From NCBI RefSeq assembly GCF_021390425.1, contig NZ_JAJUWY010000002.1, forward strand, positions 62,001 through 126,000: a stretch of 64,000 nt of DNA. Direction: 5' to 3'. Below the pieces are notes generated by a model, which saw only the letters and a program-made list of their open reading frames with translations, was not told the DNA's origin and did not search any database. Of this stretch, positions 1 through 64,000 are shown one piece after another. The first letter of the stretch is position 1. The number at the start of each line of letters is the position of its first letter. Source of the DNA: Lysobacter sp. GX 14042. Lineage in GTDB: Bacteria; Pseudomonadota; Gammaproteobacteria; Xanthomonadales; Xanthomonadaceae. The translations under genes and the position numbers were made by a program.

Positions 1-1
1 C

Positions 2-658
2 AACGGGGTATCCCTGCAGTCGCTGATCGAGGCCAACCCCCAGATCCGCAACCCGGACCTGATCTATCCGGACCAGGTCGTGCACCTGCCGGGCGGTACT
101 GCGGGCGCCGCCCCTTCCGGTGACACCGTGCCCGCGTCGACGGGCGACACCGCGCTGGACGCCGCCGGACCGGCCGCCAATGACGATGGCGAGCCCGCCA
201 CGCTGCGTCCGTACACGGTCTACAGCACCGGCCACCAGGGGGCGATCGCGCTGGACAGCGCGGCCGACCAGCAACCGCACCATGACTACCAGACGGTCAC
301 CCGCGAGGGCCAGCAGCTGGAGGTCCGCGACCTGGTGCTGCACCGCGACGGTGAATCCCAGACCCGGCAGCCACTCCCCTCGCCGATCGCCGGCGAGGTG
401 ATCCAGGCCGGTCCAAACGGCGGCGCGGGCAACGCGGTGATGATCCGTGGCGAAAACGGGCAGATCGTCGCCCTGTTCCACCTGTCTTCGATCGACGTGA
501 AGGTCGGCCAGCAGGTCGGCTATGGCGATGTGCTGGGCAATCAGGGATCCACCGGCAACTCGACCGGCCCGCACGTGCACATCGAGGCCGCGCCCGAGGT
601 GATCGACCGCTGGGTCAACGACCTGCTCGATGGCACCTATGACGGCCGCGCCGGCTGA
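2..658 (+). CDS. LysM / M23-family peptidoglycan peptidase, C-terminal part
   Basis: The gene runs in from before the window; 218 residues are visible. The first ~30 residues (NGVSLQSLIEANPQIRNPD, then IYPDQVVHLP) are the second half of a LysM peptidoglycan-binding domain. After a low-complexity linker there is an M23 (LytM) fold with the diagnostic end GSTGNSTGPHVHIEA and the preceding FHLSSIDVKVGQQV. Such proteins bind and cut cell-wall peptides, or activate amidases, in the periplasm. The GPHVHIE histidines are present, but the upstream HxxxD zinc motif of active M23 enzymes is not evident, so it may be a non-catalytic LytM regulator. Family assignment is firm; activity is uncertain. Confidence 0.85.
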   Translation, partial: NGVSLQSLIEANPQIRNPDLIYPDQVVHLPGGTAGAAPSGDTVPASTGDTALDAAGPAANDDGEPATLRPYTVYSTGHQGAIALDSAADQQPHHDYQTVTREGQQLEVRDLVLHRDGESQTRQPLPSPIAGEVIQAGPNGGAGNAVMIRGENGQIVALFHLSSIDVKVGQQVGYGDVLGNQGSTGNSTGPHVHIEAAPEVIDRWVNDLLDGTYDGRAG

Positions 659-673
659 CATGCCCCTGGCGCC

Positions 674-1255
674 ATGCGGGTCCTGCCCGTGACCCGCTGG
701 AACCTGCCGCTGGCCGTCCTGCTGGCGGTACTGGCGGGCTGCAACGCCCCACCGGCGGCCGGCGCGCTGGCGCCGCCGGCACCGGATCCGGAGCCGGCCG
801 ACGCCGTGCGGCTGGACCATCGCGATCCCGGGGATACCACAACCCCGCTCCCGGAAGCCATTTCCCGCGCCCTGCAGACCGACGAACTGGTCCTGACCTG
901 CCCCGGTGGCGTGGTCGACGGCCGCAGCCATTTCGCCCGCGACTGGGTCGGTGTCCACCGCGTCGACCTCGACGGCGACGGGCGCGAAGAGTGGATCCTC
1001 AACGGCCTGCACCCATGCCTGCGCCAGCAGGCCGATGACAACGCCTGGTGGTGGATCTATTCCGGCGACGCCGCGGGCAGCCAGCGCGTGCTGCTCCGCG
1101 CCCGGCAGGCCCGGCAGCTGGAGGTCCTGCCGACCCGCCACAACGGCATGGCCGACCTGCGCGCCCATCTGGTCAACGGCCGCGGACAGGCGCTGCGGTC
1201 GGATTTCGCCAGCGACGGCGAGCGCTACGTCGCCGCCGCCCGCGTGGAGCCCTGA
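674..1255 (+). CDS. Putative lipoprotein with EF-hand-like DGDG loop
   Basis: 193 residues. The N-terminus is a lipoprotein signal: positive start, hydrophobic LAVLLAVLA, then the lipobox LAGC with lipidated Cys at about residue 22. The mature part holds the sequence DLDGDGREEWILNG, like the calcium-binding loops of FG-GAP or EF-hand proteins, and two or more further cysteines (LTCPGG, HPCLR). It starts 15 nt after the peptidase stop, so the two are probably co-transcribed. Function is unknown; an envelope role is inferred from the signal and the neighbour. Confidence 0.7.
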   Translation: MRVLPVTRWNLPLAVLLAVLAGCNAPPAAGALAPPAPDPEPADAVRLDHRDPGDTTTPLPEAISRALQTDELVLTCPGGVVDGRSHFARDWVGVHRVDLDGDGREEWILNGLHPCLRQQADDNAWWWIYSGDAAGSQRVLLRARQARQLEVLPTRHNGMADLRAHLVNGRGQALRSDFASDGERYVAAARVEP

Positions 1256-1293
1256 CCGCCGGGTCCCGCTGCCGAGCCGGCACCCACGGGAAA

Positions 1294-1305
1294 ACCCCAG
1301 CTGGG
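1294..1305. promoter_or_regulatory. Palindrome CCCCAGCTGGGG in the upstream region of the small-gene cluster
   Basis: A perfect 12-bp palindrome lies in the 162-nt gap before the gene at 1418. The gap separates the lipoprotein gene from the small-protein cluster, so this is a plausible operator or promoter site. No matching -35/-10 pair could be assigned with confidence. Confidence 0.25.
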
Positions 1306-1417
1306 GGCGGCCCCGATGGTGCGCCCGTCCACGCTGCAGATACTCGTCATTGCAACAGCACAACCTGCAGTCCATTCCGGCCGGCGTCCGGCCATACCCG
1401 AGCAAGCGGAGACTCCC

Positions 1418-1672
1418 ATGTCCTTCATCAGCACTGCGGTCGACAACCTTTCCCAGTCCATCGGCCGTGCCATCGGTACCGCGTACGGCGGCCCGATCGG
1501 CGGTTTCGTAGGCAGCATCGTGGGCGACATCGTGGGCGATGTACTCGGCAATTTCGCGAACAACGTCGCGGTGGCGGTGTTCGGCGACGGCGTCAACGAT
1601 GTCGCCAACAATGTCGCGGCACTGTTCTCCAACAACTACTCGTTCGCCTTCGACCAGGGCATGGGGTACTGA
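1418..1672 (+). CDS. Small glycine-rich amphipathic protein, unknown function
   Basis: 84 residues. The ATG at 1418 is preceded by ggaga at suitable spacing; an upstream in-frame ATG at 1316 has no ribosome site. The protein contains repeated small-residue helices (GTAYGGPIGGFVGSIVGDIV and GDVLGNFANNVAVAV), a glycine-zipper-like pattern that can insert in or pack against membranes. It ends 3 nt before the next start, so it is likely co-translated with 1676. No family recognised; a secreted or membrane-active peptide is only a guess from composition. Confidence 0.6.
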   Translation: MSFISTAVDNLSQSIGRAIGTAYGGPIGGFVGSIVGDIVGDVLGNFANNVAVAVFGDGVNDVANNVAALFSNNYSFAFDQGMGY

Positions 1673-1675
1673 GCC

Positions 1676-1966
1676 GTGCAGGCCGACCCGTCCGGGCGTG
1701 ACTGGATCGCCCGGATCGAGGAGCTCAGGCAACAGGGGCTGATCGACGAGGACGCGGAGGCGGCGCTGGTACGCCACCTCTCCGACCGGCGCGCGGAACT
1801 CGAAGTGTCGATGACGGCCCTGGTTCCCGAGTACCGCCGGCGCATCGCGGACGAAGGGCGCGAGGCGGCCGACGAATGGCTCGCCGCGCAGGCGCGTGAG
1901 ATGGGGGAAGCCGACGCGCGCGCGACCCGGGAACTGCTGGATGGCCTGCAACTGTCCCGGGCATGA
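1676..1966 (+). CDS. Hypothetical helical protein, paralogue of 2068-2532
   Basis: 96 residues from a GTG start 3 nt after the previous stop. Acidic and helical, no signal or membrane segment. The stretch WIARIEELRQQGLID...EALV-like, then YRRRIADEGREAADEWLAA, aligns by eye with WLSTLDSLQAVGMLD...ELV and FSRRCRTDGEQAALAWLKS in the 2068 product, so the two appear to be diverged duplicates. No function recognised. Confidence 0.6.
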   Translation: MQADPSGRDWIARIEELRQQGLIDEDAEAALVRHLSDRRAELEVSMTALVPEYRRRIADEGREAADEWLAAQAREMGEADARATRELLDGLQLSRA

Positions 1967-2067
1967 GCTGCCGCCCCGGCGCGCGGCACTTGCTGACCCG
2001 GCACGTCCAAACGTAGCCTGTCGCGACACCCACCCGTGACACCCACCAAGACAGGGGGATTCCACCC

Positions 2068-2532
2068 ATGACGACCTTCGCCCAGGTTCCCAGTGCGAGC
2101 GAGCGTGAGCAGATGCTGGCGCAACTCGACGAATCGCTCGCCCGCAACCCTGACCTGGACGCCAGCGCCCGGGAAACCATCCTTGGCCACTTCCGCCAGG
2201 CACTGGAGCAGGAAGCCCAGGCGATGGCGAACGGAAGCACCACCCCCGGCGGCACCCCCGACCGCGACCAGTGGCTGTCCACCCTGGATTCGCTGCAGGC
2301 GGTGGGAATGCTCGACCACGGCGACCGCGAGGAGCTGGTGCAGCAGTTCGACCGGGCGATGGCGGGCCTGGATTCGGAGGCGCTGGCGGTGGCGATGGAG
2401 TTCTCCCGCCGCTGCCGCACCGACGGCGAACAGGCCGCGCTGGCGTGGCTGAAGTCGCGCCCCGCGGCGGCGACCGCCACCGGGACCGAGGGTTTGCCCG
2501 CGCACCTGGCGATGGCGCTGCAGCGCGGCTGA
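2068..2532 (+). CDS. Hypothetical helical protein, paralogue of 1676-1966
   Basis: 154 residues; the ATG has aggggga upstream. The N-terminal half (about 1-65) is a separate charged helical region (ASEREQMLAQLDESLARNPD). The C-terminal half (about 68-130) resembles the whole 1676 product: same conserved W, L..G-hydrophobic-D, and R..A-hydrophobic-W positions. It sits in the same run of small genes. Soluble; function unknown. Confidence 0.65.
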   Translation: MTTFAQVPSASEREQMLAQLDESLARNPDLDASARETILGHFRQALEQEAQAMANGSTTPGGTPDRDQWLSTLDSLQAVGMLDHGDREELVQQFDRAMAGLDSEALAVAMEFSRRCRTDGEQAALAWLKSRPAAATATGTEGLPAHLAMALQRG

Positions 2533-2538
2533 CGATCC

Positions 2539-2556
2539 GCTAGGGAACGCCCTAGC
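2539..2556. promoter_or_regulatory. Inverted repeat gctaggg-aacg-ccctagc upstream of 2667
   Basis: Perfect 7-bp arms with a 4-nt spacer, starting 7 nt after the stop at 2532 and about 110 nt before the next gene. It has no T-run, so it fits an operator for a dimeric regulator better than a terminator. A related ccctaggg palindrome occurs at 16442-16449, upstream of the gene at 14773-16359. Confidence 0.35.
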
Positions 2557-2666
2557 TGTTTACCGCGGCACTTCCCCGCAGAATCATTTCCACGCAAACA
2601 CATCCACCACGCCGCTTCCATCCGGGGCTTCACCGGCGGCGACCCGAAGCCGAGGAGAAACAGGAA

Positions 2667-3008
2667 ATGTCCGACGCAATCAACCTCACCATCAGCAAGA
2701 TGATCATCAGCGGCCTGCAGGAATCCGGCGAGAGCAAGGGTTCCAACGGCAAGAGCTGGCTGGTCGCCATCGCCCAGGCCCTGGGCGGCATCATGGGTGA
2801 CAAGGCCGCCAAGCTGGTCGAGCTGACCGGCAAGATGGACAAGCTCGCCGCCGCCGACCCGGAAGACCAGAAGGCCGCCAAGGAATTCCAGAAGACCATC
2901 TCGGAGTTCCAGGCCCAGAGCCAGCTGTTCAGCATGATCTCGAACGCCGCCAGCACCGCCATCAAGGCGATCGGTGAAGGCATGACCGCCAACGCCCGCA
3001 AGCAGTAA
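2667..3008 (+). CDS. Small helical protein, possibly secretion-filament-like
   Basis: 113 residues; ATG with gaggagaaacagga upstream, a strong ribosome site. Helix-rich with a conserved-looking C-terminus (QLFSMISNAASTAIKAIGE, then GMTANARKQ). That end recalls EspA/SseB-type type III secretion filament or translocator proteins, which finish in an amphipathic helix and often ARK or RKQ. The resemblance is by eye only. No signal peptide, as would be expected of a type III substrate. It is followed by a strong terminator, so it ends a transcript. Confidence 0.55.
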   Translation: MSDAINLTISKMIISGLQESGESKGSNGKSWLVAIAQALGGIMGDKAAKLVELTGKMDKLAAADPEDQKAAKEFQKTISEFQAQSQLFSMISNAASTAIKAIGEGMTANARKQ

Positions 3009-3034
3009 CCGCCGGCGCTACAGGTGCAAGATGG

Positions 3035-3069
3035 AACGGCCCCGGTCTCCCGGGGCCGTTTCCTTTTTT
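3035..3069 (+). terminator. Rho-independent terminator after 2667-3008
   Basis: Perfect 11-bp stem (35-45 with 50-60 of this stretch, arms aacggccccgg / ccggggccgtt), 4-nt loop, then tcctttttt. It also shows that the next gene should start at 3084, not at an upstream ATG that would lie before the hairpin. Confidence 0.92.
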
Positions 3070-3083
3070 ACGGAGGTCCCACG

Positions 3084-3821
3084 ATGCGCAAGTCCCGCCT
3101 GCCTGCTGCGGTCCTCGGGATGTTGGCGGTGCCACTGGCCGCGCAGGCGCAGTGGTCGCCCTCGGCGACGCTCGACCTGGGCATGGGCTACGGCCAGATG
3201 GCCCTGAGCCAGTCGGCCCTGGATGGTGCCCGCCGGCTCAGCAGCGACAGCAGCAAGGCCTTCCAGAGCCAGGCCAGCGAGTGGAAGGAACCCGAGTTCG
3301 ATCCGGGGTTCGAAGCCGACCCCGCAGTCACCGAAACGGTCAACCAGCGCTTCGTCCTCTTCTATGGCGGCGATGACCCGGCCAGCCGCGCCACCATGGC
3401 GCGCGAGCTCGACTCCGGGCGTTATCACGAGCGCTTCCGCGAGCTGATGCGCAGCCACGGTCTGGAGCCGCGCCTGGACGACCTGCTCGAGGTCGCCGCG
3501 ATGCGCTACGTCGCGCTGTGGGAAATCATCCATGGCCGCGCCATCACTCCGGCCCAGGCACGCGCGGTCCGCAGCCAGCTCCTCGCGCAGTTCAGCGGGG
3601 ACTTCTGGATGCGGCGGATGGACGATGCGGAAAAGCAGGAGCTGGCGGAAACCTTCGTGCTGCACGTCGCGGCCGCCGACCTCGCCCACGAAACCCTGGT
3701 CGGGCGCAATGATCCCGGACTGCTCGCCCGCTACCGCGCCGGCGTCCAGGACCAGCTGTTGCCCGACGGCCCGCGGCTCGACCGGCTGACGATCAGCGAT
3801 ACCGGCTTCGCCGGCCGCTGA
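3084..3821 (+). CDS. Secreted hypothetical protein (DUF6683-like)
   Basis: 245 residues; ATG preceded by cggaggt. A Sec signal peptide (RKSRLPAAVLGMLAVPLAAQAQ) ends with an AQA cleavage site near residue 22. The mature part is helical, with FVLFYGGDD at about 90, LFRELMRSHGLE-type helices and conserved YVALWEIIHGR. The layout resembles small periplasmic proteins grouped as DUF6683; this is recalled, not verified. It converges with the glycan operon, whose last stop lies 1 nt away, so no intergenic terminator exists between them. Confidence 0.65.
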   Translation: MRKSRLPAAVLGMLAVPLAAQAQWSPSATLDLGMGYGQMALSQSALDGARRLSSDSSKAFQSQASEWKEPEFDPGFEADPAVTETVNQRFVLFYGGDDPASRATMARELDSGRYHERFRELMRSHGLEPRLDDLLEVAAMRYVALWEIIHGRAITPAQARAVRSQLLAQFSGDFWMRRMDDAEKQELAETFVLHVAAADLAHETLVGRNDPGLLARYRAGVQDQLLPDGPRLDRLTISDTGFAGR

Positions 3822-4598
3822 TCACCGCCCCAGCCCGGCCGCCGCGCGCAGCTCGGCCTCGATCATCGGGCGCATGCCCTCCTCCCCGCGCTCGGGCTCG
3901 CACAGATAGGTCTCGTGCGCGATCCGCTCGCGCACGCTGAAGCCGGCGCTGCGCAACATTGCCTCGACGCAGGCGTGGTTCGGTGCCCACCAGTTGGTCG
4001 GATCCTGGGCGACCCGGTGTTCGAGGAACGCCATCACCGGCCAGCCGGCGCCGCGCAGCCGCTCGCGCTCGTCCAGCGGGAAGTCGCCGGGAATCTCCGC
4101 GACTTCCTCGCCGGGCATGGTCAGGGTCTGCATCACCATCATCCGCCGGGTGCGGCGGCGGATGATGTCCAGCGCCAACAGCGGATGGCGCAGGTGGTAG
4201 AGCACGCCCATGAACCAGACCAGGTCGTATTGCTCCTCCACCCGCGCCAGTTCGTAGACCTGCATCTGGCGGAACTCGACGCGGTCCTCCAGCCCCAGCA
4301 CACCGGCGGCCCAGCGGGCCTGGCGCAGGTAGTGCGGATCGACATCCACCGCGGTCACCCGGGCGCCGCGCCTGGCCAGCTCGAAGCTGTAATAGCCGGC
4401 GTTGCAGCCGATATCCAGCACCGTCCAGCCGTCCAGGTCGGCCGGCACGTGAGGGGCGATCTCCGCCCACTTGAAGGCCGGGAAGTCCGCCTGCAGCCAG
4501 TGGTCGGGGGCGGTCTGCACGCCGCCGGGCAGGTGCAGGTTGTGGAACCATGGGCCGAGCTCTTCGACCCGCGCGCGCAGCTCCTGCGCGCTACTCAC
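3822..4598 (-). CDS. TIGR04290-type (CmoB-like) SAM-dependent methyltransferase
   Basis: 258 residues from a GTG that overlaps the upstream stop. It has the class I methyltransferase SAM loop VLDIGCNAGYY at 60-70, an acidic VDVDP at the end of strand 2, and FMGVLYHLRHPLLALD, the CmoB/TIGR04290 signature. The N-terminal FHNLHLPGG and the C-terminal NWWAPNH also fit. CmoB itself modifies tRNA, but members next to sugar genes, as here, are thought to act on glycans. It is the last gene of the operon, so a late sugar O-methylation is plausible. Confidence 0.8.
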   Translation of the reverse strand: MSSAQELRARVEELGPWFHNLHLPGGVQTAPDHWLQADFPAFKWAEIAPHVPADLDGWTVLDIGCNAGYYSFELARRGARVTAVDVDPHYLRQARWAAGVLGLEDRVEFRQMQVYELARVEEQYDLVWFMGVLYHLRHPLLALDIIRRRTRRMMVMQTLTMPGEEVAEIPGDFPLDERERLRGAGWPVMAFLEHRVAQDPTNWWAPNHACVEAMLRSAGFSVRERIAHETYLCEPERGEEGMRPMIEAELRAAAGLGR

Positions 4599-4869
4599 GG
4601 TCGACCAGCTTGAAGAAGCGGCTGGGCTTTCCGTCGGCGGTCTTCTCCTGGTAGAGGAAACCGAGGTCCTCTTCCTCGAACTTGTCGAAGAACTCGTCCC
4701 AGCTGATCTCCTCCAGCGCGGGATCGTCGCGGAAGGCGATGCGCAGCACGCCCGCCTCCTCGCCCTCGCCGGTGTCCTTCACCGTGGCCGGCCGGCCGTC
4801 ACGGGCTTCCACCCATTTCCTGATTTCGTCGTGGTCGGTCGTCTGTCGTGCCTCATGCGCGGCTGCCAT
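4591..4869 (-). CDS. Small conserved protein, often misnamed 1,4-alpha-glucan branching enzyme
   Basis: 92 acidic residues with no signal. The core is EIRKWVEARDGRPATVKDT, then VLRIAF and LEEISWDEFFDKFEEEDLGF ending in FLYQE. This matches a widespread stand-alone protein that databases often label a branching-enzyme fragment, though it has no GH13 features. It overlaps the methyltransferase start by 8 nt and the upstream glycosyltransferase stop by 17 nt. Its placement inside a sugar operon is unusual, and the function is unknown. Confidence 0.7.
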   Translation of the reverse strand: MAAAHEARQTTDHDEIRKWVEARDGRPATVKDTGEGEEAGVLRIAFRDDPALEEISWDEFFDKFEEEDLGFLYQEKTADGKPSRFFKLVDRE

Positions 4870-5977
4870 CGCAAACCCTCCCTTGTGACCGGTGGCGGGA
4901 ACGACGCTGGGCGGCCCGGTCGAAGTACCGCTCCAGTGCTTCCGCCCGGTGGGCGGCGGTGTGTTCGGCCAGCACCCGGCGGCGGCCCGCCTCGCCGATG
5001 CCGGCGCGTCGTGCCTCGGGCATGTCGCGGAGCCAGGCCGCCACGTCCGCGGCGCGCTCGGCGATCAGGATCTCCTCGCCGGGGACGAACAGGCTGTCGA
5101 GACCCTCCCAGGCGTCGGAAATGATCGGGGTGGCACAGGCGGCCGCCTCGAACAGGCGCACGCTGGGCGACCAGCCGGCGGCCACCATGTCCGCCCGGGT
5201 GACGTTGAGGGTGAAGCGCTGGCGGTTGTAGAAGCCGCGGTGCTCCGCCGGCGCCAGGTGCTCGATGCGCTCAACGTTCGAAGGCCACTGGATGTGCGCG
5301 GGGTACTGCGGCCCGGCCACGGCGAAGCGGCCGTCTCGCCAGGTCCGCGCCGGCTGCAGCAGCAGCTCGTCCAGCACCGGCTGGCGGTCGTCGCTGTAGG
5401 TGCCCATGTAGCCCAGGTCGTACGCGGTATCGCACGACTCGGGAAAGTAGCGCGCCGGGTCGAAGGAGCAGTACAGCGGCACCGCCATCGGCGATTGATA
5501 GCGCTGTTCCAGCAGCTCCAGCGAGCGGCCACCGCTGAAGGACAGGTAGAAGTCGTAGCCCTGCACCAGTTCCGCGTCCAGGTACTCGCACTCCCCACGC
5601 CCGAGCGCGGCCAGGGTCACCGGGGTGTCGATGTCGTAGAACGCGACCAGGCCGGTGGCGGTGTCCTGCACCCAGCGCCCGACCTCGATGCCGTCGGGCA
5701 CGTAGGAGCCGACGATCACCAGGTCGGCATCGGCCACGAGGCCGGCATGGGCCTGGCGCAACTCGTCGGGCCCGGCATACAGCAGCAGCTCTCCGGGCAG
5801 CTCGCCGCGCGCGTCCTGGTGGCCGGCGTACCACGGCACGTCACGCTCGAGGAACGTCACCCGATGGCCGCGTTCGCCCAGCGCCTCGATCAGTGCGCGC
5901 CAGGTCGTGGCATGGCCGTTGCCCCAGGACGAGCGCAGGCTCAACCCCAGGACCACGATGTCCAGCGGCGCGCTCAC
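4853..5977 (-). CDS. CgeB-type glycosyltransferase
   Basis: 374 residues. The GTG at 5977 overlaps the upstream TGA by 4 nt (GTGA); in-frame sequence further upstream lies inside the neighbour and is rejected. The N-terminal Rossmann part reads LDIVVLGLSLRSSWGNGHA. The C-terminal half carries YDLGYMGTYSDDRQPVLDE and FTLNVTRADMVAAGWSPSVR, followed by LFEAAACATPIISD, the nucleotide-sugar-binding half of DUF3880/CgeB glycosyltransferases. It should transfer a sugar from an activated donor in the cytoplasm. It is a clear paralogue of the next gene upstream. Confidence 0.85.
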   Translation of the reverse strand: MSAPLDIVVLGLSLRSSWGNGHATTWRALIEALGERGHRVTFLERDVPWYAGHQDARGELPGELLLYAGPDELRQAHAGLVADADLVIVGSYVPDGIEVGRWVQDTATGLVAFYDIDTPVTLAALGRGECEYLDAELVQGYDFYLSFSGGRSLELLEQRYQSPMAVPLYCSFDPARYFPESCDTAYDLGYMGTYSDDRQPVLDELLLQPARTWRDGRFAVAGPQYPAHIQWPSNVERIEHLAPAEHRGFYNRQRFTLNVTRADMVAAGWSPSVRLFEAAACATPIISDAWEGLDSLFVPGEEILIAERAADVAAWLRDMPEARRAGIGEAGRRRVLAEHTAAHRAEALERYFDRAAQRRSRHRSQGRVCDGSRA

Positions 5978-7065
5978 GCCGGCGCCCCGGCGCGCACGCC
6001 CAGCAACTGCTCGACCTGGCGCGCGCGGTGGTCGTAGGTGTGGTCGGCCAGCAGCCGCTTGCGGGCGCGTTCGCCGATCGCCGCGGCCTCGCCGGAACCC
6101 ACCGTTTCCAGGTACCGGGCGACCTGCCCGCCATCGGAGGCCACCAGCACCTCGCTGCCCGGCTCCAGGAAGTCGCCGATGCCTTCCCACTCGTCGACGA
6201 TCAGGCAGGCGCCGGCGCCGGCGGCTTCGAACACCCGGGTCGGCGGGGACCAGCCGAAGCGCGCCATGCTCTCGCGGTTGACGTTGAGCACCATCCGCAC
6301 GCTGCAGTTGAAAGTGTTGTGGTCGCGCGTGGAAACGTGGCCGAGGCGTTCGACGTTGCCCGGCACGCCTTCGTCCCAGCCACTGCCGCCCAGCAGGAAA
6401 CGGCGTGAAGGGGCCTGGCGCGCCGCTTCGAAGAAGAACGCGTCCACCCGCGCCTCGCGGTCGGGCAGGCGGTTGCCGAGGAAGCCCAGGTCCGCGGCGA
6501 ACCGCGGATCGGCAGGCACCGGATGGTGGGTGGCCGGGTCTAGTGCGTTGTAGACCGGCACGCAGCGGCGCGCGCCCAGTGTCTCGTAGGCGCTGACCAC
6601 CCGCGGTCCGCCGCCGTAGGTCAGGACCATGTCGTAGCGCGGGACCAGCGCGCGGAACGGATCGGCGCGGTCCTCGTCCACGCGCTCCAGCGTGGCCGGC
6701 GCGTCCACGTCCCAGAAGATCACCGCGGTGCCCTCGCCCTGCAGGCGCAGCACCTCGCGCTCGAGCAGTTCGTCGAACACGCCCACCCCGCTGGCCTTGA
6801 CCACCACGTCGGCGCCACGGGCCTGCTCCAGCGCACGCTCGACACCGTCGGTGCCCTCGCCCGGATAGACCACCACCCGTGCCCAGTCCGGATCGTCAAT
6901 GTCGCGGTGCTGCTGGCGCTCGAAGGCATCGGGCTCGTAGAAGGTCACCCGGTGCCCCAGCCGGTGCAGGGCGTGGATGATGCCGCGGTAGTAGGTGGCC
7001 GCCCCGTTCCAGTACGAGGACACCAGGCTGGATCCGAAGAAGGCGATGTTCAGTGGCTCAGGCAT
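5974..7065 (-). CDS. CgeB-type glycosyltransferase, paralogue of 4853-5977
   Basis: 363 residues, ATG start, 8 nt overlap with the upstream gene. The N-terminal LNIAFFGSSLVSSYWNGAA plus C-terminal ADLGFLGNRLPDREARVD and MVLNVNRESMARFGWSPPTR, then VFEAAGAGACLIVDEWEG, place it in the DUF3880/CgeB group. Similarity to its neighbour along the full length suggests a duplication that then specialised for a second linkage. Acceptor and donor cannot be read from the sequence. Confidence 0.85.
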   Translation of the reverse strand: MPEPLNIAFFGSSLVSSYWNGAATYYRGIIHALHRLGHRVTFYEPDAFERQQHRDIDDPDWARVVVYPGEGTDGVERALEQARGADVVVKASGVGVFDELLEREVLRLQGEGTAVIFWDVDAPATLERVDEDRADPFRALVPRYDMVLTYGGGPRVVSAYETLGARRCVPVYNALDPATHHPVPADPRFAADLGFLGNRLPDREARVDAFFFEAARQAPSRRFLLGGSGWDEGVPGNVERLGHVSTRDHNTFNCSVRMVLNVNRESMARFGWSPPTRVFEAAGAGACLIVDEWEGIGDFLEPGSEVLVASDGGQVARYLETVGSGEAAAIGERARKRLLADHTYDHRARQVEQLLGVRAGAPA

Positions 7066-8179
7066 GGGTCAGGCTCCTTGGCTCATGCGTGTCGCGGGCA
7101 AGTGGCCCGCACAGGATCTCCATCAGTTCGTCGACGCGGTGGGCGCAGGTGTGCCGCGCGAGGACGGTCGCCAGCCCGTGCGCGGCCAGTTCCCCGGCGG
7201 CCTCGCGGTCGTGGACCAGCGTGTGCAGGTGCCGCTCCATCTCCTTCCCGTCGCGGGCCACCAGGTAGTCGCGCCCGGGCGTGAACAGCCTTTCGTCGTC
7301 GGGCCACCAGGCACTCGCCAGCGGGATGCCGCAGGCCAGCGCCTCGAACATGCGGATGGTCGGGATGCCGGGCAGCGTCTCCACGTAGGGACGCCGGGGC
7401 ACGTGCACGGTGGCGCGGAAACGGGCGAAGACCTCCGGCGCGCGATGGTTGGGCAGCCAGCCGCGGTACTCGATGCCGGCCTGCTCCAGCGCGCGCAGCG
7501 CCGCGTCGGGGTAGCGCACGCCGTGGATGCGCGCCCGCAGCCCCAGCCTCCGGACCGGATCGACCAGGAACTCGCGCAGTTCACGGCTGCGCTCCTCGTC
7601 GCCCCAGTTGCCGATCCACACCAGGTCGCCCTCGTCGGCTTCCCCGTCGATCGGCCGGAACACCCGGGTGTCGGCGGCCTCATGCCAGGTCCAGGCCTGC
7701 GCAGCCCAGCCATGCTCCAGGTAGCGCTGGCGTACCGCTTCGCCAAACGCCAGCACGCCGTCATAGTCGCGCAGCTGGTAGCGGGCCATCTCCCCGGGCG
7801 CCGAGGCTGCCCGGTGGTGGGTGTCGTGGAACAGCAGCCGGCAGCCGCCGGGAGCCTGGCGGCCGATGCGGGCGACCAGTTCCGGCTCGTTCCATTCGTG
7901 CACCAGCACCACGTCGGCGCCGTCCAGCGCCTGGTCGAGGTCCGGTCCCTGCGGCGGGTAGGCATGGCTGCGCAGCGCGGGGAAGCGGCGGTGGAACTCC
8001 TCGACCGCGGCCTGGCCGTGGCCGGCCACCATCTGCGCCCGGCTCCAGCCATCGGCCGGCTCGTGCACCTGCACCTCGTGGCCGCGGGCCAGGAGCTCGG
8101 CGACCACCCCGCGCAGGAAATGGGCATTGCCATGGTTCCAGTCCGACACCAGCGAGTGATAGAACAGCACGAACTTCAT
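7058..8179 (-). CDS. Glycosyltransferase (CgeB/GT4-like)
   Basis: 373 residues; ATG at 8179 overlapping the upstream TGA (ATGA). It has a GT-B layout: N-terminal MKFVLFYHSLVSDWNHGNA, and a C-terminal domain with DLVWIGNWGDEERSRELREF and HVPRRPYVETLPGIPTIRMF followed by ACGIPLASAWW. The N-terminal motif resembles the two CgeB-type neighbours, so the three genes may descend from one ancestor. Cytosolic, in a coupled operon. Confidence 0.8.
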   Translation of the reverse strand: MKFVLFYHSLVSDWNHGNAHFLRGVVAELLARGHEVQVHEPADGWSRAQMVAGHGQAAVEEFHRRFPALRSHAYPPQGPDLDQALDGADVVLVHEWNEPELVARIGRQAPGGCRLLFHDTHHRAASAPGEMARYQLRDYDGVLAFGEAVRQRYLEHGWAAQAWTWHEAADTRVFRPIDGEADEGDLVWIGNWGDEERSRELREFLVDPVRRLGLRARIHGVRYPDAALRALEQAGIEYRGWLPNHRAPEVFARFRATVHVPRRPYVETLPGIPTIRMFEALACGIPLASAWWPDDERLFTPGRDYLVARDGKEMERHLHTLVHDREAAGELAAHGLATVLARHTCAHRVDELMEILCGPLARDTHEPRSLTHA

Positions 8180-9351
8180 GGGCCTGCTCCGGCGACGGCG
8201 GCGGAAACGGGGGCGGTGGCGGGTACACCGGGTTGCAGCTCCGCGGCCCCGGCTGCCAGCCCGGCATAGGCGGCCAGGTACCCGCGCGCCATGGCTTCTG
8301 GCGTGTACCGGGCGGCGCGCGCGGCGGCACGGGTGGCCTGGCGTTCGCGCAGTTCCGGATCGTCGATCAGGCGCTGCAGCGTCGCGGCCAGGGCGTCGTG
8401 GTCGTCGGGCGGCACGTACAGCGCCGCCTCGCCCCACACCTCGCGCAGGCTCGGGATATCACCGAGCACCAGTGCGCAGCCTGCGGTCGCCGCTTCCAGC
8501 GCCGACAGGCCGAAGGGCTCGTAGCGCGCCGGCAGCGCGTAGATCCCCGCACGTGCCATCCAGCCGGCCAGCGCGTCGCGCGGCAGCTGGCCGAGCAGGC
8601 GGACACCCGGGTGCAGCGACTCGTCACCGCCATCCGGATGCCGTGCCTCGCCGGCCACGCATACCGGCCAGGACAGCCCGCCGGCCACCGCGGTGAGCGC
8701 CTGGATGTTCTTGCCCGCGTCCCACAGCCGCCCCGCGGCAAGGATCAGCGGCTCACGCGGCGCCCCGGTCCGGGGGCGGGCCAGGGGCGTGCGCCCGTTG
8801 GCGATCACCCGCGTGGCCGGCAGCGGGCCATAGTGGGCCTCAAGCGAATCCAGCATCGCCGCGGTGGGCGCCACCACCAGGTCGGCCGCCCGCAGGCCGG
8901 CACTCACGCGGGCGCGGTACTGCGCCCACTCCTCCGGGGCCGGGGCGCCGCGCACCGCCTGCCACCAGGAGCACACGCAGGAGTGGCCGACCATCAGCAC
9001 CGGCGCCGGCCAGGGCAGCCCCCCCTGGCTGTAGTCGTTGAGATGGATGATGTCGGGGCGTACGCGCCCGGCCAGATCGAGGAGCCAGTCCCCGGCGCGG
9101 GCGATGTCGTCCCAGGGACGCGACATCCACTCCAGCCGGTAGGGCATCGCGTGCAGTTCGAGGCCTTCGATCGCGAGCGCCTCGGCCGCCTGGTCGGGCG
9201 AGGGGTCGGCCCCGCTCGCGGCGAGCACCACTTCGTGCCCACCGGCGCACAGCTGGCGGCACAGCTCCAGCGCGTACTGCCAGACACCGCCCACGGTGTC
9301 GGTGGTCATCAGCACCCGGTAGGGCGCGCGCGGCAACGCTTCAGCGCCCAT
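8176..9351 (-). CDS. GT4-family glycosyltransferase
   Basis: 391 residues from the ATG at 9351, which overlaps the previous gene by 11 nt. The N-terminal VLMTTDTVGGVWQYALEL is the acceptor-side Rossmann start of GT4 enzymes. PLILAAGRLWDAGKNIQAL and the E-x7-E element in ARYEPFGLSALEAATAGCAL are the donor-binding half (retaining mechanism). Likely adds a sugar to the nascent glycan made by this operon. Donor unknown; UDP-xylose or a product of the epimerases would be expected from the neighbours. Confidence 0.88.
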   Translation of the reverse strand: MGAEALPRAPYRVLMTTDTVGGVWQYALELCRQLCAGGHEVVLAASGADPSPDQAAEALAIEGLELHAMPYRLEWMSRPWDDIARAGDWLLDLAGRVRPDIIHLNDYSQGGLPWPAPVLMVGHSCVCSWWQAVRGAPAPEEWAQYRARVSAGLRAADLVVAPTAAMLDSLEAHYGPLPATRVIANGRTPLARPRTGAPREPLILAAGRLWDAGKNIQALTAVAGGLSWPVCVAGEARHPDGGDESLHPGVRLLGQLPRDALAGWMARAGIYALPARYEPFGLSALEAATAGCALVLGDIPSLREVWGEAALYVPPDDHDALAATLQRLIDDPELRERQATRAAARAARYTPEAMARGYLAAYAGLAAGAAELQPGVPATAPVSAAVAGAGP

Positions 9352-10354
9352 AGACCGCATCCACCAGCCGGGCGACGTCGAGCAGGTGGCCGGCCGCCGG
9401 ATCGTAGCGCCCGCCCGCCGCCAGCCTCCGGGTCCAGTCGACCAGCGCCCGGCCACCCCAGGCATCCGGCGGCGAGGCCACCGGCGTGCTGGAGGTGCCA
9501 TCGAACCGCTCGACATTGAAGTCGTAGAACGACCCGCCGACATTGCGCAGCGCCGCGCCACCACCGGTGCCATAGAAGGACGCGCCGATCACCGCATCGC
9601 AGCCGGCGGGCAGCCGCCAGGAACAGGCCATGCGCACGCTGGCCCCGCCGTCCAGGCGCCACTGCACGCTGGCGTAGTCCTCCACCCGGTCGACCGGGGC
9701 CTGCAGCGGCCGGCCGGCGGCATACAGCTGCGCGTCCACGGTCCCCGGCGCCGGGGCCCCGGCGATCCACAGCGCCAGGTCGACCAGGTGGATGCCCAGG
9801 TCCATGACACAACCGCCGCCGGAGCGGGCGATGTCGTAGAACCAGTCCTTGTCCGGTCCGTAGGCGTTGTGGAACACCAGGTCGATGGCGTAGAGCTCAC
9901 CGAGTTCGCCGGTGCGGACCGCCTCGCGCAGCTGCGCCACGCCCGCGACGTAGCGGTAGCTGAAGTCCACGTCGAGCAGCCGGTCGGCGCGCTGCGCCGC
10001 GTCGAGCACCTGCCTGGCTTCCGCCGCGGTGCGGGTCAGCGGCTTCTGGCAGAACACCGCCAGGCCCGATTCCAGCGCGGCGATCGCCTGCCCCGCATGG
10101 GCGCCGCTGGGCGTGGCGATGACCAGGCCGTCGAGGTCGTCCATCGCCAGCAACCCGGCAAGATCGCGCGCGGGCCGGGCCTGCGGTGCGCAGGCGCGCG
10201 CCTGCTCCAGGGCATCGCAGCTTGCATCGGCCACCGCGGCGATCTCGGCCAGACCGCTTTCGGCGAGTACCTGCATACGCTGGCAGCCGATCCAGCCGAC
10301 GCCGAGGAAACCCAGCCGTGGCCGCCGCGCGACGGGTTCGAGTTGTGCGTTCAC
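9341..10354 (-). CDS. Gfo/Idh/MocA-family NAD(P)-dependent oxidoreductase
   Basis: 337 residues; GTG start overlapping the upstream TGA. The Rossmann motif GFLGVGWIG is at 15-23. The catalytic EKP motif of the family reads QKP here (103-105), keeping the lysine but not the glutamate. GGGCVMDLGIHLVDLALWI is the conserved second signature with its histidine. Members oxidise or reduce sugars or cyclitols, often nucleotide-linked. In this operon it is likely to form a modified sugar donor. Confidence 0.85.
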   Translation of the reverse strand: MNAQLEPVARRPRLGFLGVGWIGCQRMQVLAESGLAEIAAVADASCDALEQARACAPQARPARDLAGLLAMDDLDGLVIATPSGAHAGQAIAALESGLAVFCQKPLTRTAAEARQVLDAAQRADRLLDVDFSYRYVAGVAQLREAVRTGELGELYAIDLVFHNAYGPDKDWFYDIARSGGGCVMDLGIHLVDLALWIAGAPAPGTVDAQLYAAGRPLQAPVDRVEDYASVQWRLDGGASVRMACSWRLPAGCDAVIGASFYGTGGGAALRNVGGSFYDFNVERFDGTSSTPVASPPDAWGGRALVDWTRRLAAGGRYDPAAGHLLDVARLVDAVYGR

Positions 10355-11313
10355 AGGCTCACCGTTGCCTTGAGGAATCCGTCCGGACGCTGCTGCATCG
10401 CAGTGAAGGCATCGCCGAGACGATCGAGCGGGTAGCGGTGCGTCAGCAGCGGAGCCGGATCGAGCCGCCCTTCGGCGACGGCGACCATCGCTTCGCGCAG
10501 GCCGCGCGCGGCGACCTCGGGGTCGCGCTCGTGGGCGTTGATCACGTCCAGTCCGCGCCAGTTCCACTGCTGCATGTCGACCTCGCGGGGGCCGTCCTGG
10601 TGGTAACCGGCGATCACCAGCCGGCCGCCCTCGCCGCTGACACCGCTGGCGATGGTCAGCGTCGCCTGCTCGCCGGCGGCCTCGATCACCCGCGGGCAGC
10701 CCGCGCCGCCGGTCAGTTCGTTGACCGCGCCGATCGCGGCGTACCAGTCCTCCGTGCCGAAGGTCGCGGTGGCCCCGCAGCGGCGCGCCACGTCGAGCGC
10801 GAACGGCCTGCGGGAAAGCGCGATCACCTGTGCGCCGGCGTGGGTGGCCAGCTGGATCAGCAGGGCGCCGATGAAGCCCACGCCGACCACCGCCACCGTC
10901 TGCCCGGCCCGGATGTCGCTGCGGCGGAAGATGTTCATCGCGCACGCCAGTGGCTCGCCCGGCAGCGGACTGCCGTCGAGGCCTTCCGGCAGCCGCGCGA
11001 GCGCCCCGGCATCGGCCACGTCGTACTCGGCATAGGCCTTGCCCGACAACAGCGCGACCCGGTCGCCGACCCGCCAGTCCTCCACCCCGTCGCCGACCGC
11101 GTCGATCTCGCCCCAGCCCTCGTGGCCGGGCGCGCCCGGATCGAAGGGGTATTCGAACCAGGGCTTGCCCGCCCACACCGGCATGTTCGAGGCGCAGACG
11201 CCGCAGCCGTGCAGCCGGACCCGTACCTGGCCCACTTCCGGCTCGGGCAAGGCCACGCGCGCCACTTCCACCTTTCCGTCGCCCTGGAATACCGCCGCCT
11301 GCATCATGCTCAT
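10351..11313 (-). CDS. Zinc-type alcohol/sugar dehydrogenase (MDR superfamily)
   Basis: 320 residues; ATG overlaps the upstream stop (ATGA). The catalytic zinc region is GCGVCASN (Cys37) and GHEGWGE (His63, Glu64); the cofactor fold is VAVVGVGFIGALLIQLA. The four-cysteine structural zinc lobe of classical enzymes is missing, which together with the short length points to a trimmed MDR form. GYHQDGPREVDMQQWNWRGL is typical of threonine- or sugar-dehydrogenase-like members of bacterial sugar clusters. Substrate unknown. Confidence 0.83.
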   Translation of the reverse strand: MSMMQAAVFQGDGKVEVARVALPEPEVGQVRVRLHGCGVCASNMPVWAGKPWFEYPFDPGAPGHEGWGEIDAVGDGVEDWRVGDRVALLSGKAYAEYDVADAGALARLPEGLDGSPLPGEPLACAMNIFRRSDIRAGQTVAVVGVGFIGALLIQLATHAGAQVIALSRRPFALDVARRCGATATFGTEDWYAAIGAVNELTGGAGCPRVIEAAGEQATLTIASGVSGEGGRLVIAGYHQDGPREVDMQQWNWRGLDVINAHERDPEVAARGLREAMVAVAEGRLDPAPLLTHRYPLDRLGDAFTAMQQRPDGFLKATVSL

Positions 11314-12401
11314 GCGGCGCTGCTCCCGGCAGCGGCGGCTTCGCGACGGGCGCCGGTCACCGGCACGTGGAACTCGCGCAGCCAGTCGTGCAGGCGGGTG
11401 ATGCCCTCGTCCGCATCGACCCGCGGTGCCCAGCCGCTGGCGGCGCGGAAGGCCCCGGTATCGGAGACGTAATAGCGCTGGTCGCCGGTGCGCCAGTTCG
11501 AATGTTCGACCCGCGGCGGGTGCCCGGTGAGCTGGCCGATGCGTTCGAGCACCTCCAGCAGGCTGACCGCATTGGCGGGCCCGCCGCCCATGTTGAAGGC
11601 GCGCCCGCGCAGCACCGGCATCCGATCGCGGCAGGCCAGGAAGGCGTCCACCAGGTCCTCGACGTACAGGATGTCGCGCACCTGCAGGCCGTCGCCGTAG
11701 AGGGTGACCGGCTCGCCGGCCAGCGCGCGGATCAGGAAATGCGCCACCCAGCCCTGGTCCTCGTTGCCGCACTGGTGCGGGCCGTAGATGCAGCTCATCC
11801 GCAGCACCACGGTGTCCAGCCCGTAGCTGCGGGCGTAGTCGAGCACGTACTGGTCGGCGCCGCCCTTGGAGCAACCGTATGGACTGTGGAAGTCCAGGGG
11901 GCGATCCTCGCCCAGGCCCCTGCCGCGGAGCTCCGGGTCGGACGGCTCGTAGCGGCGTCCCGTGTCCTCCAGCTCCACGTCGCCCAGCGCGCCGTAGACC
12001 TTGTTGGTGGAGGTGAACACCAGCGGCGGCCGGTGCCCCGCCCCGCGGATCGCCTCCAGCAGGTTGAGGGTGCCGCGCAGGTTGACCTCGAAATCGGCAC
12101 CCGGATCGTCCAGGCTGGAGGTGACCGCCACCTGCGCGGCGAGGTGGAACACCTCGCCGGCCCGCCCGACCACCTTGTCGAGCAGTGCACGGTCGCGGAC
12201 GTCGCCCTCGACGAATTCGAGGCGATCGCCGTGGCGGGCACGCAGCCATTGCAGGTTCCGCGCGACGCCGGCGCGGGACAGGTTGTCGAGCACGATCACC
12301 TGCCGCCCGCCGGCGAGCAGCCGGGCCGACAGGTTGGTCCCGATGAAACCGGCGCCACCGGTGACCAGCACCGGCGCGGTGTCGCGGGCATTCGCGGTCA
12401 T
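11310..12401 (-). CDS. NAD-dependent nucleotide-sugar epimerase (CDP-paratose/tyvelose 2-epimerase-like)
   Basis: 363 residues, extended SDR. TGGAGFIG at 14-21 binds NAD; the catalytic YxxxK is Y175/K179 in HSPYGCSKGGADQ. STNKVYG and RMSCIYGPHQCGNEDQGW are features of the RfbE-like branch (C2 epimerases of CDP-sugars), but UDP-sugar C4 epimerases are close relatives. The start overlaps the neighbour's stop by 4 nt. No other CDP-sugar gene is visible in the window, so the exact substrate is open. Confidence 0.82.
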   Translation of the reverse strand: MTANARDTAPVLVTGGAGFIGTNLSARLLAGGRQVIVLDNLSRAGVARNLQWLRARHGDRLEFVEGDVRDRALLDKVVGRAGEVFHLAAQVAVTSSLDDPGADFEVNLRGTLNLLEAIRGAGHRPPLVFTSTNKVYGALGDVELEDTGRRYEPSDPELRGRGLGEDRPLDFHSPYGCSKGGADQYVLDYARSYGLDTVVLRMSCIYGPHQCGNEDQGWVAHFLIRALAGEPVTLYGDGLQVRDILYVEDLVDAFLACRDRMPVLRGRAFNMGGGPANAVSLLEVLERIGQLTGHPPRVEHSNWRTGDQRYYVSDTGAFRAASGWAPRVDADEGITRLHDWLREFHVPVTGARREAAAAGSSAA

Positions 12402-13579
12402 CGTGCGAGCCCCCGCCGCGCGAGCTCCTCGGCCGCGGCGTCCACCCGGTCGAAGGCCTGCTGGCCCAGCATCCACTCGACCAGCTCCTCCATGCCCTGC
12501 TGCAGCTCCACCTCCGGGCGGTAACCCAGCACCTCCGCCGCGCGACCGATGTCCGCGAAGCAGTGCCGGATGTCACCGGTTCGCGACTTGCCGGTGATCT
12601 CCGGCGGCAGGTCGTCGATGCCCAGCGCGGAGGCCATTTCACCGGCCACGCCGATCACGTCGATCGACCGGCCGCTGCCGATGTTTAGCACCTCGCCCGC
12701 CGCGCCCGGCACCTCCAGTGCCAGCCGGCAGGCGCGCGCGACGTCGTGCACGCTGACGAAGTCGCGACGCTGCCGCCCGTCCTCGAAGATCAGCGGCGGA
12801 CGGCGGTTGAGGTAGCGCGAGGCGAAGATCGCCAGCACGCCGGTATACGGGTTCGACAGCGCCTGGCGGGTGCCGTAGATGTTGAAGAAGCGCAGCGCCA
12901 CCGTCGGGATGCCATAGGCCTGGCCGACGATCAGGCACAGCCGCTCCTGGTCGAGCTTGGACAGCGCATACACCGAGGAGGGCGAGGCCACCTTGGTTTC
13001 CGGCGTCGCCACCGGGGTCAGCACGCCCGCGCTGTCGGACAGTTCCCACTCGCCGCGCGCGAGCTGCTCCGGGGAGCGCTCCGGCGGGGCGACCACCTCG
13101 CCGGCGGCGTCGCGGTACAGGCCTTCGCCGTAGATGCTCATGCTCGAGGCCACCACCAGCCGCTGCACCGGCGCGCTGGCCAGCGCCTCCAGCAGGACCG
13201 CGGTACCGCGGTTGTTGACGTCGGTGTAGTGCTCGATCTCGTACATGCTCTGGCCGACGCCGACCGCGGCGGCCAGGTGGTAGACCGCATCGACGCCGCG
13301 CAGTGCACGGCGCACCGCGACCTCGTCACGTACGTCGCCGCGCTCCAGCTCGACCTCCGGATCCAGGTAGGACGGCCGGCTGATCGACTCGCCGTGGACC
13401 TGCTCGGACAGGTTGTCGAGCACGCGGACCTGGTAGCCCTGCGCCAGCAGCTGGTCGGCCAGGTGCGAGCCGACGAAGCCGGCACCGCCGGTGATCAGCA
13501 CGCGCTTGACCCCTGCATTCGGGGCGCCGTTTCCGCCCCCATTTCCATTCTTCATAGCCATCGACTCAGGCGACCCCAC
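12398..13579 (-). CDS. NAD-dependent epimerase (dTDP-rhamnose 4-epimerase / UDP-glucose 4-epimerase-like)
   Basis: 393 residues. A GTG at 13579 is chosen because aggaggcacgcc lies directly upstream; it overlaps the neighbour's end by 14 nt. GGAGFVG is at 31-37; the active-site SSVYALSK gives Y204/K208. The following region, RFFNIYGTRQALSNPYTGVL, is typical of dTDP-L-rhamnose 4-epimerase-like proteins, as is the long loop at 152-197. The N-terminal glycine/asparagine stretch before the fold is unusual. Confidence 0.83.
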   Translation of the reverse strand: MGSPESMAMKNGNGGGNGAPNAGVKRVLITGGAGFVGSHLADQLLAQGYQVRVLDNLSEQVHGESISRPSYLDPEVELERGDVRDEVAVRRALRGVDAVYHLAAAVGVGQSMYEIEHYTDVNNRGTAVLLEALASAPVQRLVVASSMSIYGEGLYRDAAGEVVAPPERSPEQLARGEWELSDSAGVLTPVATPETKVASPSSVYALSKLDQERLCLIVGQAYGIPTVALRFFNIYGTRQALSNPYTGVLAIFASRYLNRRPPLIFEDGRQRRDFVSVHDVARACRLALEVPGAAGEVLNIGSGRSIDVIGVAGEMASALGIDDLPPEITGKSRTGDIRHCFADIGRAAEVLGYRPEVELQQGMEELVEWMLGQQAFDRVDAAAEELARRGLAR

Positions 13580-14573
13580 GGCGTGCCTCCTGCGGTTCGG
13601 CCCCGGCCAGGCTGCGCTCGAACCAGGCCACCGTCTGGCGCAGCCCCTCCTCCAGCGATACCTGCGGTTCCCAGTCCAGTGACTGCTTTGCCAGCGTGAT
13701 GTCGGGACAGCGGCGGGTGGGGTCGTCGACCGGCATCGGGCGATGGATGATCTTCGAGCGCGTGCCGGTGATGGCGATGATGCGCTCGGCCAGCTCGGCC
13801 ACGGTCACCTCGGAGGGGTTGCCCAGGTTCACCGGGCCGGTGAAGTCCTCCGGGCTGTCCATCAGCCGCACGATGGCCTCGATCAGGTCATCGACGTAGC
13901 AGAACGAGCGGGTCTGGCTGCCATCGCCGTTCAGCGTCATGGGCTTGTTGCGCAGGGCTTGCACGATCAGGTTGGACACCACCCGGCCATCGCCGGCCTG
14001 CATGCGCGGACCGTAGGTGTTGAAGATGCGGCCGACCTTGATCGGAGTGCCGTAGAGCCGGTGGTAGTCGAAGAACAGGGTCTCGGCGCAGCGCTTGCCC
14101 TCGTCGTAGCAGGCGCGCGGGCCGGTGGTGCTCACCGCGCCACGGTAATCCTCGGTCTGCGGGTGGACTTCCGGCTCGCCGTAGACCTCGCTGGTCGAAG
14201 CCTGGAAGATCCGCGCACCGGTCTGCCGGGCCAGTTCGAGCATGTTCGCGCAACCGTCCAGGCAGGTCCGCATGGTCTTGATGGGATCGTCCTGGTAGTG
14301 CACCGGCGAGGCGCAGCAGGCCAGGTTGAAGATGCGCTCGACGGGCGCATTGAACGGCTCGGTGACGTCATGGCGGATGAAGCGGTACCCGGGTTCGTGG
14401 CGCAATGCGGCGACGTTCTCCATGGAGCCGGTCGACAGGTTGTCGGTCGCAAGCACCTGCCAGCCGTCGCGGAGCAGCCGCTGGCACAGGTGGAAACCGA
14501 GAAATCCAGCACCGCCAGTCACCAGCGCACGCTTCCCGTCGGGGAAGCTCCTCTTGCCGATCGTTGCGTCCAT
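13566..14573 (-). CDS. UDP-glucuronic acid decarboxylase (UDP-xylose synthase)
   Basis: 335 residues. The ATG at 14573 has agagg 8 nt upstream and is preferred over a GTG three codons earlier. TGGAGFLG (19-26) binds NAD; the catalytic tyrosine and lysine are Y156/K160 in GPRACYDEGKRCAE, the hallmark of UXS enzymes. TSEVYGEPEVHPQ and CYVDDLI also fit. It converts UDP-glucuronate to UDP-xylose, with a 4-keto intermediate. As first gene of the operon it sets the sugar supply: a pentose or derivative is probably in the product. Confidence 0.92.
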   Translation of the reverse strand: MDATIGKRSFPDGKRALVTGGAGFLGFHLCQRLLRDGWQVLATDNLSTGSMENVAALRHEPGYRFIRHDVTEPFNAPVERIFNLACCASPVHYQDDPIKTMRTCLDGCANMLELARQTGARIFQASTSEVYGEPEVHPQTEDYRGAVSTTGPRACYDEGKRCAETLFFDYHRLYGTPIKVGRIFNTYGPRMQAGDGRVVSNLIVQALRNKPMTLNGDGSQTRSFCYVDDLIEAIVRLMDSPEDFTGPVNLGNPSEVTVAELAERIIAITGTRSKIIHRPMPVDDPTRRCPDITLAKQSLDWEPQVSLEEGLRQTVAWFERSLAGAEPQEARRGVA

Positions 14574-14772
14574 CCGTCTCACCTCTGCTCTTCAACGCGA
14601 GTGGCGCCCGCCGGCGCGACCGCACGTCGTACGTGGGGGGAGTAAAGCGCGAGTCCGGACGATGCACGGATGAATGCGGCCGCAACGTGAAGGTGAATAG
14701 AGGAAGAAGCAGCGCGCGTACGTTCGCGCGCGCGGAGCGGCGCCAGCGCAGGCGATGGGCCCGCGCCTGCGG
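14574..14772. other. Leader region of the glycan operon, with a GC-rich stem-loop
   Basis: The 199 nt between the operon and the next minus-strand gene hold no gene. A GC-rich inverted repeat (14712-14718 with 14727-14733, arms gcgcgcg/cgcgcgc) lies near the start. The operon promoter should be here, but no clear -35/-10 pair was found. Confidence 0.4.
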
Positions 14773-16359
14773 TCAGCGGCGCCGCCGGACCATCCGCCAG
14801 GCTCCCAGCGCGGCCAGCAGCCCGCAGCCGAGCACCAGTGGGCCAAGCCAGCCCGGCACGGCGGCGCGTGTCCCGGTCGGGCCTGCCGCGTCCGCCCCGA
14901 TCATCACCACCAGGGCCATCGCCAGGCAGCCATAGGCCACCACCGAGAGGAGCCAGAACAGCCAAGGCAATGCGAACCACACGCCCTTCCCCACCACCAC
15001 GTCCGCACCCTGCGCGGTGTGGCCGTGCGGGCGCTGGCGGTGCGCGGGGTCGAGCAGCGACAGCCCGATCATCCGCAACAGCGAACTGCGCATGCCCGAC
15101 ACCCTGTTGCGCAGCGACCGGCGCAGGCCGCGCTCGGCGGTATGGCCACTTGCCAATGCGTTTTCCAGATGGACCTGGCTGCGTTCATTGCCGGCACCCT
15201 GCACGGCACGGGCCTCCACCATGGTGTTGCCGGCCAGCGCCGCGACCAGCGGCACCGCGGCCTGGTTGATGGCCGCGGCGCTGGCCGGGTTCGCGGCGGC
15301 CGTGGACGGCGCCGCGGGATTTCCGGATACCGCCGCCTGCGCCGCCATGGTGGCCGGTTGCCCGGCCTGCGCCGCACGCCCGGGTACCTGGGCCTGCTGC
15401 TGCGCCAGGCGGTTTTCCTGGGCTGGCGCAGTGCCTGCTTGCGGCTGGCTGGCAGCCTGCGCCGCCTGGTGCGCCGCGGCGGGCGCCTGCCCCGGGGTCG
15501 CCGGCGCCTGTGAAAGTGCGGCCGGTTGCGCGTGGGCCGGCGTTGGCTGGGCCACTGCCCGCGGGACCACGGACGCCTGGAACCCTTGCTGGGCGGGCAT
15601 GCGCGGCACCAGCGGCGCGTCGGTGGCGCGATGTGCCGCGGGATGGGCCGGTAGTGGCAATGCCGTCGCCGGGGAATGGGCGACCAGGCCCGGGGATCCC
15701 GGCACTGAGGCGAACATGGATCCGGCCGGCGCCGGCCCACCTTGGGTATTCGCCTGGGCCGCGGAATGGGGGGCACCGTGGTTCATCGCCCGGGCAAGCT
15801 GGCTGACCACCGCGCCAGCGAGGGAAGCGGGACCCGGCTGTCCCGCCAGCGGGTAGCCGGTGGCGGGGTTGCCCATGGCGGACCGCGCGCCGCCATTGTG
15901 CAGCGGGCCCTGGAGCGCCGGCAGTGCGGGCTGGCCCGGCCCGCCGGTGAATGCCGGCGTCCCCGGGAGCGCAACCGGGAGCGCGTTGACCGCCGACTGC
16001 GCGGTTGCCACCGGACCACCACCCGGCAACAACCCGCCGAGGGTGTTGAGCGCCTGCTGGACCGGGTGGCCGGACGGCTGCGTCCCGGGCGTGCCCAGGC
16101 CGGGAATATGCGGGATCGGAGGCGCCGGGGGGGCGGTCAGGCCGGATGGAACGTGCATTCCGCCCCGGCCGGTATTCACCCCATGGCCGTGCCCTTGTGC
16201 GTTGCCCGCACCCTGCCCCCGCTGCGGCTGCTGTCCATGGCCCCCACCGTGGAGCGGATGCGACCGCGCCCCGGTTCCCACTCCGTTGTTCCCCCGCCCG
16301 GAAAACAGCCCGAGCGGGTCGGGCAGGCGTGGAAGACCACCGTCGAAACCGATCGGCAT
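14773..16359 (-). CDS. Large Pro/Ala/Gly/Gln-rich protein with C-terminal membrane segments
   Basis: 528 residues; the start follows a 100-nt AT-poorer gap. Residues ~1-390 are low-complexity: Gly/His/Gln-rich first, then Pro/Ala and Ala/Gln. The C-terminal ~120 residues include a basic patch (RRSLRNRVSGMRSSLLRM) and two hydrophobic helices (WFALPWLFWLLSVVAYG..., LGPLVLGCGLLAALGAW). It looks like a surface or secretion-linked protein anchored in the inner membrane. No family recognised; the disordered region resembles needle-length or stalk proteins only in composition. Confidence 0.55.
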   Translation of the reverse strand: MPIGFDGGLPRLPDPLGLFSGRGNNGVGTGARSHPLHGGGHGQQPQRGQGAGNAQGHGHGVNTGRGGMHVPSGLTAPPAPPIPHIPGLGTPGTQPSGHPVQQALNTLGGLLPGGGPVATAQSAVNALPVALPGTPAFTGGPGQPALPALQGPLHNGGARSAMGNPATGYPLAGQPGPASLAGAVVSQLARAMNHGAPHSAAQANTQGGPAPAGSMFASVPGSPGLVAHSPATALPLPAHPAAHRATDAPLVPRMPAQQGFQASVVPRAVAQPTPAHAQPAALSQAPATPGQAPAAAHQAAQAASQPQAGTAPAQENRLAQQQAQVPGRAAQAGQPATMAAQAAVSGNPAAPSTAAANPASAAAINQAAVPLVAALAGNTMVEARAVQGAGNERSQVHLENALASGHTAERGLRRSLRNRVSGMRSSLLRMIGLSLLDPAHRQRPHGHTAQGADVVVGKGVWFALPWLFWLLSVVAYGCLAMALVVMIGADAAGPTGTRAAVPGWLGPLVLGCGLLAALGAWRMVRRRR

Positions 16360-16441
16360 GGGAACACTCCGCTGGCATGCGCAGGCGGCGCGGGTCCTGT
16401 CACGCTAGCGCGCGATGCGGCGGACGCAACCCTGAGGTCGA

Positions 16442-16449
16442 CCCTAGGG
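16442..16449. promoter_or_regulatory. Palindrome ccctaggg upstream of 14773-16359
   Basis: An 8-bp palindrome lies about 85 nt before the start of the minus-strand gene, in the first intergenic stretch it has. The same half-sites occur in the spaced repeat at 2539-2556, so both could be bound by one regulator. The match is short. Confidence 0.25.
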
Positions 16450-16461
16450 TGCGGGGCTTCC

Positions 16462-16494
16462 AAAAAGCGAAGCCCCGGGCATGCCGGGGCTTCG
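16462..16494 (-). terminator. Stranded original terminator of tRNA-Val
   Basis: An 11-bp perfect stem (16468-16478 with 16484-16494, arms cgaagccccgg/ccggggcttcg) is followed on the minus strand by cttttt. It lies 8 nt beyond the displaced tRNA-Val 3' end at 16503, in the position and orientation of that tRNA's terminator before integration. Confidence 0.85.
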
Positions 16495-16502
16495 AAGGAA
16501 TC

Positions 16503-16549
16503 TGGTGGGCGGTACAAGGTTCGAACTTGTGACCCCTACCATGTCAAGG
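16503..16549. repeat. att site A (left end): duplicate of tRNA-Val 3' end
   Basis: 47 bp identical to 20265-20311 and to 57684-57730, the 3' half of the tRNA-Val gene including CCA. This copy is followed by the tRNA terminator at 16462-16494, so it is probably the original chromosomal 3' end pushed left by two insertions. Confidence 0.95.
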
Positions 16550-16631
16550 CTGGGAAATAGGTAGCCAAGAGCACCCATGTGCATGCAACTCGCTGATTCA
16601 TATCACCAGAAGACCCCATGCACGCCACTAT

Positions 16632-16654
16632 GTTTGCCGTACTTCTGCCGTACT
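16632..16654. repeat. Arm-type site, left copy
   Basis: A 23-bp stretch containing two tandem tgccgtact units 11 nt apart; it recurs with one mismatch at 20208-20230. Placement just inside each att site of the small element suggests integrase arm or Xis binding sites. Confidence 0.6.
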
Positions 16655-16695
16655 CGATAGACTCCGCGCTTCCCAGAGTGCAGCGAGTTGGCAAC

Positions 16696-17856
16696 GTGGC
16701 AAAGATCGACCTGAGGACCGTCCGCAATCGCGACAAGCTGAAGCCCCGCCGGGAGCCGTACTGGCACACCCTGGCCACTGGACAAGCCATCGGGTTCCGA
16801 CCGTCCAAGTCCGGAGAGGGCGGGACGTGGATTGCCCGGTTCAACGACCCGGACAGCGGGAAGCGCCCGCTGCGGTCCCTCGGTGACTTCGGACACCTGC
16901 CACCGAGTGAGCGGTTCGGCGCTGCAGCAAAGGAAGCGATGGAGTGGTTCAAGCATCTGGACGCGGGCGGCTCCCATGAAGTCCTGACGGTACGGGATGC
17001 CTGCGAGCGCTACGCGGAACGTGGCCCGAAGGACGCTGCAGGGCGCTTTGCGCGGCACGTCTACGATGACCCCATCGCGTCGGTACTTCTGCACAAGCTG
17101 ACACCTCGCCACGTCCGCGTTTGGCGCGAGCGGTTGGAGGCCATGCCGGCACAGGTATCGCGCAGCAAGTCCGGACCCCGGACCACCCGCCCCCGCAGCA
17201 AGGCCACCATCAACCGGGATATGGTCGCCTTCCGCGCCGCACTGAACGAGGCTTTCAAGAACGGCGATGTTCTATCGGAGCATGCATGGCGCGAAGCGCT
17301 GAAGCCGTATGAGGTCACCAGCCGCCGTGACCTGTACCTGACGCGCGAACAACGGCGGGCGTTCCTCGCCGAACTTCCGGCAGACGCTCAGGCCTTCTGC
17401 CGTGCGCTGTGCCTGCTTCCCCTGAGGCCGGGAGCGCTTGCCGCTGCTCGCGTGGGTGACTTCGATGCCGGACGGGCCATCCTTACAGTTCGAAGCGACA
17501 AGGCGGGCGAGGGACGCCCGTTGGTGCTGCCGCCTGCATCAGCCGACCTGCTGCGGGAACAGATCAGGAACAAGCTGCCGACCGCCTTCATCTTCATGCG
17601 GGCTGACGGGAGTGTCTGGAACAAGGACGCGTGGAAGAAGCCCATCACCGCAGCCGCGCAGGCTGCTTCGCTCCCTCCCGGGACCACGGCCTATACCCTG
17701 CGCCACTCCGTGATTACCGACCTCGTCACCAGCGGCAGAACCGACCTGCTCACGGTGGCGAAGCTGGCCGGAACGTCCGTCCGAATGATCGAAAAGACCT
17801 ACGGGCACCTGCTGCAAGAACGGGCTACGGCAGCGTTGGCAACGCTCGCCGTCTGA
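16696..17856 (+). CDS. Tyrosine recombinase / integrase of the mini element
   Basis: 386 residues from a GTG at 16696. An ATG at 16618 is in frame but its codons cover the putative arm site, so the later start is favoured. Catalytic elements: LLPLRPGALAAARVGDF (Arg I), the LRH of TAYTLRHSVITD (Arg II with His/Ser), GTSV-type box, and Tyr in IEKTYGHLL. The N-terminal ~90 residues resemble an arm-binding domain (IGFRPS...WIARFND). It inserts the element at tRNA-Val. The class resembles integrases of Xanthomonadaceae islands and satellites. Confidence 0.9.
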   Translation: MAKIDLRTVRNRDKLKPRREPYWHTLATGQAIGFRPSKSGEGGTWIARFNDPDSGKRPLRSLGDFGHLPPSERFGAAAKEAMEWFKHLDAGGSHEVLTVRDACERYAERGPKDAAGRFARHVYDDPIASVLLHKLTPRHVRVWRERLEAMPAQVSRSKSGPRTTRPRSKATINRDMVAFRAALNEAFKNGDVLSEHAWREALKPYEVTSRRDLYLTREQRRAFLAELPADAQAFCRALCLLPLRPGALAAARVGDFDAGRAILTVRSDKAGEGRPLVLPPASADLLREQIRNKLPTAFIFMRADGSVWNKDAWKKPITAAAQAASLPPGTTAYTLRHSVITDLVTSGRTDLLTVAKLAGTSVRMIEKTYGHLLQERATAALATLAV

Positions 17857-17974
17857 TCCCGCAGTCACCTTTGCCCAGCTGGGGGTATCCGCCCGCCCCG
17901 CCTTCCCCGACTCTGACTGCGTGGCCTACCATCCCGACGTCTACAAGGGGGATGGCCAGCGGGCCAGGTGAATC

Positions 17975-18418
17975 ATGGGATTTTTTGGTGGAATCAAGAG
18001 CACGTTCAAGAAGAGCGAAGCGGCAGTAGTAATACAGAACCTTCTTGAACATCACGCGCGGATTGGCCTTCTACCCGTCCCCGCTGATCCTGCGAAGACA
18101 GCCAACGCACTCGTGCAGGCAGCGTGGGACGATATGCCCGACGTCTTCAGTGGGAAATTTGGTCAGCGTCCGCACAAGTTGGCAGTTGCGGCTACGGCAC
18201 TCGGGCTGTGCGTCATGGGCATACCGGCTACCCATCCGCACCGACCGACGCTGGTCCTTTGCCTAGGGACAGTCCTGTCCGAAGTCCAGAAAAACGGACG
18301 CCTGTATCCGCTGAACGGCATAGATGACCAGCTACTTGAGGCAGCCTATACCGCCTTCATGCTCGCCCAAGAACAGCCTACGGCAGACGACGAAGCCGCT
18401 GACCCGGCGCACGCCTGA
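17975..18418 (+). CDS. Hypothetical protein of the mini element
   Basis: 147 residues; ATG at 17975. N-terminus MGFFGGIKSTFKKSEA is amphipathic and basic, then helical sequence with LLEHHARIGLLP and KLAVAATALGLCVMG. The C-terminus is acidic. No membrane-spanning segment of full length. No known family recognised. It lies 118 nt after the integrase and is the largest unassigned protein of the element, so it is a natural candidate for any helper-interference or defence role, which is inference only. Confidence 0.6.
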   Translation: MGFFGGIKSTFKKSEAAVVIQNLLEHHARIGLLPVPADPAKTANALVQAAWDDMPDVFSGKFGQRPHKLAVAATALGLCVMGIPATHPHRPTLVLCLGTVLSEVQKNGRLYPLNGIDDQLLEAAYTAFMLAQEQPTADDEAADPAHA

Positions 18419-18584
18419 GCGCCACTCCGGCGCGGCCGACCCTCTACGATCCGAGACGTTCCGACCGGCCCACTATCGGTCACCAGCGTGGCCAGCAGCA
18501 AGGCCCATCCGTTGGCGTGACGCGGCCAGCAGGTGCCCCGAGAATGCCCCCGCCCAACGTCGGGCGGTATGGGAATCTGAGCAA

Positions 18585-18710
18585 GTGATCATCGAAGCTG
18601 GAAGCGTCCACCTTGAGCTGTCTACCGCATCGCGGTACCTGTACGTGAAGGGTGGACGCCGGGAGCTGTACTGGAATTGGCACACCCGGGAGTTCGTCTG
18701 GGAGAGGTAG
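18585..18710 (+). CDS. Possible small protein
   Basis: 41 residues from a GTG: IIEAGSVHLELSTASRYLYV followed by GGRRELYWNWHTREFVWER. The alternating pattern resembles a compact beta protein and has better amino-acid character than shadow frames. An in-frame ATG at 18324 would overlap the preceding gene and adds unconvincing sequence. No family recognised; weak evidence of coding. Confidence 0.35.
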   Translation: MIIEAGSVHLELSTASRYLYVKGGRRELYWNWHTREFVWER

Positions 18711-18839
18711 GCCGACCCTTTTGGACTGAGAAAATTCAAGAGGGCATTTCATCTTGAGCGCGAACGGCGATTCCCCCGGTGGGGGTCGCCCCCGCACAGC
18801 GGCAGGGGGTGGGGTAGGTCCCCGTCTGATAGCCGTTGC

Positions 18840-18856
18840 CCAAGTCCCCGTATCGG
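18840..18856. repeat. 17-bp direct repeat, copy 1 (second at 19348-19364)
   Basis: Identical 17-mers with core aagtccccgtatcgg about 500 nt apart in the non-coding stretch. Could be iterons or protein-binding sites flanking a regulatory RNA. Confidence 0.5.
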
Positions 18857-19072
18857 GGGAGCTGAAAAGCCCCCCCCGGTCAACTCCCTGTATATACACC
18901 TAGTGTCTACCTAGGGTTCAACAGCAGGTAGGCCTACGGCTCTCTGTGGTGGTGGTGACCAATGATCACCATCATCAGGGAACCTGATCCCGGTCCAGCC
19001 GTGGTCAAGCCCTGCCCCGTCTCTGCCCCCATCCTTACTCAGTTGCTGGCCGCACTCGCGCCGCGCTACCTC

Positions 19073-19109
19073 AGGACCGGCCCCCTCTCTGGTGGCTGGT
19101 CCTTTTTTT
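19073..19109 (+). terminator. Rho-independent terminator inside the non-coding stretch
   Basis: A 10-bp stem with one G-T pair (aggaccggcc / ggctggtcct) and a run of seven T at 19103-19109. No recognisable gene ends here, so the transcript it closes would be a short RNA beginning after about 18890, or an attenuated leader. Confidence 0.75.
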
Positions 19110-19518
19110 GGTCAAGCGCGGCACCCTCGTGGCGACAGCAGGACGCCGCCACAGGCTGCTGAAGCGCCGCGCACCTTGTCGACCGTCGCCCGGTACCCGT
19201 CGGGCACAGGTCGCCCCTGTAGAGCGCTCCAGAGGCGCTCGACCGCTCACGTGAAAGCTGTTCGCGTGGGGGTCTATTTTTCGACCCGAGCGACCGCACG
19301 GCCACGCTAGCGCGTACTGACTGCCTGCCCGGAGGGAGACCCGGGGGCCAAGTCCCCGTATCGGTTAACCCATGGCGCACCACTAGGCGTCATCGGTTCC
19401 CACGTTCCGCGCCTGCGGACGTGTCTTCTCCCCTGTGACCCCCCGCGCTGCCGTCGGTGCGAAGCCCTGAGCTTCGCGCTTCGGTTCCGCGTGGCCGAAG
19501 TATGGAACCCAGCAATTC

Positions 19519-19926
19519 ATGAGCAAGACCCAGACCCTGCGCCCTGTGCGCTACTTCACCGACGCCGACGGCATACGCTGTGCCCTCGTTCCTGTCGCCA
19601 ACCTCAACGATTCCGCGATCATCTATGCGGATGACCTGACCCGCCTGGTAGCCGATGGCGTGTCCCTCAACTGGCAGCTGAACTCAAACGGCAGCGCCGA
19701 ACTCGCCCGCAGCTACGTCAAGGTGAGCCTGCCCGGCAAGGACGGTCGAGTGGTGGCCCGCCTCGTCTACGGCGCTCGCCCCAAGGAACAAGTCAGATAT
19801 CGCAATGGCAATCGTCTCGACCTACGCCGCCCGAATCTCACCACGGCTTCCGGTGGCAATGCCCACAAGGACTGCAGCGTCATTGCCTCGACGTGCGACG
19901 TTGCAGCCGAAGGGAGCAACGAATGA
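19519..19926 (+). CDS. HNH/AP2-like DNA-binding protein of the mini element
   Basis: 135 residues. The C-terminal part, VARLVYGARPKEQVRYRNGN followed by RLDLRRPNLTTASGGNA, is the pattern of the AP2-like DNA-binding piece of HNH homing nucleases (NGN-R-D-R-NL). The HNH zinc or catalytic histidines are not evident, so it may be a binding protein only. The start ATG follows a 405-nt hairpin-rich leader. It overlaps the AlpA gene by 4 nt. Confidence 0.65.
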   Translation: MSKTQTLRPVRYFTDADGIRCALVPVANLNDSAIIYADDLTRLVADGVSLNWQLNSNGSAELARSYVKVSLPGKDGRVVARLVYGARPKEQVRYRNGNRLDLRRPNLTTASGGNAHKDCSVIASTCDVAAEGSNE

Positions 19927-20147
19927 GCACCCCGCAGGTCGCCGCCATCCCCGGCATCGCCGACCCGATCCTGAGGAAGCGGCAGGTGCTGCAGGCCACG
20001 GGCCTGACCAGTTCCACCCTTGATCGACTGGAGCGCGGCGGCGACTTCCCTAGGAAGCTGCAGATCGCGCCCCGCGCCGTAGGCTGGCTGGCGTCCGAAG
20101 TCGACGCATGGATCCGCCGGAAGGCGGCTGAGGCACAGGCTGCGTAG
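19923..20147 (+). CDS. AlpA-family regulator / excisionase of the mini element
   Basis: 74 residues; ATG overlapping the previous TGA. It has the AlpA winged helix-turn-helix: ILRKRQVLQATGLTSSTLDR, then FPRKLQIAPRAVGWLASEVD and the final AWIRRK. AlpA proteins of P4-like satellites act as excisionase or transcription activators of the integrase. Location at the right end of the element, coupled to an HNH/AP2-like gene, fits a control of excision. Confidence 0.85.
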   Translation: MSTPQVAAIPGIADPILRKRQVLQATGLTSSTLDRLERGGDFPRKLQIAPRAVGWLASEVDAWIRRKAAEAQAA

Positions 20148-20207
20148 CTGCAGCATCCTCCAGAAAAGCAAAAGGGGAGCCGGCAGGGGTGCGGCAGCAG
20201 CATCGCT

Positions 20208-20230
20208 GTTTGCCGTACTTTTGCCGTACT
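20208..20230. repeat. Arm-type site, right copy
   Basis: Second copy of the 23-bp site at 16632-16654, one mismatch, same orientation, 33 nt before att site B. Confidence 0.6.
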
Positions 20231-20262
20231 CCCCAATGCCCAATGACCTAAATCATTGATTT

Positions 20263-20312
20263 ATTGGTGGGCGGTACAAGGTTCGAACTTGTGACCCCTA
20301 CCATGTCAAGGT
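20263..20312. repeat. att site B, junction of mini element and prophage
   Basis: Middle copy of the tRNA-Val 3' end. It is identical to site C over 50 bp (57682-57731) and to site A over 47 bp. The longer match to C makes B/C the attL/attR pair of the prophage, and A/B the pair of the mini element. Confidence 0.93.
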
Positions 20313-20393
20313 CAGGGGATTGCAGCGGATTCAATAGCTTGCGCCGTTTCAGGGTGGCGCGTGCCAACGCAGGAATGCGGGTTGCAGCGCCTG

Positions 20394-20409
20394 TGCGTTT
20401 GAGTTGCGT
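20394..20409. repeat. Prophage arm-type repeat, left copy
   Basis: tgcgtttgagttgcgt, identical to 57615-57630 just inside the other prophage end. Direct orientation and symmetric position suggest integrase arm sites. Confidence 0.55.
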
Positions 20410-20422
20410 GTTAGGAGGGAGC

Positions 20423-20962
20423 ATGGAGACGACAGCGCTGTACCGGCACTACGATGCAGATGGAACGTTGCTTTACGTGGGCATCGCGCTAAGCCCGATC
20501 GCCAGGCTGTGCGAGCACCGAGACGGCTCCGCCTGGTACGACCGAATCGCCACCGTGAAGATAGCGCGCTATCCCTCGCGCGAAGATGCCTTGGCTGCCG
20601 AGAGTGAGGCGATCAGGACGGAGCGGCCGCTGCACAACGTTGTGGGCAACGATGCGCCGATGATCCCTGCCAACGTACGCCCCCGCCCCTCCGCACACAA
20701 AACATCCCGCCTTAGCGCCGCTGGGGTCGCGCATGCAACTGCACCTGGCTATCACTGCGATGGCGCAGGGCTTTACCTGGCTGTGACCCCCGCCGGAACG
20801 AAGTCATGGATATTCCGGTTCCAGCGGAACAAGCGCCGCAGGGAAATGGGTCTTGGAGCGTATCCCGTAACATCACTGGCGCAAGCCCGAGAACTCGCCC
20901 ACCAGCAACGGCAGCTCCTTCGCGAAGGGCTTGACCCCATCGAGTATCGCGCCGCGAGCTGA
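20423..20962 (+). CDS. GIY-YIG nuclease domain fused to an integrase arm-binding (DUF4102) domain
   Basis: 179 residues; the ATG has taggaggga upstream. Residues 5-72 are a GIY-YIG fold: ALYRHYDADGTLLYVGIA, Arg at IARL (28) and Glu60/62 in LAAESEAI, all catalytic positions kept. Residues 107-175 (YHCDGAGLYLAVTPAGTKSW, then MGLGAYPVTSLAQAREL) are the N-terminal arm-binding domain of P4-type integrases; the catalytic domain of the integrase is absent. The linker is Pro/Ser/Arg-rich. It may have arisen by insertion into or recombination with an older integrase at this tRNA. Intact frame and good ribosome site suggest it is expressed. Confidence 0.8.
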   Translation: METTALYRHYDADGTLLYVGIALSPIARLCEHRDGSAWYDRIATVKIARYPSREDALAAESEAIRTERPLHNVVGNDAPMIPANVRPRPSAHKTSRLSAAGVAHATAPGYHCDGAGLYLAVTPAGTKSWIFRFQRNKRRREMGLGAYPVTSLAQARELAHQQRQLLREGLDPIEYRAAS

Positions 20963-21139
20963 TGCAGGCGTGGGCGAAGTACCTGGAGGGATAGCCCCCG
21001 CCGCTGTCCCGAAGGACGGCATTGCTTCCCGGCAGGCCCGTCTGGCGTCAGGCCGTCGCCCGGTCCGCGCTGCACGGCGGGGATTGCAGGATGGCGCGGT
21101 GAGTGGCCGGGGTCAGTCAGGCAACACCCCGGCGCGGCG

Positions 21140-21340
21140 TCAGCGATTTCCGAGACGCGCCCCGAACCACCGCTCCACGTACCGCTTCCCCTGCGCGACC
21201 GACCCGCACCGACCGCCCGTCTCGGTGCTCCCCCAGCGGATCACCACTTCGCCGGGCTTCACCACCGCCACGGTCTTCGTGTTGTAGCGCAGGTAGCTCA
21301 CGCCGTCTATTTCCAGCCAGTTGAAAGCAGCGCCGAGCAT
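21140..21340 (-). CDS. Small hypothetical phage protein
   Basis: 66 residues (AFNWLEIDGVSYLRYNTKTV, then KPGEVVIRWGSTETGG and RYVERWFGARLGNR). Composition is that of a real small beta protein, unlike shadows. It lies between two plus-strand cargo genes, in the opposite direction. No family recognised. Confidence 0.55.
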   Translation of the reverse strand: MLGAAFNWLEIDGVSYLRYNTKTVAVVKPGEVVIRWGSTETGGRCGSVAQGKRYVERWFGARLGNR

Positions 21341-21404
21341 GGGCGCAGGATACGCCCGGCCCCAGGTGTCAGGTAGGCTGCGGGCAGGCCATTGGATCAG
21401 CGAG

Positions 21405-21863
21405 ATGACCACAGCAACCCTGCCAATCAGGTTCGTAGACAGAGCCGGTCGACCGTCCGATCCCTTCGGCGAAGTGGCGGACGCCATCCCGGTCGTGGAT
21501 ATTGTCCTGGCGCCACCGAAAGGCAGCGACAGCACCGCTCGCGTGGACTGTGTCGCGCTCGTTGATACAGGCGCTGACTACTGCTCCTCCTTCGCCAGCG
21601 TGCTTGACGCTGTGTCGGCACCCTCCACTAGGTCCGTAGGCCAACACACCGCTTGGGGCAGCCATACCGCTGACGTGCGTGACGCCACCATTCTCGCCCC
21701 TGCGTCCGGGCTCGTTTTCCACACCGATGTGTCCGTGCGGGAGAGCGGGTGTTCGGCTTACTCGTTGATCCTGGGCCGATGCTTGCTGCAGTTCGGCGTG
21801 CTGGTGATGGACTACCCCAACCGGCGGTTTGAGTGGCAGTTCACCGGACCTCGAACACCCTAG
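21405..21863 (+). CDS. Retropepsin-like aspartic protease
   Basis: 152 residues. [10 protein letters not shown] (D54-T-G-A-D58) is the active-site motif of retroviral-type aspartic proteases, preceded by a beta strand and followed by a helix-like [19 protein letters not shown] at 121-130 corresponds to the second conserved element (ILGRD-x-L), with Cys in place of Asp. One D-T-G site per chain implies a homodimer. It ends overlapping the tail-fibre stop by 4 nt on the other strand. Such genes are rare in phages; processing of a virion protein is one possible role. Confidence 0.72.
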
Positions 21864-23845
21864 CCGTCCAGCGCCGCCAGACGCCGCTCCAGCTCGTCCT
21901 GCCGGTGTGCCAGGCCCCGCAGCACGAAGTGCGCCAGCTCGGTCGGGCGCAGGCTGTAGCGGTCGCCGGCTGGGCGGTATTCCTGCGTGACCTCGCTGCC
22001 GGCCTCGCGGATCAGGTTGCCCTCGTCGTCGTACTCGTCGGGCCACTCGTCGCGAATCTCCGGCTGCTCGTCCCACTGGTCGAAGCACACGAAGCCGTAG
22101 CGGAACGGATCAAGCCCGTGCGCCTCCATCGCCGCGATCACCGCCTGCACCGTGGGGCTGGCGTGCAGCCTAGCGTCCTCGCCCTTTTCCTCGATCGCGT
22201 GGAGCCACTGGAAGATGCAGGGAAGCCGGGCAATGTCAGAGGCCGCGGCAAGCTCGGATTCCGTCAGGTCGCGCGGCTCGGTCTTTTCGCGGGCGTCGGA
22301 GGTGTTGATAGCGCCGTTGACGGCGCGCACTTCGGTGTAGCGAAGGTTTGTTCGCCCGAGAGCTACTGCATTGTCGACCCCCGGACTCACCTCATTGGAA
22401 GCAAAGAACACCCACGAACCAGAAGATAGGACAGAAGTGCCCCCCACCCCGAAGGAGCTTCCAGACCGCAAACCGAAGAACAGCTCCTCTGTGGAGCCTG
22501 CGAAACGAATAGCGCCATTAGCGTTGTTGTTGGTCCGCCGCACCGTCATCACAACGGGGTCGGTGGATTCAACTGAAATTGGTCCCGAGAACAGCCCCCC
22601 GGAGGAAGGGACAGCCCCCACGTCCGCGGCCCCGAGCACGACCGTGCCCTGCTTTCCGTTGACGGACTGGACGAGGTTGGTGGCGGGGTCTCCCTGCGGG
22701 CCCTGTGGACCTTCGGGCCCGGCGGGGCCTTCCGGCCCTTGCGGACCGGGATCGCCCTGCGGCCCGGGCGCGCCGTCAGCGCCAGGTGGACCCTGCGGCC
22801 CCGGATCGCCCTGATCGCCCTTCGGTCCTGCCGGGCCTTGATCGCCGGGATCCCCCTTGTCGCCCTTCGGCCCGGCTGGACCCTGCGGGCCGCGCTCACC
22901 CGTGTCACCCTTCGGACCCTGCGGACCTTGGCTGCCCTGCGGACCTTGTGGCCCCTCCGGACCACGGAACGCCACGCCGCCACCATCGGGCGGGAACGCA
23001 GAGCCGTCCCAGATGTAGAGCTTGCCGTCTGCTTGCACGAGGTAGCCCGCGCCCGCGTCGCCCGAACCGAGCCCCGTGGGAAGGTCGGCATAGGTCGGCA
23101 CCGAGCCCGCGATTTCGATGCCCGCGCCATCCTCGCCGGCCGGGCCTTCCGGCCCCTGCGGGCCTTCGGGCCCCTCCGGTCCTTGTGGACCTTCCGGGCC
23201 GGGCGTCAGCTCGATCGTTTCGATGGCCTCCGCCACGGCCCGCCCACTCGGCGCGGTGTCCGTGGCGTCCGGGTCGATCGCGTCGGCGACAGCCGCCGCC
23301 CGCGCCCGCTCCGGCGTGAAGTACCGATTCCCCTCCCCTTCCGGGAGGTCGTCGGTCGTCGCCTCGCTGGTGCCGGACACGCGGCCGTACTGGTCGCGCT
23401 CGAGCTTCTGGAGGGTGCCGCCGCCGGTGTCGGGGAGCGGGGACAGGCCGAAGGTGACCCGCCCGGTGGCGTCGACGGACAGGGCCACGCCCTCGCCTTC
23501 CAGCAGGCCGTCCGCGAGCGCGAACCAGCCCTTCTGGCCCTCCGCGGTGGTGCCGTACACGAATGTCGACCCCGGCTCGTCCACGTCGCCCTGCAAGCTG
23601 ACGAAGGCGTTTCCGTTGGAGAGCTGGCCCACCACGCGCACCGACTGCGACCCCAGCAGCAGGCCGATGTCGCCGCGGCCCTCTGCAATGTCCTCGCGCA
23701 GCTTGTCGATCTGGCGCTGCAGCTCGGTGGTGTCGCCGCCCTTGGCGCGCACCTCGCGCTCCAGGTCCTGCAGGAACCGGTAGAACGGCTCCGACGTGCG
23801 ACCGCCGGCCTCGGCGATCGGGATGGACTGGCGGGGCAGCATCAT
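21860..23845 (-). CDS. Tail fibre with collagen-like repeats and S74 chaperone domain
   Basis: 661 residues. N-terminal ~1-150 is mixed with a coiled-coil stretch (LERE...LRED); collagen-type Gly-X-Y repeats occupy about 216-241 and 295-387, separated by a small globular part. From SDAREK at about 516 the sequence is the Peptidase_S74 intramolecular chaperone, which trimerises the fibre and then usually cuts itself off at this Ser-Asp. The last ~30 residues form the long helix expected of the domain. It should bind the host surface. The start overlaps the head-binding gene's stop. Confidence 0.88.
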
Positions 23846-24681
23846 GCCGGGGTCACCGGGGGATCATCGGAGGGGGTGGCCACCGTGCCCACGGCCAGCC
23901 AGTCGAAGGCCACCGGGGTCACAATGTTGTTGTCCGCGTTCCCCTCGCCGGTCTCGGTGGAGAAGGACACGGTGAATCCCGTGGTGCTCCGGTTGGTCAC
24001 CGAGACGGTCGGCATCACGTTGCCCTTCTGGGTGATGAAACCGGCCGTGTTGGTCACGAACACCTTGGGGGTCGAAGCGTAGGGCTTGGGGAAGGTGACG
24101 TTCGCCGTGGTCGACTTGCTGCCCGTCGCCGCGGCCGAACCGCTGCCGATCTGCTGCAGCCAGGACGTGGACCCGCCGCCGCCGATGCGGATGCTGTCGC
24201 TGTCGACGGCAATGTCCGGCTCGGGCGGCTCGGGGATCTCCTGCACCGGCTGCCAGATGAGCACGTCGCCGTCCGTGCCCAGCACCTTGCCGCCCTGCCC
24301 CGTCGGGTCCGGCACCTCGCGGATCGGCGACCACAGCAGCAGGCTCCCGTTGTTCGTCAGGAACGCGCCGGACTCCAGCGGCGGGATCGTCGCCTCGCTG
24401 CCACCGCCCACCTCCACGTGGTTCGCGTCCGCGATCAGCGTCCCGTCCGCGTCCTCCAGGCGCACGTAGTACCGGCCATCGCCCCACACGTCGACCTCGG
24501 CCCGGCCGTCGCTGCCGATCGTCACGGAGTTGCCGTTGTTCACCGACAGGCCGGGGTCGCCGAACACGTCCTTCGGCGTCGTGGTGTCGGTCTCGAAGAA
24601 CAGCAGCCGCCCTCCGTCAGCCAGGCGGCCGGCGCGGTCGAAGTAGACCGGGAACTGGTTCAAGAGTCGGAATGCGGGCAC
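23842..24681 (-). CDS. Tailspike-like virion adaptor with P22-type head-binding domain
   Basis: 279 residues; GTG start with aggag 9 nt upstream. N-terminal ~90 residues ([47 protein letters not shown]) match the P22 gp9 head-binding domain. No beta-helix spike follows; the rest is a beta-rich module with [18 protein letters not shown] and [15 protein letters not shown], like the phage 'H-type lectin or gp53-like' C-terminal pieces. The receptor-binding work is therefore likely shared with the collagen fibre encoded next. Confidence 0.82.
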
Positions 24682-24703
24682 TATGGGTTCTCCTGAAAGC
24701 AGA

Positions 24704-24724
24704 AGCCCCGCTCGGGGCGGGGCT
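24704..24724 (-). terminator. Hairpin upstream of the tailspike gene
   Basis: 8-bp stem agccccgc/gcggggct with a 5-nt loop, followed on the minus strand by ttctgcttt. It could attenuate late transcription entering the tail genes from the ejection genes. Confidence 0.5.
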
Positions 24725-24730
24725 GGCTAC

Positions 24731-25165
24731 GTGAAGCGGTGGGTGGTGCTGGCGACAGTCGCGGCGTGCTTCACGGCATCAGCCGGAGAGGCCAATCTCG
24801 CAAGAACGTCATGGGCCGCTTTTGAGTGTTCCGCCCTCGCGGGGCAGGCGGGCTATGAGGATGAGGCGCAGCGGCTATTCCTTGCTGGCTATGAAGCTGG
24901 AAAGACCTTCCTTTCATTGTGGGAAAGCGGAGCGATTACCGATCAAGAGGTGAGGAACACTGCCCCGGTGGGGTTTCTGTGGGCGGCTCAAGGGCCTAGC
25001 CACGATTTCATCCTGGGTCGCGTGTACGAGGGCGCGACGGAGAACGCATTGGAGGCAGTGCGCGGCGTCGTGGATGGCGTGTTCCCCGACGCGGACCTGC
25101 GGAAGGTCCGCGCCGAGGGCGAGTACAACTCGAGCAACTGCGCGCTCATCGGGAGCCGCCCGTGA
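24731..25165 (+). CDS. Small exported hypothetical protein
   Basis: 144 residues from GTG at 24731. N-terminal RWVVLATVAACFTASAGE is a signal peptide. The mature part is helical with FECSALAGQAGYEDEAQRLF and a second Cys near the end (SNCALIG), possibly one disulphide. It is on the plus strand within the minus-strand tail block, so has its own promoter and may be expressed in the lysogen. Function unknown; a lysogenic-conversion or exclusion role is conceivable. Confidence 0.65.
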   Translation: MKRWVVLATVAACFTASAGEANLARTSWAAFECSALAGQAGYEDEAQRLFLAGYEAGKTFLSLWESGAITDQEVRNTAPVGFLWAAQGPSHDFILGRVYEGATENALEAVRGVVDGVFPDADLRKVRAEGEYNSSNCALIGSRP

Positions 25166-25434
25166 ACCAGCGCCGCCGCGTCGATGCCGAGCTCACCGAC
25201 TCCGGCGAGCCGGCGTACTACGTAGGACCGCGGCCCTGGTACGCCAAGCTGGCCACGTGGCTGACCCTTCATCCCGGAGCCTTCAACACGGTGGCGCTGG
25301 TGGCGGTCCTCGCCGCCGTCGCCCCCGCCTACTTCATCGGTTGGTGGTGGGTGGCGATCGGCGGGACCGGCATCGTCTGCTTCCGCCTTGGCTTCCTCGC
25401 GGGCAAGTCGCGCCTGTTCGGCGGTGATCCTTAG
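25162..25434 (+). CDS. Small inner-membrane protein
   Basis: 90 residues from a GTG overlapping the preceding TGA by 4 nt. Two hydrophobic helices: FNTVALVAVLAAVAPAYFIG and WWWVAIGGTGIVCFRLGFLA; N-terminus basic and polar. It forms a coupled pair with the exported protein. No family recognised. Confidence 0.65.
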   Translation: MNQRRRVDAELTDSGEPAYYVGPRPWYAKLATWLTLHPGAFNTVALVAVLAAVAPAYFIGWWWVAIGGTGIVCFRLGFLAGKSRLFGGDP

Positions 25435-25670
25435 CGCCCTGCTGACCTGCAACCGGACCTATCGCTGTCACGCGCAGCAATGCGTGCTTCAATCCAGGAA
25501 TCAACCTCTGACGCGATCCACGCTGACGATCGCGAGCCGATCTTCACGGGAGCCGGGAAGGTCCCCGCCTTAACTTGGCGGTAGATCTCGGTCCGACTGA
25601 GTCCGGTGCGTAGCTGGACTGTTGCCACCCGCTCAAGTGCAGGTGTGTGGGCTGTGCCTCCAAGTGCCAT
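25431..25670 (-). CDS. AlpA-family regulator inside the late region
   Basis: 79 residues. LRTGLSRTEIYRQVKAGTFP followed by PVKIGSRSSAWIASEVDSWI is a complete AlpA helix-turn-helix with wing. It converges with the preceding membrane gene (4-nt overlap of stops). AlpA at this place in a P22-type late cluster is unusual; it resembles the satellite's AlpA in fold but not closely in sequence. It may control the cargo pair at 24731-25434 or a satellite. Confidence 0.8.
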   Translation of the reverse strand: MALGGTAHTPALERVATVQLRTGLSRTEIYRQVKAGTFPAPVKIGSRSSAWIASEVDSWIEARIAARDSDRSGCRSAGR

Positions 25671-25794
25671 GTTGCATCCTCACAACTCCCGGGGCCGTCC
25701 CGGGGCTGTATGGGATGATCTGCGCAATCACTGATGGGGTCAGGCATAGAACGTCAGATTTCCAGCGACGTTCTATTCCCGGAGGGGAGGGGGT

Positions 25795-27921
25795 CTAGTC
25801 GTCCGTCAGCACCTCCTGCAGCCCGACACCTCCACCTGCCGGCGCCGTCGCCGGGGTCTCTAGTACGGGCCGAACCGGCCTGTGAATCGCACGGGCCGCC
25901 TGCACGTTCTGGGCGGTACTCGAGAAGCCTTCGATCAGGCTATTCACGAGGCGACCCGCAAATGGCAGGAAGCCAAGCCCCTGCTGGAACCTAGCCCGCA
26001 TGAAGCGCTCCGTCGATCCGGACGACTTCCCGAAGTCACCCTTCGCCACCATCGGCTCGAGCGCATCCGCCAGCCGCTGCACCTGGCGCCACTCATCCGG
26101 CGAGTACAGCGCCCGGAGCACGCTGGCGTTGTTGTACTCGGTCGTGCGGATGTTGCGCAGAATCTGCCCCGGCTGCAGCGGGTCGCCGTTGTTGCCACGG
26201 GTCAGGCGGGTGAAGTGCGCGGCCCGCAGGCCGTCCATCACCTGCGGATCGTTGTTGGCCGCCACGCGCAGCCGTTCGATGAAGCGCGCACCACCGGACT
26301 TGCTGACCTGGCTGGCCCCCAAGGCGATGTTCACCAGCTCCTCGGGCGTGCGGGAGCCGTCCAGTAGGCCGGCGATGAAGCGGTCTGCATCGCCCCGTCC
26401 CTCGAACCGGCGCCCGAACTCGGCGCGCAGGCCGCGGGCTTCCTTGAGCGCCGCCAGGGCCGCGGGGTCGCCGTTCACCAGCGCGGACTCCACGGCCTCG
26501 TCCATCCAGCCGTCGAACTCGCGCTTGAGCGTGGTCAGGGCGGCTCGATCTCCACGACTGGCAGCCGTGTTGATGTTGTTGTTGATGATTCGCCGCTGCG
26601 TCTCCAGCGCCCGCAGGGTCACGCCCTTGGCGTTCGGGTCCGACAGGATCGACTCCGTGGCGGTACGCAGCTGCTGCAGTGTCGTCGCCGTAGCCGGCGT
26701 GGTCGAACTGTTGGGCGAGAACTCGGCCAGGGCGCGGGTCAAACGAAGCGGCAGTTCTAGCACGGCATCACGGCTCACTGCGGCCCGCGCGCCTTCGCCT
26801 GCCCGCCCGTAGGCTTCCCCGATCCGCTGCTGGAGCTCGTCGGCCTGACCTCGCAGCCGCGCCCCGGCTCCACTGACCATCTCGGCCGGCGTGGTGGCTG
26901 CCTGCGCCCCGAACCGCTCGCCCATTGTGGTAACGGCATCGTCCAGACGCTCGGCGTTGTGTGCCGCCGCACGCTGGAACGCCGGACCGCCGCCGGGGGA
27001 CTGCCGCAGCACTTCCTCCCGGCTCAACTGCTGGAACTGCCGCGCGGGATCGGCCATGCGCTGGCCCTGCGTGTACAGGAACCCGAACTCCTCCCAGCCC
27101 AACACCGCTCGCGGGTCAGCGCCGGCGCGCACTTCCTCCATCGCCGCGGACAGCCGGCCCAGCTGCTCGGGGGTCGCGTTGATGCCCGCTTCGTCTGCAA
27201 GCTGCTGCGCGCGAGCTGCGTTGCTGCCACTGGCGACCCGCCCGATGCGACCGAATGCGTTGGTGGCGGCAGCCAGACCGGTTCCCAGCGCCTCGCCACC
27301 GGCGCCACCGGCTACGGCCGCCGCAGTACGGGCCGGGTTGATTCGGCCATCGTTGAAGCCAGCCTGCAGGGCCGCGTCCGTCGCGCCCGCTCCCGCGCCC
27401 TGCATCGCGGCACGTCCGGCCAGCCCCACGTTGCGCGCCTGCCCGATGCGTGCGATCCAGCCGGCGGGGAGCGCGGCCACGCCGATGTTTGCCGCCAGAC
27501 TGGACACGTCCTGCACGTCGATGCCGGGGTCATTCAGCCGGTAGGCGGTGCCGTCCGGAAGCTCCACCACCGGCTCCCCGCGGTCATCGCGCCGCACCCG
27601 CCCGCCGGACTGCTCGGCCAGGTACTCCGCGGCGCCCTGCCGGGTGCCGAACATGTCGCGCGCGGCCGCCCAGCTCATCTGCAGCGGGTTCAGGCCGGCG
27701 CGCTGGTGGAAGTCGGAGTCGCCGCGGAAAAGCGACGGCTGCGCGTCCGTGCGCGGCATGGCCGTGCTGTCCGTGCTACCGGTCACGCCGGAGAAGTCGG
27801 CGGCCGTCTGCCCTTGGTCGCGCATCCGCCGGATCTCGGCAGCGAACACGCGCGCGTGGTCCGCATTCCCGGCGGCGTGCGCCTTGCGCAGCCCGTTCTC
27901 CAGCTCCTGCAGGGTGGCCAT
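25795..27921 (-). CDS. DNA ejection (internal virion) protein, P22 gp16-like
   Basis: 708 residues. Ala/Gly-rich helical stretches in 150-240 (AANIGVAALPAGWIARIGQA and similar) resemble membrane-active ejection proteins; C-terminal half is long helices with RALETQRRIINNNINTAASR. It is the last and largest of three ejection genes in the order gp7-gp20-gp16. These proteins leave the virion with the DNA and help it cross the cell envelope. The homologues vary greatly, so the assignment rests mainly on order and composition. Confidence 0.72.
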   Translation of the reverse strand: MATLQELENGLRKAHAAGNADHARVFAAEIRRMRDQGQTAADFSGVTGSTDSTAMPRTDAQPSLFRGDSDFHQRAGLNPLQMSWAAARDMFGTRQGAAEYLAEQSGGRVRRDDRGEPVVELPDGTAYRLNDPGIDVQDVSSLAANIGVAALPAGWIARIGQARNVGLAGRAAMQGAGAGATDAALQAGFNDGRINPARTAAAVAGGAGGEALGTGLAAATNAFGRIGRVASGSNAARAQQLADEAGINATPEQLGRLSAAMEEVRAGADPRAVLGWEEFGFLYTQGQRMADPARQFQQLSREEVLRQSPGGGPAFQRAAAHNAERLDDAVTTMGERFGAQAATTPAEMVSGAGARLRGQADELQQRIGEAYGRAGEGARAAVSRDAVLELPLRLTRALAEFSPNSSTTPATATTLQQLRTATESILSDPNAKGVTLRALETQRRIINNNINTAASRGDRAALTTLKREFDGWMDEAVESALVNGDPAALAALKEARGLRAEFGRRFEGRGDADRFIAGLLDGSRTPEELVNIALGASQVSKSGGARFIERLRVAANNDPQVMDGLRAAHFTRLTRGNNGDPLQPGQILRNIRTTEYNNASVLRALYSPDEWRQVQRLADALEPMVAKGDFGKSSGSTERFMRARFQQGLGFLPFAGRLVNSLIEGFSSTAQNVQAARAIHRPVRPVLETPATAPAGGGVGLQEVLTDD

Positions 27922-29378
27922 CAGCGGTACATCTCCAGAAGGGCGTCAATGTCCTGCGCGGGCTGCTGCGGGGTCTGCGGCGAAGGCTGGCGCCCGGCGC
28001 CGTAGTCCTGGTCGTAGGCGCGCGCCACGCGCTCCCACGATCCGCGCAGCTCGCGATGGAAGTCCTGCAGGTTGCGCCGCAGCTGCTCCGGCGACTGGCT
28101 GTTCTCGATGTTGCGGACCACCGACTGCAGGAAGGCGAGCTCGCGCTCCGTCACGTTGCCTAGGGCGCCGCCGGTGGGGCTGGCGGCTCGCATGGCGTTC
28201 AGCTCATCGAAGCCGGCGATGGCCTGCAGCGTGCCCAGGTCCCGCCGAAGGTCGGCCGCTGGCGTGCCGGGAATGGCGTCGGCGATGCTGCCGATGGTGC
28301 CGGCCGTCCAGTTGTTGATCCGCGGCATGATGGAGTTCACCAGCGCGTCGACCCGGCCGATTCGCGCCGTGGCCTGGTCAAGCGACAGCCGCGCCTTCGA
28401 CTCGCCGGCGGACTTCTCCAGGTCGCGCTTGACCTCGCCCACCTGCCGGGTACGGTCGACCTCGCCGGCAGTCTCGATCGCCTGCTGCGCGGGAAGGAAC
28501 TCCAGCTGCGCCTGCTGCCGGGCGCGCTCCGTCTCCGCAGCCACCTGCGCCTCACTCGGACGGGCCATCGTGCGCGGCGGGGTCGGCAGGCCGGGCGTGA
28601 TGGTCGGCTCCCCGCCGACGCGCGCGCCCCGCTGTGAAAGGAAGGTGTCGACCTGATCCGCCGGCATTCCGGCAGCGATCAGATCGTTGGCCAATGCGAT
28701 GTCGGCCTCCATGCCTGCCCGGGTCGGGGCCGTAGAAGCAACCGGCGGTGCAGGCCCGCCCGCCTGCCCGCCCACGGTCTGCACGTTCCCCAGCTTGTCG
28801 ACCAGTTGCGGGTCCATGCCCGGGTGGTCTCGGAACCACATTTGCCGGTCCGCGGCGATTCCGGTGTTCACCACCTGTCCGTCCCGCATCACGGTGTAGA
28901 CGTTGCCGTCCTGGCCCACGAACCGGGACTGCACCGTGGTGCCAGCGGCGTTCGGGTCCGCCTGTGCGAGCACCTGGTGCAGCATCGGCAGAATGTCCTC
29001 GCCCACCTGATCGGGAAGCTGCTTATCGGGCGCCAACTGCTGGAAGGCCGGCTTCACCGCCCGGTAGGCGCCCTGGATCGCCGCCTGATCGCCGCTCTTG
29101 AAGGCGTTCATCAGGTAGCGCGAGGCATTGATCACCTGTGCCCGGGATCGGTCATCTTGGCCTTGGAACTGCGCCTGCTGCGCCTGCGCGCCCTCCGGGC
29201 TGATCGCGGCCATCTGCCCCAAAAGGGCATTCTGGCCAGCGGCCGGCGTGCTGTACGCCTGCGACGCCAGCTGCGCGAATTGGTTGCGGCGCCGCGTATC
29301 CAGCGCGCTCTGCGCCATCGCGTTGCCGGCGTTGAAGCCCGCCCCGAAGCCGCCGAGTAGTGCGTTGGGAACTGCCAT
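27921..29378 (-). CDS. DNA ejection protein, P22 gp20-like
   Basis: 485 residues, 1-nt overlap with both neighbours. N-terminus FGAGFNAGNAMAQSALDTRR is a typical glycine/alanine start of such proteins; a long helical C-terminal half has PEQLRRNLQDFHRELRGSWE and the final helix. It lies in the middle of the three-gene ejection set, where P22 has gp20. Position and composition are the evidence. Confidence 0.7.
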   Translation of the reverse strand: MAVPNALLGGFGAGFNAGNAMAQSALDTRRRNQFAQLASQAYSTPAAGQNALLGQMAAISPEGAQAQQAQFQGQDDRSRAQVINASRYLMNAFKSGDQAAIQGAYRAVKPAFQQLAPDKQLPDQVGEDILPMLHQVLAQADPNAAGTTVQSRFVGQDGNVYTVMRDGQVVNTGIAADRQMWFRDHPGMDPQLVDKLGNVQTVGGQAGGPAPPVASTAPTRAGMEADIALANDLIAAGMPADQVDTFLSQRGARVGGEPTITPGLPTPPRTMARPSEAQVAAETERARQQAQLEFLPAQQAIETAGEVDRTRQVGEVKRDLEKSAGESKARLSLDQATARIGRVDALVNSIMPRINNWTAGTIGSIADAIPGTPAADLRRDLGTLQAIAGFDELNAMRAASPTGGALGNVTERELAFLQSVVRNIENSQSPEQLRRNLQDFHRELRGSWERVARAYDQDYGAGRQPSPQTPQQPAQDIDALLEMYR

Positions 29379-30124
29379 CAGCCGCCTCCGAAGTTCCAGT
29401 TGTAGCCGGGCGAGGCCCAGGCGTTGCCGCCCGAGACGGCGAAGGGGTTGTTCGACGCCTGCAGGCCGGCGAAGCCGTTCTGCGCCGCCTGCGTCTGGTT
29501 GCGCGTGCTGTTCCAGCCGCCCCAGTTGTTCAGCAGGTTGGATCCGAAGCCGGCGACCAGGCCGCCCAGCTGGCTGTTGGCGTCACCGCGGGCCTGGTAG
29601 GACGACGCCCGCGCGTTGCCGATGTTCCCGTAGGCGTTGCCGATGTTGCTGGCGGCGTTGGCGCCGAACTGCCCGAGGCTGGTGGCGGTGGTCTGCCCCA
29701 CGTTGGCCAGTCCGGCCAGTCGGTTGTAGAAGTTGCCGTAGTTCTGGCTGGCCAGCCCCTGCGCGTAGCCCAGCACGTCCGCGCTGTGCCCACCGGTGTT
29801 CAGGCTGCCGCGGGCCGCGGCGCTACGGTCCAGCCCCTGCAGGCCCTGGTCCAGCGCGAACTGGTAGTCGGGCGACTGCGTGAAGCTCGAGAAGTCCCCG
29901 GCGTTCAGGGCCTGCATCTGCCCCAGCGCGTTCTGGCCGGCCTGCATCCACGGCTGCATGTCCTGCCGCGTCAGGTCGAGCTGGCGCTGCTGCTCCGCGA
30001 TAGCGAGCTGCTGGCCTTCTGCTGCGGAGTTCGCGGCGCCCTGCGCGGCCTTCTTCTGCTGATTGGCCCCGTAGGCGCCGCCGACCAAGCTCACGGCTGC
30101 GCCGGCCACGATTCCCCAGCTCAT
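29378..30124 (-). CDS. DNA ejection protein, P22 gp7-like
   Basis: 248 residues. MSWGIVAGAAVSLVGGAYGA is a small hydrophobic start, then AQGAANSAAEGQQLAIAEQQ and a Gln/Ala-rich middle; the last third is Asn/Gly-rich (SNIGNAYGNIGNARASS). This build is common to small internal virion proteins of podoviruses. First of the three ejection genes. Confidence 0.72.
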   Translation of the reverse strand: MSWGIVAGAAVSLVGGAYGANQQKKAAQGAANSAAEGQQLAIAEQQRQLDLTRQDMQPWMQAGQNALGQMQALNAGDFSSFTQSPDYQFALDQGLQGLDRSAAARGSLNTGGHSADVLGYAQGLASQNYGNFYNRLAGLANVGQTTATSLGQFGANAASNIGNAYGNIGNARASSYQARGDANSQLGGLVAGFGSNLLNNWGGWNSTRNQTQAAQNGFAGLQASNNPFAVSGGNAWASPGYNWNFGGG

Positions 30125-30591
30125 CGGCTGCTCTCCTCAAGTTGGTGGGTCTGCCCCAGCTCGCGGCGCGGCTCGGGAACGATGAACTCGGCTTCCAGCT
30201 TTGCCAGGTCGGTTTCAAAGCTCGGATGCACGTTCAGGAACACGCAGTCGGTCAGCGCCAGCGCCACCTTCTTCGTGCGCGGCTCGCTGGTGAAGATGGC
30301 CGGGGCACGCACGATCTTCTGCCCCTGCGGCGTGGTGACCGACATCTCACCCTGCGCCAGCACGTTCAGCGTGGAATGCCGGTGGATCTTCCCGACCACC
30401 ACGACGCCGGCGGGGATGCGCATCTCGCGACCGTAGATCCCGTGCGCGAAGTGGTGGTGCGTAATGGCGTCGACGGGAACCTCGCCGCCGCTCGCCCGGA
30501 TAGCGTCCTCCAGGGCGTGCAGCTGCTCGCGCGTGGGCATGGGCGCCCGTGGCGTCACGTCGAAGGACGCCGAGAACATCAGGACCATCAC
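30121..30591 (-). CDS. Cupin-like virion or assembly protein (P22 gp14 position)
   Basis: 156 residues; GTG at 30591 overlaps the gp10 stop. HHHFAHGIYGREMRIPAGVV and VVGKIHRHSTLNVLAQGEMS form the beta strands and His-rich loop of a cupin fold. In P22, the gene between gp10/gp26 and gp7 is gp14, a head-assembly protein; here a cupin-like protein is in that place. Whether it is structural or enzymatic is unclear. Confidence 0.6.
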   Translation of the reverse strand: MMVLMFSASFDVTPRAPMPTREQLHALEDAIRASGGEVPVDAITHHHFAHGIYGREMRIPAGVVVVGKIHRHSTLNVLAQGEMSVTTPQGQKIVRAPAIFTSEPRTKKVALALTDCVFLNVHPSFETDLAKLEAEFIVPEPRRELGQTHQLEESSR

Positions 30592-31979
30592 CCCTCCACC
30601 TGGATGCTTGCGGCCAACAGGTCGGCCCGGACCGGATCGGTGACCCGGATGTCGAACACCCAGCGGATGCCGCGACCGAGCCGGCGCGCCATCACACGCT
30701 GCTGGAAGTCGCCTACCTCGCCCATGGGCAGGTGACGCCAGTCGGACCAGTTGTGGGCGCCGTCGCGGCTGTAGCGCAGCTGCAAGGTGGCGGGCTGCGC
30801 GGGCAGGCCGTTATCGACCACCACCTCCAGCGCCGGAACCGTCACCGCGTTCTGGTTGTCGTGCAGGGATGGCGTGACGCGGCGCTTCTCCAGCTCGTCG
30901 CCGGCTTCGTGCTGCACGTCCCAATCCAGTGCATACAGCTGGCCGTTGGCGAAGTCGCCGCCGATCCACCGGCCGTTCCACTTCACCAGCGTCGACAGCC
31001 GCCACCGGTCGAAGCCCTGCGACTGCCGGCGGTGCCACTCCCCCGACCACACGTCATATCCCCACGTGTGCCCGTCCGGGAAGGTCAGGTAGAACACCTT
31101 GTGCCCGCGGTCCTCGAAGGTGAACGCGAAGGCGTTGGCCATGTTGCAGCGGCTGATCGCCTGCTCGATCGGGCCGGTGCTGACGCGCTGCGGCTGGTGG
31201 CCGGCGAGGCGGTAGACCACACCATCGTGGCCGAGCCAGTAGACGGTGTTGTCCAGGCGCGCCACGGCGTGCGTCGACGCGCACCCGACCTCGATCTCGG
31301 TCCCGGAGCTGTTGGCGAACGTGCCGGTCGCCCCGCCCACGTTGCGGAAGAACTGCGCGGATCGGCCCGAGAGGATCATCACCTCGCGGCTGGACACGAC
31401 GATCGCCACCATCTTGTCGGGGGAGGCTTCCGCGTCGTAGCGGTCCATCGTGTTGTAGCTGCCGGCGTCCAGGAGGTCGCTGTGCAGCCAGAACCGGCCC
31501 GCCGGCTCGATGCCGGCGATGTAGCCGTCCACGAAGTCCACGGCCTTGAACCCGGGGAAGCCCGGATCGGTGATCTGCTGGAACGTGCCGTCCGTGGTCC
31601 GGTACAGGTAGCCGGACTGGCCGTTGGCGATCACGACCTCGTGGCCGTGCTTGATCTGGTTGTGCGCCATCGTCACCCGGCGCACGCCCGGCACGGTGCC
31701 AATCGCGGTGGCCTGCCCGTTGGGCGCGATGCGGTAGAGGGTGTCGCCGACCACCGCGAGCAACAGGCCCTCCACGTTGTGCAAGCAGCGCACGGGGGCG
31801 TTCTTCATGCCGGTGGCGAACACCGTGAAGCCCGGCGCGCTGCGCAGCAGGGACGGCGACCGGGTGCCGGCGCGCTCGGCAGGCACAGGCAGGTAGTTCA
31901 CCGTGTCCTGCGCGCTCCACGGCCGCGCGTCGTCGCTGTAGGCCCCGCCAGCGATGTTCAGGGGCGACAGGCGGGCCAT
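30588..31979 (-). CDS. Packaged-DNA stabilisation protein, P22 gp10-like
   Basis: 463 residues. N-terminal INIAGG-type start (LSPLNIAGGAYSDDARPWSA, then QDTVNYLPVPAE and LLRSAPGFTVF) is characteristic of P22 gp10. The remainder is a beta-propeller-like series (VEGLLLAVVGDTLYRIA, NQIKHGHEVVIANGQSGYLY). It plugs the portal-gp4 channel and carries the tail. Overlaps the neighbours by 1-4 nt. Confidence 0.88.
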   Translation of the reverse strand: MARLSPLNIAGGAYSDDARPWSAQDTVNYLPVPAERAGTRSPSLLRSAPGFTVFATGMKNAPVRCLHNVEGLLLAVVGDTLYRIAPNGQATAIGTVPGVRRVTMAHNQIKHGHEVVIANGQSGYLYRTTDGTFQQITDPGFPGFKAVDFVDGYIAGIEPAGRFWLHSDLLDAGSYNTMDRYDAEASPDKMVAIVVSSREVMILSGRSAQFFRNVGGATGTFANSSGTEIEVGCASTHAVARLDNTVYWLGHDGVVYRLAGHQPQRVSTGPIEQAISRCNMANAFAFTFEDRGHKVFYLTFPDGHTWGYDVWSGEWHRRQSQGFDRWRLSTLVKWNGRWIGGDFANGQLYALDWDVQHEAGDELEKRRVTPSLHDNQNAVTVPALEVVVDNGLPAQPATLQLRYSRDGAHNWSDWRHLPMGEVGDFQQRVMARRLGRGIRWVFDIRVTDPVRADLLAASIQVEG

Positions 31980-32380
31980 CAGTCCCAGGAATCCGTGTAG
32001 ATGTTGTAGCGCCCCTCGCGCGGCGACCGCGGCGTCACCTGCAGCGGGGAGGCGGTCAGCACGTCACGGCGCAGGGCCGCGTGGCCGTCCGCTGCGTGCT
32101 GCACCACGTCTGGCTCCAGCGCCGCGCCGTACTCGGGGCGCAGCTTGAGCGCGAGGTTGTAGACGATGGCTTCGTGCGCCTCGTCGGGCGCCGGAACCTG
32201 GTCGTCGGGGCCTTCCACGTCCGACCAGCCCAGCGCGAGGCCGTTGGCCTCCCAGCGCCGCATCATGCCGTTCAGGGCGACGATGCCGTCCGCCATCTCC
32301 TGGGCGGACGGGGCGCTGTGCGCGTCGACCACCCGCAGGATCCGCAGGGCGCGGCTCACGATGTCAGCTACTCGGGCCAT
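31979..32380 (-). CDS. Tail accessory factor, P22 gp4-like
   Basis: 133 residues. VADIVSRALRILRVVDAHSA then MADGIVALNGMMRRWEANGL and AIVYNLALKLRPEYG are the helices of gp4-type head-completion proteins, which form the ring below the portal. Position before gp10 fits. P22 gp4 also has muramidase activity; no catalytic residue is evident here. Confidence 0.8.
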   Translation of the reverse strand: MARVADIVSRALRILRVVDAHSAPSAQEMADGIVALNGMMRRWEANGLALGWSDVEGPDDQVPAPDEAHEAIVYNLALKLRPEYGAALEPDVVQHAADGHAALRRDVLTASPLQVTPRSPREGRYNIYTDSWD

Positions 32381-32397
32381 GCGGCCTCCAGAATGAG

Positions 32398-32421
32398 GAA
32401 GGGGCCGGTTTCCCGGCCCCT
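32398..32421 (-). terminator. Hairpin between head genes and gp4
   Basis: Stem aggggccgg/ccggcccct with a short loop, in the 48-nt gap after 32429-32782 on the minus strand. T-run is weak (ttcctcattc), so it may be partial attenuation of late mRNA. Confidence 0.45.
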
Positions 32422-32428
32422 CGGTGCA

Positions 32429-32782
32429 TCACTTCTTCGACTTGCCCTTCTTCTCGGGCTCGACCACCGCGACCTTGAAGTCCGGGGTCTCGGCCTTGGC
32501 CTCGGCCTGCTTCTCCAGCTGCTGCTGGCGCTCGGCGTCCTCCTTGGCCTTGCGGTCGGCCTTCTTGGCTTCGACCTTCTCGCGGTTCTCGTTCACCGCG
32601 GCCAGGGCGTCGGCCTGCGTGCGCAGGTCTTCGTCCTGGGGCGGGTTCCACGGCTCGCCATTGGCCCGCGGGGCGGTCGGGTTGTCCCAACCGTTGGCGC
32701 GGGCATCGGCCACGGCGTCAGCGGCGAACAGCTGCCGCTTACCATCCTTCTCCAGCCACAGGGGGCGCTTGTAGGTTGCCAT
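32429..32782 (-). CDS. Small charged head-region protein
   Basis: 117 residues. N-terminal ~50 contains YKRPLWLEKDGKRQLFAADA, a short beta/alpha motif; the C-terminal half is a charged Lys/Glu/Ala coiled coil ending in PEKKGKSKK. It sits between coat and gp4. No P22 counterpart recognised; perhaps a decoration or connector protein. Confidence 0.6.
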   Translation of the reverse strand: MATYKRPLWLEKDGKRQLFAADAVADARANGWDNPTAPRANGEPWNPPQDEDLRTQADALAAVNENREKVEAKKADRKAKEDAERQQQLEKQAEAKAETPDFKVAVVEPEKKGKSKK

Positions 32783-32797
32783 CGTCGTGCCCTCCTA

Positions 32798-32992
32798 TCA
32801 GGACGCCTGCGACACCAGCCCGAGCGCCACGAGGGCGTTGGCGATGTCTTCGGCGGTGGCGGCCGGAAGGACCGGCCGGGGGATCGGGGCGGCTCCGTAG
32901 AAGCCGACCGGGGTGTCCGCGTTGCGGCCCACCAGGGTGCCGTCCTCGGTGCCCGGCGCCGCGGCGAACTCGCTGTTGCGTTCGATTGCCAT
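32798..32992 (-). CDS. Head fibre-like small protein
   Basis: 64 residues. NADTPVGFYGAAPIPRPVLP followed by a helix (AEDIANALVALGLV) is the pattern of the phi29-type head-fibre family (VGFYG-x-P). It lies right after the coat gene and is probably a capsid surface protein. Good ribosome site (ggagggcacc) upstream. Confidence 0.65.
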   Translation of the reverse strand: MAIERNSEFAAAPGTEDGTLVGRNADTPVGFYGAAPIPRPVLPAATAEDIANALVALGLVSQAS

Positions 32993-33005
32993 GCTGGTGC
33001 CCTCC

Positions 33006-34196
33006 TTACAGGGTCAAGTCGTTGGGAATGCGCACCGCCTGCTCCGGGCGCAGCACGCCGCCGCCGTAGATCACGTCGAAGCGGCTCACGAACATGTCGT
33101 TCGTGATGTCGAAGCCCTGGACGTATCGGATGTTGATTCCGTTCCAGGTGCGGGTCGCCGCGGCCTCCATGTTCTTCGGCACCGGCAGGTCGGCGGTGAC
33201 GAAGTAGAAGGCGTCCTTGGCGAAGGCCAGGTTCTGGCCGTACACGCCGCCGGAGGTGCCCTCGATCGTGAGCGCCGCGCCGCTGGCCGGAGCCGCGGAG
33301 ACGTTCGCCCGGGTGCCGGTCGGCTCGATCGCCGGGGTGATCTGCAGGGTGCCGGCGCCGCCCGGGTGGTCGGCGGTGACGGTGAACTCCCGAAGGTAGC
33401 CCAGCGTCTCCTTGGTCTGGTCGTGGACCGCGTAGACGCCCGCGATGGTGAAGGTGTCGCCGCGCTTGATGGTCCCGGTGCCCGCGCCCACGACCAGGCT
33501 GGAGCCGGTCTGGCCGGCGCCGTTGACCGTGTAGCCCGCACCGGTGCCGCGGGTCAGGCTCGGCATCAGGGTGGACTGGAACCAGTCGAAGCCCAACGTG
33601 TTGCTGGCCATCTCGCCGGTGCGGTACTGGCGGCCGACCTTGCCCTGATCGTTGAACAGGCCCTTGAGGCCATCCACGATCTGCACCTGCGCGCTGGGGT
33701 TCAGCAGCATGATGCGATCCGCCGCAGGGGTCAGGTTGTTGTCCAACCGGGCCTTGGCTTCCAGCGCGGTACGGGCGTCATCGAACGCGCCGTAGTCGCC
33801 CACGGTCTCCGGCACCTGCGGGATCACCTTCTGCAGGATGGCCGATTCGATGGCCGCCACCAGGTCGGGGGCGTTCGGGGTGATGTACTGGGCGTCGAAG
33901 TCATCGATGTCCAGCGCCAGCTCCGCGCTGGTCGCGCCCACGTCGACGCCGATCTGCTCGTCCAGGGCCACGGTCACGGTCTGGTCGTTGATCGGGTTCA
34001 GGTCGGCGATGCGGCCGCGGCGGATCCGGGCGCGCTGGGGAACCTTCACGCGAACCGAGTCACCCACGCGCGCACCACGGCCACCGAAGTAGCTGTCGTA
34101 CTGCGTGTTGATCTTGTTCAGGAAGGTCGGGACCTCCGCCATCTTGGCGAGCATCCGGTTGACGATCACGTCACCGGTCAGGATGTTGTTCGGCAT
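33006..34196 (-). CDS. Major capsid protein, P22 coat (gp5)-like
   Basis: 396 residues. The N-terminal NNILTGDVIVNRMLAKMAEV and FGGRGARVGDSVRVKVPQRA, plus C-terminal RYVQGFDITNDMFVSRFDVI, follow the HK97-fold P22 coat family. It contains the usual spine helix and an Ala/Gly-rich insertion around 230-330. Order portal-scaffold-coat supports the call. Confidence 0.88.
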   Translation of the reverse strand: MPNNILTGDVIVNRMLAKMAEVPTFLNKINTQYDSYFGGRGARVGDSVRVKVPQRARIRRGRIADLNPINDQTVTVALDEQIGVDVGATSAELALDIDDFDAQYITPNAPDLVAAIESAILQKVIPQVPETVGDYGAFDDARTALEAKARLDNNLTPAADRIMLLNPSAQVQIVDGLKGLFNDQGKVGRQYRTGEMASNTLGFDWFQSTLMPSLTRGTGAGYTVNGAGQTGSSLVVGAGTGTIKRGDTFTIAGVYAVHDQTKETLGYLREFTVTADHPGGAGTLQITPAIEPTGTRANVSAAPASGAALTIEGTSGGVYGQNLAFAKDAFYFVTADLPVPKNMEAAATRTWNGINIRYVQGFDITNDMFVSRFDVIYGGGVLRPEQAVRIPNDLTL

Positions 34197-34223
34197 TGCG
34201 GTTTCCTCGGGAAGGGGGATGCC

Positions 34224-35078
34224 CTATCGGGCGTTTTTCTGCTTGCGAGCCAGGTACTCCCTGACGTGCTCGTCGGTGTCCATCTGGTTCCAGTCCTTCA
34301 CCGCGGGGGCGCCGGAGTTCAGCGTGGGCACGACGGGGGCTGCCTTCTTCACCGGCTTGGGGGGCGGCGCGGGCTTCGGGGAAGCGGACACCTTGGCTTC
34401 GATCGCGCCGATCGCACGGGCCGCCTGCACAGAGGTCATCTGCGCAATGCGGACCGCTTCGGCGACGTTCTGGCCCAGGTAGTACGCGATGGCCGGCGCG
34501 GTGCTGGGGTTCTCCAGCATCACGTCCGCCATCTGCTGCGTGATCGGCACCTGCGGGTTCTTCGCCACGCCCTCGTAGTCCGGGTTGGCCTTGATGAACT
34601 CCGCCTCTGCCGCCTGCAGCTGCGTGATCCGTTCCGCCGTGGTCTGCTGCGCCTGTTGCTGCTGTGCCTGCTGCTCGCGCTCGCGTTCGCGCTCTGCCAG
34701 CCGCCAGTCGGCAAGGGCCGTCAGGTAGGCTTCCTGGTCGTAGTCGTACTGCTCCAGCGTCGGCTTGCCTTCGGGCTTCTCGGGGGTCGGTTCCTCCCGC
34801 TTGCCGTCACGCTCGGCCATCTGCCGGCGCAGCTCTGCCAGCTCCCGCTGCGCTTCTGCCTCCCGGCGCCGGGCTTCGTTCAGATCGCTCCAGCGCGGGC
34901 GCTTACGCCGCGGCTTGTCGTCCTCGCCGTTGGAGTCGTCGTCACGCTCGTCCTCGTCAGCGTCGGCAGCTTCCTGATGCTCGACCTGCTCGGCCTGTGC
35001 GTCCGACCCAGTGGCCTCGGTAGCAGCCTCGGTCGCCGCCTCGTCGGTCACGTTCTCGTTTTCGGTCTCGGTGGTCAT
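34224..35078 (-). CDS. Scaffolding protein
   Basis: 284 residues. The N-terminal third is acidic (AEQVEHQEAADADEDERDDD), the middle is charged helical coiled-coil (EREREREQQAQQQQAQQ), and the C-terminus is basic, with a KNAR end. This is the standard composition of a P22 gp8-type scaffold whose C-terminal helix-turn-helix binds coat. It lies between portal and coat, as in P22. Confidence 0.82.
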   Translation of the reverse strand: MTTETENENVTDEAATEAATEATGSDAQAEQVEHQEAADADEDERDDDSNGEDDKPRRKRPRWSDLNEARRREAEAQRELAELRRQMAERDGKREEPTPEKPEGKPTLEQYDYDQEAYLTALADWRLAEREREREQQAQQQQAQQTTAERITQLQAAEAEFIKANPDYEGVAKNPQVPITQQMADVMLENPSTAPAIAYYLGQNVAEAVRIAQMTSVQAARAIGAIEAKVSASPKPAPPPKPVKKAAPVVPTLNSGAPAVKDWNQMDTDEHVREYLARKQKNAR

Positions 35079-35113
35079 GGTTCCTCTGGGGTTGCGCCCG
35101 TCAGTTCAGGCTT

Positions 35114-37117
35114 TCACTGGCCCACAAAAAAGCCGCCTGGCGGCGGCTCCATGGGAAGGGGTTGCGGTTGTGGGATTGGAGGCGCCAGCGCCACCTGGTC
35201 CAGGTACATCTGGCGTTGGATCTCCATCTGCGTCTTCTCGGCGTCGGCGGCGTACTTGATGGCCATCGCCTTGTCCTTCTCGGCGCCGGCCATGTTCTCG
35301 GCCACCTCGGACTCCTGCACCGGGTCCGGCTGCTGCGGCTGCATCTGCGCCTGGTCCTCCTCGGACGGCGGCAGCAAGCCCTGCCCGACCAGAACTCGGC
35401 GCATCGCCTCGAGCGTTTCCTCCATGCCCGGCGTGTCCATGCTCTTGAGCATCCCGTACTGCGCGAGCATCGCCATCGGGCCGTTGGACTGCGCCAGCTG
35501 CATCATCGCGTCCAGCGTCTCCATGCGCTGGGTGGTGTAGCTCGGCCCCGTCGCGATGGTCACGTCGTACTTGCCCTGCGTGATGTCGTAGACCGGCACC
35601 AGGGAGCCGTCCTCGTTGACCACCCGCCCGGTCACCGAGCGCCACTCGCCGGCGGCCTCGTCCAGCTCCAGGTGGTTGATGCGGACGTACTTCTCGGCCC
35701 CGTCCTCGCCCAGGATGCGGATCTGCCGCTCGCCGTTGTAGACCTCGGGGATCAGGCGGTTGACGATCTCGCCGGTCCGCCGCACCGCACGGGCGATGTT
35801 GTCGGCGTAGTCGAAGTTGGCGACGTCGCCTTCCTGCTTACGGGCCATGATCGCCCGGCCGCTGGTCTCGTTGCTCCGCGCGCCCAAGCTGGCGTCATAG
35901 ATGCCGGTGACGGCTTTCAGGTCGTCCGACGACAGCTGCAGCGCGGCCATGTAGCCCGGCGACATCTGCGGCGGCGGCTGCCGGCGCGGGGCCACGCTCT
36001 CCGCCTGCGGGTCGGGATTGTACGGCAGCCCCGGGGCGTTGTCGGTCGCCAGCCCGGCCCACTCGCGCTCGAAGCCCTCGATCTGCTTTGGCGTATACAG
36101 GAACGGCGCGTGCGGCTGGGTCGCGATCACCTCGGCGAAGTTGCTGCGCTCGAAGTTGTAGAGCACCTGGGCGTCCCGCGCCGGCCGCACCATGCCCGAC
36201 CACTGGTCGCTGCCGTCGACGGTCACGATGTCGCCCCACACCGGGATGATCGGGATGTCGGGGGTGGGCCAGTCGAACGGTCCTTCCAGCGTCTCCTTGC
36301 CGCTCACGATCTCCATGGTCAGCTGGAAGGTGTCCACCTTGCGGCGGTTCACCACCTCCACGCCTTCCGTCTCGGTCCAGTCGTCGGCGGCGACCACGCG
36401 CCCGTCCGACAGCTGCAGCATTTCGCGCTTGACTGGCTTTCGGCTCCAGTATTCGGCGATCCGGACTTCCTTCTGGCCGAACCAGTCGCCGTACTCGGAG
36501 CTGCCCTCGAAGTCGACGCAATCGGCGTTCGGCCAGCGCTCGCGGAACTCGTCGCGGCTCACGGACTCGACCACGAACGCGAACCGGGCATCGGACCGGT
36601 CCAGCTCCCGGGCGGAGGGGTCGAACCACACCGACGTGAGCGGGCTCGGGATGCGCCGGATCCGGATGTCCTGGTCGAAGGCGTCGTCGCCGACATACTC
36701 GGTCACCACACGCCAGGCGCCGAACCCTGCCGTTATCGCGTACAGGGCGCCCCAGTCGTAGGCTTCGTCGGCCTTGGACTCGGATTCGATGTTTCGGATC
36801 AGGCCCTGCCGGATCGACGCCAACTCGGTGTCGCCGTCCTCCGTCGCCCGGACCTTGATCGCCGGCGTGTTCTGCCGGTTGTCGTTGATGACCTGCTTGA
36901 TGGCCTGCCGGAGCTTGTTGAACTCGTACTTCGGTCGGTCGCCGCGCTTCGCCCCGAAGTGGTTGTCCCACTGGTGGCCGGACACCCACGCGAACTTGAA
37001 GTCGTCGGCGGCCTTGGCCCGAAGATCGGCCTCGGCATCCACGCACGCCTTGAAGCGCTTGCGGATCAGCGCGTAGCGGTCCTCTTTCGTGCGCGGCTTG
37101 TCGTTCGTCTCGGCCAC
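35114..37117 (-). CDS. Portal protein, P22 gp1-like
   Basis: 667 residues; the GTG at 37117 shares its G with the terminase TAG (TAGTG), with gggag upstream. A GTG two codons earlier is possible. FAWVSGHQWDNHFGAKRGDR, LRQAIKQVINDNRQNTPAIK and a long C-terminal helical barrel ending in PQPLPMEPPPGGFF fit the P22 portal family. Forms the dodecameric DNA gate. Confidence 0.9.
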   Translation of the reverse strand: MAETNDKPRTKEDRYALIRKRFKACVDAEADLRAKAADDFKFAWVSGHQWDNHFGAKRGDRPKYEFNKLRQAIKQVINDNRQNTPAIKVRATEDGDTELASIRQGLIRNIESESKADEAYDWGALYAITAGFGAWRVVTEYVGDDAFDQDIRIRRIPSPLTSVWFDPSARELDRSDARFAFVVESVSRDEFRERWPNADCVDFEGSSEYGDWFGQKEVRIAEYWSRKPVKREMLQLSDGRVVAADDWTETEGVEVVNRRKVDTFQLTMEIVSGKETLEGPFDWPTPDIPIIPVWGDIVTVDGSDQWSGMVRPARDAQVLYNFERSNFAEVIATQPHAPFLYTPKQIEGFEREWAGLATDNAPGLPYNPDPQAESVAPRRQPPPQMSPGYMAALQLSSDDLKAVTGIYDASLGARSNETSGRAIMARKQEGDVANFDYADNIARAVRRTGEIVNRLIPEVYNGERQIRILGEDGAEKYVRINHLELDEAAGEWRSVTGRVVNEDGSLVPVYDITQGKYDVTIATGPSYTTQRMETLDAMMQLAQSNGPMAMLAQYGMLKSMDTPGMEETLEAMRRVLVGQGLLPPSEEDQAQMQPQQPDPVQESEVAENMAGAEKDKAMAIKYAADAEKTQMEIQRQMYLDQVALAPPIPQPQPLPMEPPPGGFFVGQ

Positions 37118-38526
37118 TACCACGCTCCCTTGAACTTGATGGCGCCAGCCTTCCGGCCCGGCACCTTGGCGTGACGGATCATCATCAGGGCGTAGCGAAC
37201 CGCGCTGATGATGTCGTCGTTGATCTTCACGATCCGGCCCTTCTCGCGGTGATAGCCGCGGATCTCGTCCCACAGGGGCTCCAGGTGCGAGGCGATCTTG
37301 AGCCGGCCCGTCTGCATGCGGTCCAGCATCTCCATCACACCGGCCTCCACCCCGTTGCTGCCGTCATCGAACGTAGCGCGCTCCGGAAGCATCTCCAGGC
37401 CCTGCGCCCGGTACTGGTCCGCCAGCTGCTCGCCGCTGCCCTTGTCGTGCTGCAGGCCGTCGTGCGGCCATGCCACCGGGATCCAGTCGCCCCGGCCCTT
37501 GATCGCGGCCGCGTGGAATACCGGCGTTTGCTTCGTCTGCGCGTAGCAGTCGTAGACGTAGATCACGTCCGCGTCCCGGTCCCACGCCAGCCAGGCCGCC
37601 GCGGTTGGGTGGTCCCAGCCGAAGTCGATGCCGCAGATGCGCGGCCAGTGGTCCGGTATCGGCATTGACCCGGCGTCATAGGCCACCTTCTCCCGCGCGA
37701 TCGGGAATACCGCGCCCTCGCCGAGCATCGGCAGGCCCTGCGTGCGGGCCTCGCGCTCGTGCTCGGGGTAGCTGGCGATGATCCGGTCGCGCTCCTCCTG
37801 CGTATAGTGCAGCGCGTCCTTGATGCCCATCTGCACCACGGCGCGGTCGGGGCTCTTCTCTTTCAGAAACCGCTGCACCACCCGGCTCATGCCCAGCAGC
37901 GGGGTGAAGGTCATCATGACCATCCCGCCAGTGGCGTTCGTCCGGGTCAGGCCCTCGCTGTAGATATCTTCCGGCGGCTCTTCGTCAGGCCAGAACCAGT
38001 CGATCGTGTCGCCCTGGAACTTGCGCCGACCTTGGTCGTAGCTCTTGAAGATGATGAGCGACTGGCCGCCGGACACGTGCCGCACCCACGCCTGCGAGAT
38101 CGCGCCGCGCACGTTCGGGTAGCGGGCCACGTCTAGGATGCAGGACTCGGGGATGGCCCCGATGCCGCGCTCGCCCTCACGGCCCAGCAGGATTCGTTGC
38201 CCCGCGTCCCGGCTGACTTCCATCGTCTCCGAGGCCGCCCACCCAACCGTGGGGCGATCCCAGCGCCGGCCCTGCCAGTCGTCGGGGTACAGGCCGGTGG
38301 CGTGCATCGCCGCCTCAAACCCTGCGCTCCAGGTCTTGCCGAGCTGGTTGCCGGCCATCAGCAGGCGCTCGCGCACCGTGGCACCGAGCGCGTGGAACTC
38401 CGCCTGCTTCGGGTACGGCCGGTACGTGGCCAGCCTGTTGGTTCGCTTCCTCCGCTCCCGTTCCTCCAGCAACGCCACCAGCTCGCGCTTCTGCGCAACC
38501 GGTAGTCCTGCGATGGCCTGCATCAC
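37117..38526 (-). CDS. terL: Terminase large subunit
   Basis: 469 residues. Walker A AGNQLGKT at 58-65 and Walker B TIDWFWPDEE at about 174-183 give the ATPase motor. The RNase H-like nuclease has CGIDFGWDHP (Asp301) and NDDIISAVRYAL with the late Asp. The motor pumps DNA into the head and cuts it. P22-type headful packaging would need a pac site, usually in or near terS (40266-40730). Confidence 0.93.
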   Translation of the reverse strand: MMQAIAGLPVAQKRELVALLEERERRKRTNRLATYRPYPKQAEFHALGATVRERLLMAGNQLGKTWSAGFEAAMHATGLYPDDWQGRRWDRPTVGWAASETMEVSRDAGQRILLGREGERGIGAIPESCILDVARYPNVRGAISQAWVRHVSGGQSLIIFKSYDQGRRKFQGDTIDWFWPDEEPPEDIYSEGLTRTNATGGMVMMTFTPLLGMSRVVQRFLKEKSPDRAVVQMGIKDALHYTQEERDRIIASYPEHEREARTQGLPMLGEGAVFPIAREKVAYDAGSMPIPDHWPRICGIDFGWDHPTAAAWLAWDRDADVIYVYDCYAQTKQTPVFHAAAIKGRGDWIPVAWPHDGLQHDKGSGEQLADQYRAQGLEMLPERATFDDGSNGVEAGVMEMLDRMQTGRLKIASHLEPLWDEIRGYHREKGRIVKINDDIISAVRYALMMIRHAKVPGRKAGAIKFKGAW

Positions 38527-39704
38527 TCGGCCGTGGCCGTCAGCTCCTGCGGCCCCTCGGTGGCGGGAGACTCATTACGGAACCACGGCCCGGTGTAGGC
38601 GCGGACCCAGAACAGCTGGTTGTAAACCTCGCCGTTGTCCAGCGTGGCCTCGCACTTCACCTGTGCGACGCCCTGACCGGCCAGCATGTCCACCATGACC
38701 TCGCGGCCCTTGATGCGCGGTGCAGACAGGATCGCTGCATGGGGCTGATCGGTGCGCCAGGTCACCGACGCGATGCTGCGGCTCTTGGGGATCGCCCCGT
38801 TGAAGTCGGCCACCAGACACCGTCGCTCGCCACGGACCAGGCGGGAGTGGTGAACCCGGGTGCGGTTGTAGCCGGAGACGAACACGCGGGTGGCGCGGCC
38901 CAGTTCGTCGCAAGGGCCGGAAGCAGGCGTCGGCTCCGGATCGGGTGTGGCCGGGGTGATCGTCACCGGCCCGATGTAGACCTGCGAGGCCGAAATGCTG
39001 TCGGGGTATAGCGACAGAATCAGGGACAGCCGCTGTACGCCATCTGGCACGGTGATGCTGAAAGGTCCGCCCGGCTCCACTGGGACGCTTTCCAGCACTT
39101 GGGAGTCGTTCGCGACGACGTTGAGATACAGCAGGTTCCCGAAGTCATCGGAACCCACACCGGAAAGGGTGCCGGAGACCGTATCGCCGGCAACCACCTC
39201 GGGCGCCCGCATCTCGAAGATGCCGTAATGCGCGGCGGTGTCGTCGGGGTCGAAGTAGTACGCCACCCCGTTCCAGTACTCCTGTGGCTCCCACAAGGCC
39301 GGGTCTGCCAGCAGGTCGGCCGGATCGCGCCCTGGGGTCGGGTTGGGTGGCTCTGGGTCGGTGGGCGTGATGGTCAGGCTGCTCAATCCGCCGATGGCGC
39401 TGGTGCCAACAACGATCTGGATACACTCCGGGTAGCTGAAAGCGAAGGGGACGCCCGACGACAGCCGCGCGTCCTCGATCAGCTTCCAGTTACGGTCGTA
39501 GGACTGCACGTAGGCGATTCCGTCCGGGTCGCTCCACTCTGCGAGGACCACGCCTGCCGCGAAGTCGCCGGGCGCCGCGTACTCGTCCGGCTGCGTGTAG
39601 TTAGCCGAGTAGTACGGCAACAGCCCGATAAACGACGTGCCATCCCACTCGGCACCAAGACCATCGCTGTAAACGACCCACGATCCATCAAACGTGTTGG
39701 GCAC
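38523..39704 (-). CDS. Putative virion protein next to terminase
   Basis: 393 residues; GTG start with ggaggt 5 nt upstream. The first ~270 are beta-rich (FSITVPDGVQRLSLILSLYP, GDTVSGTLSGVGSDDFG) and Asp/Pro-rich in linkers. The last ~110 (FVSGYNRTRVHHSRLVRGER, SIASVTWRTDQPHAAILSAP, then NQLFWVRAYTGPWF) look like an Ig-like domain seen in several podovirus genes near terminase. Function unknown. Confidence 0.6.
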   Translation of the reverse strand: MPNTFDGSWVVYSDGLGAEWDGTSFIGLLPYYSANYTQPDEYAAPGDFAAGVVLAEWSDPDGIAYVQSYDRNWKLIEDARLSSGVPFAFSYPECIQIVVGTSAIGGLSSLTITPTDPEPPNPTPGRDPADLLADPALWEPQEYWNGVAYYFDPDDTAAHYGIFEMRAPEVVAGDTVSGTLSGVGSDDFGNLLYLNVVANDSQVLESVPVEPGGPFSITVPDGVQRLSLILSLYPDSISASQVYIGPVTITPATPDPEPTPASGPCDELGRATRVFVSGYNRTRVHHSRLVRGERRCLVADFNGAIPKSRSIASVTWRTDQPHAAILSAPRIKGREVMVDMLAGQGVAQVKCEATLDNGEVYNQLFWVRAYTGPWFRNESPATEGPQELTATAE

Positions 39705-40269
39705 GGACTACCTCCGCCACTTCTGCCGGCGTCATCGCCATGCGGGGGCGCTCGATGCAGTGAGCGCGGTTCCAGTACGGCGCGAAGCGGTCCATGGCGC
39801 CCCCGTAGAGACCAACCACCTTCGGCACGCCCAGCGCATCCGCCATGTGCGCGGTTCCGGTGTCCGGGCAGATGACGGTGTGCGCGCGGTTCAGCGTCTC
39901 CATCCACATCTGCCTGGCTTCCGTGGCACCCAGCCACACCACGTCACCGAGCAGGCGGGCCAGCTGCGCCCAGCCATGCCAGCGCCGCCGCGGCGACTCA
40001 ACCACTGGCGCGATGACCAGCAGGTCACGGGGAACGTCCGGAAGCAACGTGTGCCGCACAGGCTCTCGGCTGCTGGCCAACAGCCACGCATCGGTGGCAT
40101 GACGTCCCTGGCCGTGTACCGGTCGGATACCCGAGCCACCGGCCCTCCACTGCACACCCAAGCCCGGCACTCGCGCGCGCTCCTGCGCGATCACCGCATC
40201 ACCTTCGCGCATCGCCGGCATCGCCAGCAGCACGTCGCCAAGGTGGCCGGCGCGCAGGTCGAAGATCAT
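39688..40269 (-). CDS. GT9 (heptosyltransferase)-like protein
   Basis: 193 residues from ATG at 40269. N-terminal IFDLRAGHLGDVLLAMPAMR is the GT9 heptosyltransferase start, and ICPDTGTAHMADALGVPKVV followed by GLYGG is its nucleotide-sugar loop. The protein is about half the usual GT9 length, so the middle is much trimmed. It sits between terS and the 38523 gene, with 4- and 17-nt overlaps, so is part of the late transcript. An LPS-modifying or DNA/virion glycosylation role could be imagined; none is shown. Confidence 0.75.
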   Translation of the reverse strand: MIFDLRAGHLGDVLLAMPAMREGDAVIAQERARVPGLGVQWRAGGSGIRPVHGQGRHATDAWLLASSREPVRHTLLPDVPRDLLVIAPVVESPRRRWHGWAQLARLLGDVVWLGATEARQMWMETLNRAHTVICPDTGTAHMADALGVPKVVGLYGGAMDRFAPYWNRAHCIERPRMAMTPAEVAEVVRAQHV

Positions 40270-40730
40270 TCCGACTCGCCCAGCAGCTGTCGGATTCGCG
40301 CCTCGATCTGCGCGTCCGACACGGTGTTGAACGGCTGCTCGGGGTCGTTTGCGTGCTGGATCCGCTCGCCGTACCGCTTCGGGTCCCACTTCGCCAGCAG
40401 CTTGAGCCGGGTTTCCACGCGCAGCTTGGAACGCTGGATCACGTCGTGGTTGACGTCGCCGCCCTCGCCGGTGTCGTTCTCACCAAAGTCCGCGATACGC
40501 AGCGCATCCACGGCGATCGCGTCGAAACCGTCTTCTCGCGCGCGCGCGATGGAACGGGAAACGTCTTCACGCTCCTTCATCCAGTCCCGCACGGTCGAAG
40601 GGTGCGGCATGCCGTCATCGCGGCAGATCTGCGCCAGCGGCTCACCGCTCGCCAGGCGCTCGCAAATGGTCTCGATCAGTTCGGGGCTGTACTTGCTCGG
40701 GCGCCCACCCTTGTTCTTGCGTTCACTCAT
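40266..40730 (-). CDS. terS: Terminase small subunit
   Basis: 154 residues. ATG at 40730 is preferred; a GTG 15 nt earlier is in frame. GGRPSKYSPELIETICERLA then PSTVRDWMKEREDVSRSIAR form the N-terminal helix-turn-helix that recognises the packaging site. C-terminus is helical (EARIRQLLGESE). First gene of the packaging module. Confidence 0.85.
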   Translation of the reverse strand: MSERKNKGGRPSKYSPELIETICERLASGEPLAQICRDDGMPHPSTVRDWMKEREDVSRSIARAREDGFDAIAVDALRIADFGENDTGEGGDVNHDVIQRSKLRVETRLKLLAKWDPKRYGERIQHANDPEQPFNTVSDAQIEARIRQLLGESE

Positions 40731-41193
40731 TGCCGAGGTACTCACGGATCACACCCTGCAGCCCTCTCACCTGGGCATCGCACTCGGCTGCGGCTGAAAC
40801 AATTGCTCCCGCACCTTCCTCTCGGTCTCGGGCGCCCGCATCAGGCTCGGCGGGGGAGGGGTCAATGCCGGGCAAGCGGGGCTCGGGGCATCCCTGCCAG
40901 TGCTCGCGCAGCCGGATAGTGCCAGCGCGCAGGTCAGCAATAGTCCGGTCAGCAGTTTCCTGAGCATCGATCCTCTCCTGTTCCGCCTTGGCGGCGATGT
41001 CGTACATGCGGTCAGCCCGGGCGCGCTCCGTCTTTCGGCGCGTCTCGCTGGTGCGGAGCTTGACCTTCACGGACTCCAGATCCGATTCGATCGCGCGAAG
41101 GTCGGCGCGGGCGTCGATGGCATCGCCGCGGTAGAGCAGCGCCATGACCACGGCCACAAGGAACCCGACCAGCAGGGTGACGGCCAGCTTCAC
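40723..41193 (-). CDS. Rz: Inner-membrane spanin (i-spanin, Rz-like)
   Basis: 156 residues from GTG at 41193 (ggag upstream; overlaps previous stop by 4 nt). One N-terminal membrane helix, LAVTLLVGFLVAVVMALLY, then a long periplasmic coiled coil (ARADLRAIESDLESVKVKLR). It encloses the Rz1-like gene in another frame, confirming the call. Together they fuse inner and outer membranes in the last step of lysis. Confidence 0.88.
   Translation of the reverse strand: MKLAVTLLVGFLVAVVMALLYRGDAIDARADLRAIESDLESVKVKLRTSETRRKTERARADRMYDIAAKAEQERIDAQETADRTIADLRAGTIRLREHWQGCPEPRLPGIDPSPAEPDAGARDREEGAGAIVSAAAECDAQVRGLQGVIREYLGNE
40767..40967 (-). CDS. Rz1: Outer-membrane spanin lipoprotein (Rz1-like), embedded
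   Basis: 66 residues entirely within the i-spanin gene in a different frame. MLRKLLTGLLLTCALALSGC is a lipoprotein signal with the lipidated Cys at 20; the mature part is short and proline-rich (TPPPPSLMR). Classic Rz/Rz1 nesting as in lambda. Confidence 0.87.
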   Translation of the reverse strand: MLRKLLTGLLLTCALALSGCASTGRDAPSPACPALTPPPPSLMRAPETERKVREQLFQPQPSAMPR

Positions 41194-41537
41194 GTGTTCG
41201 TCTCCGGGGGAATGACCATTCCGACCTGTCGCATCGCCGACTCCAGCACCTGGACCCGCAACCGCAGGCGGAATGCCTCTTCCTGTGCGGCTTGCCGCGC
41301 CTTGATCTCGTCTTCCAGGCGTTGGGCAATCTGCAGGTGAGCCTCTTCCATCGCCCGTATCCTCTGCCCCTGCCGATCCAACCCTTCCCGCAGGCTGTTC
41401 AGCAGTTCGACGTTCGCGTCGGTCTCGGTGCGGTTCTTCTTGCGGGATAGCACCGCGCCCACGAACTCGCGTGCAGCCCACAGCGCCGCGGCGCCGCCCG
41501 CCAGCCACCACGGGGCGCCGTCTCCTGCCGGGATCAC
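41190..41537 (-). CDS. Small membrane protein with coiled coil (holin candidate or DUF2730-like)
   Basis: 115 residues; GTG overlapping the endolysin-candidate stop. One N-terminal membrane helix (WWLAGGAAALWAAREFVGAV) then a charged coiled coil. The position between endolysin and spanins is where a holin is expected, but single-helix-plus-coil proteins are also seen as accessory phage proteins. No second holin candidate is nearby. Confidence 0.6.
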   Translation of the reverse strand: MIPAGDGAPWWLAGGAAALWAAREFVGAVLSRKKNRTETDANVELLNSLREGLDRQGQRIRAMEEAHLQIAQRLEDEIKARQAAQEEAFRLRLRVQVLESAMRQVGMVIPPETNT

Positions 41538-42121
41538 GCGCGCCTCGCCGAGCTGTCGAACTGCGTGGTCACGCCGGAGAAATCCGCCCGGCCGGTGACG
41601 GCCTCGAGCGCCTGGGCGTAGTACACGTCCCACTTGCGCCGCAGTTCGGCCCGCTGGTTCTGGCTGCCGCGGTCATACGCACCGGGACGCCAAGCCCGCA
41701 GGTACAGCGCGAACGCCGACGACACCGCGCCCAGTGGCGGCAGCGGCTGCGGGTCGGTCCACAGCAGCAGGCGCGCGAAACAGGCGGCCAGGACGTCATC
41801 CGTCTCCAGTGCCAGGTGCACCGCCTCGGAGTTCGGTGCTACCCCGCGCTCGGCGCACACCTCGCGCGCCAGATCGCGGCTGGCCCGGTGGGTCAGCACG
41901 TCCAGCACGCCGCCGCCGCGCTCGAATTGCCACAGCCCGCGTGCCGGCCCGCGCACATGCGGCCGCGCCCGGTCGATCACTTGCCACCGGTGGTGGAAGT
42001 CCGACTCTTGGCCGCAGATCGCCAGCAACGCCACACGGGCACGGTCGCTGTTCATCCTCGACGGCAGCAGCTCCATGGCCGGCGCCAGCACCGTCTTGTC
42101 GATGTGCAGGGCGTCGGTCAT
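41534..42121 (-). CDS. Putative endolysin with lysozyme-like fold
   Basis: 195 residues from ATG at 42121. LLAICGQESDFHHRWQVIDR carries a catalytic Glu (about 39) followed, ~20 residues on, by GPARGLWQFE, the GLWQ/F motif of transglycosylase-type lysozymes. Lies first in the lysis block. No signal or SAR segment is evident, so it would depend on the holin. Confidence 0.7.
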   Translation of the reverse strand: MTDALHIDKTVLAPAMELLPSRMNSDRARVALLAICGQESDFHHRWQVIDRARPHVRGPARGLWQFERGGGVLDVLTHRASRDLAREVCAERGVAPNSEAVHLALETDDVLAACFARLLLWTDPQPLPPLGAVSSAFALYLRAWRPGAYDRGSQNQRAELRRKWDVYYAQALEAVTGRADFSGVTTQFDSSARRA

Positions 42122-42339
42122 AGGCTCTCGGCATAGCTGCCCGCTCCCACTGCCGGCTGGGCGTGAGAGTTGGTCCGGACTCGGTAGCGGGCGTGGAAGG
42201 GTGGCGCCCCTGTCGGGCGCCGCGGCTGCAGGACGCACCCCGCCAGCCGGAAACGAAAAAGCCCCGACCGGTCAGGTCAGGGCTTCGCGGGGGCAATTTC
42301 GCCACCGTGCCTAGATAAGACCACACACCTGTCACGGCG
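42122..42339. promoter_or_regulatory. Intergenic region upstream of the lysis/late block
   Basis: 218 nt with a minus-strand terminator (42256-42285) and an imperfect inverted repeat around 42200-42220 (ggcgccc...gggcgcc). By analogy to lambdoid late switches, a late promoter whose RNA is stopped unless antiterminated would lie here. No promoter boxes are confident. Confidence 0.4.
42256..42285 (-). terminator. Rho-independent terminator before the lysis genes
   Basis: Stem gccctgacc/ggtcggggc with a 6-nt loop and a T5 run on the minus strand, 130 nt upstream of the endolysin gene. Fits the tR'-type terminator overcome by a Q-like protein. Confidence 0.75.
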
Positions 42340-42792
42340 TCAAGCGGCTTTCCTCTCCTTGTCGAAGTAGTGCCGGAGTTCGCTCCTGGTAACCCGTCGC
42401 CACTCCACTGGGCGCCCCGTTACATCGTGGATGGCCCCCCTCGCGTCACAAGCGAACTCTTTACGCATCTGGGGAGTGTTCGGGAGCATCAGCCACTCCC
42501 CACGAGTTTTGTAGGATCTAAAATGTCGCAGGATCCGCGTCTCGATTTTTCTCGCAGTTTCTCGGTATCCAGCGGGAGCGAACGCAGCGATTTCGATGTG
42601 AAAAGGCGAGCCGCACTGGATCTGGTGCAGCCGGTCCATCGGGGCGGAGCTGATTCCGACCTTGACAAGTACGTGTTCAGCGTCCCTCACCTCTTTTCGG
42701 TCATGGTCAAACAAGACCATCGGCGCAAACGCCGTATACAGAAAACAGGTGTCCGTTAGAATCCGATCCGCAACAAACCGAGCACTTCTCAT
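42340..42792 (-). CDS. T5orf172-type GIY-YIG protein
   Basis: 150 residues. VKVGISSAPMDRLHQIQCGS then FHIEIAAFAPAGYRETARKI and THILRHFRS-like IETRILRHFRSYKTRGEWL follow the T5orf172 / Mug113 GIY-YIG pattern (KVGIS-x-P-x-RL, R-GEWL). Base composition is lower in GC than neighbours, suggesting separate acquisition. A nuclease or DNA-binding role; function in phage unknown. Confidence 0.75.
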   Translation of the reverse strand: MRSARFVADRILTDTCFLYTAFAPMVLFDHDRKEVRDAEHVLVKVGISSAPMDRLHQIQCGSPFHIEIAAFAPAGYRETARKIETRILRHFRSYKTRGEWLMLPNTPQMRKEFACDARGAIHDVTGRPVEWRRVTRSELRHYFDKERKAA

Positions 42793-42845
42793 ATCAATTC
42801 GCCGCCTCCACTATCGACGCCTTGATTTTAGCATTTTTGCTAACT

Positions 42846-43280
42846 TCAAGCGGCGATGGCCATCCCGATCAGTACGCCGCGCACCCAATCGAAGCCGCGC
42901 ATGTGCAGCACGCGGTACGCCTCGCGCCGAACCTCGGGCAGCCCCATGGCAGCCAGAAGCTCGTTGCACGTCTCCAGGCGCTCATGGAACTTCCGCCCCT
43001 TGCCGCAGTAATACGCGCGCATCACCGTCGCCAGCGTCCGATCCACCCGGCCCATGTCCGCGATGATGTCCTCCACCTGCTGCGCGAGCATGTCCACTTC
43101 CAGTGGCTTGAAGCCCGTAGGCCGCGCCGGCATCTCGCCTTTGTGCTCGATCAGCACCTGCACCATGTTCTTGCTCTGGTGGCCCAGGTACTCGCAATCT
43201 CGATGCAATGCGAACTCGCGGCCCCATTGCTCAAGCCGGCCGGCGACGTACAACCCGAACTGATCCACCTCCCCCGTCAT
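42846..43280 (-). CDS. Possible late antiterminator (Q-like)
   Basis: 144 residues, helical: LEVDMLAQQVEDIIADMGRV then YYCGKGRKFHERLETCNELL and LHMRGFDWVRGVLIGMA. Its place, end of the early minus operon just before a terminator and the lysis genes, is where lambdoid phages keep Q. The spacing and basic helix fit, but the sequence identity is only a suspicion. Confidence 0.5.
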   Translation of the reverse strand: MTGEVDQFGLYVAGRLEQWGREFALHRDCEYLGHQSKNMVQVLIEHKGEMPARPTGFKPLEVDMLAQQVEDIIADMGRVDRTLATVMRAYYCGKGRKFHERLETCNELLAAMGLPEVRREAYRVLHMRGFDWVRGVLIGMAIAA

Positions 43281-43597
43281 GCCGCCTCCAGCTCTTCAAT
43301 GATCTTCGCCACGGCGGAGGGATTGATGCTTGCGTTCCAGCGCAGCTGCTTCCGCACACTCCGCCGGTGGACCCCCAGAACCGGAGCCAGGGCTGTGACC
43401 TGCTCGTCCGTCAGCGCCTTGATCCGCTCATTGACCGCCCGAATGCGCTCCTGCCGCGCCTGCCACTTCTTGTGCTGCTCGCGCGCCAGGGATTTCGCCT
43501 CCCGGGCCTGCTGCGCCTTGTAGCGGTCGATTTCAGCGTCGATGTTCCCGCGCTTGCGCAGCGGAACATTCAAGATTCCATGATCAAAGCTGCCCAT
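43277..43597 (-). CDS. Hypothetical helical phage protein
   Basis: 106 residues, charged. [20 protein letters not shown] is a long basic helix, followed by [20 protein letters not shown], a possible helix-turn-helix, and a final helix. DNA-binding plausible. Overlaps both neighbours. Confidence 0.6.
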
Positions 43598-43955
43598 CCG
43601 ATCCTCCCGTGATTCGCACCACCACCTCGCCGCCGGTCCGCACCTCGTCGCTCACGAACGGGTGCGACACGAACCGGGCGTCGTCTATCCCCAGCGCCTC
43701 GGCCAGCCCGTCTCGCATGGGCTTGAACCGGGCCAGAAGGTTGTCGTCGTCGTACTTGCGCCGCGCGGGCCGGTGGAAGGTGATCCACAGGTGCAGCCGC
43801 CCCTCGGGCAGCCCCTCCCCGCTCCACCTCTCCGCCATCGCCAGCAGGCGCGCCGCGGCTCGCGCGCTCTTGGCAGCTTCCGCCCGCTTCGACCAGTGGA
43901 CACGAGCGTTCGGGGACAGGGCCTTGTCCGGCCACGGCAGGGTCAGCGGCCTCAC
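43584..43955 (-). CDS. rusA: RusA-family Holliday-junction resolvase
   Basis: 123 residues. The [20 protein letters not shown] segment (Asp69-71) is the RusA active-site motif with the following lysine and helix; final [19 protein letters not shown] is the usual last strand. It resolves recombination or replication junctions before packaging. Commonly found late in lambdoid early operons. Confidence 0.88.
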
Positions 43956-44128
43956 CGCTTCCGCTCCCCTTTGATCCGGGCGTCCGCGTCATCCAACCCC
44001 GCGTACCACCGTTCGCGCAGCACCTCGCCGTCCCGTCCCATCGCGTATAGCGGCGCCCTTCGATCCCTGCCCGCCCGGCGCGCCGACTCCCCTGCGTCAT
44101 ACGCCTGGTCCCATTGCTTCTGGTTCAT
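43952..44128 (-). CDS. Small protein, faintly Rmf/CrpP-like
   Basis: 58 residues; ATG at 44128 overlaps the upstream [23 protein letters not shown] and the later [13 protein letters not shown] resemble the G-x2-A-x2-G...W-x-G pattern of ribosome-modulation-factor/CrpP proteins. The core Cys-Pro of Rmf is missing. Weak. Confidence 0.5.
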
Positions 44129-44430
44129 GCCGCCTGCCTCCACTCCCGCCTCACGTCGATCAAGTCATCCCGCACCACGGTGGTGATCGCCACCAAGCCC
44201 AGCTCGGGGTCGTACACGCCCACCAGGTCCACCTCTGCCGCGCACTCCGGCGGCTCCAGCCACACCCGGCCATCCGGATCCACCGTCACCGCCACCGGCC
44301 CGGCCGCGCGCACCATCCGCCGGGCGGCGTCGGCGGCGATTTCCCCTGCGGCCTGGCGGCGCAGGTTCCCCACCACGATCCCGTCCTCATCAACCACCGC
44401 CGCCGGCAGCTCTCGCGTCCAAGCCGCCAT
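44125..44430 (-). CDS. Hypothetical phage protein
   Basis: 101 residues; TGATG overlap with upstream gene. Beta strands such as GPVAVTVDPDGRVWLEPPEC, LVGVYDPELGLVAITTVVRD. Acidic, soluble. No family recognised. Confidence 0.55.
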   Translation of the reverse strand: MAAWTRELPAAVVDEDGIVVGNLRRQAAGEIAADAARRMVRAAGPVAVTVDPDGRVWLEPPECAAEVDLVGVYDPELGLVAITTVVRDDLIDVRREWRQAA

Positions 44431-45251
44431 CACGCCGCCTCCCTTTCCCACGCCGCGGGTACCCGCTCGACCTTCCCGCCTTGCGCCAGGAACTCATCGA
44501 CCGTCATGGTCGGCACCTCCTGCTTCTGCACGGGTGGCGGCTTCGGGGTGACCACCGGCGGCCGCACCACGACCGGCTTGCGAACCGCCGGCTTCGGCTT
44601 CGGCTTCGCCCTCCTGGCCGGTACCTTGCGCGCCGCCCTCTTGGCCGCCCGCTTCGTCTCCTCCGCCTCGGCCCGAGCCTTGCGCGCCGCCTCCCTGGCC
44701 GCCCGCTTTGCCTCGGCCGCCTCGGCGCGGGCCTTGCGCGCCGCTTCCCGCTCCTCGGCCGCCCGGGCTCGCTGCTCCGCATCGGCCGTAGCCGCGGCGC
44801 GCAGCTCCGCAGCCTCCTGCCGTGACCGCTCGAGTACGTCCTGCGCCTGCCGCACCTCGGTAAGCAGCCGCTCCAGCCGCTCCTGCGCGATTTCCACCCG
44901 GCCCTCCGCGCACTCGGCGAGAAACGCCGCGCGACTCCGGGTGCCCCCCCGGTTCTTGCGCTCGAACGCGCGCGCGGCCACTCGCTTCACGTGGCTTCGC
45001 CGCCGGTACTCCTCCTGCGCCCGCTGCCGCTCGCCCTCGGTGGCGTGCTTCCACAACCGCACGTCCCGGGCCAGGCCCCACCTCGCCGGCGTGGACCCGT
45101 CAGCCTCCACCATCCCGGCCCGACGCATGGACCCGATCGCCATTGCGATCTTGTTGCGGGCCTTCACGTCCGGCAGGCCGACGTGCACCTCGGCGGTCGT
45201 ACTCGGCCCATGCTCGGCCAGGTAGTCGCGGATTCGTTGAGACAGGTTCAC
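44430..45251 (-). CDS. Winged-helix protein with coiled coil and histone H1-like basic tail
   Basis: 273 residues; GTG overlaps the neighbour's TGA. Residues 1-60 (QRIRDYLAEHGPSTTAEVHV then AIGSMRRAGMVEADGS) are a winged-helix domain. The middle (~90-170) is coiled coil. The 170-245 region is Ala/Lys/Arg-rich (EAARKARAEAEETKRAAKRA) then proline-spaced lysines, like histone H1 tails. Suggests a DNA-compacting or replication-linked protein. Confidence 0.6.
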   Translation of the reverse strand: MNLSQRIRDYLAEHGPSTTAEVHVGLPDVKARNKIAMAIGSMRRAGMVEADGSTPARWGLARDVRLWKHATEGERQRAQEEYRRRSHVKRVAARAFERKNRGGTRSRAAFLAECAEGRVEIAQERLERLLTEVRQAQDVLERSRQEAAELRAAATADAEQRARAAEEREAARKARAEAAEAKRAAREAARKARAEAEETKRAAKRAARKVPARRAKPKPKPAVRKPVVVRPPVVTPKPPPVQKQEVPTMTVDEFLAQGGKVERVPAAWEREAA

Positions 45252-45682
45252 TTCGCCCCCTTCAATAGTTCGTCCTGGTATCGCTGCCACCGCTCGGTGC
45301 CCTTGCCGGGCAGGTCCGGCAACGCATCGGCGGTCCACTCGCGGAAGTCGCGGGCGTGCGCCTTGAAGCTCGGCCCATAGACCTCGCGCATTTCGTCGTC
45401 GCCCCAGCCCCAGTGCACCCAATCGCCGTCGTGGTGCCACTCGCACAGGGCCACCACCTCGTCCTGCCCCAGTTGCTTCTGCCCGTGCAGGTCGCCCACG
45501 TTGCGGTGGTGAATCTCGGTGGCGCCCGGCTGCCGATTCGGCTGCATTCCGTGCTCGATGCGGAACCGGCACACCACGCATCCCAGCGCCCGAGCACGGT
45601 CCTGGTACTGCTGCTGCGCCGCGGTCGGCGCGGGGATCGCGCGCTTCCGGCTCCGCAGCCCCTTCCGGCGTGCCAGCGTCAT
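45248..45682 (-). CDS. Ref-like (RecA-dependent) nuclease
   Basis: 144 residues; start overlaps the tiny gene upstream. GCVVCRFRIEHGMQ (Cys35, Cys38), then GATEIHHRNVGDLHGQKQLG, and VVALCEWHHDGD (Cys80, His83, His84) match phage P1 Ref / recombination-enhancement nucleases. Basic N-terminus. Cuts DNA at RecA filaments in known members. Confidence 0.8.
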   Translation of the reverse strand: MTLARRKGLRSRKRAIPAPTAAQQQYQDRARALGCVVCRFRIEHGMQPNRQPGATEIHHRNVGDLHGQKQLGQDEVVALCEWHHDGDWVHWGWGDDEMREVYGPSFKAHARDFREWTADALPDLPGKGTERWQRYQDELLKGAK

Positions 45683-45813
45683 CCGTGCGCCCTCCACAAC
45701 TCGATGACTTCGAACACCGGGAGCTGGAACCACTCGGCCAGTTCGCACACGCTGCAGCCACAGCGGGACAGGTAGACGAACCGCTCCAGCTCGGGCTTGG
45801 GCAGGCCGGTCAT
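45679..45813 (-). CDS. Tiny helix-turn-helix protein
   Basis: 44 residues: TGLPKPELERFVYLSRCGCS then VCELAEWFQLPVFEVIELWR. The second part has the spacing of a helix-turn-helix (ELAEWFQLPVFEVIELW). Both ends overlap genes by 4 nt (ATGA), supporting translation. No family recognised. Confidence 0.6.
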   Translation of the reverse strand: MTGLPKPELERFVYLSRCGCSVCELAEWFQLPVFEVIELWRAHG

Positions 45814-46343
45814 CGGTCCGGCCCCGCTGCCAGGTCCTTGCCGCACAGCTCGCGGCGGATCGCCTCGACATGGGCCTTCGCTACTTCCGGGTCTGCCGGC
45901 TTCACCTCGCGCTTCTCCTGCTCAACCGCGCCGGCAACCTCGGGCAGCTCGCCACCCCGCATCACGTGCTCCCGGGCCAGCTCGTAGGCTTCGCGCAGCA
46001 ACCGGTCGGCCTGGTCGGCGCTCACGCTGCGGTAGCGGTGCCCATCGAGGAACTGCCACACCAGCCGGGTGAAGCCGCCCTGCTTGCCGGCGTCCAGCCG
46101 CACCGCGGCCATCGGCGGGATCCCGAGGCACATGGACCGGAACTCGGGCAGCGTCGGCGGCCAAGGCTCGCTGCTGGCGAGGCACGCCTGCAGGCCGTGA
46201 GCAAGCTGCGCGCCGGTCAGGCCCGCCAACCCGGAGGCCCAGGTGTCGCCGGCCATGCCGGCGGGATCGTCGCCGTAGCTGCTGGTCCACCGGTGGCCGT
46301 AGATCGAGGCCATGCGGCCCCACAGGGTTTCAGTTTGCGACAC
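45810..46343 (-). CDS. Lambda P-like replication protein
   Basis: 177 residues from a GTG at 46343 overlapping the previous stop by 14 nt. An ATG at 46448 has a good ribosome site but would overlap the upstream gene by 119 nt and adds unconvincing sequence; uncertain. WGRMASIYGHRWTSSYGDDP then GLAGLTGAQLAHGLQACLAS are typical of phage P-type loaders in Xanthomonadaceae. It presumably loads the host helicase. Confidence 0.65.
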   Translation of the reverse strand: MSQTETLWGRMASIYGHRWTSSYGDDPAGMAGDTWASGLAGLTGAQLAHGLQACLASSEPWPPTLPEFRSMCLGIPPMAAVRLDAGKQGGFTRLVWQFLDGHRYRSVSADQADRLLREAYELAREHVMRGGELPEVAGAVEQEKREVKPADPEVAKAHVEAIRRELCGKDLAAGPDR

Positions 46344-47181
46344 GGGAAGCCGTGCCTTCGATGACGGTGAACTCGCCCCGCTCGCGACGGCTGCGCTCGA
46401 TGTTGGCCTGCACGCGGTCGGCGGCAGACAGTCGGCTATGGCCTGCATGGGTTGCTCCTGCGGTGATGGGTGCGGCGCCCTCGGCATGGCGGCTGCGCGC
46501 GGTGGTGATGGCCCAGGCAAACGGGCGGGTCTTCTTGGCCTCGATGGCTTCGGCGGCAGTCGCCGCCAGCGCTTCGGGCGTGACGCCCTCCTCCAGCGCA
46601 GCCAGCAGGTCGGGGTGGCTCGGGTTGGTCCCACCGCATCCCGCTTTCCGCATCAGCAGGCACGCTCGGCCGGCCGCGGTCGGCTCGCGCGCGCCAGCGA
46701 GCGAAGCGAGCTCTTGGGGTCTGGAGTCTGGAGCCTGGTGAGCTTTCGGTTGGGTTTCGTTTTCGGAACCCGAGCAAAAGGGTCGGGTTTCTTCCTGCAA
46801 ACCCGATGGAAAGGGTTGGGTTTTTTCCGTTTTCCTTCCGCCGCTGGGTGGCTTCGCTTTCGGGGGGCGCCCGCCCTTCTTCCCGTTCTCACGCGCGGAC
46901 TCGATCTTCGCCACGAAACGCGCGATCTCCTCGTCTGCTCGCTTGTTGTGCCAGCCGTCGTCCTCCAGGGTGAAGAACTCGGCCAGCACCGCGTCGACCG
47001 CCTCCAGTTCGTCGGGCGTGCGGGCGCCGGCGAGGCGCGCGACCTGCTTCACGTCTGCGGGAAGTGGGCATTCCTGGAGGTAGTAGCGCCGGAGCAGCCG
47101 GGAATAGACGGCGTCCTCCAGCAGCGTCAGGTGCGAAGTGGCAGCGGCGTAGTCGCCGATGTGGTGCTCGAAGTAGTTCAC
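46330..47181 (-). CDS. YdaU/DUF1376-type replication protein
   Basis: 283 residues; GTG overlapping upstream TGA. NYFEHHIGDYAAATSHLTLL and YSRLLRRYYLQECPLP are the DUF1376 winged-helix start, a replisome-initiator-like domain. The middle is low-complexity Lys/Pro/Ser; the C-terminal ~100 are helical. Origin might be inside or near this gene (O-like proteins bind their own gene). Confidence 0.8.
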   Translation of the reverse strand: MNYFEHHIGDYAAATSHLTLLEDAVYSRLLRRYYLQECPLPADVKQVARLAGARTPDELEAVDAVLAEFFTLEDDGWHNKRADEEIARFVAKIESARENGKKGGRPPKAKPPSGGRKTEKTQPFPSGLQEETRPFCSGSENETQPKAHQAPDSRPQELASLAGAREPTAAGRACLLMRKAGCGGTNPSHPDLLAALEEGVTPEALAATAAEAIEAKKTRPFAWAITTARSRHAEGAAPITAGATHAGHSRLSAADRVQANIERSRRERGEFTVIEGTASRVAN

Positions 47182-47489
47182 GCAGCGGCCCTGCCTTCCC
47201 TCTCGGGGAGTGCGTACAGCGTTTCGGGGCGGCCGTAGATTCCGGTGCGGGTCTGCGTCGGCAGGTGAACCAGGGCGCCGGCATTCATCAGGTTGGTGAT
47301 CGAGCGGCGGATGCTGGTCAGCGGCCAGCGTCGGCCCTGCGCCTCGCACGAACGCCAGACCTGGGACGCGGATAGGGGGCGTCCGGCTGCGCGATACACG
47401 GCCATGACGGCCTCGTCCTGCCTGCTTGCGGTCCGGACCGCGGTAGCGAGCTCGTCGCGACGAATCGGAGTGGTGGGCCAGTACGTCAT
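47178..47489 (-). CDS. Winged-helix regulator/replication accessory
   Basis: 103 residues; ATG overlaps upstream TGA. AVMAVYRAAGRPLSASQVWR then LTSIRRSITNLMNAGALVHL and a beta wing make a winged helix. Near replication genes. Regulatory or primosomal role possible. Confidence 0.65.
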   Translation of the reverse strand: MTYWPTTPIRRDELATAVRTASRQDEAVMAVYRAAGRPLSASQVWRSCEAQGRRWPLTSIRRSITNLMNAGALVHLPTQTRTGIYGRPETLYALPEREGRAAA

Positions 47490-47875
47490 CGCCGCGCTCC
47501 CGACAGCCCCGCGGCCGCCAGAAGCGCCGGTAGCGTCTCGGCCAGCCCGGCGAGCTTCCGTAGCGCCTCCTGCTGCGTCACGTTGGGGTCGCGCAGGTAC
47601 TTGTCGGCCAAGTAGTGGATCGGGGTCACGTCCCCGGTCTTGGCGATGTACGCCTCGAACTCGTCCAGGCCGATGTCTCGTTTTCGCTCGGTGCCGCCGG
47701 CCAGCTTCTCGGACAGCTTCGAAGGCGCCATATCAATCTGGCCCGCGATCCGCCCCAGCCCCTGCCGGTAGACCCCGGTCGCCATGCACTCACGTAGGCT
47801 CAAATGGCGCTGCGATAGGCCCTGCTCAAAGACCAGGGAAAGCTGTGCGGAAGCATGGGGATGATTCGTTCCCAT
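47486..47875 (-). CDS. CII-like phage regulator
   Basis: 129 residues; ATG at 47875 with ggagggggaatca upstream. GLGRIAGQIDMAPSKLSEKL and the following TERKRDIGLDEFEAYIAKTG form a helix-turn-helix as in Phage_CP76/CII-type regulators. C-terminal helix QEALRKLAGLAETLPALL could tetramerise. First gene after cro on the leftward early transcript, the position of cII. Confidence 0.72.
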   Translation of the reverse strand: MGTNHPHASAQLSLVFEQGLSQRHLSLRECMATGVYRQGLGRIAGQIDMAPSKLSEKLAGGTERKRDIGLDEFEAYIAKTGDVTPIHYLADKYLRDPNVTQQEALRKLAGLAETLPALLAAAGLSGARR

Positions 47876-47930
47876 TGATTCCCCCTCCGAGGGGTGAAAA
47901 AGGCCGCACCCCATTCACGGAGTGCAGCCG

Positions 47931-48059
47931 GTGTCAGTTCAGGAGCAGGTAGCTCGCGCCGCGGGCAACGTCGTTGCCTTGGTGCGGATGTGCGGAAATG
48001 CGTTCGCGGTGTGCCGCGTCGACGGCCGGTTGGTGATCCGGCGGCTGGCGCGGCGGTGA
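47931..48059 (+). CDS. Possible small protein antisense to the early transcript
   Basis: 42 residues from GTG with ggag 8 nt upstream: VARAAGNVVALVRMCGNAFA then VDGRLVIRRLARR. Plus strand, opposite to the cro-cII transcript. Amino-acid character acceptable; evidence weak. Confidence 0.3.
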   Translation: MSVQEQVARAAGNVVALVRMCGNAFAVCRVDGRLVIRRLARR

Positions 48060-48132
48060 GCCGCGTAGGAGGCGGCCCCGTGGCAGGATCGGAGGTGCGA
48101 CCCACCCTCACCCACCACGGAGCCATGAGCCG

Positions 48133-48435
48133 ATGCTTGAAAGGAAAGCGACGCAGCGAGAACTACAGAACACCAACCGAGCCATCGGAGACACCGCAAT
48201 TGCGCTGTCGACCCTGGTCGGGCAGATGTTTGCCGCGATGGCCCGGCAGTCAGGCGCGAGCCTTTCCAAGCTGGAAGCCGACTTTCGACAGATTGCGTCC
48301 GAGGACGAGCGAGGAGAGCTTCACTCCACGATGCTCGAAGTGCTCGCTCGGGCACTCCAGCTCGAAGCAAAGCGGTCTGAACTTCAATCCACGCAATCTG
48401 CCTTGCAGCAACACAGAGCTGACGCTGGAGAGTAG
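48133..48435 (+). CDS. Hypothetical coiled-coil protein, opposite to the early operon
   Basis: 100 residues. KATQRELQNTNRAIGDTAIA and LSKLEADFRQIASEDERGEL then a long helix with VLARALQLEAKRSELQSTQS. Lower GC and natural helical pattern argue it is real. It lies on the opposite strand between cro and cII-like genes and could be expressed from the prophage or influence the antisense. Function unknown. Confidence 0.6.
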   Translation: MLERKATQRELQNTNRAIGDTAIALSTLVGQMFAAMARQSGASLSKLEADFRQIASEDERGELHSTMLEVLARALQLEAKRSELQSTQSALQQHRADAGE

Positions 48436-48460
48436 CGACGATGGCCGCCTCTGCCGCCAT

Positions 48461-48688
48461 CTACGCGGCGCTCCGCTCGGGTTCGGGGCCGAAGACGTCG
48501 GGGCGGAGGTCGTGGACCGACGCGATACCGGGGAACTTCTTGCTCATCGCAATGGCGAGGCGCGGCGACACCTTCCGGTCACCGGACTTCCACTGGTAGA
48601 CGGTGGGGGGCTTCACGCCCAGCTTGGAGGCCAGGGCGCTCACACCACCGGCCTCCTCGATGACTCGCTCGACTGTGGTCTTGTCCAT
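48461..48688 (-). CDS. Cro-like repressor (YdaS-type)
   Basis: 75 residues; ATG at 48688. TTVERVIEEAGGVSALASKL then GVKPPTVYQWKSGDRKVSPR is the YdaS/Cro helix-turn-helix. It is divergent from the S24 repressor with three operators between, so it is the Cro of this phage. Confidence 0.87.
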   Translation of the reverse strand: MDKTTVERVIEEAGGVSALASKLGVKPPTVYQWKSGDRKVSPRLAIAMSKKFPGIASVHDLRPDVFGPEPERSAA

Positions 48689-48695
48689 GGCGCAC

Positions 48696-48725
48696 AGTCT
48701 AGGCATTGCCTATGTTCGCCGTCAA
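48696..48725 (-). promoter_or_regulatory. Early promoter PR for cro
   Basis: Minus-strand -35 TTGACG (48720-48725) and -10 TAGACT (48696-48701), 18-nt spacing, with operator O1 in between. Transcribes cro and the replication operon; repressor at O1 would block it. Confidence 0.75.
48700..48712. promoter_or_regulatory. Operator O1
   Basis: taggcattgccta, a 13-bp near-perfect palindrome. Further copies are O2 48724-48736 (aaggcattgccta), O3 48761-48773 (taggcaatgctta), and two at 50838-50850 and 50863-50875. Confidence 0.88.
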
Positions 48726-48736
48726 GGCATTGCCTA
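48724..48736. promoter_or_regulatory. Operator O2
   Basis: aaggcattgccta, one mismatch to O1, 24 nt away (O1 to O2 start), suiting cooperative dimers on the same DNA face. Confidence 0.85.
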
Positions 48737-48760
48737 CGGGCACCTAGTACGTGGTGTGAT

Positions 48761-48773
48761 TAGGCAATGCTTA
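48761..48773. promoter_or_regulatory. Operator O3, over the repressor start
   Basis: taggcaatgctta, the weakest match. It covers the first codons of the repressor gene, allowing negative autoregulation at high repressor level. Confidence 0.75.
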
Positions 48774-49435
48774 TGGGGCCAGCCCTTGGTGAGGCGGTAG
48801 ACGAAGCGATCCGCTTGAAGGGCGTATCGAAGGCGGAGGTTGCCCGCCACTTCAAGATCAAGGGCCCGTCTGTGTACGACTGGATCAAGCACGGAAGGAT
48901 TAGCAAGCACCACCTACCCGAGCTGGTTAACTACTTCTCTGACGTAGTCGGTCCGGAGCACTGGGGGCTTCCGAAGTCTGGCGTGCTGGGGGGCGGGCCG
49001 GATCCCGGTGATGCCGACTGGTCGGACGTTCTCGGTTACGCGCAAGACGTGGCGCTGGGCGACGGCTCGCTCCCCGATGAGTACGCCGAGACGCACAAGC
49101 TCAAGTTCCGGCGCGACAGCCTCCAGCGCAAGGGTCTGCGCCCTGGCGCTCTGCAGGTCTACTACGGTTCGGGCGACTCAATGGAGCCGCGGATCCACGA
49201 TGGGGACGCGATCCTGTTCGACACCAGCGACACCCGGGTGGTGGACAACCGGATCTACGTCGTGCGCTACGAAGGGCACGTCTACGCCAAGCGGCTCCAG
49301 GTGCATGGCGACCTTGTGTTCATCGAAAGCGACAACGACACAGACCCGAAGTGGCGCCGGCCGGTGCTCGTACGCGAGGGCGACGATTTCGAGGTGATCG
49401 GCCGCGTGCGCTGGATCGGGAGCTGGGAAGATTGA
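48767..49435 (+). CDS. CI-type repressor with S24 (LexA-like) domain
   Basis: 222 residues from ATG at 48767 (a second ATG is two codons on). Residues 1-60 are a helix-turn-helix (SKAEVARHFKIKGPSVYDWI). The S24 peptidase fold has Ser138 in GSGDSMEPRIHDGD and Lys175 in HVYAKRLQ. No Ala-Gly or Cys-Gly bond is present in the linker before Ser138, where LexA-type self-cleavage usually occurs. A promoter with -10 near 48755-48760 would start RNA at or next to the ATG, a leaderless mRNA as for lambda cI from PRM. Confidence 0.9.
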   Translation: MLMGPALGEAVDEAIRLKGVSKAEVARHFKIKGPSVYDWIKHGRISKHHLPELVNYFSDVVGPEHWGLPKSGVLGGGPDPGDADWSDVLGYAQDVALGDGSLPDEYAETHKLKFRRDSLQRKGLRPGALQVYYGSGDSMEPRIHDGDAILFDTSDTRVVDNRIYVVRYEGHVYAKRLQVHGDLVFIESDNDTDPKWRRPVLVREGDDFEVIGRVRWIGSWED

Positions 49436-49638
49436 TGACTCCCAAGGCACGACGGGAGCACCTTCACGCGTCCGTGGGGGTCGCCTGCCTGTACGGCATG
49501 GTGATCGGCGGGTGGTTGGGGTGGCGCGGAGCGCAGGCGGGGTGGATCGAGTCGTGTGTATTCGTCGCTGTGCTGATGGTCGCCCCTCAAGTGCTGATGG
49601 CCCGCGTCGATGCGAGATACGGATACACCGTGGACTGA
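49435..49638 (+). CDS. Small membrane protein co-expressed with the repressor
   Basis: 67 residues; TGATG overlap with the repressor stop. Two hydrophobic helices (VGVACLYGMVIGGWLGWRG and VFVAVLMVAPQVLMARV). Expressed with CI in the lysogen, so a superinfection-exclusion role is an attractive inference. Confidence 0.6.
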   Translation: MTPKARREHLHASVGVACLYGMVIGGWLGWRGAQAGWIESCVFVAVLMVAPQVLMARVDARYGYTVD

Positions 49639-49690
49639 CTGGCAGTTCAGGAAGCACTAGAGGCCCGTGCACGCGCATCACGAACCCTGC

Positions 49691-49711
49691 GTGCATTGTG
49701 CTTTAATGCAC
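49691..49711. promoter_or_regulatory. Inverted repeat upstream of the P63C gene
   Basis: gtgcatt-gtgcttt-aatgcac, perfect 7-bp arms, and a second palindrome gcacgtgc at 49726-49733 just before the ATG. Distinct from the CI operators, so the gene may have its own regulator. Confidence 0.5.
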
Positions 49712-49734
49712 GTAATTCCATTGGAGCACGTGCA

Positions 49735-50742
49735 ATGAGCGAAACGAAAGGTAGGGCCCGAGGGGGGAAAGCGAGGGCGGCTGCAATGACCCCAGAGCAG
49801 CGGAGCGAGAGCGCCCGGAAAGCAGCGCTCGCTAAGGCCGAGATGCAGAAGCTGCCGAAGGCTACCCACGGATCGACAGACCATCCCCTGAAGATCGGGC
49901 ATGTAGAGATTTCGTGTTATGTCCTAGATGACGGCACGCGCGTTCTTTCGCAGCGCGGGCTCCAGAGCGGGGTCGGCATGTCAACCGGTGGCGGATCTGC
50001 CGGTGAGCAGCGGCTTGCGGTTTTCGCTCAATCTGTAGCTGATAAAGCCATAGGAAACAAAGAGTTGTCCGTGCGCAGCGCTGAACTATCGGAGCGCCTC
50101 CGGACGCCAATCCGCTTTCGCGTTCCCGGCCAGGGACGTCCGGTGTATGGGTACGAGGCCACTGTTCTCGCGGACTTGTGCGACGTAATTCTGGAAGCGC
50201 GTTCGGGCAAGCTCCTGCAGAAGCAGCAGGAACACATTGCCGCTCAAGCGGAAGTCCTCGTACGTGGCTTCGCCCGAGTTGGCATTATTGCGCTTGTTGA
50301 CGAGGCTACCGGCTATCAGAAGGATCGCGACAAGGATGCCCTCGCACAGATACTTGAGGCGTTCGTAGCCAAGGAGCTACAGCCCTACGTCAAGACGTTC
50401 CCATCTGATTACTACGAACAGCTGTTCCGGCTTCGTGGTCTTCAGTACCCACCGGAGCGCGCCTCCTACAGGCCGCAGTACTTCGGCATCCTGACCAACA
50501 ACATCGTCTACGACAGGCTGGCCCCCGGAGTCCGGAGGGAGCTGAAGAAGGAAGCAGCCAAGGACGAGAAGAAGGGAAAGCTGCACCAGCGCCTGACGCC
50601 TGACATGGGGCACCCGAAGTTGCGAGAACACCTGGCGTCGGTCACGGCCATCATGAAGTTGAGTAAGGACTACGACGACTTCATAGCGAACCTGAACAAG
50701 ATCCATACCCGCTATGGAGACACGGTGCCGCTCGACCTGTAG
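49735..50742 (+). CDS. P63C-domain protein
   Basis: 335 residues; ATG at 49735 with ggag upstream. N-terminal ~40 are basic, Ala/Lys/Arg-rich (GRARGGKARAAAMTPEQRSE). The core (GRPVYGYEATVLADLCDVIL, DRDKDALAQILEAFVAKELQ, PYVKTFPSDYYEQLFRLRGL, GILTNNIVYDRLAPGVRREL) is the P63C domain, found in phages and mobile elements, with unknown function. Sits between immunity and PL, ended by its own terminator, so probably expressed in the prophage. Confidence 0.85.
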   Translation: MSETKGRARGGKARAAAMTPEQRSESARKAALAKAEMQKLPKATHGSTDHPLKIGHVEISCYVLDDGTRVLSQRGLQSGVGMSTGGGSAGEQRLAVFAQSVADKAIGNKELSVRSAELSERLRTPIRFRVPGQGRPVYGYEATVLADLCDVILEARSGKLLQKQQEHIAAQAEVLVRGFARVGIIALVDEATGYQKDRDKDALAQILEAFVAKELQPYVKTFPSDYYEQLFRLRGLQYPPERASYRPQYFGILTNNIVYDRLAPGVRRELKKEAAKDEKKGKLHQRLTPDMGHPKLREHLASVTAIMKLSKDYDDFIANLNKIHTRYGDTVPLDL

Positions 50743-50760
50743 CACCACTTTCGGCCTCCA

Positions 50761-50785
50761 AGCCCCGCTCCGGCGGGGCTTTTTT
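50761..50785 (+). terminator. Rho-independent terminator after the P63C gene
   Basis: Stem agccccgc/gcggggct, 4-nt loop, then six T. Separates the prophage-expressed block from PL. Confidence 0.92.
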
Positions 50786-50837
50786 GTGCCCGATCGCCGG
50801 GGATTGTTGCGGCGCGGCATTGTTAGATGAAGAAATC

Positions 50838-50879
50838 TAGGCATTGCCTATTGACAGACACCTAGGCATTGCCTACATT
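50838..50879 (+). promoter_or_regulatory. Early rightward promoter (PL-type) with two operators
   Basis: TTGACA (50851-50856), 17-nt spacer, TACATT (50874-50879). taggcattgccta occurs at 50838-50850, touching the -35, and at 50863-50875, overlapping the -10. Drives the recombination-excision operon; repressed by CI. Confidence 0.9.
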
Positions 50880-50937
50880 TGTCTCCAACGCCCCACAGAC
50901 CACCGCAGCAACGCGGCAGGGGCCGGGAGACACGGGA

Positions 50938-51288
50938 ATGGCACACGCATACGACACCTGGCTGGAAGGCGACCTCGGGATCAACGAGCGCGACCAGCGT
51001 TTCGCCGAGGCAGCCGACGAGCTGGCGACCGAATGGGCGGACGACGCCGAGAAGTGCCGCGAGGCCGACGAGTTCAACGACGGCACGTTCTCCGGCGAGC
51101 ACTACTCCGCACTGGAGCGCGCGATGGCCGACCTGGACGGATATGCGCCGGAGAAGCTGATCGGCTCCCAGGCTCTGGCGCGGTTGCTGGAGCTGGCCAA
51201 GGTCCACGGCGAGGCTCGCCGGGCGCGCTTGCTCCACATGGCCGAGAACGAGCTGATGGCGCGCGAGTGCGGGAGGAAGGCGGCATGA
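50938..51288 (+). CDS. Hypothetical early phage protein
   Basis: 116 acidic residues; first gene after PL. GINERDQRFAEAADELATEW and ARLLELAKVHGEARRARLLH; helical. First-gene position suits an anti-host or anti-RecBCD-like function, which is inference only. Confidence 0.6.
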   Translation: MAHAYDTWLEGDLGINERDQRFAEAADELATEWADDAEKCREADEFNDGTFSGEHYSALERAMADLDGYAPEKLIGSQALARLLELAKVHGEARRARLLHMAENELMARECGRKAA

Positions 51289-51467
51289 AGCCCTGCCCGC
51301 TTGCCGACTTCCGCGCTGCGTTCGATTCGATCCCCACGCCGGTCGACCCGCGCGACTTCATCCGCCCGGATGGCAGCTACGACGTGACGCCCGAGAACCT
51401 GGGCGAGCACGAACACGTGCAGGCCGCTCGGGAGTTCGTCGCCAGCGACAAGGCGGGTGCGCGATGA
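51285..51467 (+). CDS. Small early phage protein
   Basis: 60 residues; ATGA overlap. PLADFRAAFDSIPTPVDPRD and ENLGEHEHVQAAREFVASDK. No family recognised. Confidence 0.6.
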   Translation: MKPCPLADFRAAFDSIPTPVDPRDFIRPDGSYDVTPENLGEHEHVQAAREFVASDKAGAR

Positions 51468-51559
51468 ACCGCCTGCTGCGCGCCTTCGCCGGATGCATGG
51501 TCGTGATGGCGTTTTGGGCGCTGTTCGCCCTGCTGCTGCTGTCCGGGGGTGGGCAGTGA
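51464..51559 (+). CDS. 31-residue membrane peptide
   Basis: MNRLLRAFAGCMVVMAFWAL followed by FALLLLSGGGQ: one membrane helix with a basic start. Both ends overlap neighbours by 4 nt, which supports that it is translated. Confidence 0.55.
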   Translation: MNRLLRAFAGCMVVMAFWALFALLLLSGGGQ

Positions 51560-51678
51560 CCGCCGTCACCCGCTGCGCCCCGAGCGCCCGCCGAATCCGT
51601 CGCCGCATGCGCGTTATCGCCGCCCGGCTGGTCGTCCTCGCCACCCTCGCCGCCGCCCTGTACCTCGCGGCGCGCTGA
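51556..51678 (+). CDS. 40-residue basic membrane peptide
   Basis: GTG overlapping the previous TGA. Basic half (SARRIRRRMRVIAARL) then hydrophobic VVLATLAAALYLAAR. Second of two tiny membrane peptides in a row. Confidence 0.5.
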   Translation: MTAVTRCAPSARRIRRRMRVIAARLVVLATLAAALYLAAR

Positions 51679-51755
51679 ACCCCGCAACGCCCGGCCGCCG
51701 GGGGCACCCCCTGCCATTCCCCGCCCGGCGGTCGGGCACCTACCTGGAGCAACCC

Positions 51756-51959
51756 ATGACCACTGAAATCGAAGACCTGGACGGCATGCTCGCGATGATG
51801 GAGCGCTACGGCGGCTCCTTCGTCCGCTATCTGGCCTGCGCGTGGCGCTGCGCCGATCCGGTGAACAGCGAAAAGCTGGCCGCCACCTTCCCGGAGTATG
51901 TCGAGAACTACTCCGTTATGGCGAAGGGCGCCCGTGAGCGCGGGGAGCTGGTGTCGTGA
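51756..51959 (+). CDS. Small early phage protein
   Basis: 67 residues; ctggagcaaccc upstream. EIEDLDGMLAMMERYGGSFV and WRCADPVNSEKLAATFPEYV. Helical, no family recognised; coupled with the exonuclease gene. Confidence 0.6.
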   Translation: MTTEIEDLDGMLAMMERYGGSFVRYLACAWRCADPVNSEKLAATFPEYVENYSVMAKGARERGELVS

Positions 51960-52885
51960 GCGCGCAGCCTGCATGGGAAGCCGACGCGATGGAGGCGGCA
52001 CAGTCCCTCGCCAGCTGCACCATCACCACCGACGTGCCGGCCGAGGTCTACCACCAGCGCCGCCTGGACGTGGCGAGCGCCAGCGGCTTGAAGCTGATGC
52101 TGCGCTCCCCGGCGCACTTCAAGCACTGGTGCGAGGATCCCGAGGCCGACCGCGAATCCCCGGCCCTGACCTTCGGGCGCGCCTTCCACATGGCGACCCT
52201 GGAGCCGGACGTTTTCGAGCGCACCTACACGGTCGTGCCGGCGAACGCGCCGCGCTACCCGACCGCGGCGCAGTGGAACGCCAAGAAGCCGAGCGCCGAC
52301 AGCATCGCCGCGATGGATTGGTGGCGCGCATGGGAGGCCGAGAACGCCGGCCGCGTGAAGCTGTCCAGCGACGACTACGACCGCGCCCGGTACATGGCCG
52401 AAAGCGTGCGGGCGCACCCCGTAGCCGCCGGGCTGCTGGTAGGGGGTGATCGGGAGGTCACGTTCAACTGGACCGACGAGGAAACCGGCCTGGACTGCAA
52501 GGCGCGCGCCGACCTGTACCTGGGCGGCGAGTACCTGATGGACCTGAAAACCTGCCGGGACGCGAGCCACGAAGGATTCGCGCGGGCGGTGACCAGCTAC
52601 ATGTACGCGCTGCAGCAGGCCCACTATTTATCCGGCATCCGCACCTGCGGCGACCGCATCCGCTACTTCCTGTTCCTCGCGGTCGAGTCGGAAGCCCCCT
52701 ATGTCTGCCAGCCCTACGCGCTGGACGTGCAGGCCGAGCAGCTCGGCGAGGCGCAGCGCCGCAAGGCCATGCGCCGGCAGGCCGAGTGCGTCCGCACCGG
52801 CAAGTGGCCGGGCTACAGCGAGAACCTGGAAGAACTGACCCTGCCCGCCTGGGCGCACTACGGAATTGAGGACGAAGCCGCATGA
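51956..52885 (+). CDS. RecE-like exonuclease (PD-(D/E)XK, DUF3799)
   Basis: 309 residues; GTG start. VASASGLKLMLRSPAHFKHW and TFGRAFHMATLEP at the N-terminus and LDCKARADLYLGGEYLMDLK followed by TC are RecE C-terminal nuclease features: Asp in ARADL and the D-L-K. Then ALQQAHYLSGIR with Gln/Tyr motif. It resects dsDNA ends, working with Bet encoded next. Confidence 0.87.
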   Translation: MSAQPAWEADAMEAAQSLASCTITTDVPAEVYHQRRLDVASASGLKLMLRSPAHFKHWCEDPEADRESPALTFGRAFHMATLEPDVFERTYTVVPANAPRYPTAAQWNAKKPSADSIAAMDWWRAWEAENAGRVKLSSDDYDRARYMAESVRAHPVAAGLLVGGDREVTFNWTDEETGLDCKARADLYLGGEYLMDLKTCRDASHEGFARAVTSYMYALQQAHYLSGIRTCGDRIRYFLFLAVESEAPYVCQPYALDVQAEQLGEAQRRKAMRRQAECVRTGKWPGYSENLEELTLPAWAHYGIEDEAA

Positions 52886-53691
52886 GCACCGCCATCGCAA
52901 CCCAGCCCGAGCGCCGCTCGCTGGTCCAGAAGTTCGCCGACAAGTTCAGCATCGAGCCGACCCGCCTGCTGGCGACCCTCAAGGCCACCGCCTTCAAGCA
53001 GCGCGGCGATATGCAGGTGTCGAACGAGCAGATGGCTGCCCTGCTGGTGGTGGCTGACCAGTACGGCCTCAACCCCTTCACGAAGGAAATCTACGCCTTC
53101 GAGGACAAGGGCAGCATCGTGCCGGTGGTGTCGGTGGACGGCTGGAGCCGGATCATCAACAGCCACCCGGAGCTGGACGGGATCGAGTTCGACTACAGCG
53201 AGTCGATCGTAACCCCCACCGGCGGCAAGCCCTGCCCAGAGTGGTGCGAAATCCGCATCTACCGCAAGGACCGCGCCCGCCCCGTGGTGGTGCGCGAGTA
53301 CCTGGACGAAGTGTACCGGGAGCCGTTCAAGGCCCGAGGCAAGGACTACACGATCAGCGGGCCGTGGCAGACCCACACAAAGCGGTTCCTGCGCCACAAG
53401 ACGCTGATCCAGGGCGCGCGCATCGCCTTCGGCTTCTCCGGCATCTACGACCAGGACGAGGGCGAGCGGATCATCGAGGCGGAAACCGTGCGGGTGCAGC
53501 GCGTCGAGCGCGAGGACCTGGCCGAGTTGCAGGAGCGGCTGCAGCAGCGGGCGGCGCTGGATCACCAGGCGGAGCCGGCGCAGGAGGCGCAACCGGAGCC
53601 GGAAACGGTTGACGAGTCCCGTCCCGCAGCCGATCCCGTGCCCGAAGTCGATCCGGAAACCGGCGAGGTGATCCCCCCGGAGGTGCAGTGA
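52882..53691 (+). CDS. bet: Bet-type single-strand annealing recombinase
   Basis: 269 residues. QMAALLVVADQYGLNPFTKE then IYAFEDKGSIVPVVSVDGWS is the signature of phage lambda Bet family. C-terminus is acidic with Pro/Glu, like others. Forms the annealing ring that pairs the exonuclease-made strands. Confidence 0.9.
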   Translation: MSTAIATQPERRSLVQKFADKFSIEPTRLLATLKATAFKQRGDMQVSNEQMAALLVVADQYGLNPFTKEIYAFEDKGSIVPVVSVDGWSRIINSHPELDGIEFDYSESIVTPTGGKPCPEWCEIRIYRKDRARPVVVREYLDEVYREPFKARGKDYTISGPWQTHTKRFLRHKTLIQGARIAFGFSGIYDQDEGERIIEAETVRVQRVEREDLAELQERLQQRAALDHQAEPAQEAQPEPETVDESRPAADPVPEVDPETGEVIPPEVQ

Positions 53692-53849
53692 TGCGTGCCG
53701 AGGTGAGCCGCGCGCGTGTGTACTTGAACGAGTGTCGCGCCCGCAGGCATAGCCGGGTGAACCGGGACTTCTACTGGGTGCTGTTCGGATGGGCGCAGGC
53801 GGCGCGTAGGTCGATGCGCCGGGAGCCGGTGCAGGGGGTGTTGTGGTGA
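53691..53849 (+). CDS. Small basic phage protein
   Basis: 52 residues; TGATG overlap with bet. RARVYLNECRARRHSRVNRD followed by FYWVLFGWAQAARRS. No family recognised. Confidence 0.5.
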   Translation: MRAEVSRARVYLNECRARRHSRVNRDFYWVLFGWAQAARRSMRREPVQGVLW

Positions 53850-54346
53850 GCCTGTCCGGCCACCAGTCGGCACGCATGGGGACGAGCACGTGGCTGACGC
53901 CTCCGGGCATCGTGTCCGCGCTGGGTGCCTTCGACCTGGATCCGTGCGCCGGGCCATCCCCACGTCCGTGGCCTACCGCATCTCGGCACATTGAGCTGCC
54001 CGATGATGGCCTTGCAGCGGAGTGGTCCGGCCGCGTGTGGCTGAACCCACCGTTCGGCCGCGAGGCGGCTTGGTGGCTTCGGAGGCTGGCCGCGCATGGA
54101 GACGGGATCGCCCTGATTCCAGCGCGGACCGAAACCGCAATGTTCTACGAAAGCGTGTGGGGCGCGGCCGATGCCGTCTTGTTCCTGCAGGGCCGGCCGC
54201 ACTTCCACTCCCCCAGCGGCGCACGAGCGCCCTTCAACTCCGGCGCCCCCATCTGCCTTGTCGCCTACGGGCTAGCCAACGTGGCGGCACTGGAGCGTAG
54301 CGGCCTAGGGGTGGTGCTGCCGATCCTCCGGAGGACCGCCGCATGA
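53846..54346 (+). CDS. Phage DNA N6-adenine methyltransferase
   Basis: 166 residues; GTG overlapping the previous TGA; a GTG one codon earlier is also possible. WLTPPGIVSALGAFDLDPCA (TPP and D-L-D-P) and GRVWLNPPFGREAAWWLR (catalytic NPPF) are the PF05869 Dam-like family. Protects phage DNA or marks it. Confidence 0.87.
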   Translation: MSLSGHQSARMGTSTWLTPPGIVSALGAFDLDPCAGPSPRPWPTASRHIELPDDGLAAEWSGRVWLNPPFGREAAWWLRRLAAHGDGIALIPARTETAMFYESVWGAADAVLFLQGRPHFHSPSGARAPFNSGAPICLVAYGLANVAALERSGLGVVLPILRRTAA

Positions 54347-54516
54347 CCCAGCAGCTCGGCCTGTACCGCCACTCCCCGCCCTTCCTGGCGGCTGCGTACC
54401 GAGAGGCAGCGCAGACGGAGCGCTTCAACCCGTATTTCCCACCTGATGAACGCGAGCGCCGGGCAGCCGAGTACCTGGCCGAGGCGGAGCGACTGGAGAA
54501 GATCAATGAGCAGTGA
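54343..54516 (+). CDS. Small early phage protein
   Basis: 57 residues: HSPPFLAAAYREAAQTERFN then ERRAAEYLAEAERLEKINEQ. Helical; overlaps neighbours. No family recognised. Confidence 0.5.
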   Translation: MTQQLGLYRHSPPFLAAAYREAAQTERFNPYFPPDERERRAAEYLAEAERLEKINEQ

Positions 54517-54736
54517 GAAGTACGCAGGCGTGGATGCCGGGATCGTTCTGGACCTCCACGACCGCCCCCGGAGCGGCTACTACGACTGGGAAATCGCGAA
54601 GACCGAGGCGAAGAAGCTCGCACCCAACGGGTGGGACAGGGTCTTGGATCGCAGACTCCAGGCGCTTCGGCGGCGCGGCTTGGTCGCCTTCGTGAATCGC
54701 GAATGGGTCCGAAAGGAGGCCACCAATGAGCAGTGA
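54506..54736 (+). CDS. Small early phage protein, possibly helix-turn-helix
   Basis: 76 residues. YDWEIAKTEAKKLAPNGWDR then LDRRLQALRRRGLVAFVNRE could be a winged-helix piece. ATG overlaps the previous gene by 11 nt. Confidence 0.5.
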   Translation: MSSEKYAGVDAGIVLDLHDRPRSGYYDWEIAKTEAKKLAPNGWDRVLDRRLQALRRRGLVAFVNREWVRKEATNEQ

Positions 54737-55520
54737 CCCCAAGGAGCAGCTGGCGGGGCTGGTGGAGGAAATGAGCGACGAGTTGGAAATGGCTAGCTAT
54801 CTCGCCGTTACCCGGCTCCCCACTGAGTCCCTGCGAGACTGGCACAAGCGCCTGTCCGCCATCCTCGCCACCCTGCCGGAGCCGGGGGTGGTGTCCCGCG
54901 ACCGCGAGGCCGATCGCACACGGTTCACCGACAAGGCGTTCAACGACTGGCTGGACACCGGGATTTCGGACGCCGGCCACACGGTATGGGATGCAGTCGG
55001 CGACACGCAGGCAGCGTGGAAGGGGTGGGAGGCGCGGCAGTTCGCTGGCGATGCTGTGCTGCTGACGCGCTGCTGTGGTCGGGAGGAATGCGGCGGCGAG
55101 TGCGGGAACGACTGGCTCGGCATGGACATGTACCGAAAGCCGGACGCCTACCTCGCCCCGGCTGCCCCGGCTGGGGAGGTGGTGACGGATGAGGCGCACT
55201 GTGCCACCTGCACCTGCGTCCCGGGCATGACCCCGGCAGTGCGGTTCGACGCCTCCCCAGCCGAGCGAGAGGGCGCCGTCCGCGAACACCTCATCAGTAT
55301 GGGGTGGACCCCACCAGGAGAGGATGCCCCGCCCGCGCAGGGCTTCGATGCGGAGGTGGTGGGGTGGCGCGTGATGTTCGCCACGAGCCAACACCACGGC
55401 TTCAAGTGGGAAGTCTATGACCCCGAAGGAAGCGGCGGCGGCGTGCGAGAGGATGAGGTGCGGTGGCCGGTTGCCGCCCTTCTGGACGCCCTCGCCGCAG
55501 CCGCGAAGGGGGTGGAGTGA
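54726..55520 (+). CDS. Phage protein with cysteine cluster
   Basis: 264 residues. N-terminal helices (LAGLVEEMSDELEMASYLAV); a Cys-rich piece TRCCGREECGGECGNDWLG and later CATCTC suggest zinc binding; the C-terminal FATSQHHGFKWEVYDPEGSG is beta-type. No family recognised. Largest of the otherwise tiny genes here. Confidence 0.55.
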   Translation: MSSDPKEQLAGLVEEMSDELEMASYLAVTRLPTESLRDWHKRLSAILATLPEPGVVSRDREADRTRFTDKAFNDWLDTGISDAGHTVWDAVGDTQAAWKGWEARQFAGDAVLLTRCCGREECGGECGNDWLGMDMYRKPDAYLAPAAPAGEVVTDEAHCATCTCVPGMTPAVRFDASPAEREGAVREHLISMGWTPPGEDAPPAQGFDAEVVGWRVMFATSQHHGFKWEVYDPEGSGGGVREDEVRWPVAALLDALAAAAKGVE

Positions 55521-55654
55521 TGGTCAAGGTCTTTTGGCACTGGGGCACCGTTACGGGCGGGCGGCGGATGTACGGGTGGCTGTTCTGTTTCCGAGGGCAG
55601 ACGGCCCAGATACCTATTGCCCTTCTTCTGAAGCAGGAGCCCCGCCGTGACTGA
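55520..55654 (+). CDS. 44-residue phage protein
   Basis: TGATG overlap. VKVFWHWGTVTGGRRMYGWL and FCFRGQTAQIPIALLLKQ; beta-rich. Low GC local stretch. No family recognised. Confidence 0.45.
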   Translation: MVKVFWHWGTVTGGRRMYGWLFCFRGQTAQIPIALLLKQEPRRD

Positions 55655-55919
55655 CCCCAAGCTGGAAGCCGAAGCCCGCGAGCTGCTTGCGGCGGAGTAC
55701 GAGCGAGATGGCGTGGAATACGTCGGGCGCTGCATCCGCGAGGACGCGATGCTGACCGTGCCAGAACAGCGCGCCATCCGCGCCATCGTCGCCGCCCTCT
55801 CGCAGCAGAGGGCTCGCCCGGAGCCGTTCGCTATTCCCGCCGACATACCGCCCAGCGTGATGCAGTTCGAGCGCGGCTGGAATAGCTGCCTAGCCGCCCT
55901 TGCCGGAGGTGACCAGTGA
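55647..55919 (+). CDS. Small phage protein
   Basis: 90 residues; GTG with aggag upstream. EARELLAAEYERDGVEYVGR then ALSQQRARPEPFAIPADIPP. Contains a GWNSCLAAL end, often seen in phage proteins encoded near others of this sort. Function unknown. Confidence 0.55.
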   Translation: MTDPKLEAEARELLAAEYERDGVEYVGRCIREDAMLTVPEQRAIRAIVAALSQQRARPEPFAIPADIPPSVMQFERGWNSCLAALAGGDQ

Positions 55920-56164
55920 GCGACCTTGTGGAGCGCCTGGAGGCGTTCGAGACTTCCGACGAATTGGGAAACGGGGACTTCTCCCTACTCCGCGAAGCCG
56001 CCGCCGCCCTCGAAGCGGCGCGGGAGGATGCGGAGCGGCTGGACTGGCTGGCCGACCAAATGCGGATAACGGACGTGAACTTCATCCTCGGGTCCCTCCC
56101 TTTGAACTCACAAGACCTGCGTGCCGCCATCGACCAGGCGCGCGGGAAGGGGGTGGCGGGATGA
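55916..56164 (+). CDS. Small coiled-coil phage protein
   Basis: 82 residues; GTG overlap. LVERLEAFETSDELGNGDFS then AAAALEAAREDAERLDWLAD and DLRAAIDQA. The ERLDWLADQM motif is common in phage proteins of unknown role. Confidence 0.55.
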   Translation: MSDLVERLEAFETSDELGNGDFSLLREAAAALEAAREDAERLDWLADQMRITDVNFILGSLPLNSQDLRAAIDQARGKGVAG

Positions 56165-56406
56165 CCCTGATCGACCCGACACTAGCCGGCACCTGGCCGG
56201 GGCGCGTAGTGGACATGGCGATCGAGGCTATGCGCAAAGAGCGGGTCCACGGCAGCAAGGCGCGCCGACTATGCGACCTGGGAATCGCGGTGATGATGGG
56301 CGACCGGTGCGTGCTCACGATCCCGGCGCGCGATGCCCTGCTCCGAATGATGCGCAATGGCGGAGTCGCGAGCAAGCCAGAACCGAAGGGAGGTGCCGGG
56401 AAGTGA
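56161..56406 (+). CDS. Small phage protein
   Basis: 81 residues; ATGA overlap. DMAIEAMRKERVHGSKARRL then GDRCVLTIPARDALLRMM. Basic, perhaps nucleic-acid binding. No family recognised. Confidence 0.5.
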   Translation: MTLIDPTLAGTWPGRVVDMAIEAMRKERVHGSKARRLCDLGIAVMMGDRCVLTIPARDALLRMMRNGGVASKPEPKGGAGK

Positions 56407-56732
56407 GCGCAGCGGAGAAGATCCCGACCCTTTACACCGAGGCCGAGGCAGCCCGCAGGCTGGGGGTCAGCAAGGCCACCCTGACGCGCGAGCGCATCGC
56501 CGGCAGGATCGGTGCAATCCGAATGGGTGAGCGGATCATCCGCTACACCGACGAAATCTTGAGCGAGTACCTACGGACATGCAGGAGCGGGTCGGACAAA
56601 TCGGGGACTACTGGCTTTCCAAGCGGCCAGGGTCCGACAAGTGGTGCCGAACCTGGTACGACCCCGTCGCTCGACAGACGAAGCGCGCATCAATTGGCAC
56701 AAGCGACCTTCAAGCGGCGCAGCTCAAGCTAG
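56403..56732 (+). CDS. Excisionase (MerR/HTH_17-like)
   Basis: 109 residues; GTG overlaps previous TGA. TEAEAARRLGVSKATLTRER and IGAIRMGERIIRYTDEILSE make the excisionase helix-turn-helix with wing. The C-terminal tail (~45 residues, Ser/Gly-rich) overlaps the integrase gene by 154 nt. Directs excision at induction. Confidence 0.85.
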   Translation: MSAAEKIPTLYTEAEAARRLGVSKATLTRERIAGRIGAIRMGERIIRYTDEILSEYLRTCRSGSDKSGTTGFPSGQGPTSGAEPGTTPSLDRRSAHQLAQATFKRRSSS

Positions 56733-57658
56733 CCGAGTGGGTCGTCGCCCACGCCACGATGGGCCGCCAGGCGGCGCGGGACGTGGCGCTGGGGCAGGTG
56801 CTGGTGCGCTACTGGCACCGCAAGGGCAAGGATCTGGCGTCCGCCGAAGTGACGAAGATCGCGCTGGGCTACTGGTCGGAGTTCTTCGGGGAGTCCACGG
56901 TCACGGAGGTGACGGCGGCACGGCAGCGGGAGTTCATCGCGTGGCTTGCCGGCCAGCGGACCCCGCCCCTGTCCCCCGGCTACATCAAGCGCATCCTCGG
57001 GATCGGCAAGGCGGCGCTGAACGACGCCTACAAGGAAGGCGAGCTGGACACCGTGCCGTACATCCTGCCGGGAGAGGACGGGGAGCCGAACGACCTGGTG
57101 CTCACGCTGGAGCAGTCTGTGGCCGTCTGGAGCGCTGCCGAGCTTCCCCATGAGCGGATGATGCTGGCGCTGCTGTACGGGACGCTGGCGCGGCCAGAGG
57201 CGGCCTTGGCGCTGCGTAGGGAGTTCGTGGACTTCAACCGGCGACTGCTGACGCAGAACCCGCCCGGCAGGAAGCAGACCCGCAAGTACCGGCCCGTGGT
57301 GCCGGTGTGCGACTTCCTGCTCCCGTGGCTGGCCGATGCGGAGCCGGGGCCGCTGGTGACGTGGCGCGGGAAGCCCATCGCCAGCTTCAAGACGGCGTGG
57401 CGGAAGATGCGCGACCGTGCCGGGCTGCCGAAGGGGGCGGTCCCCAAGACGATCCGGCACACGATGGCTACCGAGCTGCGGGCCGCTGGCGTGCCGGAGG
57501 CGGAAATCCAGGGATTCCTGGGGCACCGGGCCTACGGCGGCAAGACCGAGGTGTACGCGAAGTACCGCCCCGACTACCTCGGACACGCCGTGCAGGCGAT
57601 TGACGCCTACATGCTGCGTTTGAGTTGCGTTCTAGAAACGACGAAGGCCACCCGGTGA
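56579..57658 (+). CDS. int: Prophage tyrosine integrase
   Basis: 359 residues. N-terminal MQERVGQIGDYWLSKRPGSD; core-binding domain from about 60 to 145; catalytic GTLARPEAALALRREFVDF (Arg I), KTIRHTMATEL (Arg II; the usual His is Lys), FLGHRAYGG, and Tyr in EVYAKYRP. It inserts the prophage at tRNA-Val. It shares little visible identity with the mini-element integrase, though both use the same tRNA. Confidence 0.92.
   Translation: MQERVGQIGDYWLSKRPGSDKWCRTWYDPVARQTKRASIGTSDLQAAQLKLAEWVVAHATMGRQAARDVALGQVLVRYWHRKGKDLASAEVTKIALGYWSEFFGESTVTEVTAARQREFIAWLAGQRTPPLSPGYIKRILGIGKAALNDAYKEGELDTVPYILPGEDGEPNDLVLTLEQSVAVWSAAELPHERMMLALLYGTLARPEAALALRREFVDFNRRLLTQNPPGRKQTRKYRPVVPVCDFLLPWLADAEPGPLVTWRGKPIASFKTAWRKMRDRAGLPKGAVPKTIRHTMATELRAAGVPEAEIQGFLGHRAYGGKTEVYAKYRPDYLGHAVQAIDAYMLRLSCVLETTKATR
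57615..57630. repeat. Prophage arm-type repeat, right copy
   Basis: tgcgtttgagttgcgt, identical to 20394-20409; here within the end of int, 54 nt from att site C. Confidence 0.55.
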
Positions 57659-57675
57659 AGGTGGCCTAAGTCGTT
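57637..57675. terminator. Hairpin at the end of int, facing tRNA-Val
   Basis: Arms ggccacc/ggtggcc extended by aacgac/gtcgtt. It closes int and, on the minus strand, follows the tRNA by a few nt, so may substitute for the tRNA's lost terminator. Confidence 0.65.
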
Positions 57676-57681
57676 GTTATA

Positions 57682-57731
57682 ATTGGTGGGCGGTACAAGG
57701 TTCGAACTTGTGACCCCTACCATGTCAAGGT
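57682..57731. repeat. att site C (attR), within tRNA-Val
   Basis: 50 bp identical to 20263-20312. It is the 3' half of the intact tRNA gene, so integration rebuilt a functional tRNA. Confidence 0.94.
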
Positions 57732-57758
57732 AGTGCTCTACCGCTGAGCTAACCGCCC
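57684..57758 (-). tRNA. tRNA-Val (GAC)
   Basis: 75 nt including CCA. Acceptor gggcggt/accgccc, D-arm gctcagcggtagagc, anticodon loop TTGACAT between ctacc and ggtag, T-arm with gttcgaa. Integration site of both mobile elements. Confidence 0.97.
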
Positions 57759-57827
57759 TTCGCCGCGGGTCAGCCCGGCGAGGCCGCGCAGTTTATCCCG
57801 CCGCGCCCGCAGGGCGCAATAGCCGCC

Positions 57828-59888
<2,061 letters not shown>

Positions 59889-60038
59889 CGGCTCGGAGAC
59901 TTCGGGGAAAACCCCAGTGTAAGGACCTGTATCGGATGGGGATCCACGCGACATTTCCCTACCCCTGCGTGGTCCACCGGCCGAGTGTGGTTCAGCGGAT
60001 CGGCGACGACAGTGGGCTTCCAAGGATGGAGGCCGGCA

Positions 60039-60584
60039 ATGGCAGGTCACAAGGGCAGGATGACGGGGCTGACGCTAGTGGAGCTGATGGTGGCGATGGC
60101 AGTGCTTGTCGTGATGCTGACGATAGCCGTTCCGTCGTTCCAAGGAATGCTTGAGCGCACGCGCGCGGCAACGGCAAATCACCAGCTCACGGCCTCGCTG
60201 ATGATGGCGCGGGCTGCAGCGGTGACCCGGCGGCAACCAGTGACCGTCTGCCCGAGTGCGGATGGAGAAGAGTGCCGTCGGGACCTAGTGTGGGAGGACG
60301 GCTGGATCATCTTTGCCGACCCCGACAAGCTGGGGAGCCCGGCGGATGCCGATGCAGTGATCCAGCGGTTCCAGGCGCTTGGCGGCGGGCTGTTGGTGCG
60401 TAGCAGCCGAGGCCGGCCGCTGATCCGCTACCAGCCGAACGGACGCGCTTCCGGTAGCAACCTGAGCCTGCGTGTCTGCCACAGCGATCAGCAGCTGCTG
60501 GCAAAAGTCGTTGTGAACAACGTGGGCCGGGCCAGGACCGAGCAAGCCGGGCCCGGCGACCGCTGCGACCCCGCAGGCGCTTGA
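60039..60584 (+). CDS. fimT: Minor pilin of the FimT/GspH family
   Basis: 181 residues; ATG with ggagg upstream. Class III signal with cleavage in [20 protein letters not shown], and a Glu at +5. GspH/FimT-like body with [20 protein letters not shown] and [20 protein letters not shown]. Helps begin type IV pilus assembly. Confidence 0.88.
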
Positions 60585-60618
60585 CGCCACGGGTCCAGGC
60601 CTTACAATTGCCGTCCCC

Positions 60619-60695
60619 GCCCGAATAGCTCAGCTGGTTAGAGCACTTGACTGTTAATCAGGGGGTCGTTGGTTCGAGTCCAACTTCGGGCGCCA
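60619..60695 (+). tRNA. tRNA-Asn (GTT)
   Basis: 77 nt with CCA. Acceptor gcccgaa/ttcgggc, D-arm gctcagctggttagagc, anticodon loop CTGTTAA, T-arm ggttcgagtcc. Confidence 0.96.
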
Positions 60696-60702
60696 GAATA
60701 CG

Positions 60703-60733
60703 AAAAAGGCCACGACAATGTCGTGGCCTTTTT
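60703..60733. terminator. Bidirectional terminator between tRNA-Asn and pilE
   Basis: aaaaaggccacgac-aat-gtcgtggccttttt: perfect stem with A and T runs on both sides, closing the tRNA and the convergent pilin operon. Confidence 0.95.
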
Positions 60734-60743
60734 CGTGTTTGGC

Positions 60744-61196
60744 TCACCAGCACTCGGCGTATGAGCCGGTGCTGTGTGTCTTGACCCCGGCCTGGTTGAT
60801 CGAAAGCGTTCCACACCGGTCATTGGCCTGAGCATTTTGCGGGATCGCCTCGATCTTGAAGCTCGATGCAGTGGAAACCGGGTTGAAGCCCAGGGAATAG
60901 TGCTGCGGCGCTCCATTTTCCCTGGGGGACTTTATCGCGGGCAGATTGAATCCAACATACGTGTTGTTCACCGTGTGGAACCTTTCCGCCAACTGCGCGT
61001 ACTCCACCAGGTCGGCCTTCGCCTGTGCCCTTCGCGCCTTGCGCACGTATTCCTGGTACGAGGGATAGGCGATGGCGGCCAAGATCGCCACCACCGCCAC
61101 CACGATCATCAACTCGATCAGGGTGAACCCCGACGGGTGGGCACCTGCCACGCGTTCCCGTTTCCTTGCCACTGGGATGTACGGAGGAGCGCTCAT
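60744..61196 (-). CDS. pilE: Type IV pilin-like protein PilE
   Basis: 150 residues; start overlaps the pilY1 stop by 4 nt. Leader with basic RKRERVAGAHPSG, then cleavage at G/FTLIELMIVVAVVAILAA. Then QEYVRKARRAQAKADLVEYA; C-terminal Cys pair (DRCGTLS, YAECW) forms the D-loop. The leader is longer than usual. PilE minor pilins associate with PilY1. Confidence 0.92.
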   Translation of the reverse strand: MSAPPYIPVARKRERVAGAHPSGFTLIELMIVVAVVAILAAIAYPSYQEYVRKARRAQAKADLVEYAQLAERFHTVNNTYVGFNLPAIKSPRENGAPQHYSLGFNPVSTASSFKIEAIPQNAQANDRCGTLSINQAGVKTHSTGSYAECW

Positions 61197-64000
61197 CGCA
61201 CCTGTCTCCACGACTGCCGGCCGCAGGGGCGTGGCAGGTAGAGCGGATCGGCACCCGGAGTATGCAGCACGAAGGTGCATCGGCCCGCCTCGAGTAGTTC
61301 ATCCACGTCCGGCTCACAAGCCGGCTCCCCGGGCGGGCACACGGGCGCCCCCACCCCCGGCCGCAGCGGCTTGGGCACGAAGACCTCGACCGACTTGACC
61401 GGCGCCGAAGGATCATCGCCCTTCTTGAGCGAGATGGCCCCGCACTCCTCCCCCAGACATACTGGATCGTCCCCTGCGGGATCGGTGCTCACGCCGCGCA
61501 TGGCACCTCCGCCACTCAGCAAGTCGAGTGCATATTGCCAGTTGGTGCCGCCGCCCGCGGAGCACACCGCCTCTCCGGGCACGTAGGTAGTGAAGATCAC
61601 CTTGCCGCTTTGCAGCTGCGGCTCGCCGATGAAACGCTCACCCGCCGCGTCGTCCTTCACCAGCAGGTCGACGAACCAGCCACGTGCATTGCCGTAGTTG
61701 ACCGTGTTGTGGCTGACATTGCGGGTGGTATAGCCATGCGAGCTGGTGCCGTGGCTGATTACCTGCTGCACCAGTTGGCTGCGCCCGCTGTCGATGGCCC
61801 CGGCGCCCGGCGCATCCCAGATGCTGTACAGGCTCTGCACCGCGTGGTTCTCGTTGTCGCCTTCGGCAAAGTAGCGTCCGGTGCCAAAGAAAAGCGTCGC
61901 CCCGCCGATCGGCCCACGCGACACCTCGATGGTGCCGGTGATCGGCTGCGGCGACCCGTTACGTCGCGCGGTGAACAGGGGGGCGCCGGAGAACGCGACG
62001 TTCCATTGCGATGCGCTGCTGCCGGACAGGTCGAACTTCCAGATGTTGCCCTGCAGGTCGCCGCCATAGACGGCGTCCACCAGCCCGTCGGAGTTGCCCA
62101 TCGCCACCGGGGCGATGTTCATCAAGCCATTTTTCACCGCATGGTCGCCATTCGCCGGCTTGAGGGTTCGCAGGATCTCGCCGGTCTTGGCATCGACCAC
62201 GAACAGCACCGGTGCACCGCCGCGCGAGTTCGGGCCGTTGCCGAACAAGGCGACCCAGCGCGGGCCAGTCGGCCCCTTCACCGGCACGATGTGCGGCTTG
62301 CCGAGGGTGAAGCCGAGGTCGTCGTGGTCGAACCCACTGAGCTCCCACAACACGTTGGCGGCCGCAAAACTGGAAGGCGAGGAGACGTCGAGCGCGTACA
62401 CCGAGCCCCGGCTCACGGTGGTCTGGTGATCGCGCCTGGCCGCGCCTCCCGCGCCGGTCGTGCCGACCAGCACGGTCTTCCAGTTCCCGCTGCCACTGAA
62501 TGGCACATCGCCGAGTGCCAGGCCACCATCAACATAGTACTGGTGGTCGTAATCGGGACTGGCGAGCTCGCCCAGGTGCCTCAGGGAACCGTAGGGAATG
62601 AATGCGAACTCTTCCTGCCCGCCCGACTCGTCGGCAGTGAAGCCATGCAGCATTCCGTCGTTCGCGCCCACATAGGCCATGGCGCGTCGGCTGCCTTGGG
62701 TCTTTGCTTCCACGTAGGAGCGGTAACTTTCCCCGTAGGCGGCCTTCCAGGGCTTGTCGGAATCATTGTCGAAACGCCAGGCACCGTAGCCGTAGTCATC
62801 CCTGGGCAGACTGATCGCCACGTCCGAATTCACGATGTCCCCGAGCCGCGAGGTACGGGTTCGCAATCCGGACACGGTCTTACCCCTGAGGTAGTCCACC
62901 ACGTCCCCCAGTGAGCCCGGCCACTTCAGGCTGCTCCATTCAAGCCCCAGAGCTTTGGCCTTTTCCGGCTGGCTGGTGCCAGGCAGGTTCTGGTAGTTGA
63001 AGGGCTCGGCCTGGACCTTGACGTCCAGGCTGCCGTCCGCACGCAGCACGGTTGGACGGGAAGCCATCAGGATGTTGCGGCTGCCGTGGGCTGGAATGCC
63101 TTCCGCCGCGTCCCACAATCCGGTGCTGCGCCCACCGTCCTCGCCGACCCTTACCGCCCGCAGGAAACCCTTCCAGTCATTCGTCTCGTCCGGCAGGTCG
63201 TAGCCCACCTCGATGGTGAAAGAGTCGGCACCGATGCGTGCACCCGCGCCACCACCACCAGTCGGTCCGCCGCCACCGGACGCCTCCTCGAAGATCGCCT
63301 CCAGCGCGGACTTCAGACTGGAAGGGTCCCGTGCGAAGAAGTAGTTGTCCGGAACACCGGGCTTGCGGGTATCCCACTCGCCATTGTCTGGCATGCCGTT
63401 GGCGTTGCCGTCCTTGAAGCCGCCGTACTTGGCGGCGTACCAGAGCGGTGTCTCCAGCAGCTTGGCTTCCGAGGTCGCTCGACGGAACTTCATCACCTTG
63501 GGTTTGTCCCACTTGGCCTCGTTGCCGCCGTCCGGTTCGGCCCGGCTGGTGAGGAGCGAGCCGTCAGTGGAGCCCGGCCGCAGTGCGAGCTTGTGCACGC
63601 CGTCCTGGTCGGAACCGGTGATGGCGAAGCCACTCAGCATCGCGTTGCCGGCGTAGGCCGACAGGTTCTCGATACGGACCAGGACCTCGTTGTCGCCCAC
63701 AAGCGGACGATGATTGTTTTGCGTGCAGATCGACGAGTCGGAGCGCCAGCAGATGTCGTGGCCCGAGTAGCTGCCGTTGCGTGGGTTGGTGTCCGCGGCA
63801 CAGCTCGATCCAACGCAGTAGGTGAGCATCGCAACCACGTCGTTGTCGTGGTCATTGCCCCACAGCGAGTCTTCCCACACCAGCGAGAAGCTTCCGGCCA
63901 CTGCCCGGCCCTGGCCGTCCAGCTGCAGCGGCCTGCCGTATTCGTGGTTCGGCGCGATCGAGGCAATGCGCTTGCCCACGCTCACCGATCCCAGATGGCA
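61193..64000 (-). CDS. pilY1: PilY1-type pilus tip adhesin, C-terminal part
   Basis: Open to the window edge, so the N-terminus is missing; about 935 residues seen. AYVGANDGMLHGFTADESGG, VDAVYGGDLQGNIWKFDLSG and LFFGTGRYFAEGDN are blades of the PilY1 beta-propeller. DGNANGMPDNGEWD is a calcium-loop-like element. The C-terminus has several Cys residues. PilY1 controls pilus extension and surface contact. Confidence 0.93.
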   Translation of the reverse strand, partial: CHLGSVSVGKRIASIAPNHEYGRPLQLDGQGRAVAGSFSLVWEDSLWGNDHDNDVVAMLTYCVGSSCAADTNPRNGSYSGHDICWRSDSSICTQNNHRPLVGDNEVLVRIENLSAYAGNAMLSGFAITGSDQDGVHKLALRPGSTDGSLLTSRAEPDGGNEAKWDKPKVMKFRRATSEAKLLETPLWYAAKYGGFKDGNANGMPDNGEWDTRKPGVPDNYFFARDPSSLKSALEAIFEEASGGGGPTGGGGAGARIGADSFTIEVGYDLPDETNDWKGFLRAVRVGEDGGRSTGLWDAAEGIPAHGSRNILMASRPTVLRADGSLDVKVQAEPFNYQNLPGTSQPEKAKALGLEWSSLKWPGSLGDVVDYLRGKTVSGLRTRTSRLGDIVNSDVAISLPRDDYGYGAWRFDNDSDKPWKAAYGESYRSYVEAKTQGSRRAMAYVGANDGMLHGFTADESGGQEEFAFIPYGSLRHLGELASPDYDHQYYVDGGLALGDVPFSGSGNWKTVLVGTTGAGGAARRDHQTTVSRGSVYALDVSSPSSFAAANVLWELSGFDHDDLGFTLGKPHIVPVKGPTGPRWVALFGNGPNSRGGAPVLFVVDAKTGEILRTLKPANGDHAVKNGLMNIAPVAMGNSDGLVDAVYGGDLQGNIWKFDLSGSSASQWNVAFSGAPLFTARRNGSPQPITGTIEVSRGPIGGATLFFGTGRYFAEGDNENHAVQSLYSIWDAPGAGAIDSGRSQLVQQVISHGTSSHGYTTRNVSHNTVNYGNARGWFVDLLVKDDAAGERFIGEPQLQSGKVIFTTYVPGEAVCSAGGGTNWQYALDLLSGGGAMRGVSTDPAGDDPVCLGEECGAISLKKGDDPSAPVKSVEVFVPKPLRPGVGAPVCPPGEPACEPDVDELLEAGRCTFVLHTPGADPLYLPRPCGRQSWRQVR

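Follow-up and report, generated by a model that had tools for sequence, protein, structure and literature searches.

Three direct copies of the 3' end of a tRNA-Val gene lie within one stretch of DNA of 64,000 nucleotides (the window), and they raise the question of whether the DNA between them is one mobile unit or two, and which integrase would act on which pair of ends. We consider it probable that one tRNA-Val(GAC) gene took up two integrative elements in independent events, and that these share a core while each integrase has its own doubled arms.

Copies of the tRNA-Val 3' end and the empty site

To locate the copies, we searched the window for a 46-nt core. The core occurred in three exact copies, all on the plus strand (16504-16549, 20266-20311, and 57685-57730), and in shuffled windows its mean count was 0.00 (100 shuffles). 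In the whole genome (2.80 Mb, 24 contigs) the core with up to three mismatches was found at the same three places only. The start-to-start spacing of the copies, named A, B, and C from left to right, was 3762 nt for A-B and 37419 nt for B-C. ARAGORN identified a single complete tRNA-Val(gac) at 57684-57758 on the minus strand, which holds copy C (57682-57731), and no tRNA gene at A or B; Rfam agreed. The middle copy B (20263-20312) and copy C were identical at 50/50 nt. The distal copy A showed 94% identity to the 50-nt B/C reference, with an exact block of 47 nt of the tRNA-Val 3' end (16503-16549) and host flank on its left. An earlier note on this DNA had reported a 50-bp match for B/C and a 47-bp match for A/B, and both lengths were reproduced. 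Its claim that three direct copies delimit elements of ~3.8 kb and ~37.4 kb also held, with exact copies and one whole tRNA.

The earlier note had further called for a comparison with an empty site. This was found in a same-genus relative (G003), where both host flanks were contiguous around one core copy. The relative aligned with the window on the left from the flank through copy A (16179-16549, 74%) and on the right across the tRNA and the flank beyond it (57684-57827, 96%). Together with the tRNA search, this ruled out a second tRNA gene of which A would be the end.

The mini element and the prophage

Two different, distantly related integrases share the tRNA-Val site, placed as the earlier note had described. 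The A-B interval is a 3.76-kb element with a tyrosine integrase (Int1), an HNH-like protein, and an AlpA-type protein. The int1 gene (16678..17856, plus strand; PF00589 1.8e-07, phrog_1 2.7e-36) is an open frame that keeps the conserved residues of its family, and Int1 relatives were present in 21/296 other family genomes at E<=1e-30 (22/297 with its own). The start codon of int1 is uncertain: if the longest ORF were taken, starting at 16618, it would include the arm repeats. The remaining mini-element ORFs, all on the plus strand, are a 147-aa ORF without a family match that the gene caller had skipped (17975..18418), a 41-aa small ORF with the same residues matched in an element of P. helianthi (18585..18710), the 135-aa HNH-like protein (19519..19926; HNH_3 at 20.2 bits, under the Pfam cut-off of 24.8), and the AlpA-type regulator (19923..20147; PF05930 6.9e-16, phrog_2790 3.5e-11). 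The HNH and alpA frames share 4 bases. By family name only, the AlpA-type protein is a candidate excisionase.

The HNH-like protein matched the P. helianthi (G174) element at 43% over 100 aa. At E<=1e-5 it had relatives in 0/118 other family genomes, among which P. helianthi is not necessarily included, and no confirmed relative in IMG/VR. No defence cargo was seen, with 0/5 mini-element ORFs matching PADLOC at 0.01. The searches run recognised no conjugation or relaxase gene in the mini element, and no plasmid relatives of its DNA were found. In IMG/VR, int1 matched two distant loci (38% and 26%).

The B-C interval is a 37.4-kb P22-like podovirus prophage (interior 20313..57681) carrying the second tyrosine integrase, Int2 (56579..57658, plus strand; PF00589 9.4e-10, phrog_1 6.2e-36). 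PHROGs matches identified genes for tail fibre (21860-23845), ejection (29378-30124), head closure (30588-31979), adaptor (31979-32380), coat (33006-34196), scaffold (34224-35078), portal (35114-37117), large terminase (37117-38523), small terminase (40266-40730), spanin (40723-41193), RusA (43584-43955), primosomal (46330-47181), CI-like (48767-49435), exonuclease (51956-52885), and Bet-like (52882-53691) proteins. As in P22-like podoviruses, P22-type portal, scaffold, coat, tail-closure, and ejection genes are present in order, and an integrase and a repressor are present as in a temperate podovirus. However, the best portal match reached just 39% among 50,697 phage records, and no near DNA match was found for 33000-57680.

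Just within the prophage end lies a 179-aa product (20423..20962, plus strand) with an integrase arm-binding domain (Arm-DNA-bind_3, 5.7e-21) and a GIY-YIG nuclease domain (8.3e-4, under the Pfam cut-off), which also matched the phrog_16880 endonuclease (4.7e-22). We considered whether this product is a decayed integrase and rejected the idea: comparison of 20401-22000 with four full-length integrases yielded nothing strong outside the arm domain, and the next-best match (E 0.007) fell on the opposite strand.

Arm-type repeats and the predicted pairing of sites

The predicted arm-type repeats of each integrase were private, doubled, and of 11-bp period. Motif searches placed the putative Int1 arms, TTTGCCGTACT doubled at 11 bp, to the right of A (16633..16654) and to the left of B (20209..20230). 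The putative Int2 arms, TGCGTTTGAGT/TGCGTKYTAG, lay to the right of B (20394..20414; TGCGTTTGAGT/TGCGTGTTAG with an 11-bp period) and to the left of C (57615..57635), where they overlap the int2 end; all four are on the plus strand. Binding of these repeats by Int1 and Int2 is predicted. At up to three mismatches, the Int1 and Int2 repeats each had two matches in the window, with a mean of 0.00 in shuffles. As Int1 arms stand on its left and Int2 arms on its right, the middle copy B is a hybrid att site. Over 20 nt, the arms agreed at 19 positions for A-B, 18 for B-C, and 13 for A-C, the last being the commonest value among random flanks.

The same pairing was examined across the family, where by hand count 40/395 genomes had two copies of the core and two (G000 and G211) had three. 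Among the 40, the copies were >1 kb apart on one contig in 15, on different contigs in 8, and ~150-175 nt apart in 17, which we read as putative duplicated tRNA genes. The pair test took in the 15 far-apart two-copy genomes and the two three-copy genomes only; 15/19 element pairs matched at 17/20 or better, against 2/396 random flank pairs. The poor pairs (4/19) were those of G203, G340, and G367 (14/20 each) and G304 (11/20). Beside Int1 relatives, repeats of 11-bp period scored 9/9 at 21/28 core-like sites, with 7/28 below this score and all 28 being kin rather than independent, compared with 23/3000 random windows; 13/40 sources lacked a core within 10 substitutions and contributed no row. 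The Int2 arms of the window scored just 7/9 by this statistic.

We infer from the sequence that both elements are active, with strand exchange probably near the anticodon loop. Int1, together with AlpA, would recombine A with B, so that the mini element leaves while the prophage and the whole tRNA stay. Int2 would recombine B with C, so that the prophage leaves while the mini element and the whole tRNA stay. Neither integrase would be expected to act well on A with C, whose arms do not match. The suggestion in the earlier note that one element may exploit excision of the other found no support: an integrase, a candidate AlpA excisionase, and arms at both ends all belong to the mini element itself, and DNA common to it and the prophage was not detected at E 0.1.

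Relatives in the family and competing readings

Since relatives in other genera carry each type singly, we read the two elements as separately acquired. Int1-type elements at sites with only two core copies were found in G210 (5.1 kb), G261 (12.6 kb), P. helianthi (10.5 kb), G137, G220, and G010, and Int2-type prophages occurred alone in G191 (with prophage homologues) and G203. In tandem accretion, at least three direct copies of one att core bound adjacent elements, the middle att site is chimeric, and each element is known without the other; we found all of these, the last in other genera. Int1 and Int2 fell in separate clades and arm class tracked clade, in a tree with no printed support values and with three rows that are truncated reading frames. 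A second stack was found in G211, of another genus, with a hybrid middle copy bearing TTTTCCGTAC arms on the left and CGGGGTCAG arms on the right. G137 has class-III-like repeats left of its distal copy; a reversed-order stack there was rejected, with no second core (up to 13 substitutions) in 69 kb of its contig, 50 kb of that leftward.

A possible but doubtful reading makes the mini element a stranded relic, an immobile deletion derivative of a larger Int1-type island whose cargo was lost. The larger P. helianthi element has extra genes between HNH and AlpA, which are absent from the mini element. In G282 the same tRNA is occupied by a 3.9-kb element that has no integrase but whose ends look intact, and the G282 genome has no match to the G029-type integrase. 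However, the open int1 frame with its conserved residues, the 19/20 agreement of the arms at both ends, and the tight layout with overlapping HNH and alpA argue against a relic.

It is unlikely that the 41-kb stack is one composite unit in which an integrase joins A with C and the elements travel together, as the earlier note had also proposed. A and C do carry the identical 46-nt core, and the review PMC5704250 describes a counter-example, a streptococcal IME-ICE tandem with integrases <30% identical that excises both as the single IME and as a whole. Nevertheless, the arms of A and C belong to different integrases, the outer pair of G211 also agreed poorly (12/20), and the element types are single in other genera, so the arm sequences speak against an integrase excising all 41 kb.

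We give equally little credence to the mini element being a satellite that the neighbouring prophage induces or packages. Its small size and its integrase with AlpA resemble P4-like elements and PICIs, and the related P. helianthi element carries a homologue of a phage internal virion protein (phrog_342, 8e-108). Against this, the mini-element ORFs include no replication (primase) family and no packaging or capsid gene, and no helper-interference gene was recognised among them, although the two ORFs without a match may be unrecognised genes of this kind. The mini element and prophage share no detectable DNA, Int1-type elements occur at tRNA-Val without such a prophage, and int1 had no relatives in the 50,697 phage records. 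An assembly artefact, with tRNA-end copies from misjoined contigs of the 24-contig draft, is very improbable, as the element ends agree exactly with the arms and the integrase positions, single relatives of each element have the same ends, and the host flanks run on without a break in G003.

Accretion of two elements, the reading we prefer, has published parallels. ICEs, IMEs, and CIMEs accrete in tandem at one att site, with examples in Streptococcus (PMC5704250). The tandems described there likewise have distantly related integrases, a shared target gene end, a chimeric middle att site, and a small element adjoining a larger one, whereas the large partner here is a P22-like prophage and the mini element shows no recognised conjugation or relaxase gene. 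The helper-embedded PICIs presented in PMC10111431 carry direct motifs in duplicate, at set distances on either side of the core, and PICIs there form tandems at fis or tRNA-Ile2, some with AlpA beside the integrase. However, the motif printed there has a 12-nt period and one sequence found in HE-PICIs only, whereas here the period is 11 with several sequences per core, and the mini element lacks the PICI replication and late genes. Paired 11-bp arm repeats are also described for mycobacteriophage cluster K attP, and Pixie and Tweety, two phages whose arm sequences differ, share an attB (PMC3203893); that comparison is between phages, whereas here two elements adjoin in one chromosome with a hybrid site. 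Tandem accretion, the use of a common attB by elements whose arms differ, and the doubling of arm motifs have thus all been published; stacking at one tRNA is known, and the present tRNA-Val case is an unusually readable example.

A plausible but tentative extension is that tRNA-Val(GAC) serves as a common docking site in this family, where at least five unrelated 11-bp-doubled arm classes share one core in the sampled family (TTTNCCRTACT, TGCGTNYNAG, GGGGTCAS, TTGCAGGA, and CGATGNCAG). Private arms would act as an address, so that elements stack yet leave singly and loss through the outer pair (A with C) is prevented. Stacks with a deleted middle, such as G304, which looks like a fused remnant of a stack, or elements without an integrase, such as that of G282, would become stranded. 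Stacked elements are usually drawn with repeats around integrase genes; here, arm repeats indicate the integrase that should act on each pair of ends, which makes the excision of each element predictable and testable at one hybrid site. Should it be a general rule that elements at a shared tRNA stay independent through private arms, arm class would predict coexistence and stable stacks, and also which integrase-less elements an incoming relative could rescue. Arm class can be read from ~100 nt of flank.

The three att copies and their arm repeats

Three exact copies of the 46-nt core were present in the window, starting at 16504 (A, the distal copy), 20266 (B, the middle copy) and 57685 (C, the tRNA-borne copy), and a search of the host genome allowing up to 3 mismatches returned only those three places. 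The core spans the 3' end of tRNA-Val(GAC), reaching from the CCA as far as the anticodon loop, and among A, B and C the complete tRNA is found at C only. Exact agreement ran over 50 nt between B and C and 47 nt between A and B. The earlier note gave correct coordinates and sizes for the mini element (A-B, 3.76 kb) and the prophage (B-C, 37.4 kb). In a relative from the same genus (G003) the site is empty, with the left and right flanks joined at a single tRNA. All three window cores (16504-57730) carry the host-lineage variant ACAAGGTTCGAACTTGT, as does G003, and the other genus members checked carry ACAGGGTTCGAACCTGT. That the element cores match the local tRNA variant calls for gene conversion or a local origin.

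Comparison of the flanks within each element revealed arm-type repeats, doubled at an 11-bp period. Those of the mini element, whose integrase is Int1 (TTTGCCGTACT twice), lie at 16633-16654 and 20209-20230, and those of the prophage, whose integrase is Int2 (TGCGTTTGAGT/TGCGTKYTAG), at 20394-20414 and 57615-57635. With up to 3 mismatches each pattern occurred at its own two places only (shuffle mean 0.00). The top 20-nt agreement was 19 for A-B, 18 for B-C and 13 for A-C, and the left and right sides of B agreed at 13; random flank pairs reached at least 17/20 in 2 of 396 cases. Beside Int1 relatives, a 9-of-9 repeat at the 11-bp period was found at 21 of 28 core-like sites (kin, hence non-independent trials; the other 7 were below 9-of-9) versus 23 of 3000 random windows, and 20 of the 21 repeats sit 83-94 nt from the core.

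Gene content and relatives of the two elements

The mini element encodes Int1, an HNH-like protein (below Pfam's cut-off), an AlpA-type protein and two or three small ORFs that could not be assigned to a family. A survey of 297 family genomes, the host's own among them, placed Int1 relatives (E 1e-30 or better) in 22, again counting the host, and Int1 had zero matches in the phage collection. The closest relative (72% identity) belongs to Pseudoxanthomonas helianthi, of the same family as the host, in a 10.5-kb element ending at tRNA-Val(GAC). There the integrase gene is distal, alpA (68%) is on the tRNA side and an HNH relative (43%) is also present. Between those genes are one for a 1084-aa protein related to phage internal virion proteins (phrog_342, 8e-108; locus L026, 16565-19819) and a resolvase-type gene, and the mini element has no counterpart of either. 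No second virion gene was detected among the ten proteins searched there and in another relative, G210, whose 5.1-kb element has a RepB-type primase gene.

By PHROGs, the prophage carries terminases, portal, scaffold, coat, head closure, adaptor, ejection and tail fibre genes, together with spanin, RusA, primosomal, CI-like, exonuclease, Bet-like and Int2 genes. The top match of the portal among phage records had 39% identity. Int2 relatives were present in 6 of 297 family genomes, including the host's own, and in all five others the integrase adjoins tRNA-Val(GAC); in one (G191) a related 37.8-kb prophage is the sole element at the site. A fusion of a GIY-YIG nuclease with an integrase arm-binding domain (20423-20962) starts 9 nt past the Int2 arm repeats. 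The arm-binding half of this protein matches the N-terminal parts of complete integrases, at 50% for the one in G145. Among the matches listed, its whole-length match was its own only, a match in G068 covered 21-174 with two stops, and no phage record reached 80% coverage.

Proposed excision of the stacked elements

In several relatives the distal and tRNA copies are mismatched only at core position 45 or 46, so strand exchange probably takes place to the left of these positions, around the anticodon loop, and the 3' half of the tRNA would come from the element. B would be usable by both integrases, each from its own side, through the arms. Int1 with AlpA would excise A-B, keeping the prophage with one core per end, and Int2 would excise B-C, leaving the mini element directly adjoining the tRNA. 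Less probably, the 41-kb stack might leave as a whole by A x C recombination; a streptococcal tandem with integrases less than 30% identical excises both singly and whole according to PMC5704250, which also describes accreted elements whose middle att site is chimeric. A x C would pair a right-hand Int1 arm with a left-hand Int2 arm, a predicted poor substrate. Tandem integration is mentioned for Dichelobacter in PMC2593044, and tandems at fis and tRNA-Ile2 in PMC10111431. The tRNA-Val stack of Lysobacter sp. GX 14042 was not found in the portions of literature searched, few of them from subscription journals.

Arm classes across the family and a second stack

Three core copies were found in 2 of 395 genomes, the host and G211 (a different genus), and two copies in 40 (hand count), 15 of which had them more than 1 kb apart on the same contig. 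These 15, with two pairs each from the host and G211, gave 19 element pairs. The distal-right and proximal-left flanks agreed at 17/20 nt or more in 15 of the 19; the low-agreement pairs were G203, G340 and G367 (14/20) and G304 (11/20).

Five repeat classes, with names of our own, adjoin the tRNA-Val core: TTTNCCRTACT, TGCGTNYNAG, GGGGTCAS, TTGCAGGA and CGATGNCAG. In a tree of 29 integrases, drawn without support values and with rows G137, G340 and G304 to be disregarded as truncated frames, Int1-like and Int2-like proteins grouped apart and arm class tracked clade. Multiple arm classes at a single tRNA-Val core were not found in the searched parts of the literature, which took in few subscription journals. 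Phages 21 and e14 have reportedly been studied at one attB. PMC3203893 gives arm pairs of 11 bp and phages that share one attB yet differ in arms, PMC10111431 a doubled attP motif with a printed period of 12 nt, and PMC10865867 arm-site pairs at a tRNA-Lys core.

In G211 a 16.6-kb Int1-type element is followed by a 74.6-kb element whose Int2-like protein (37%) adjoins the tRNA. The middle copy has left arms TTTTCCGTAC and right arms CGGGGTCAG, and the outer pair agreed at just 12/20. In G304 (locus L193), TGCGTGYCAG arms lie at the distal copy and GGGGTCAC-type arms at the tRNA, 5.6 kb off, with zero cores between the two arm sets at up to 13 substitutions; judged from its sequence, this may be a fused remnant left when a stack lost its middle. 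A 3.9-kb element at tRNA-Val in G282 (locus L132, 3133-7072) has doubled CGATGCCAG repeats matching at both ends. No integrase was present among its called ORFs, and a search of that genome for the G029-type integrase gave zero matches. In 17 genomes (of genus g29, for example G390 and G071) the two cores are separated by about 150-175 nt, and these pairs are read as a duplicated tRNA-Val gene.
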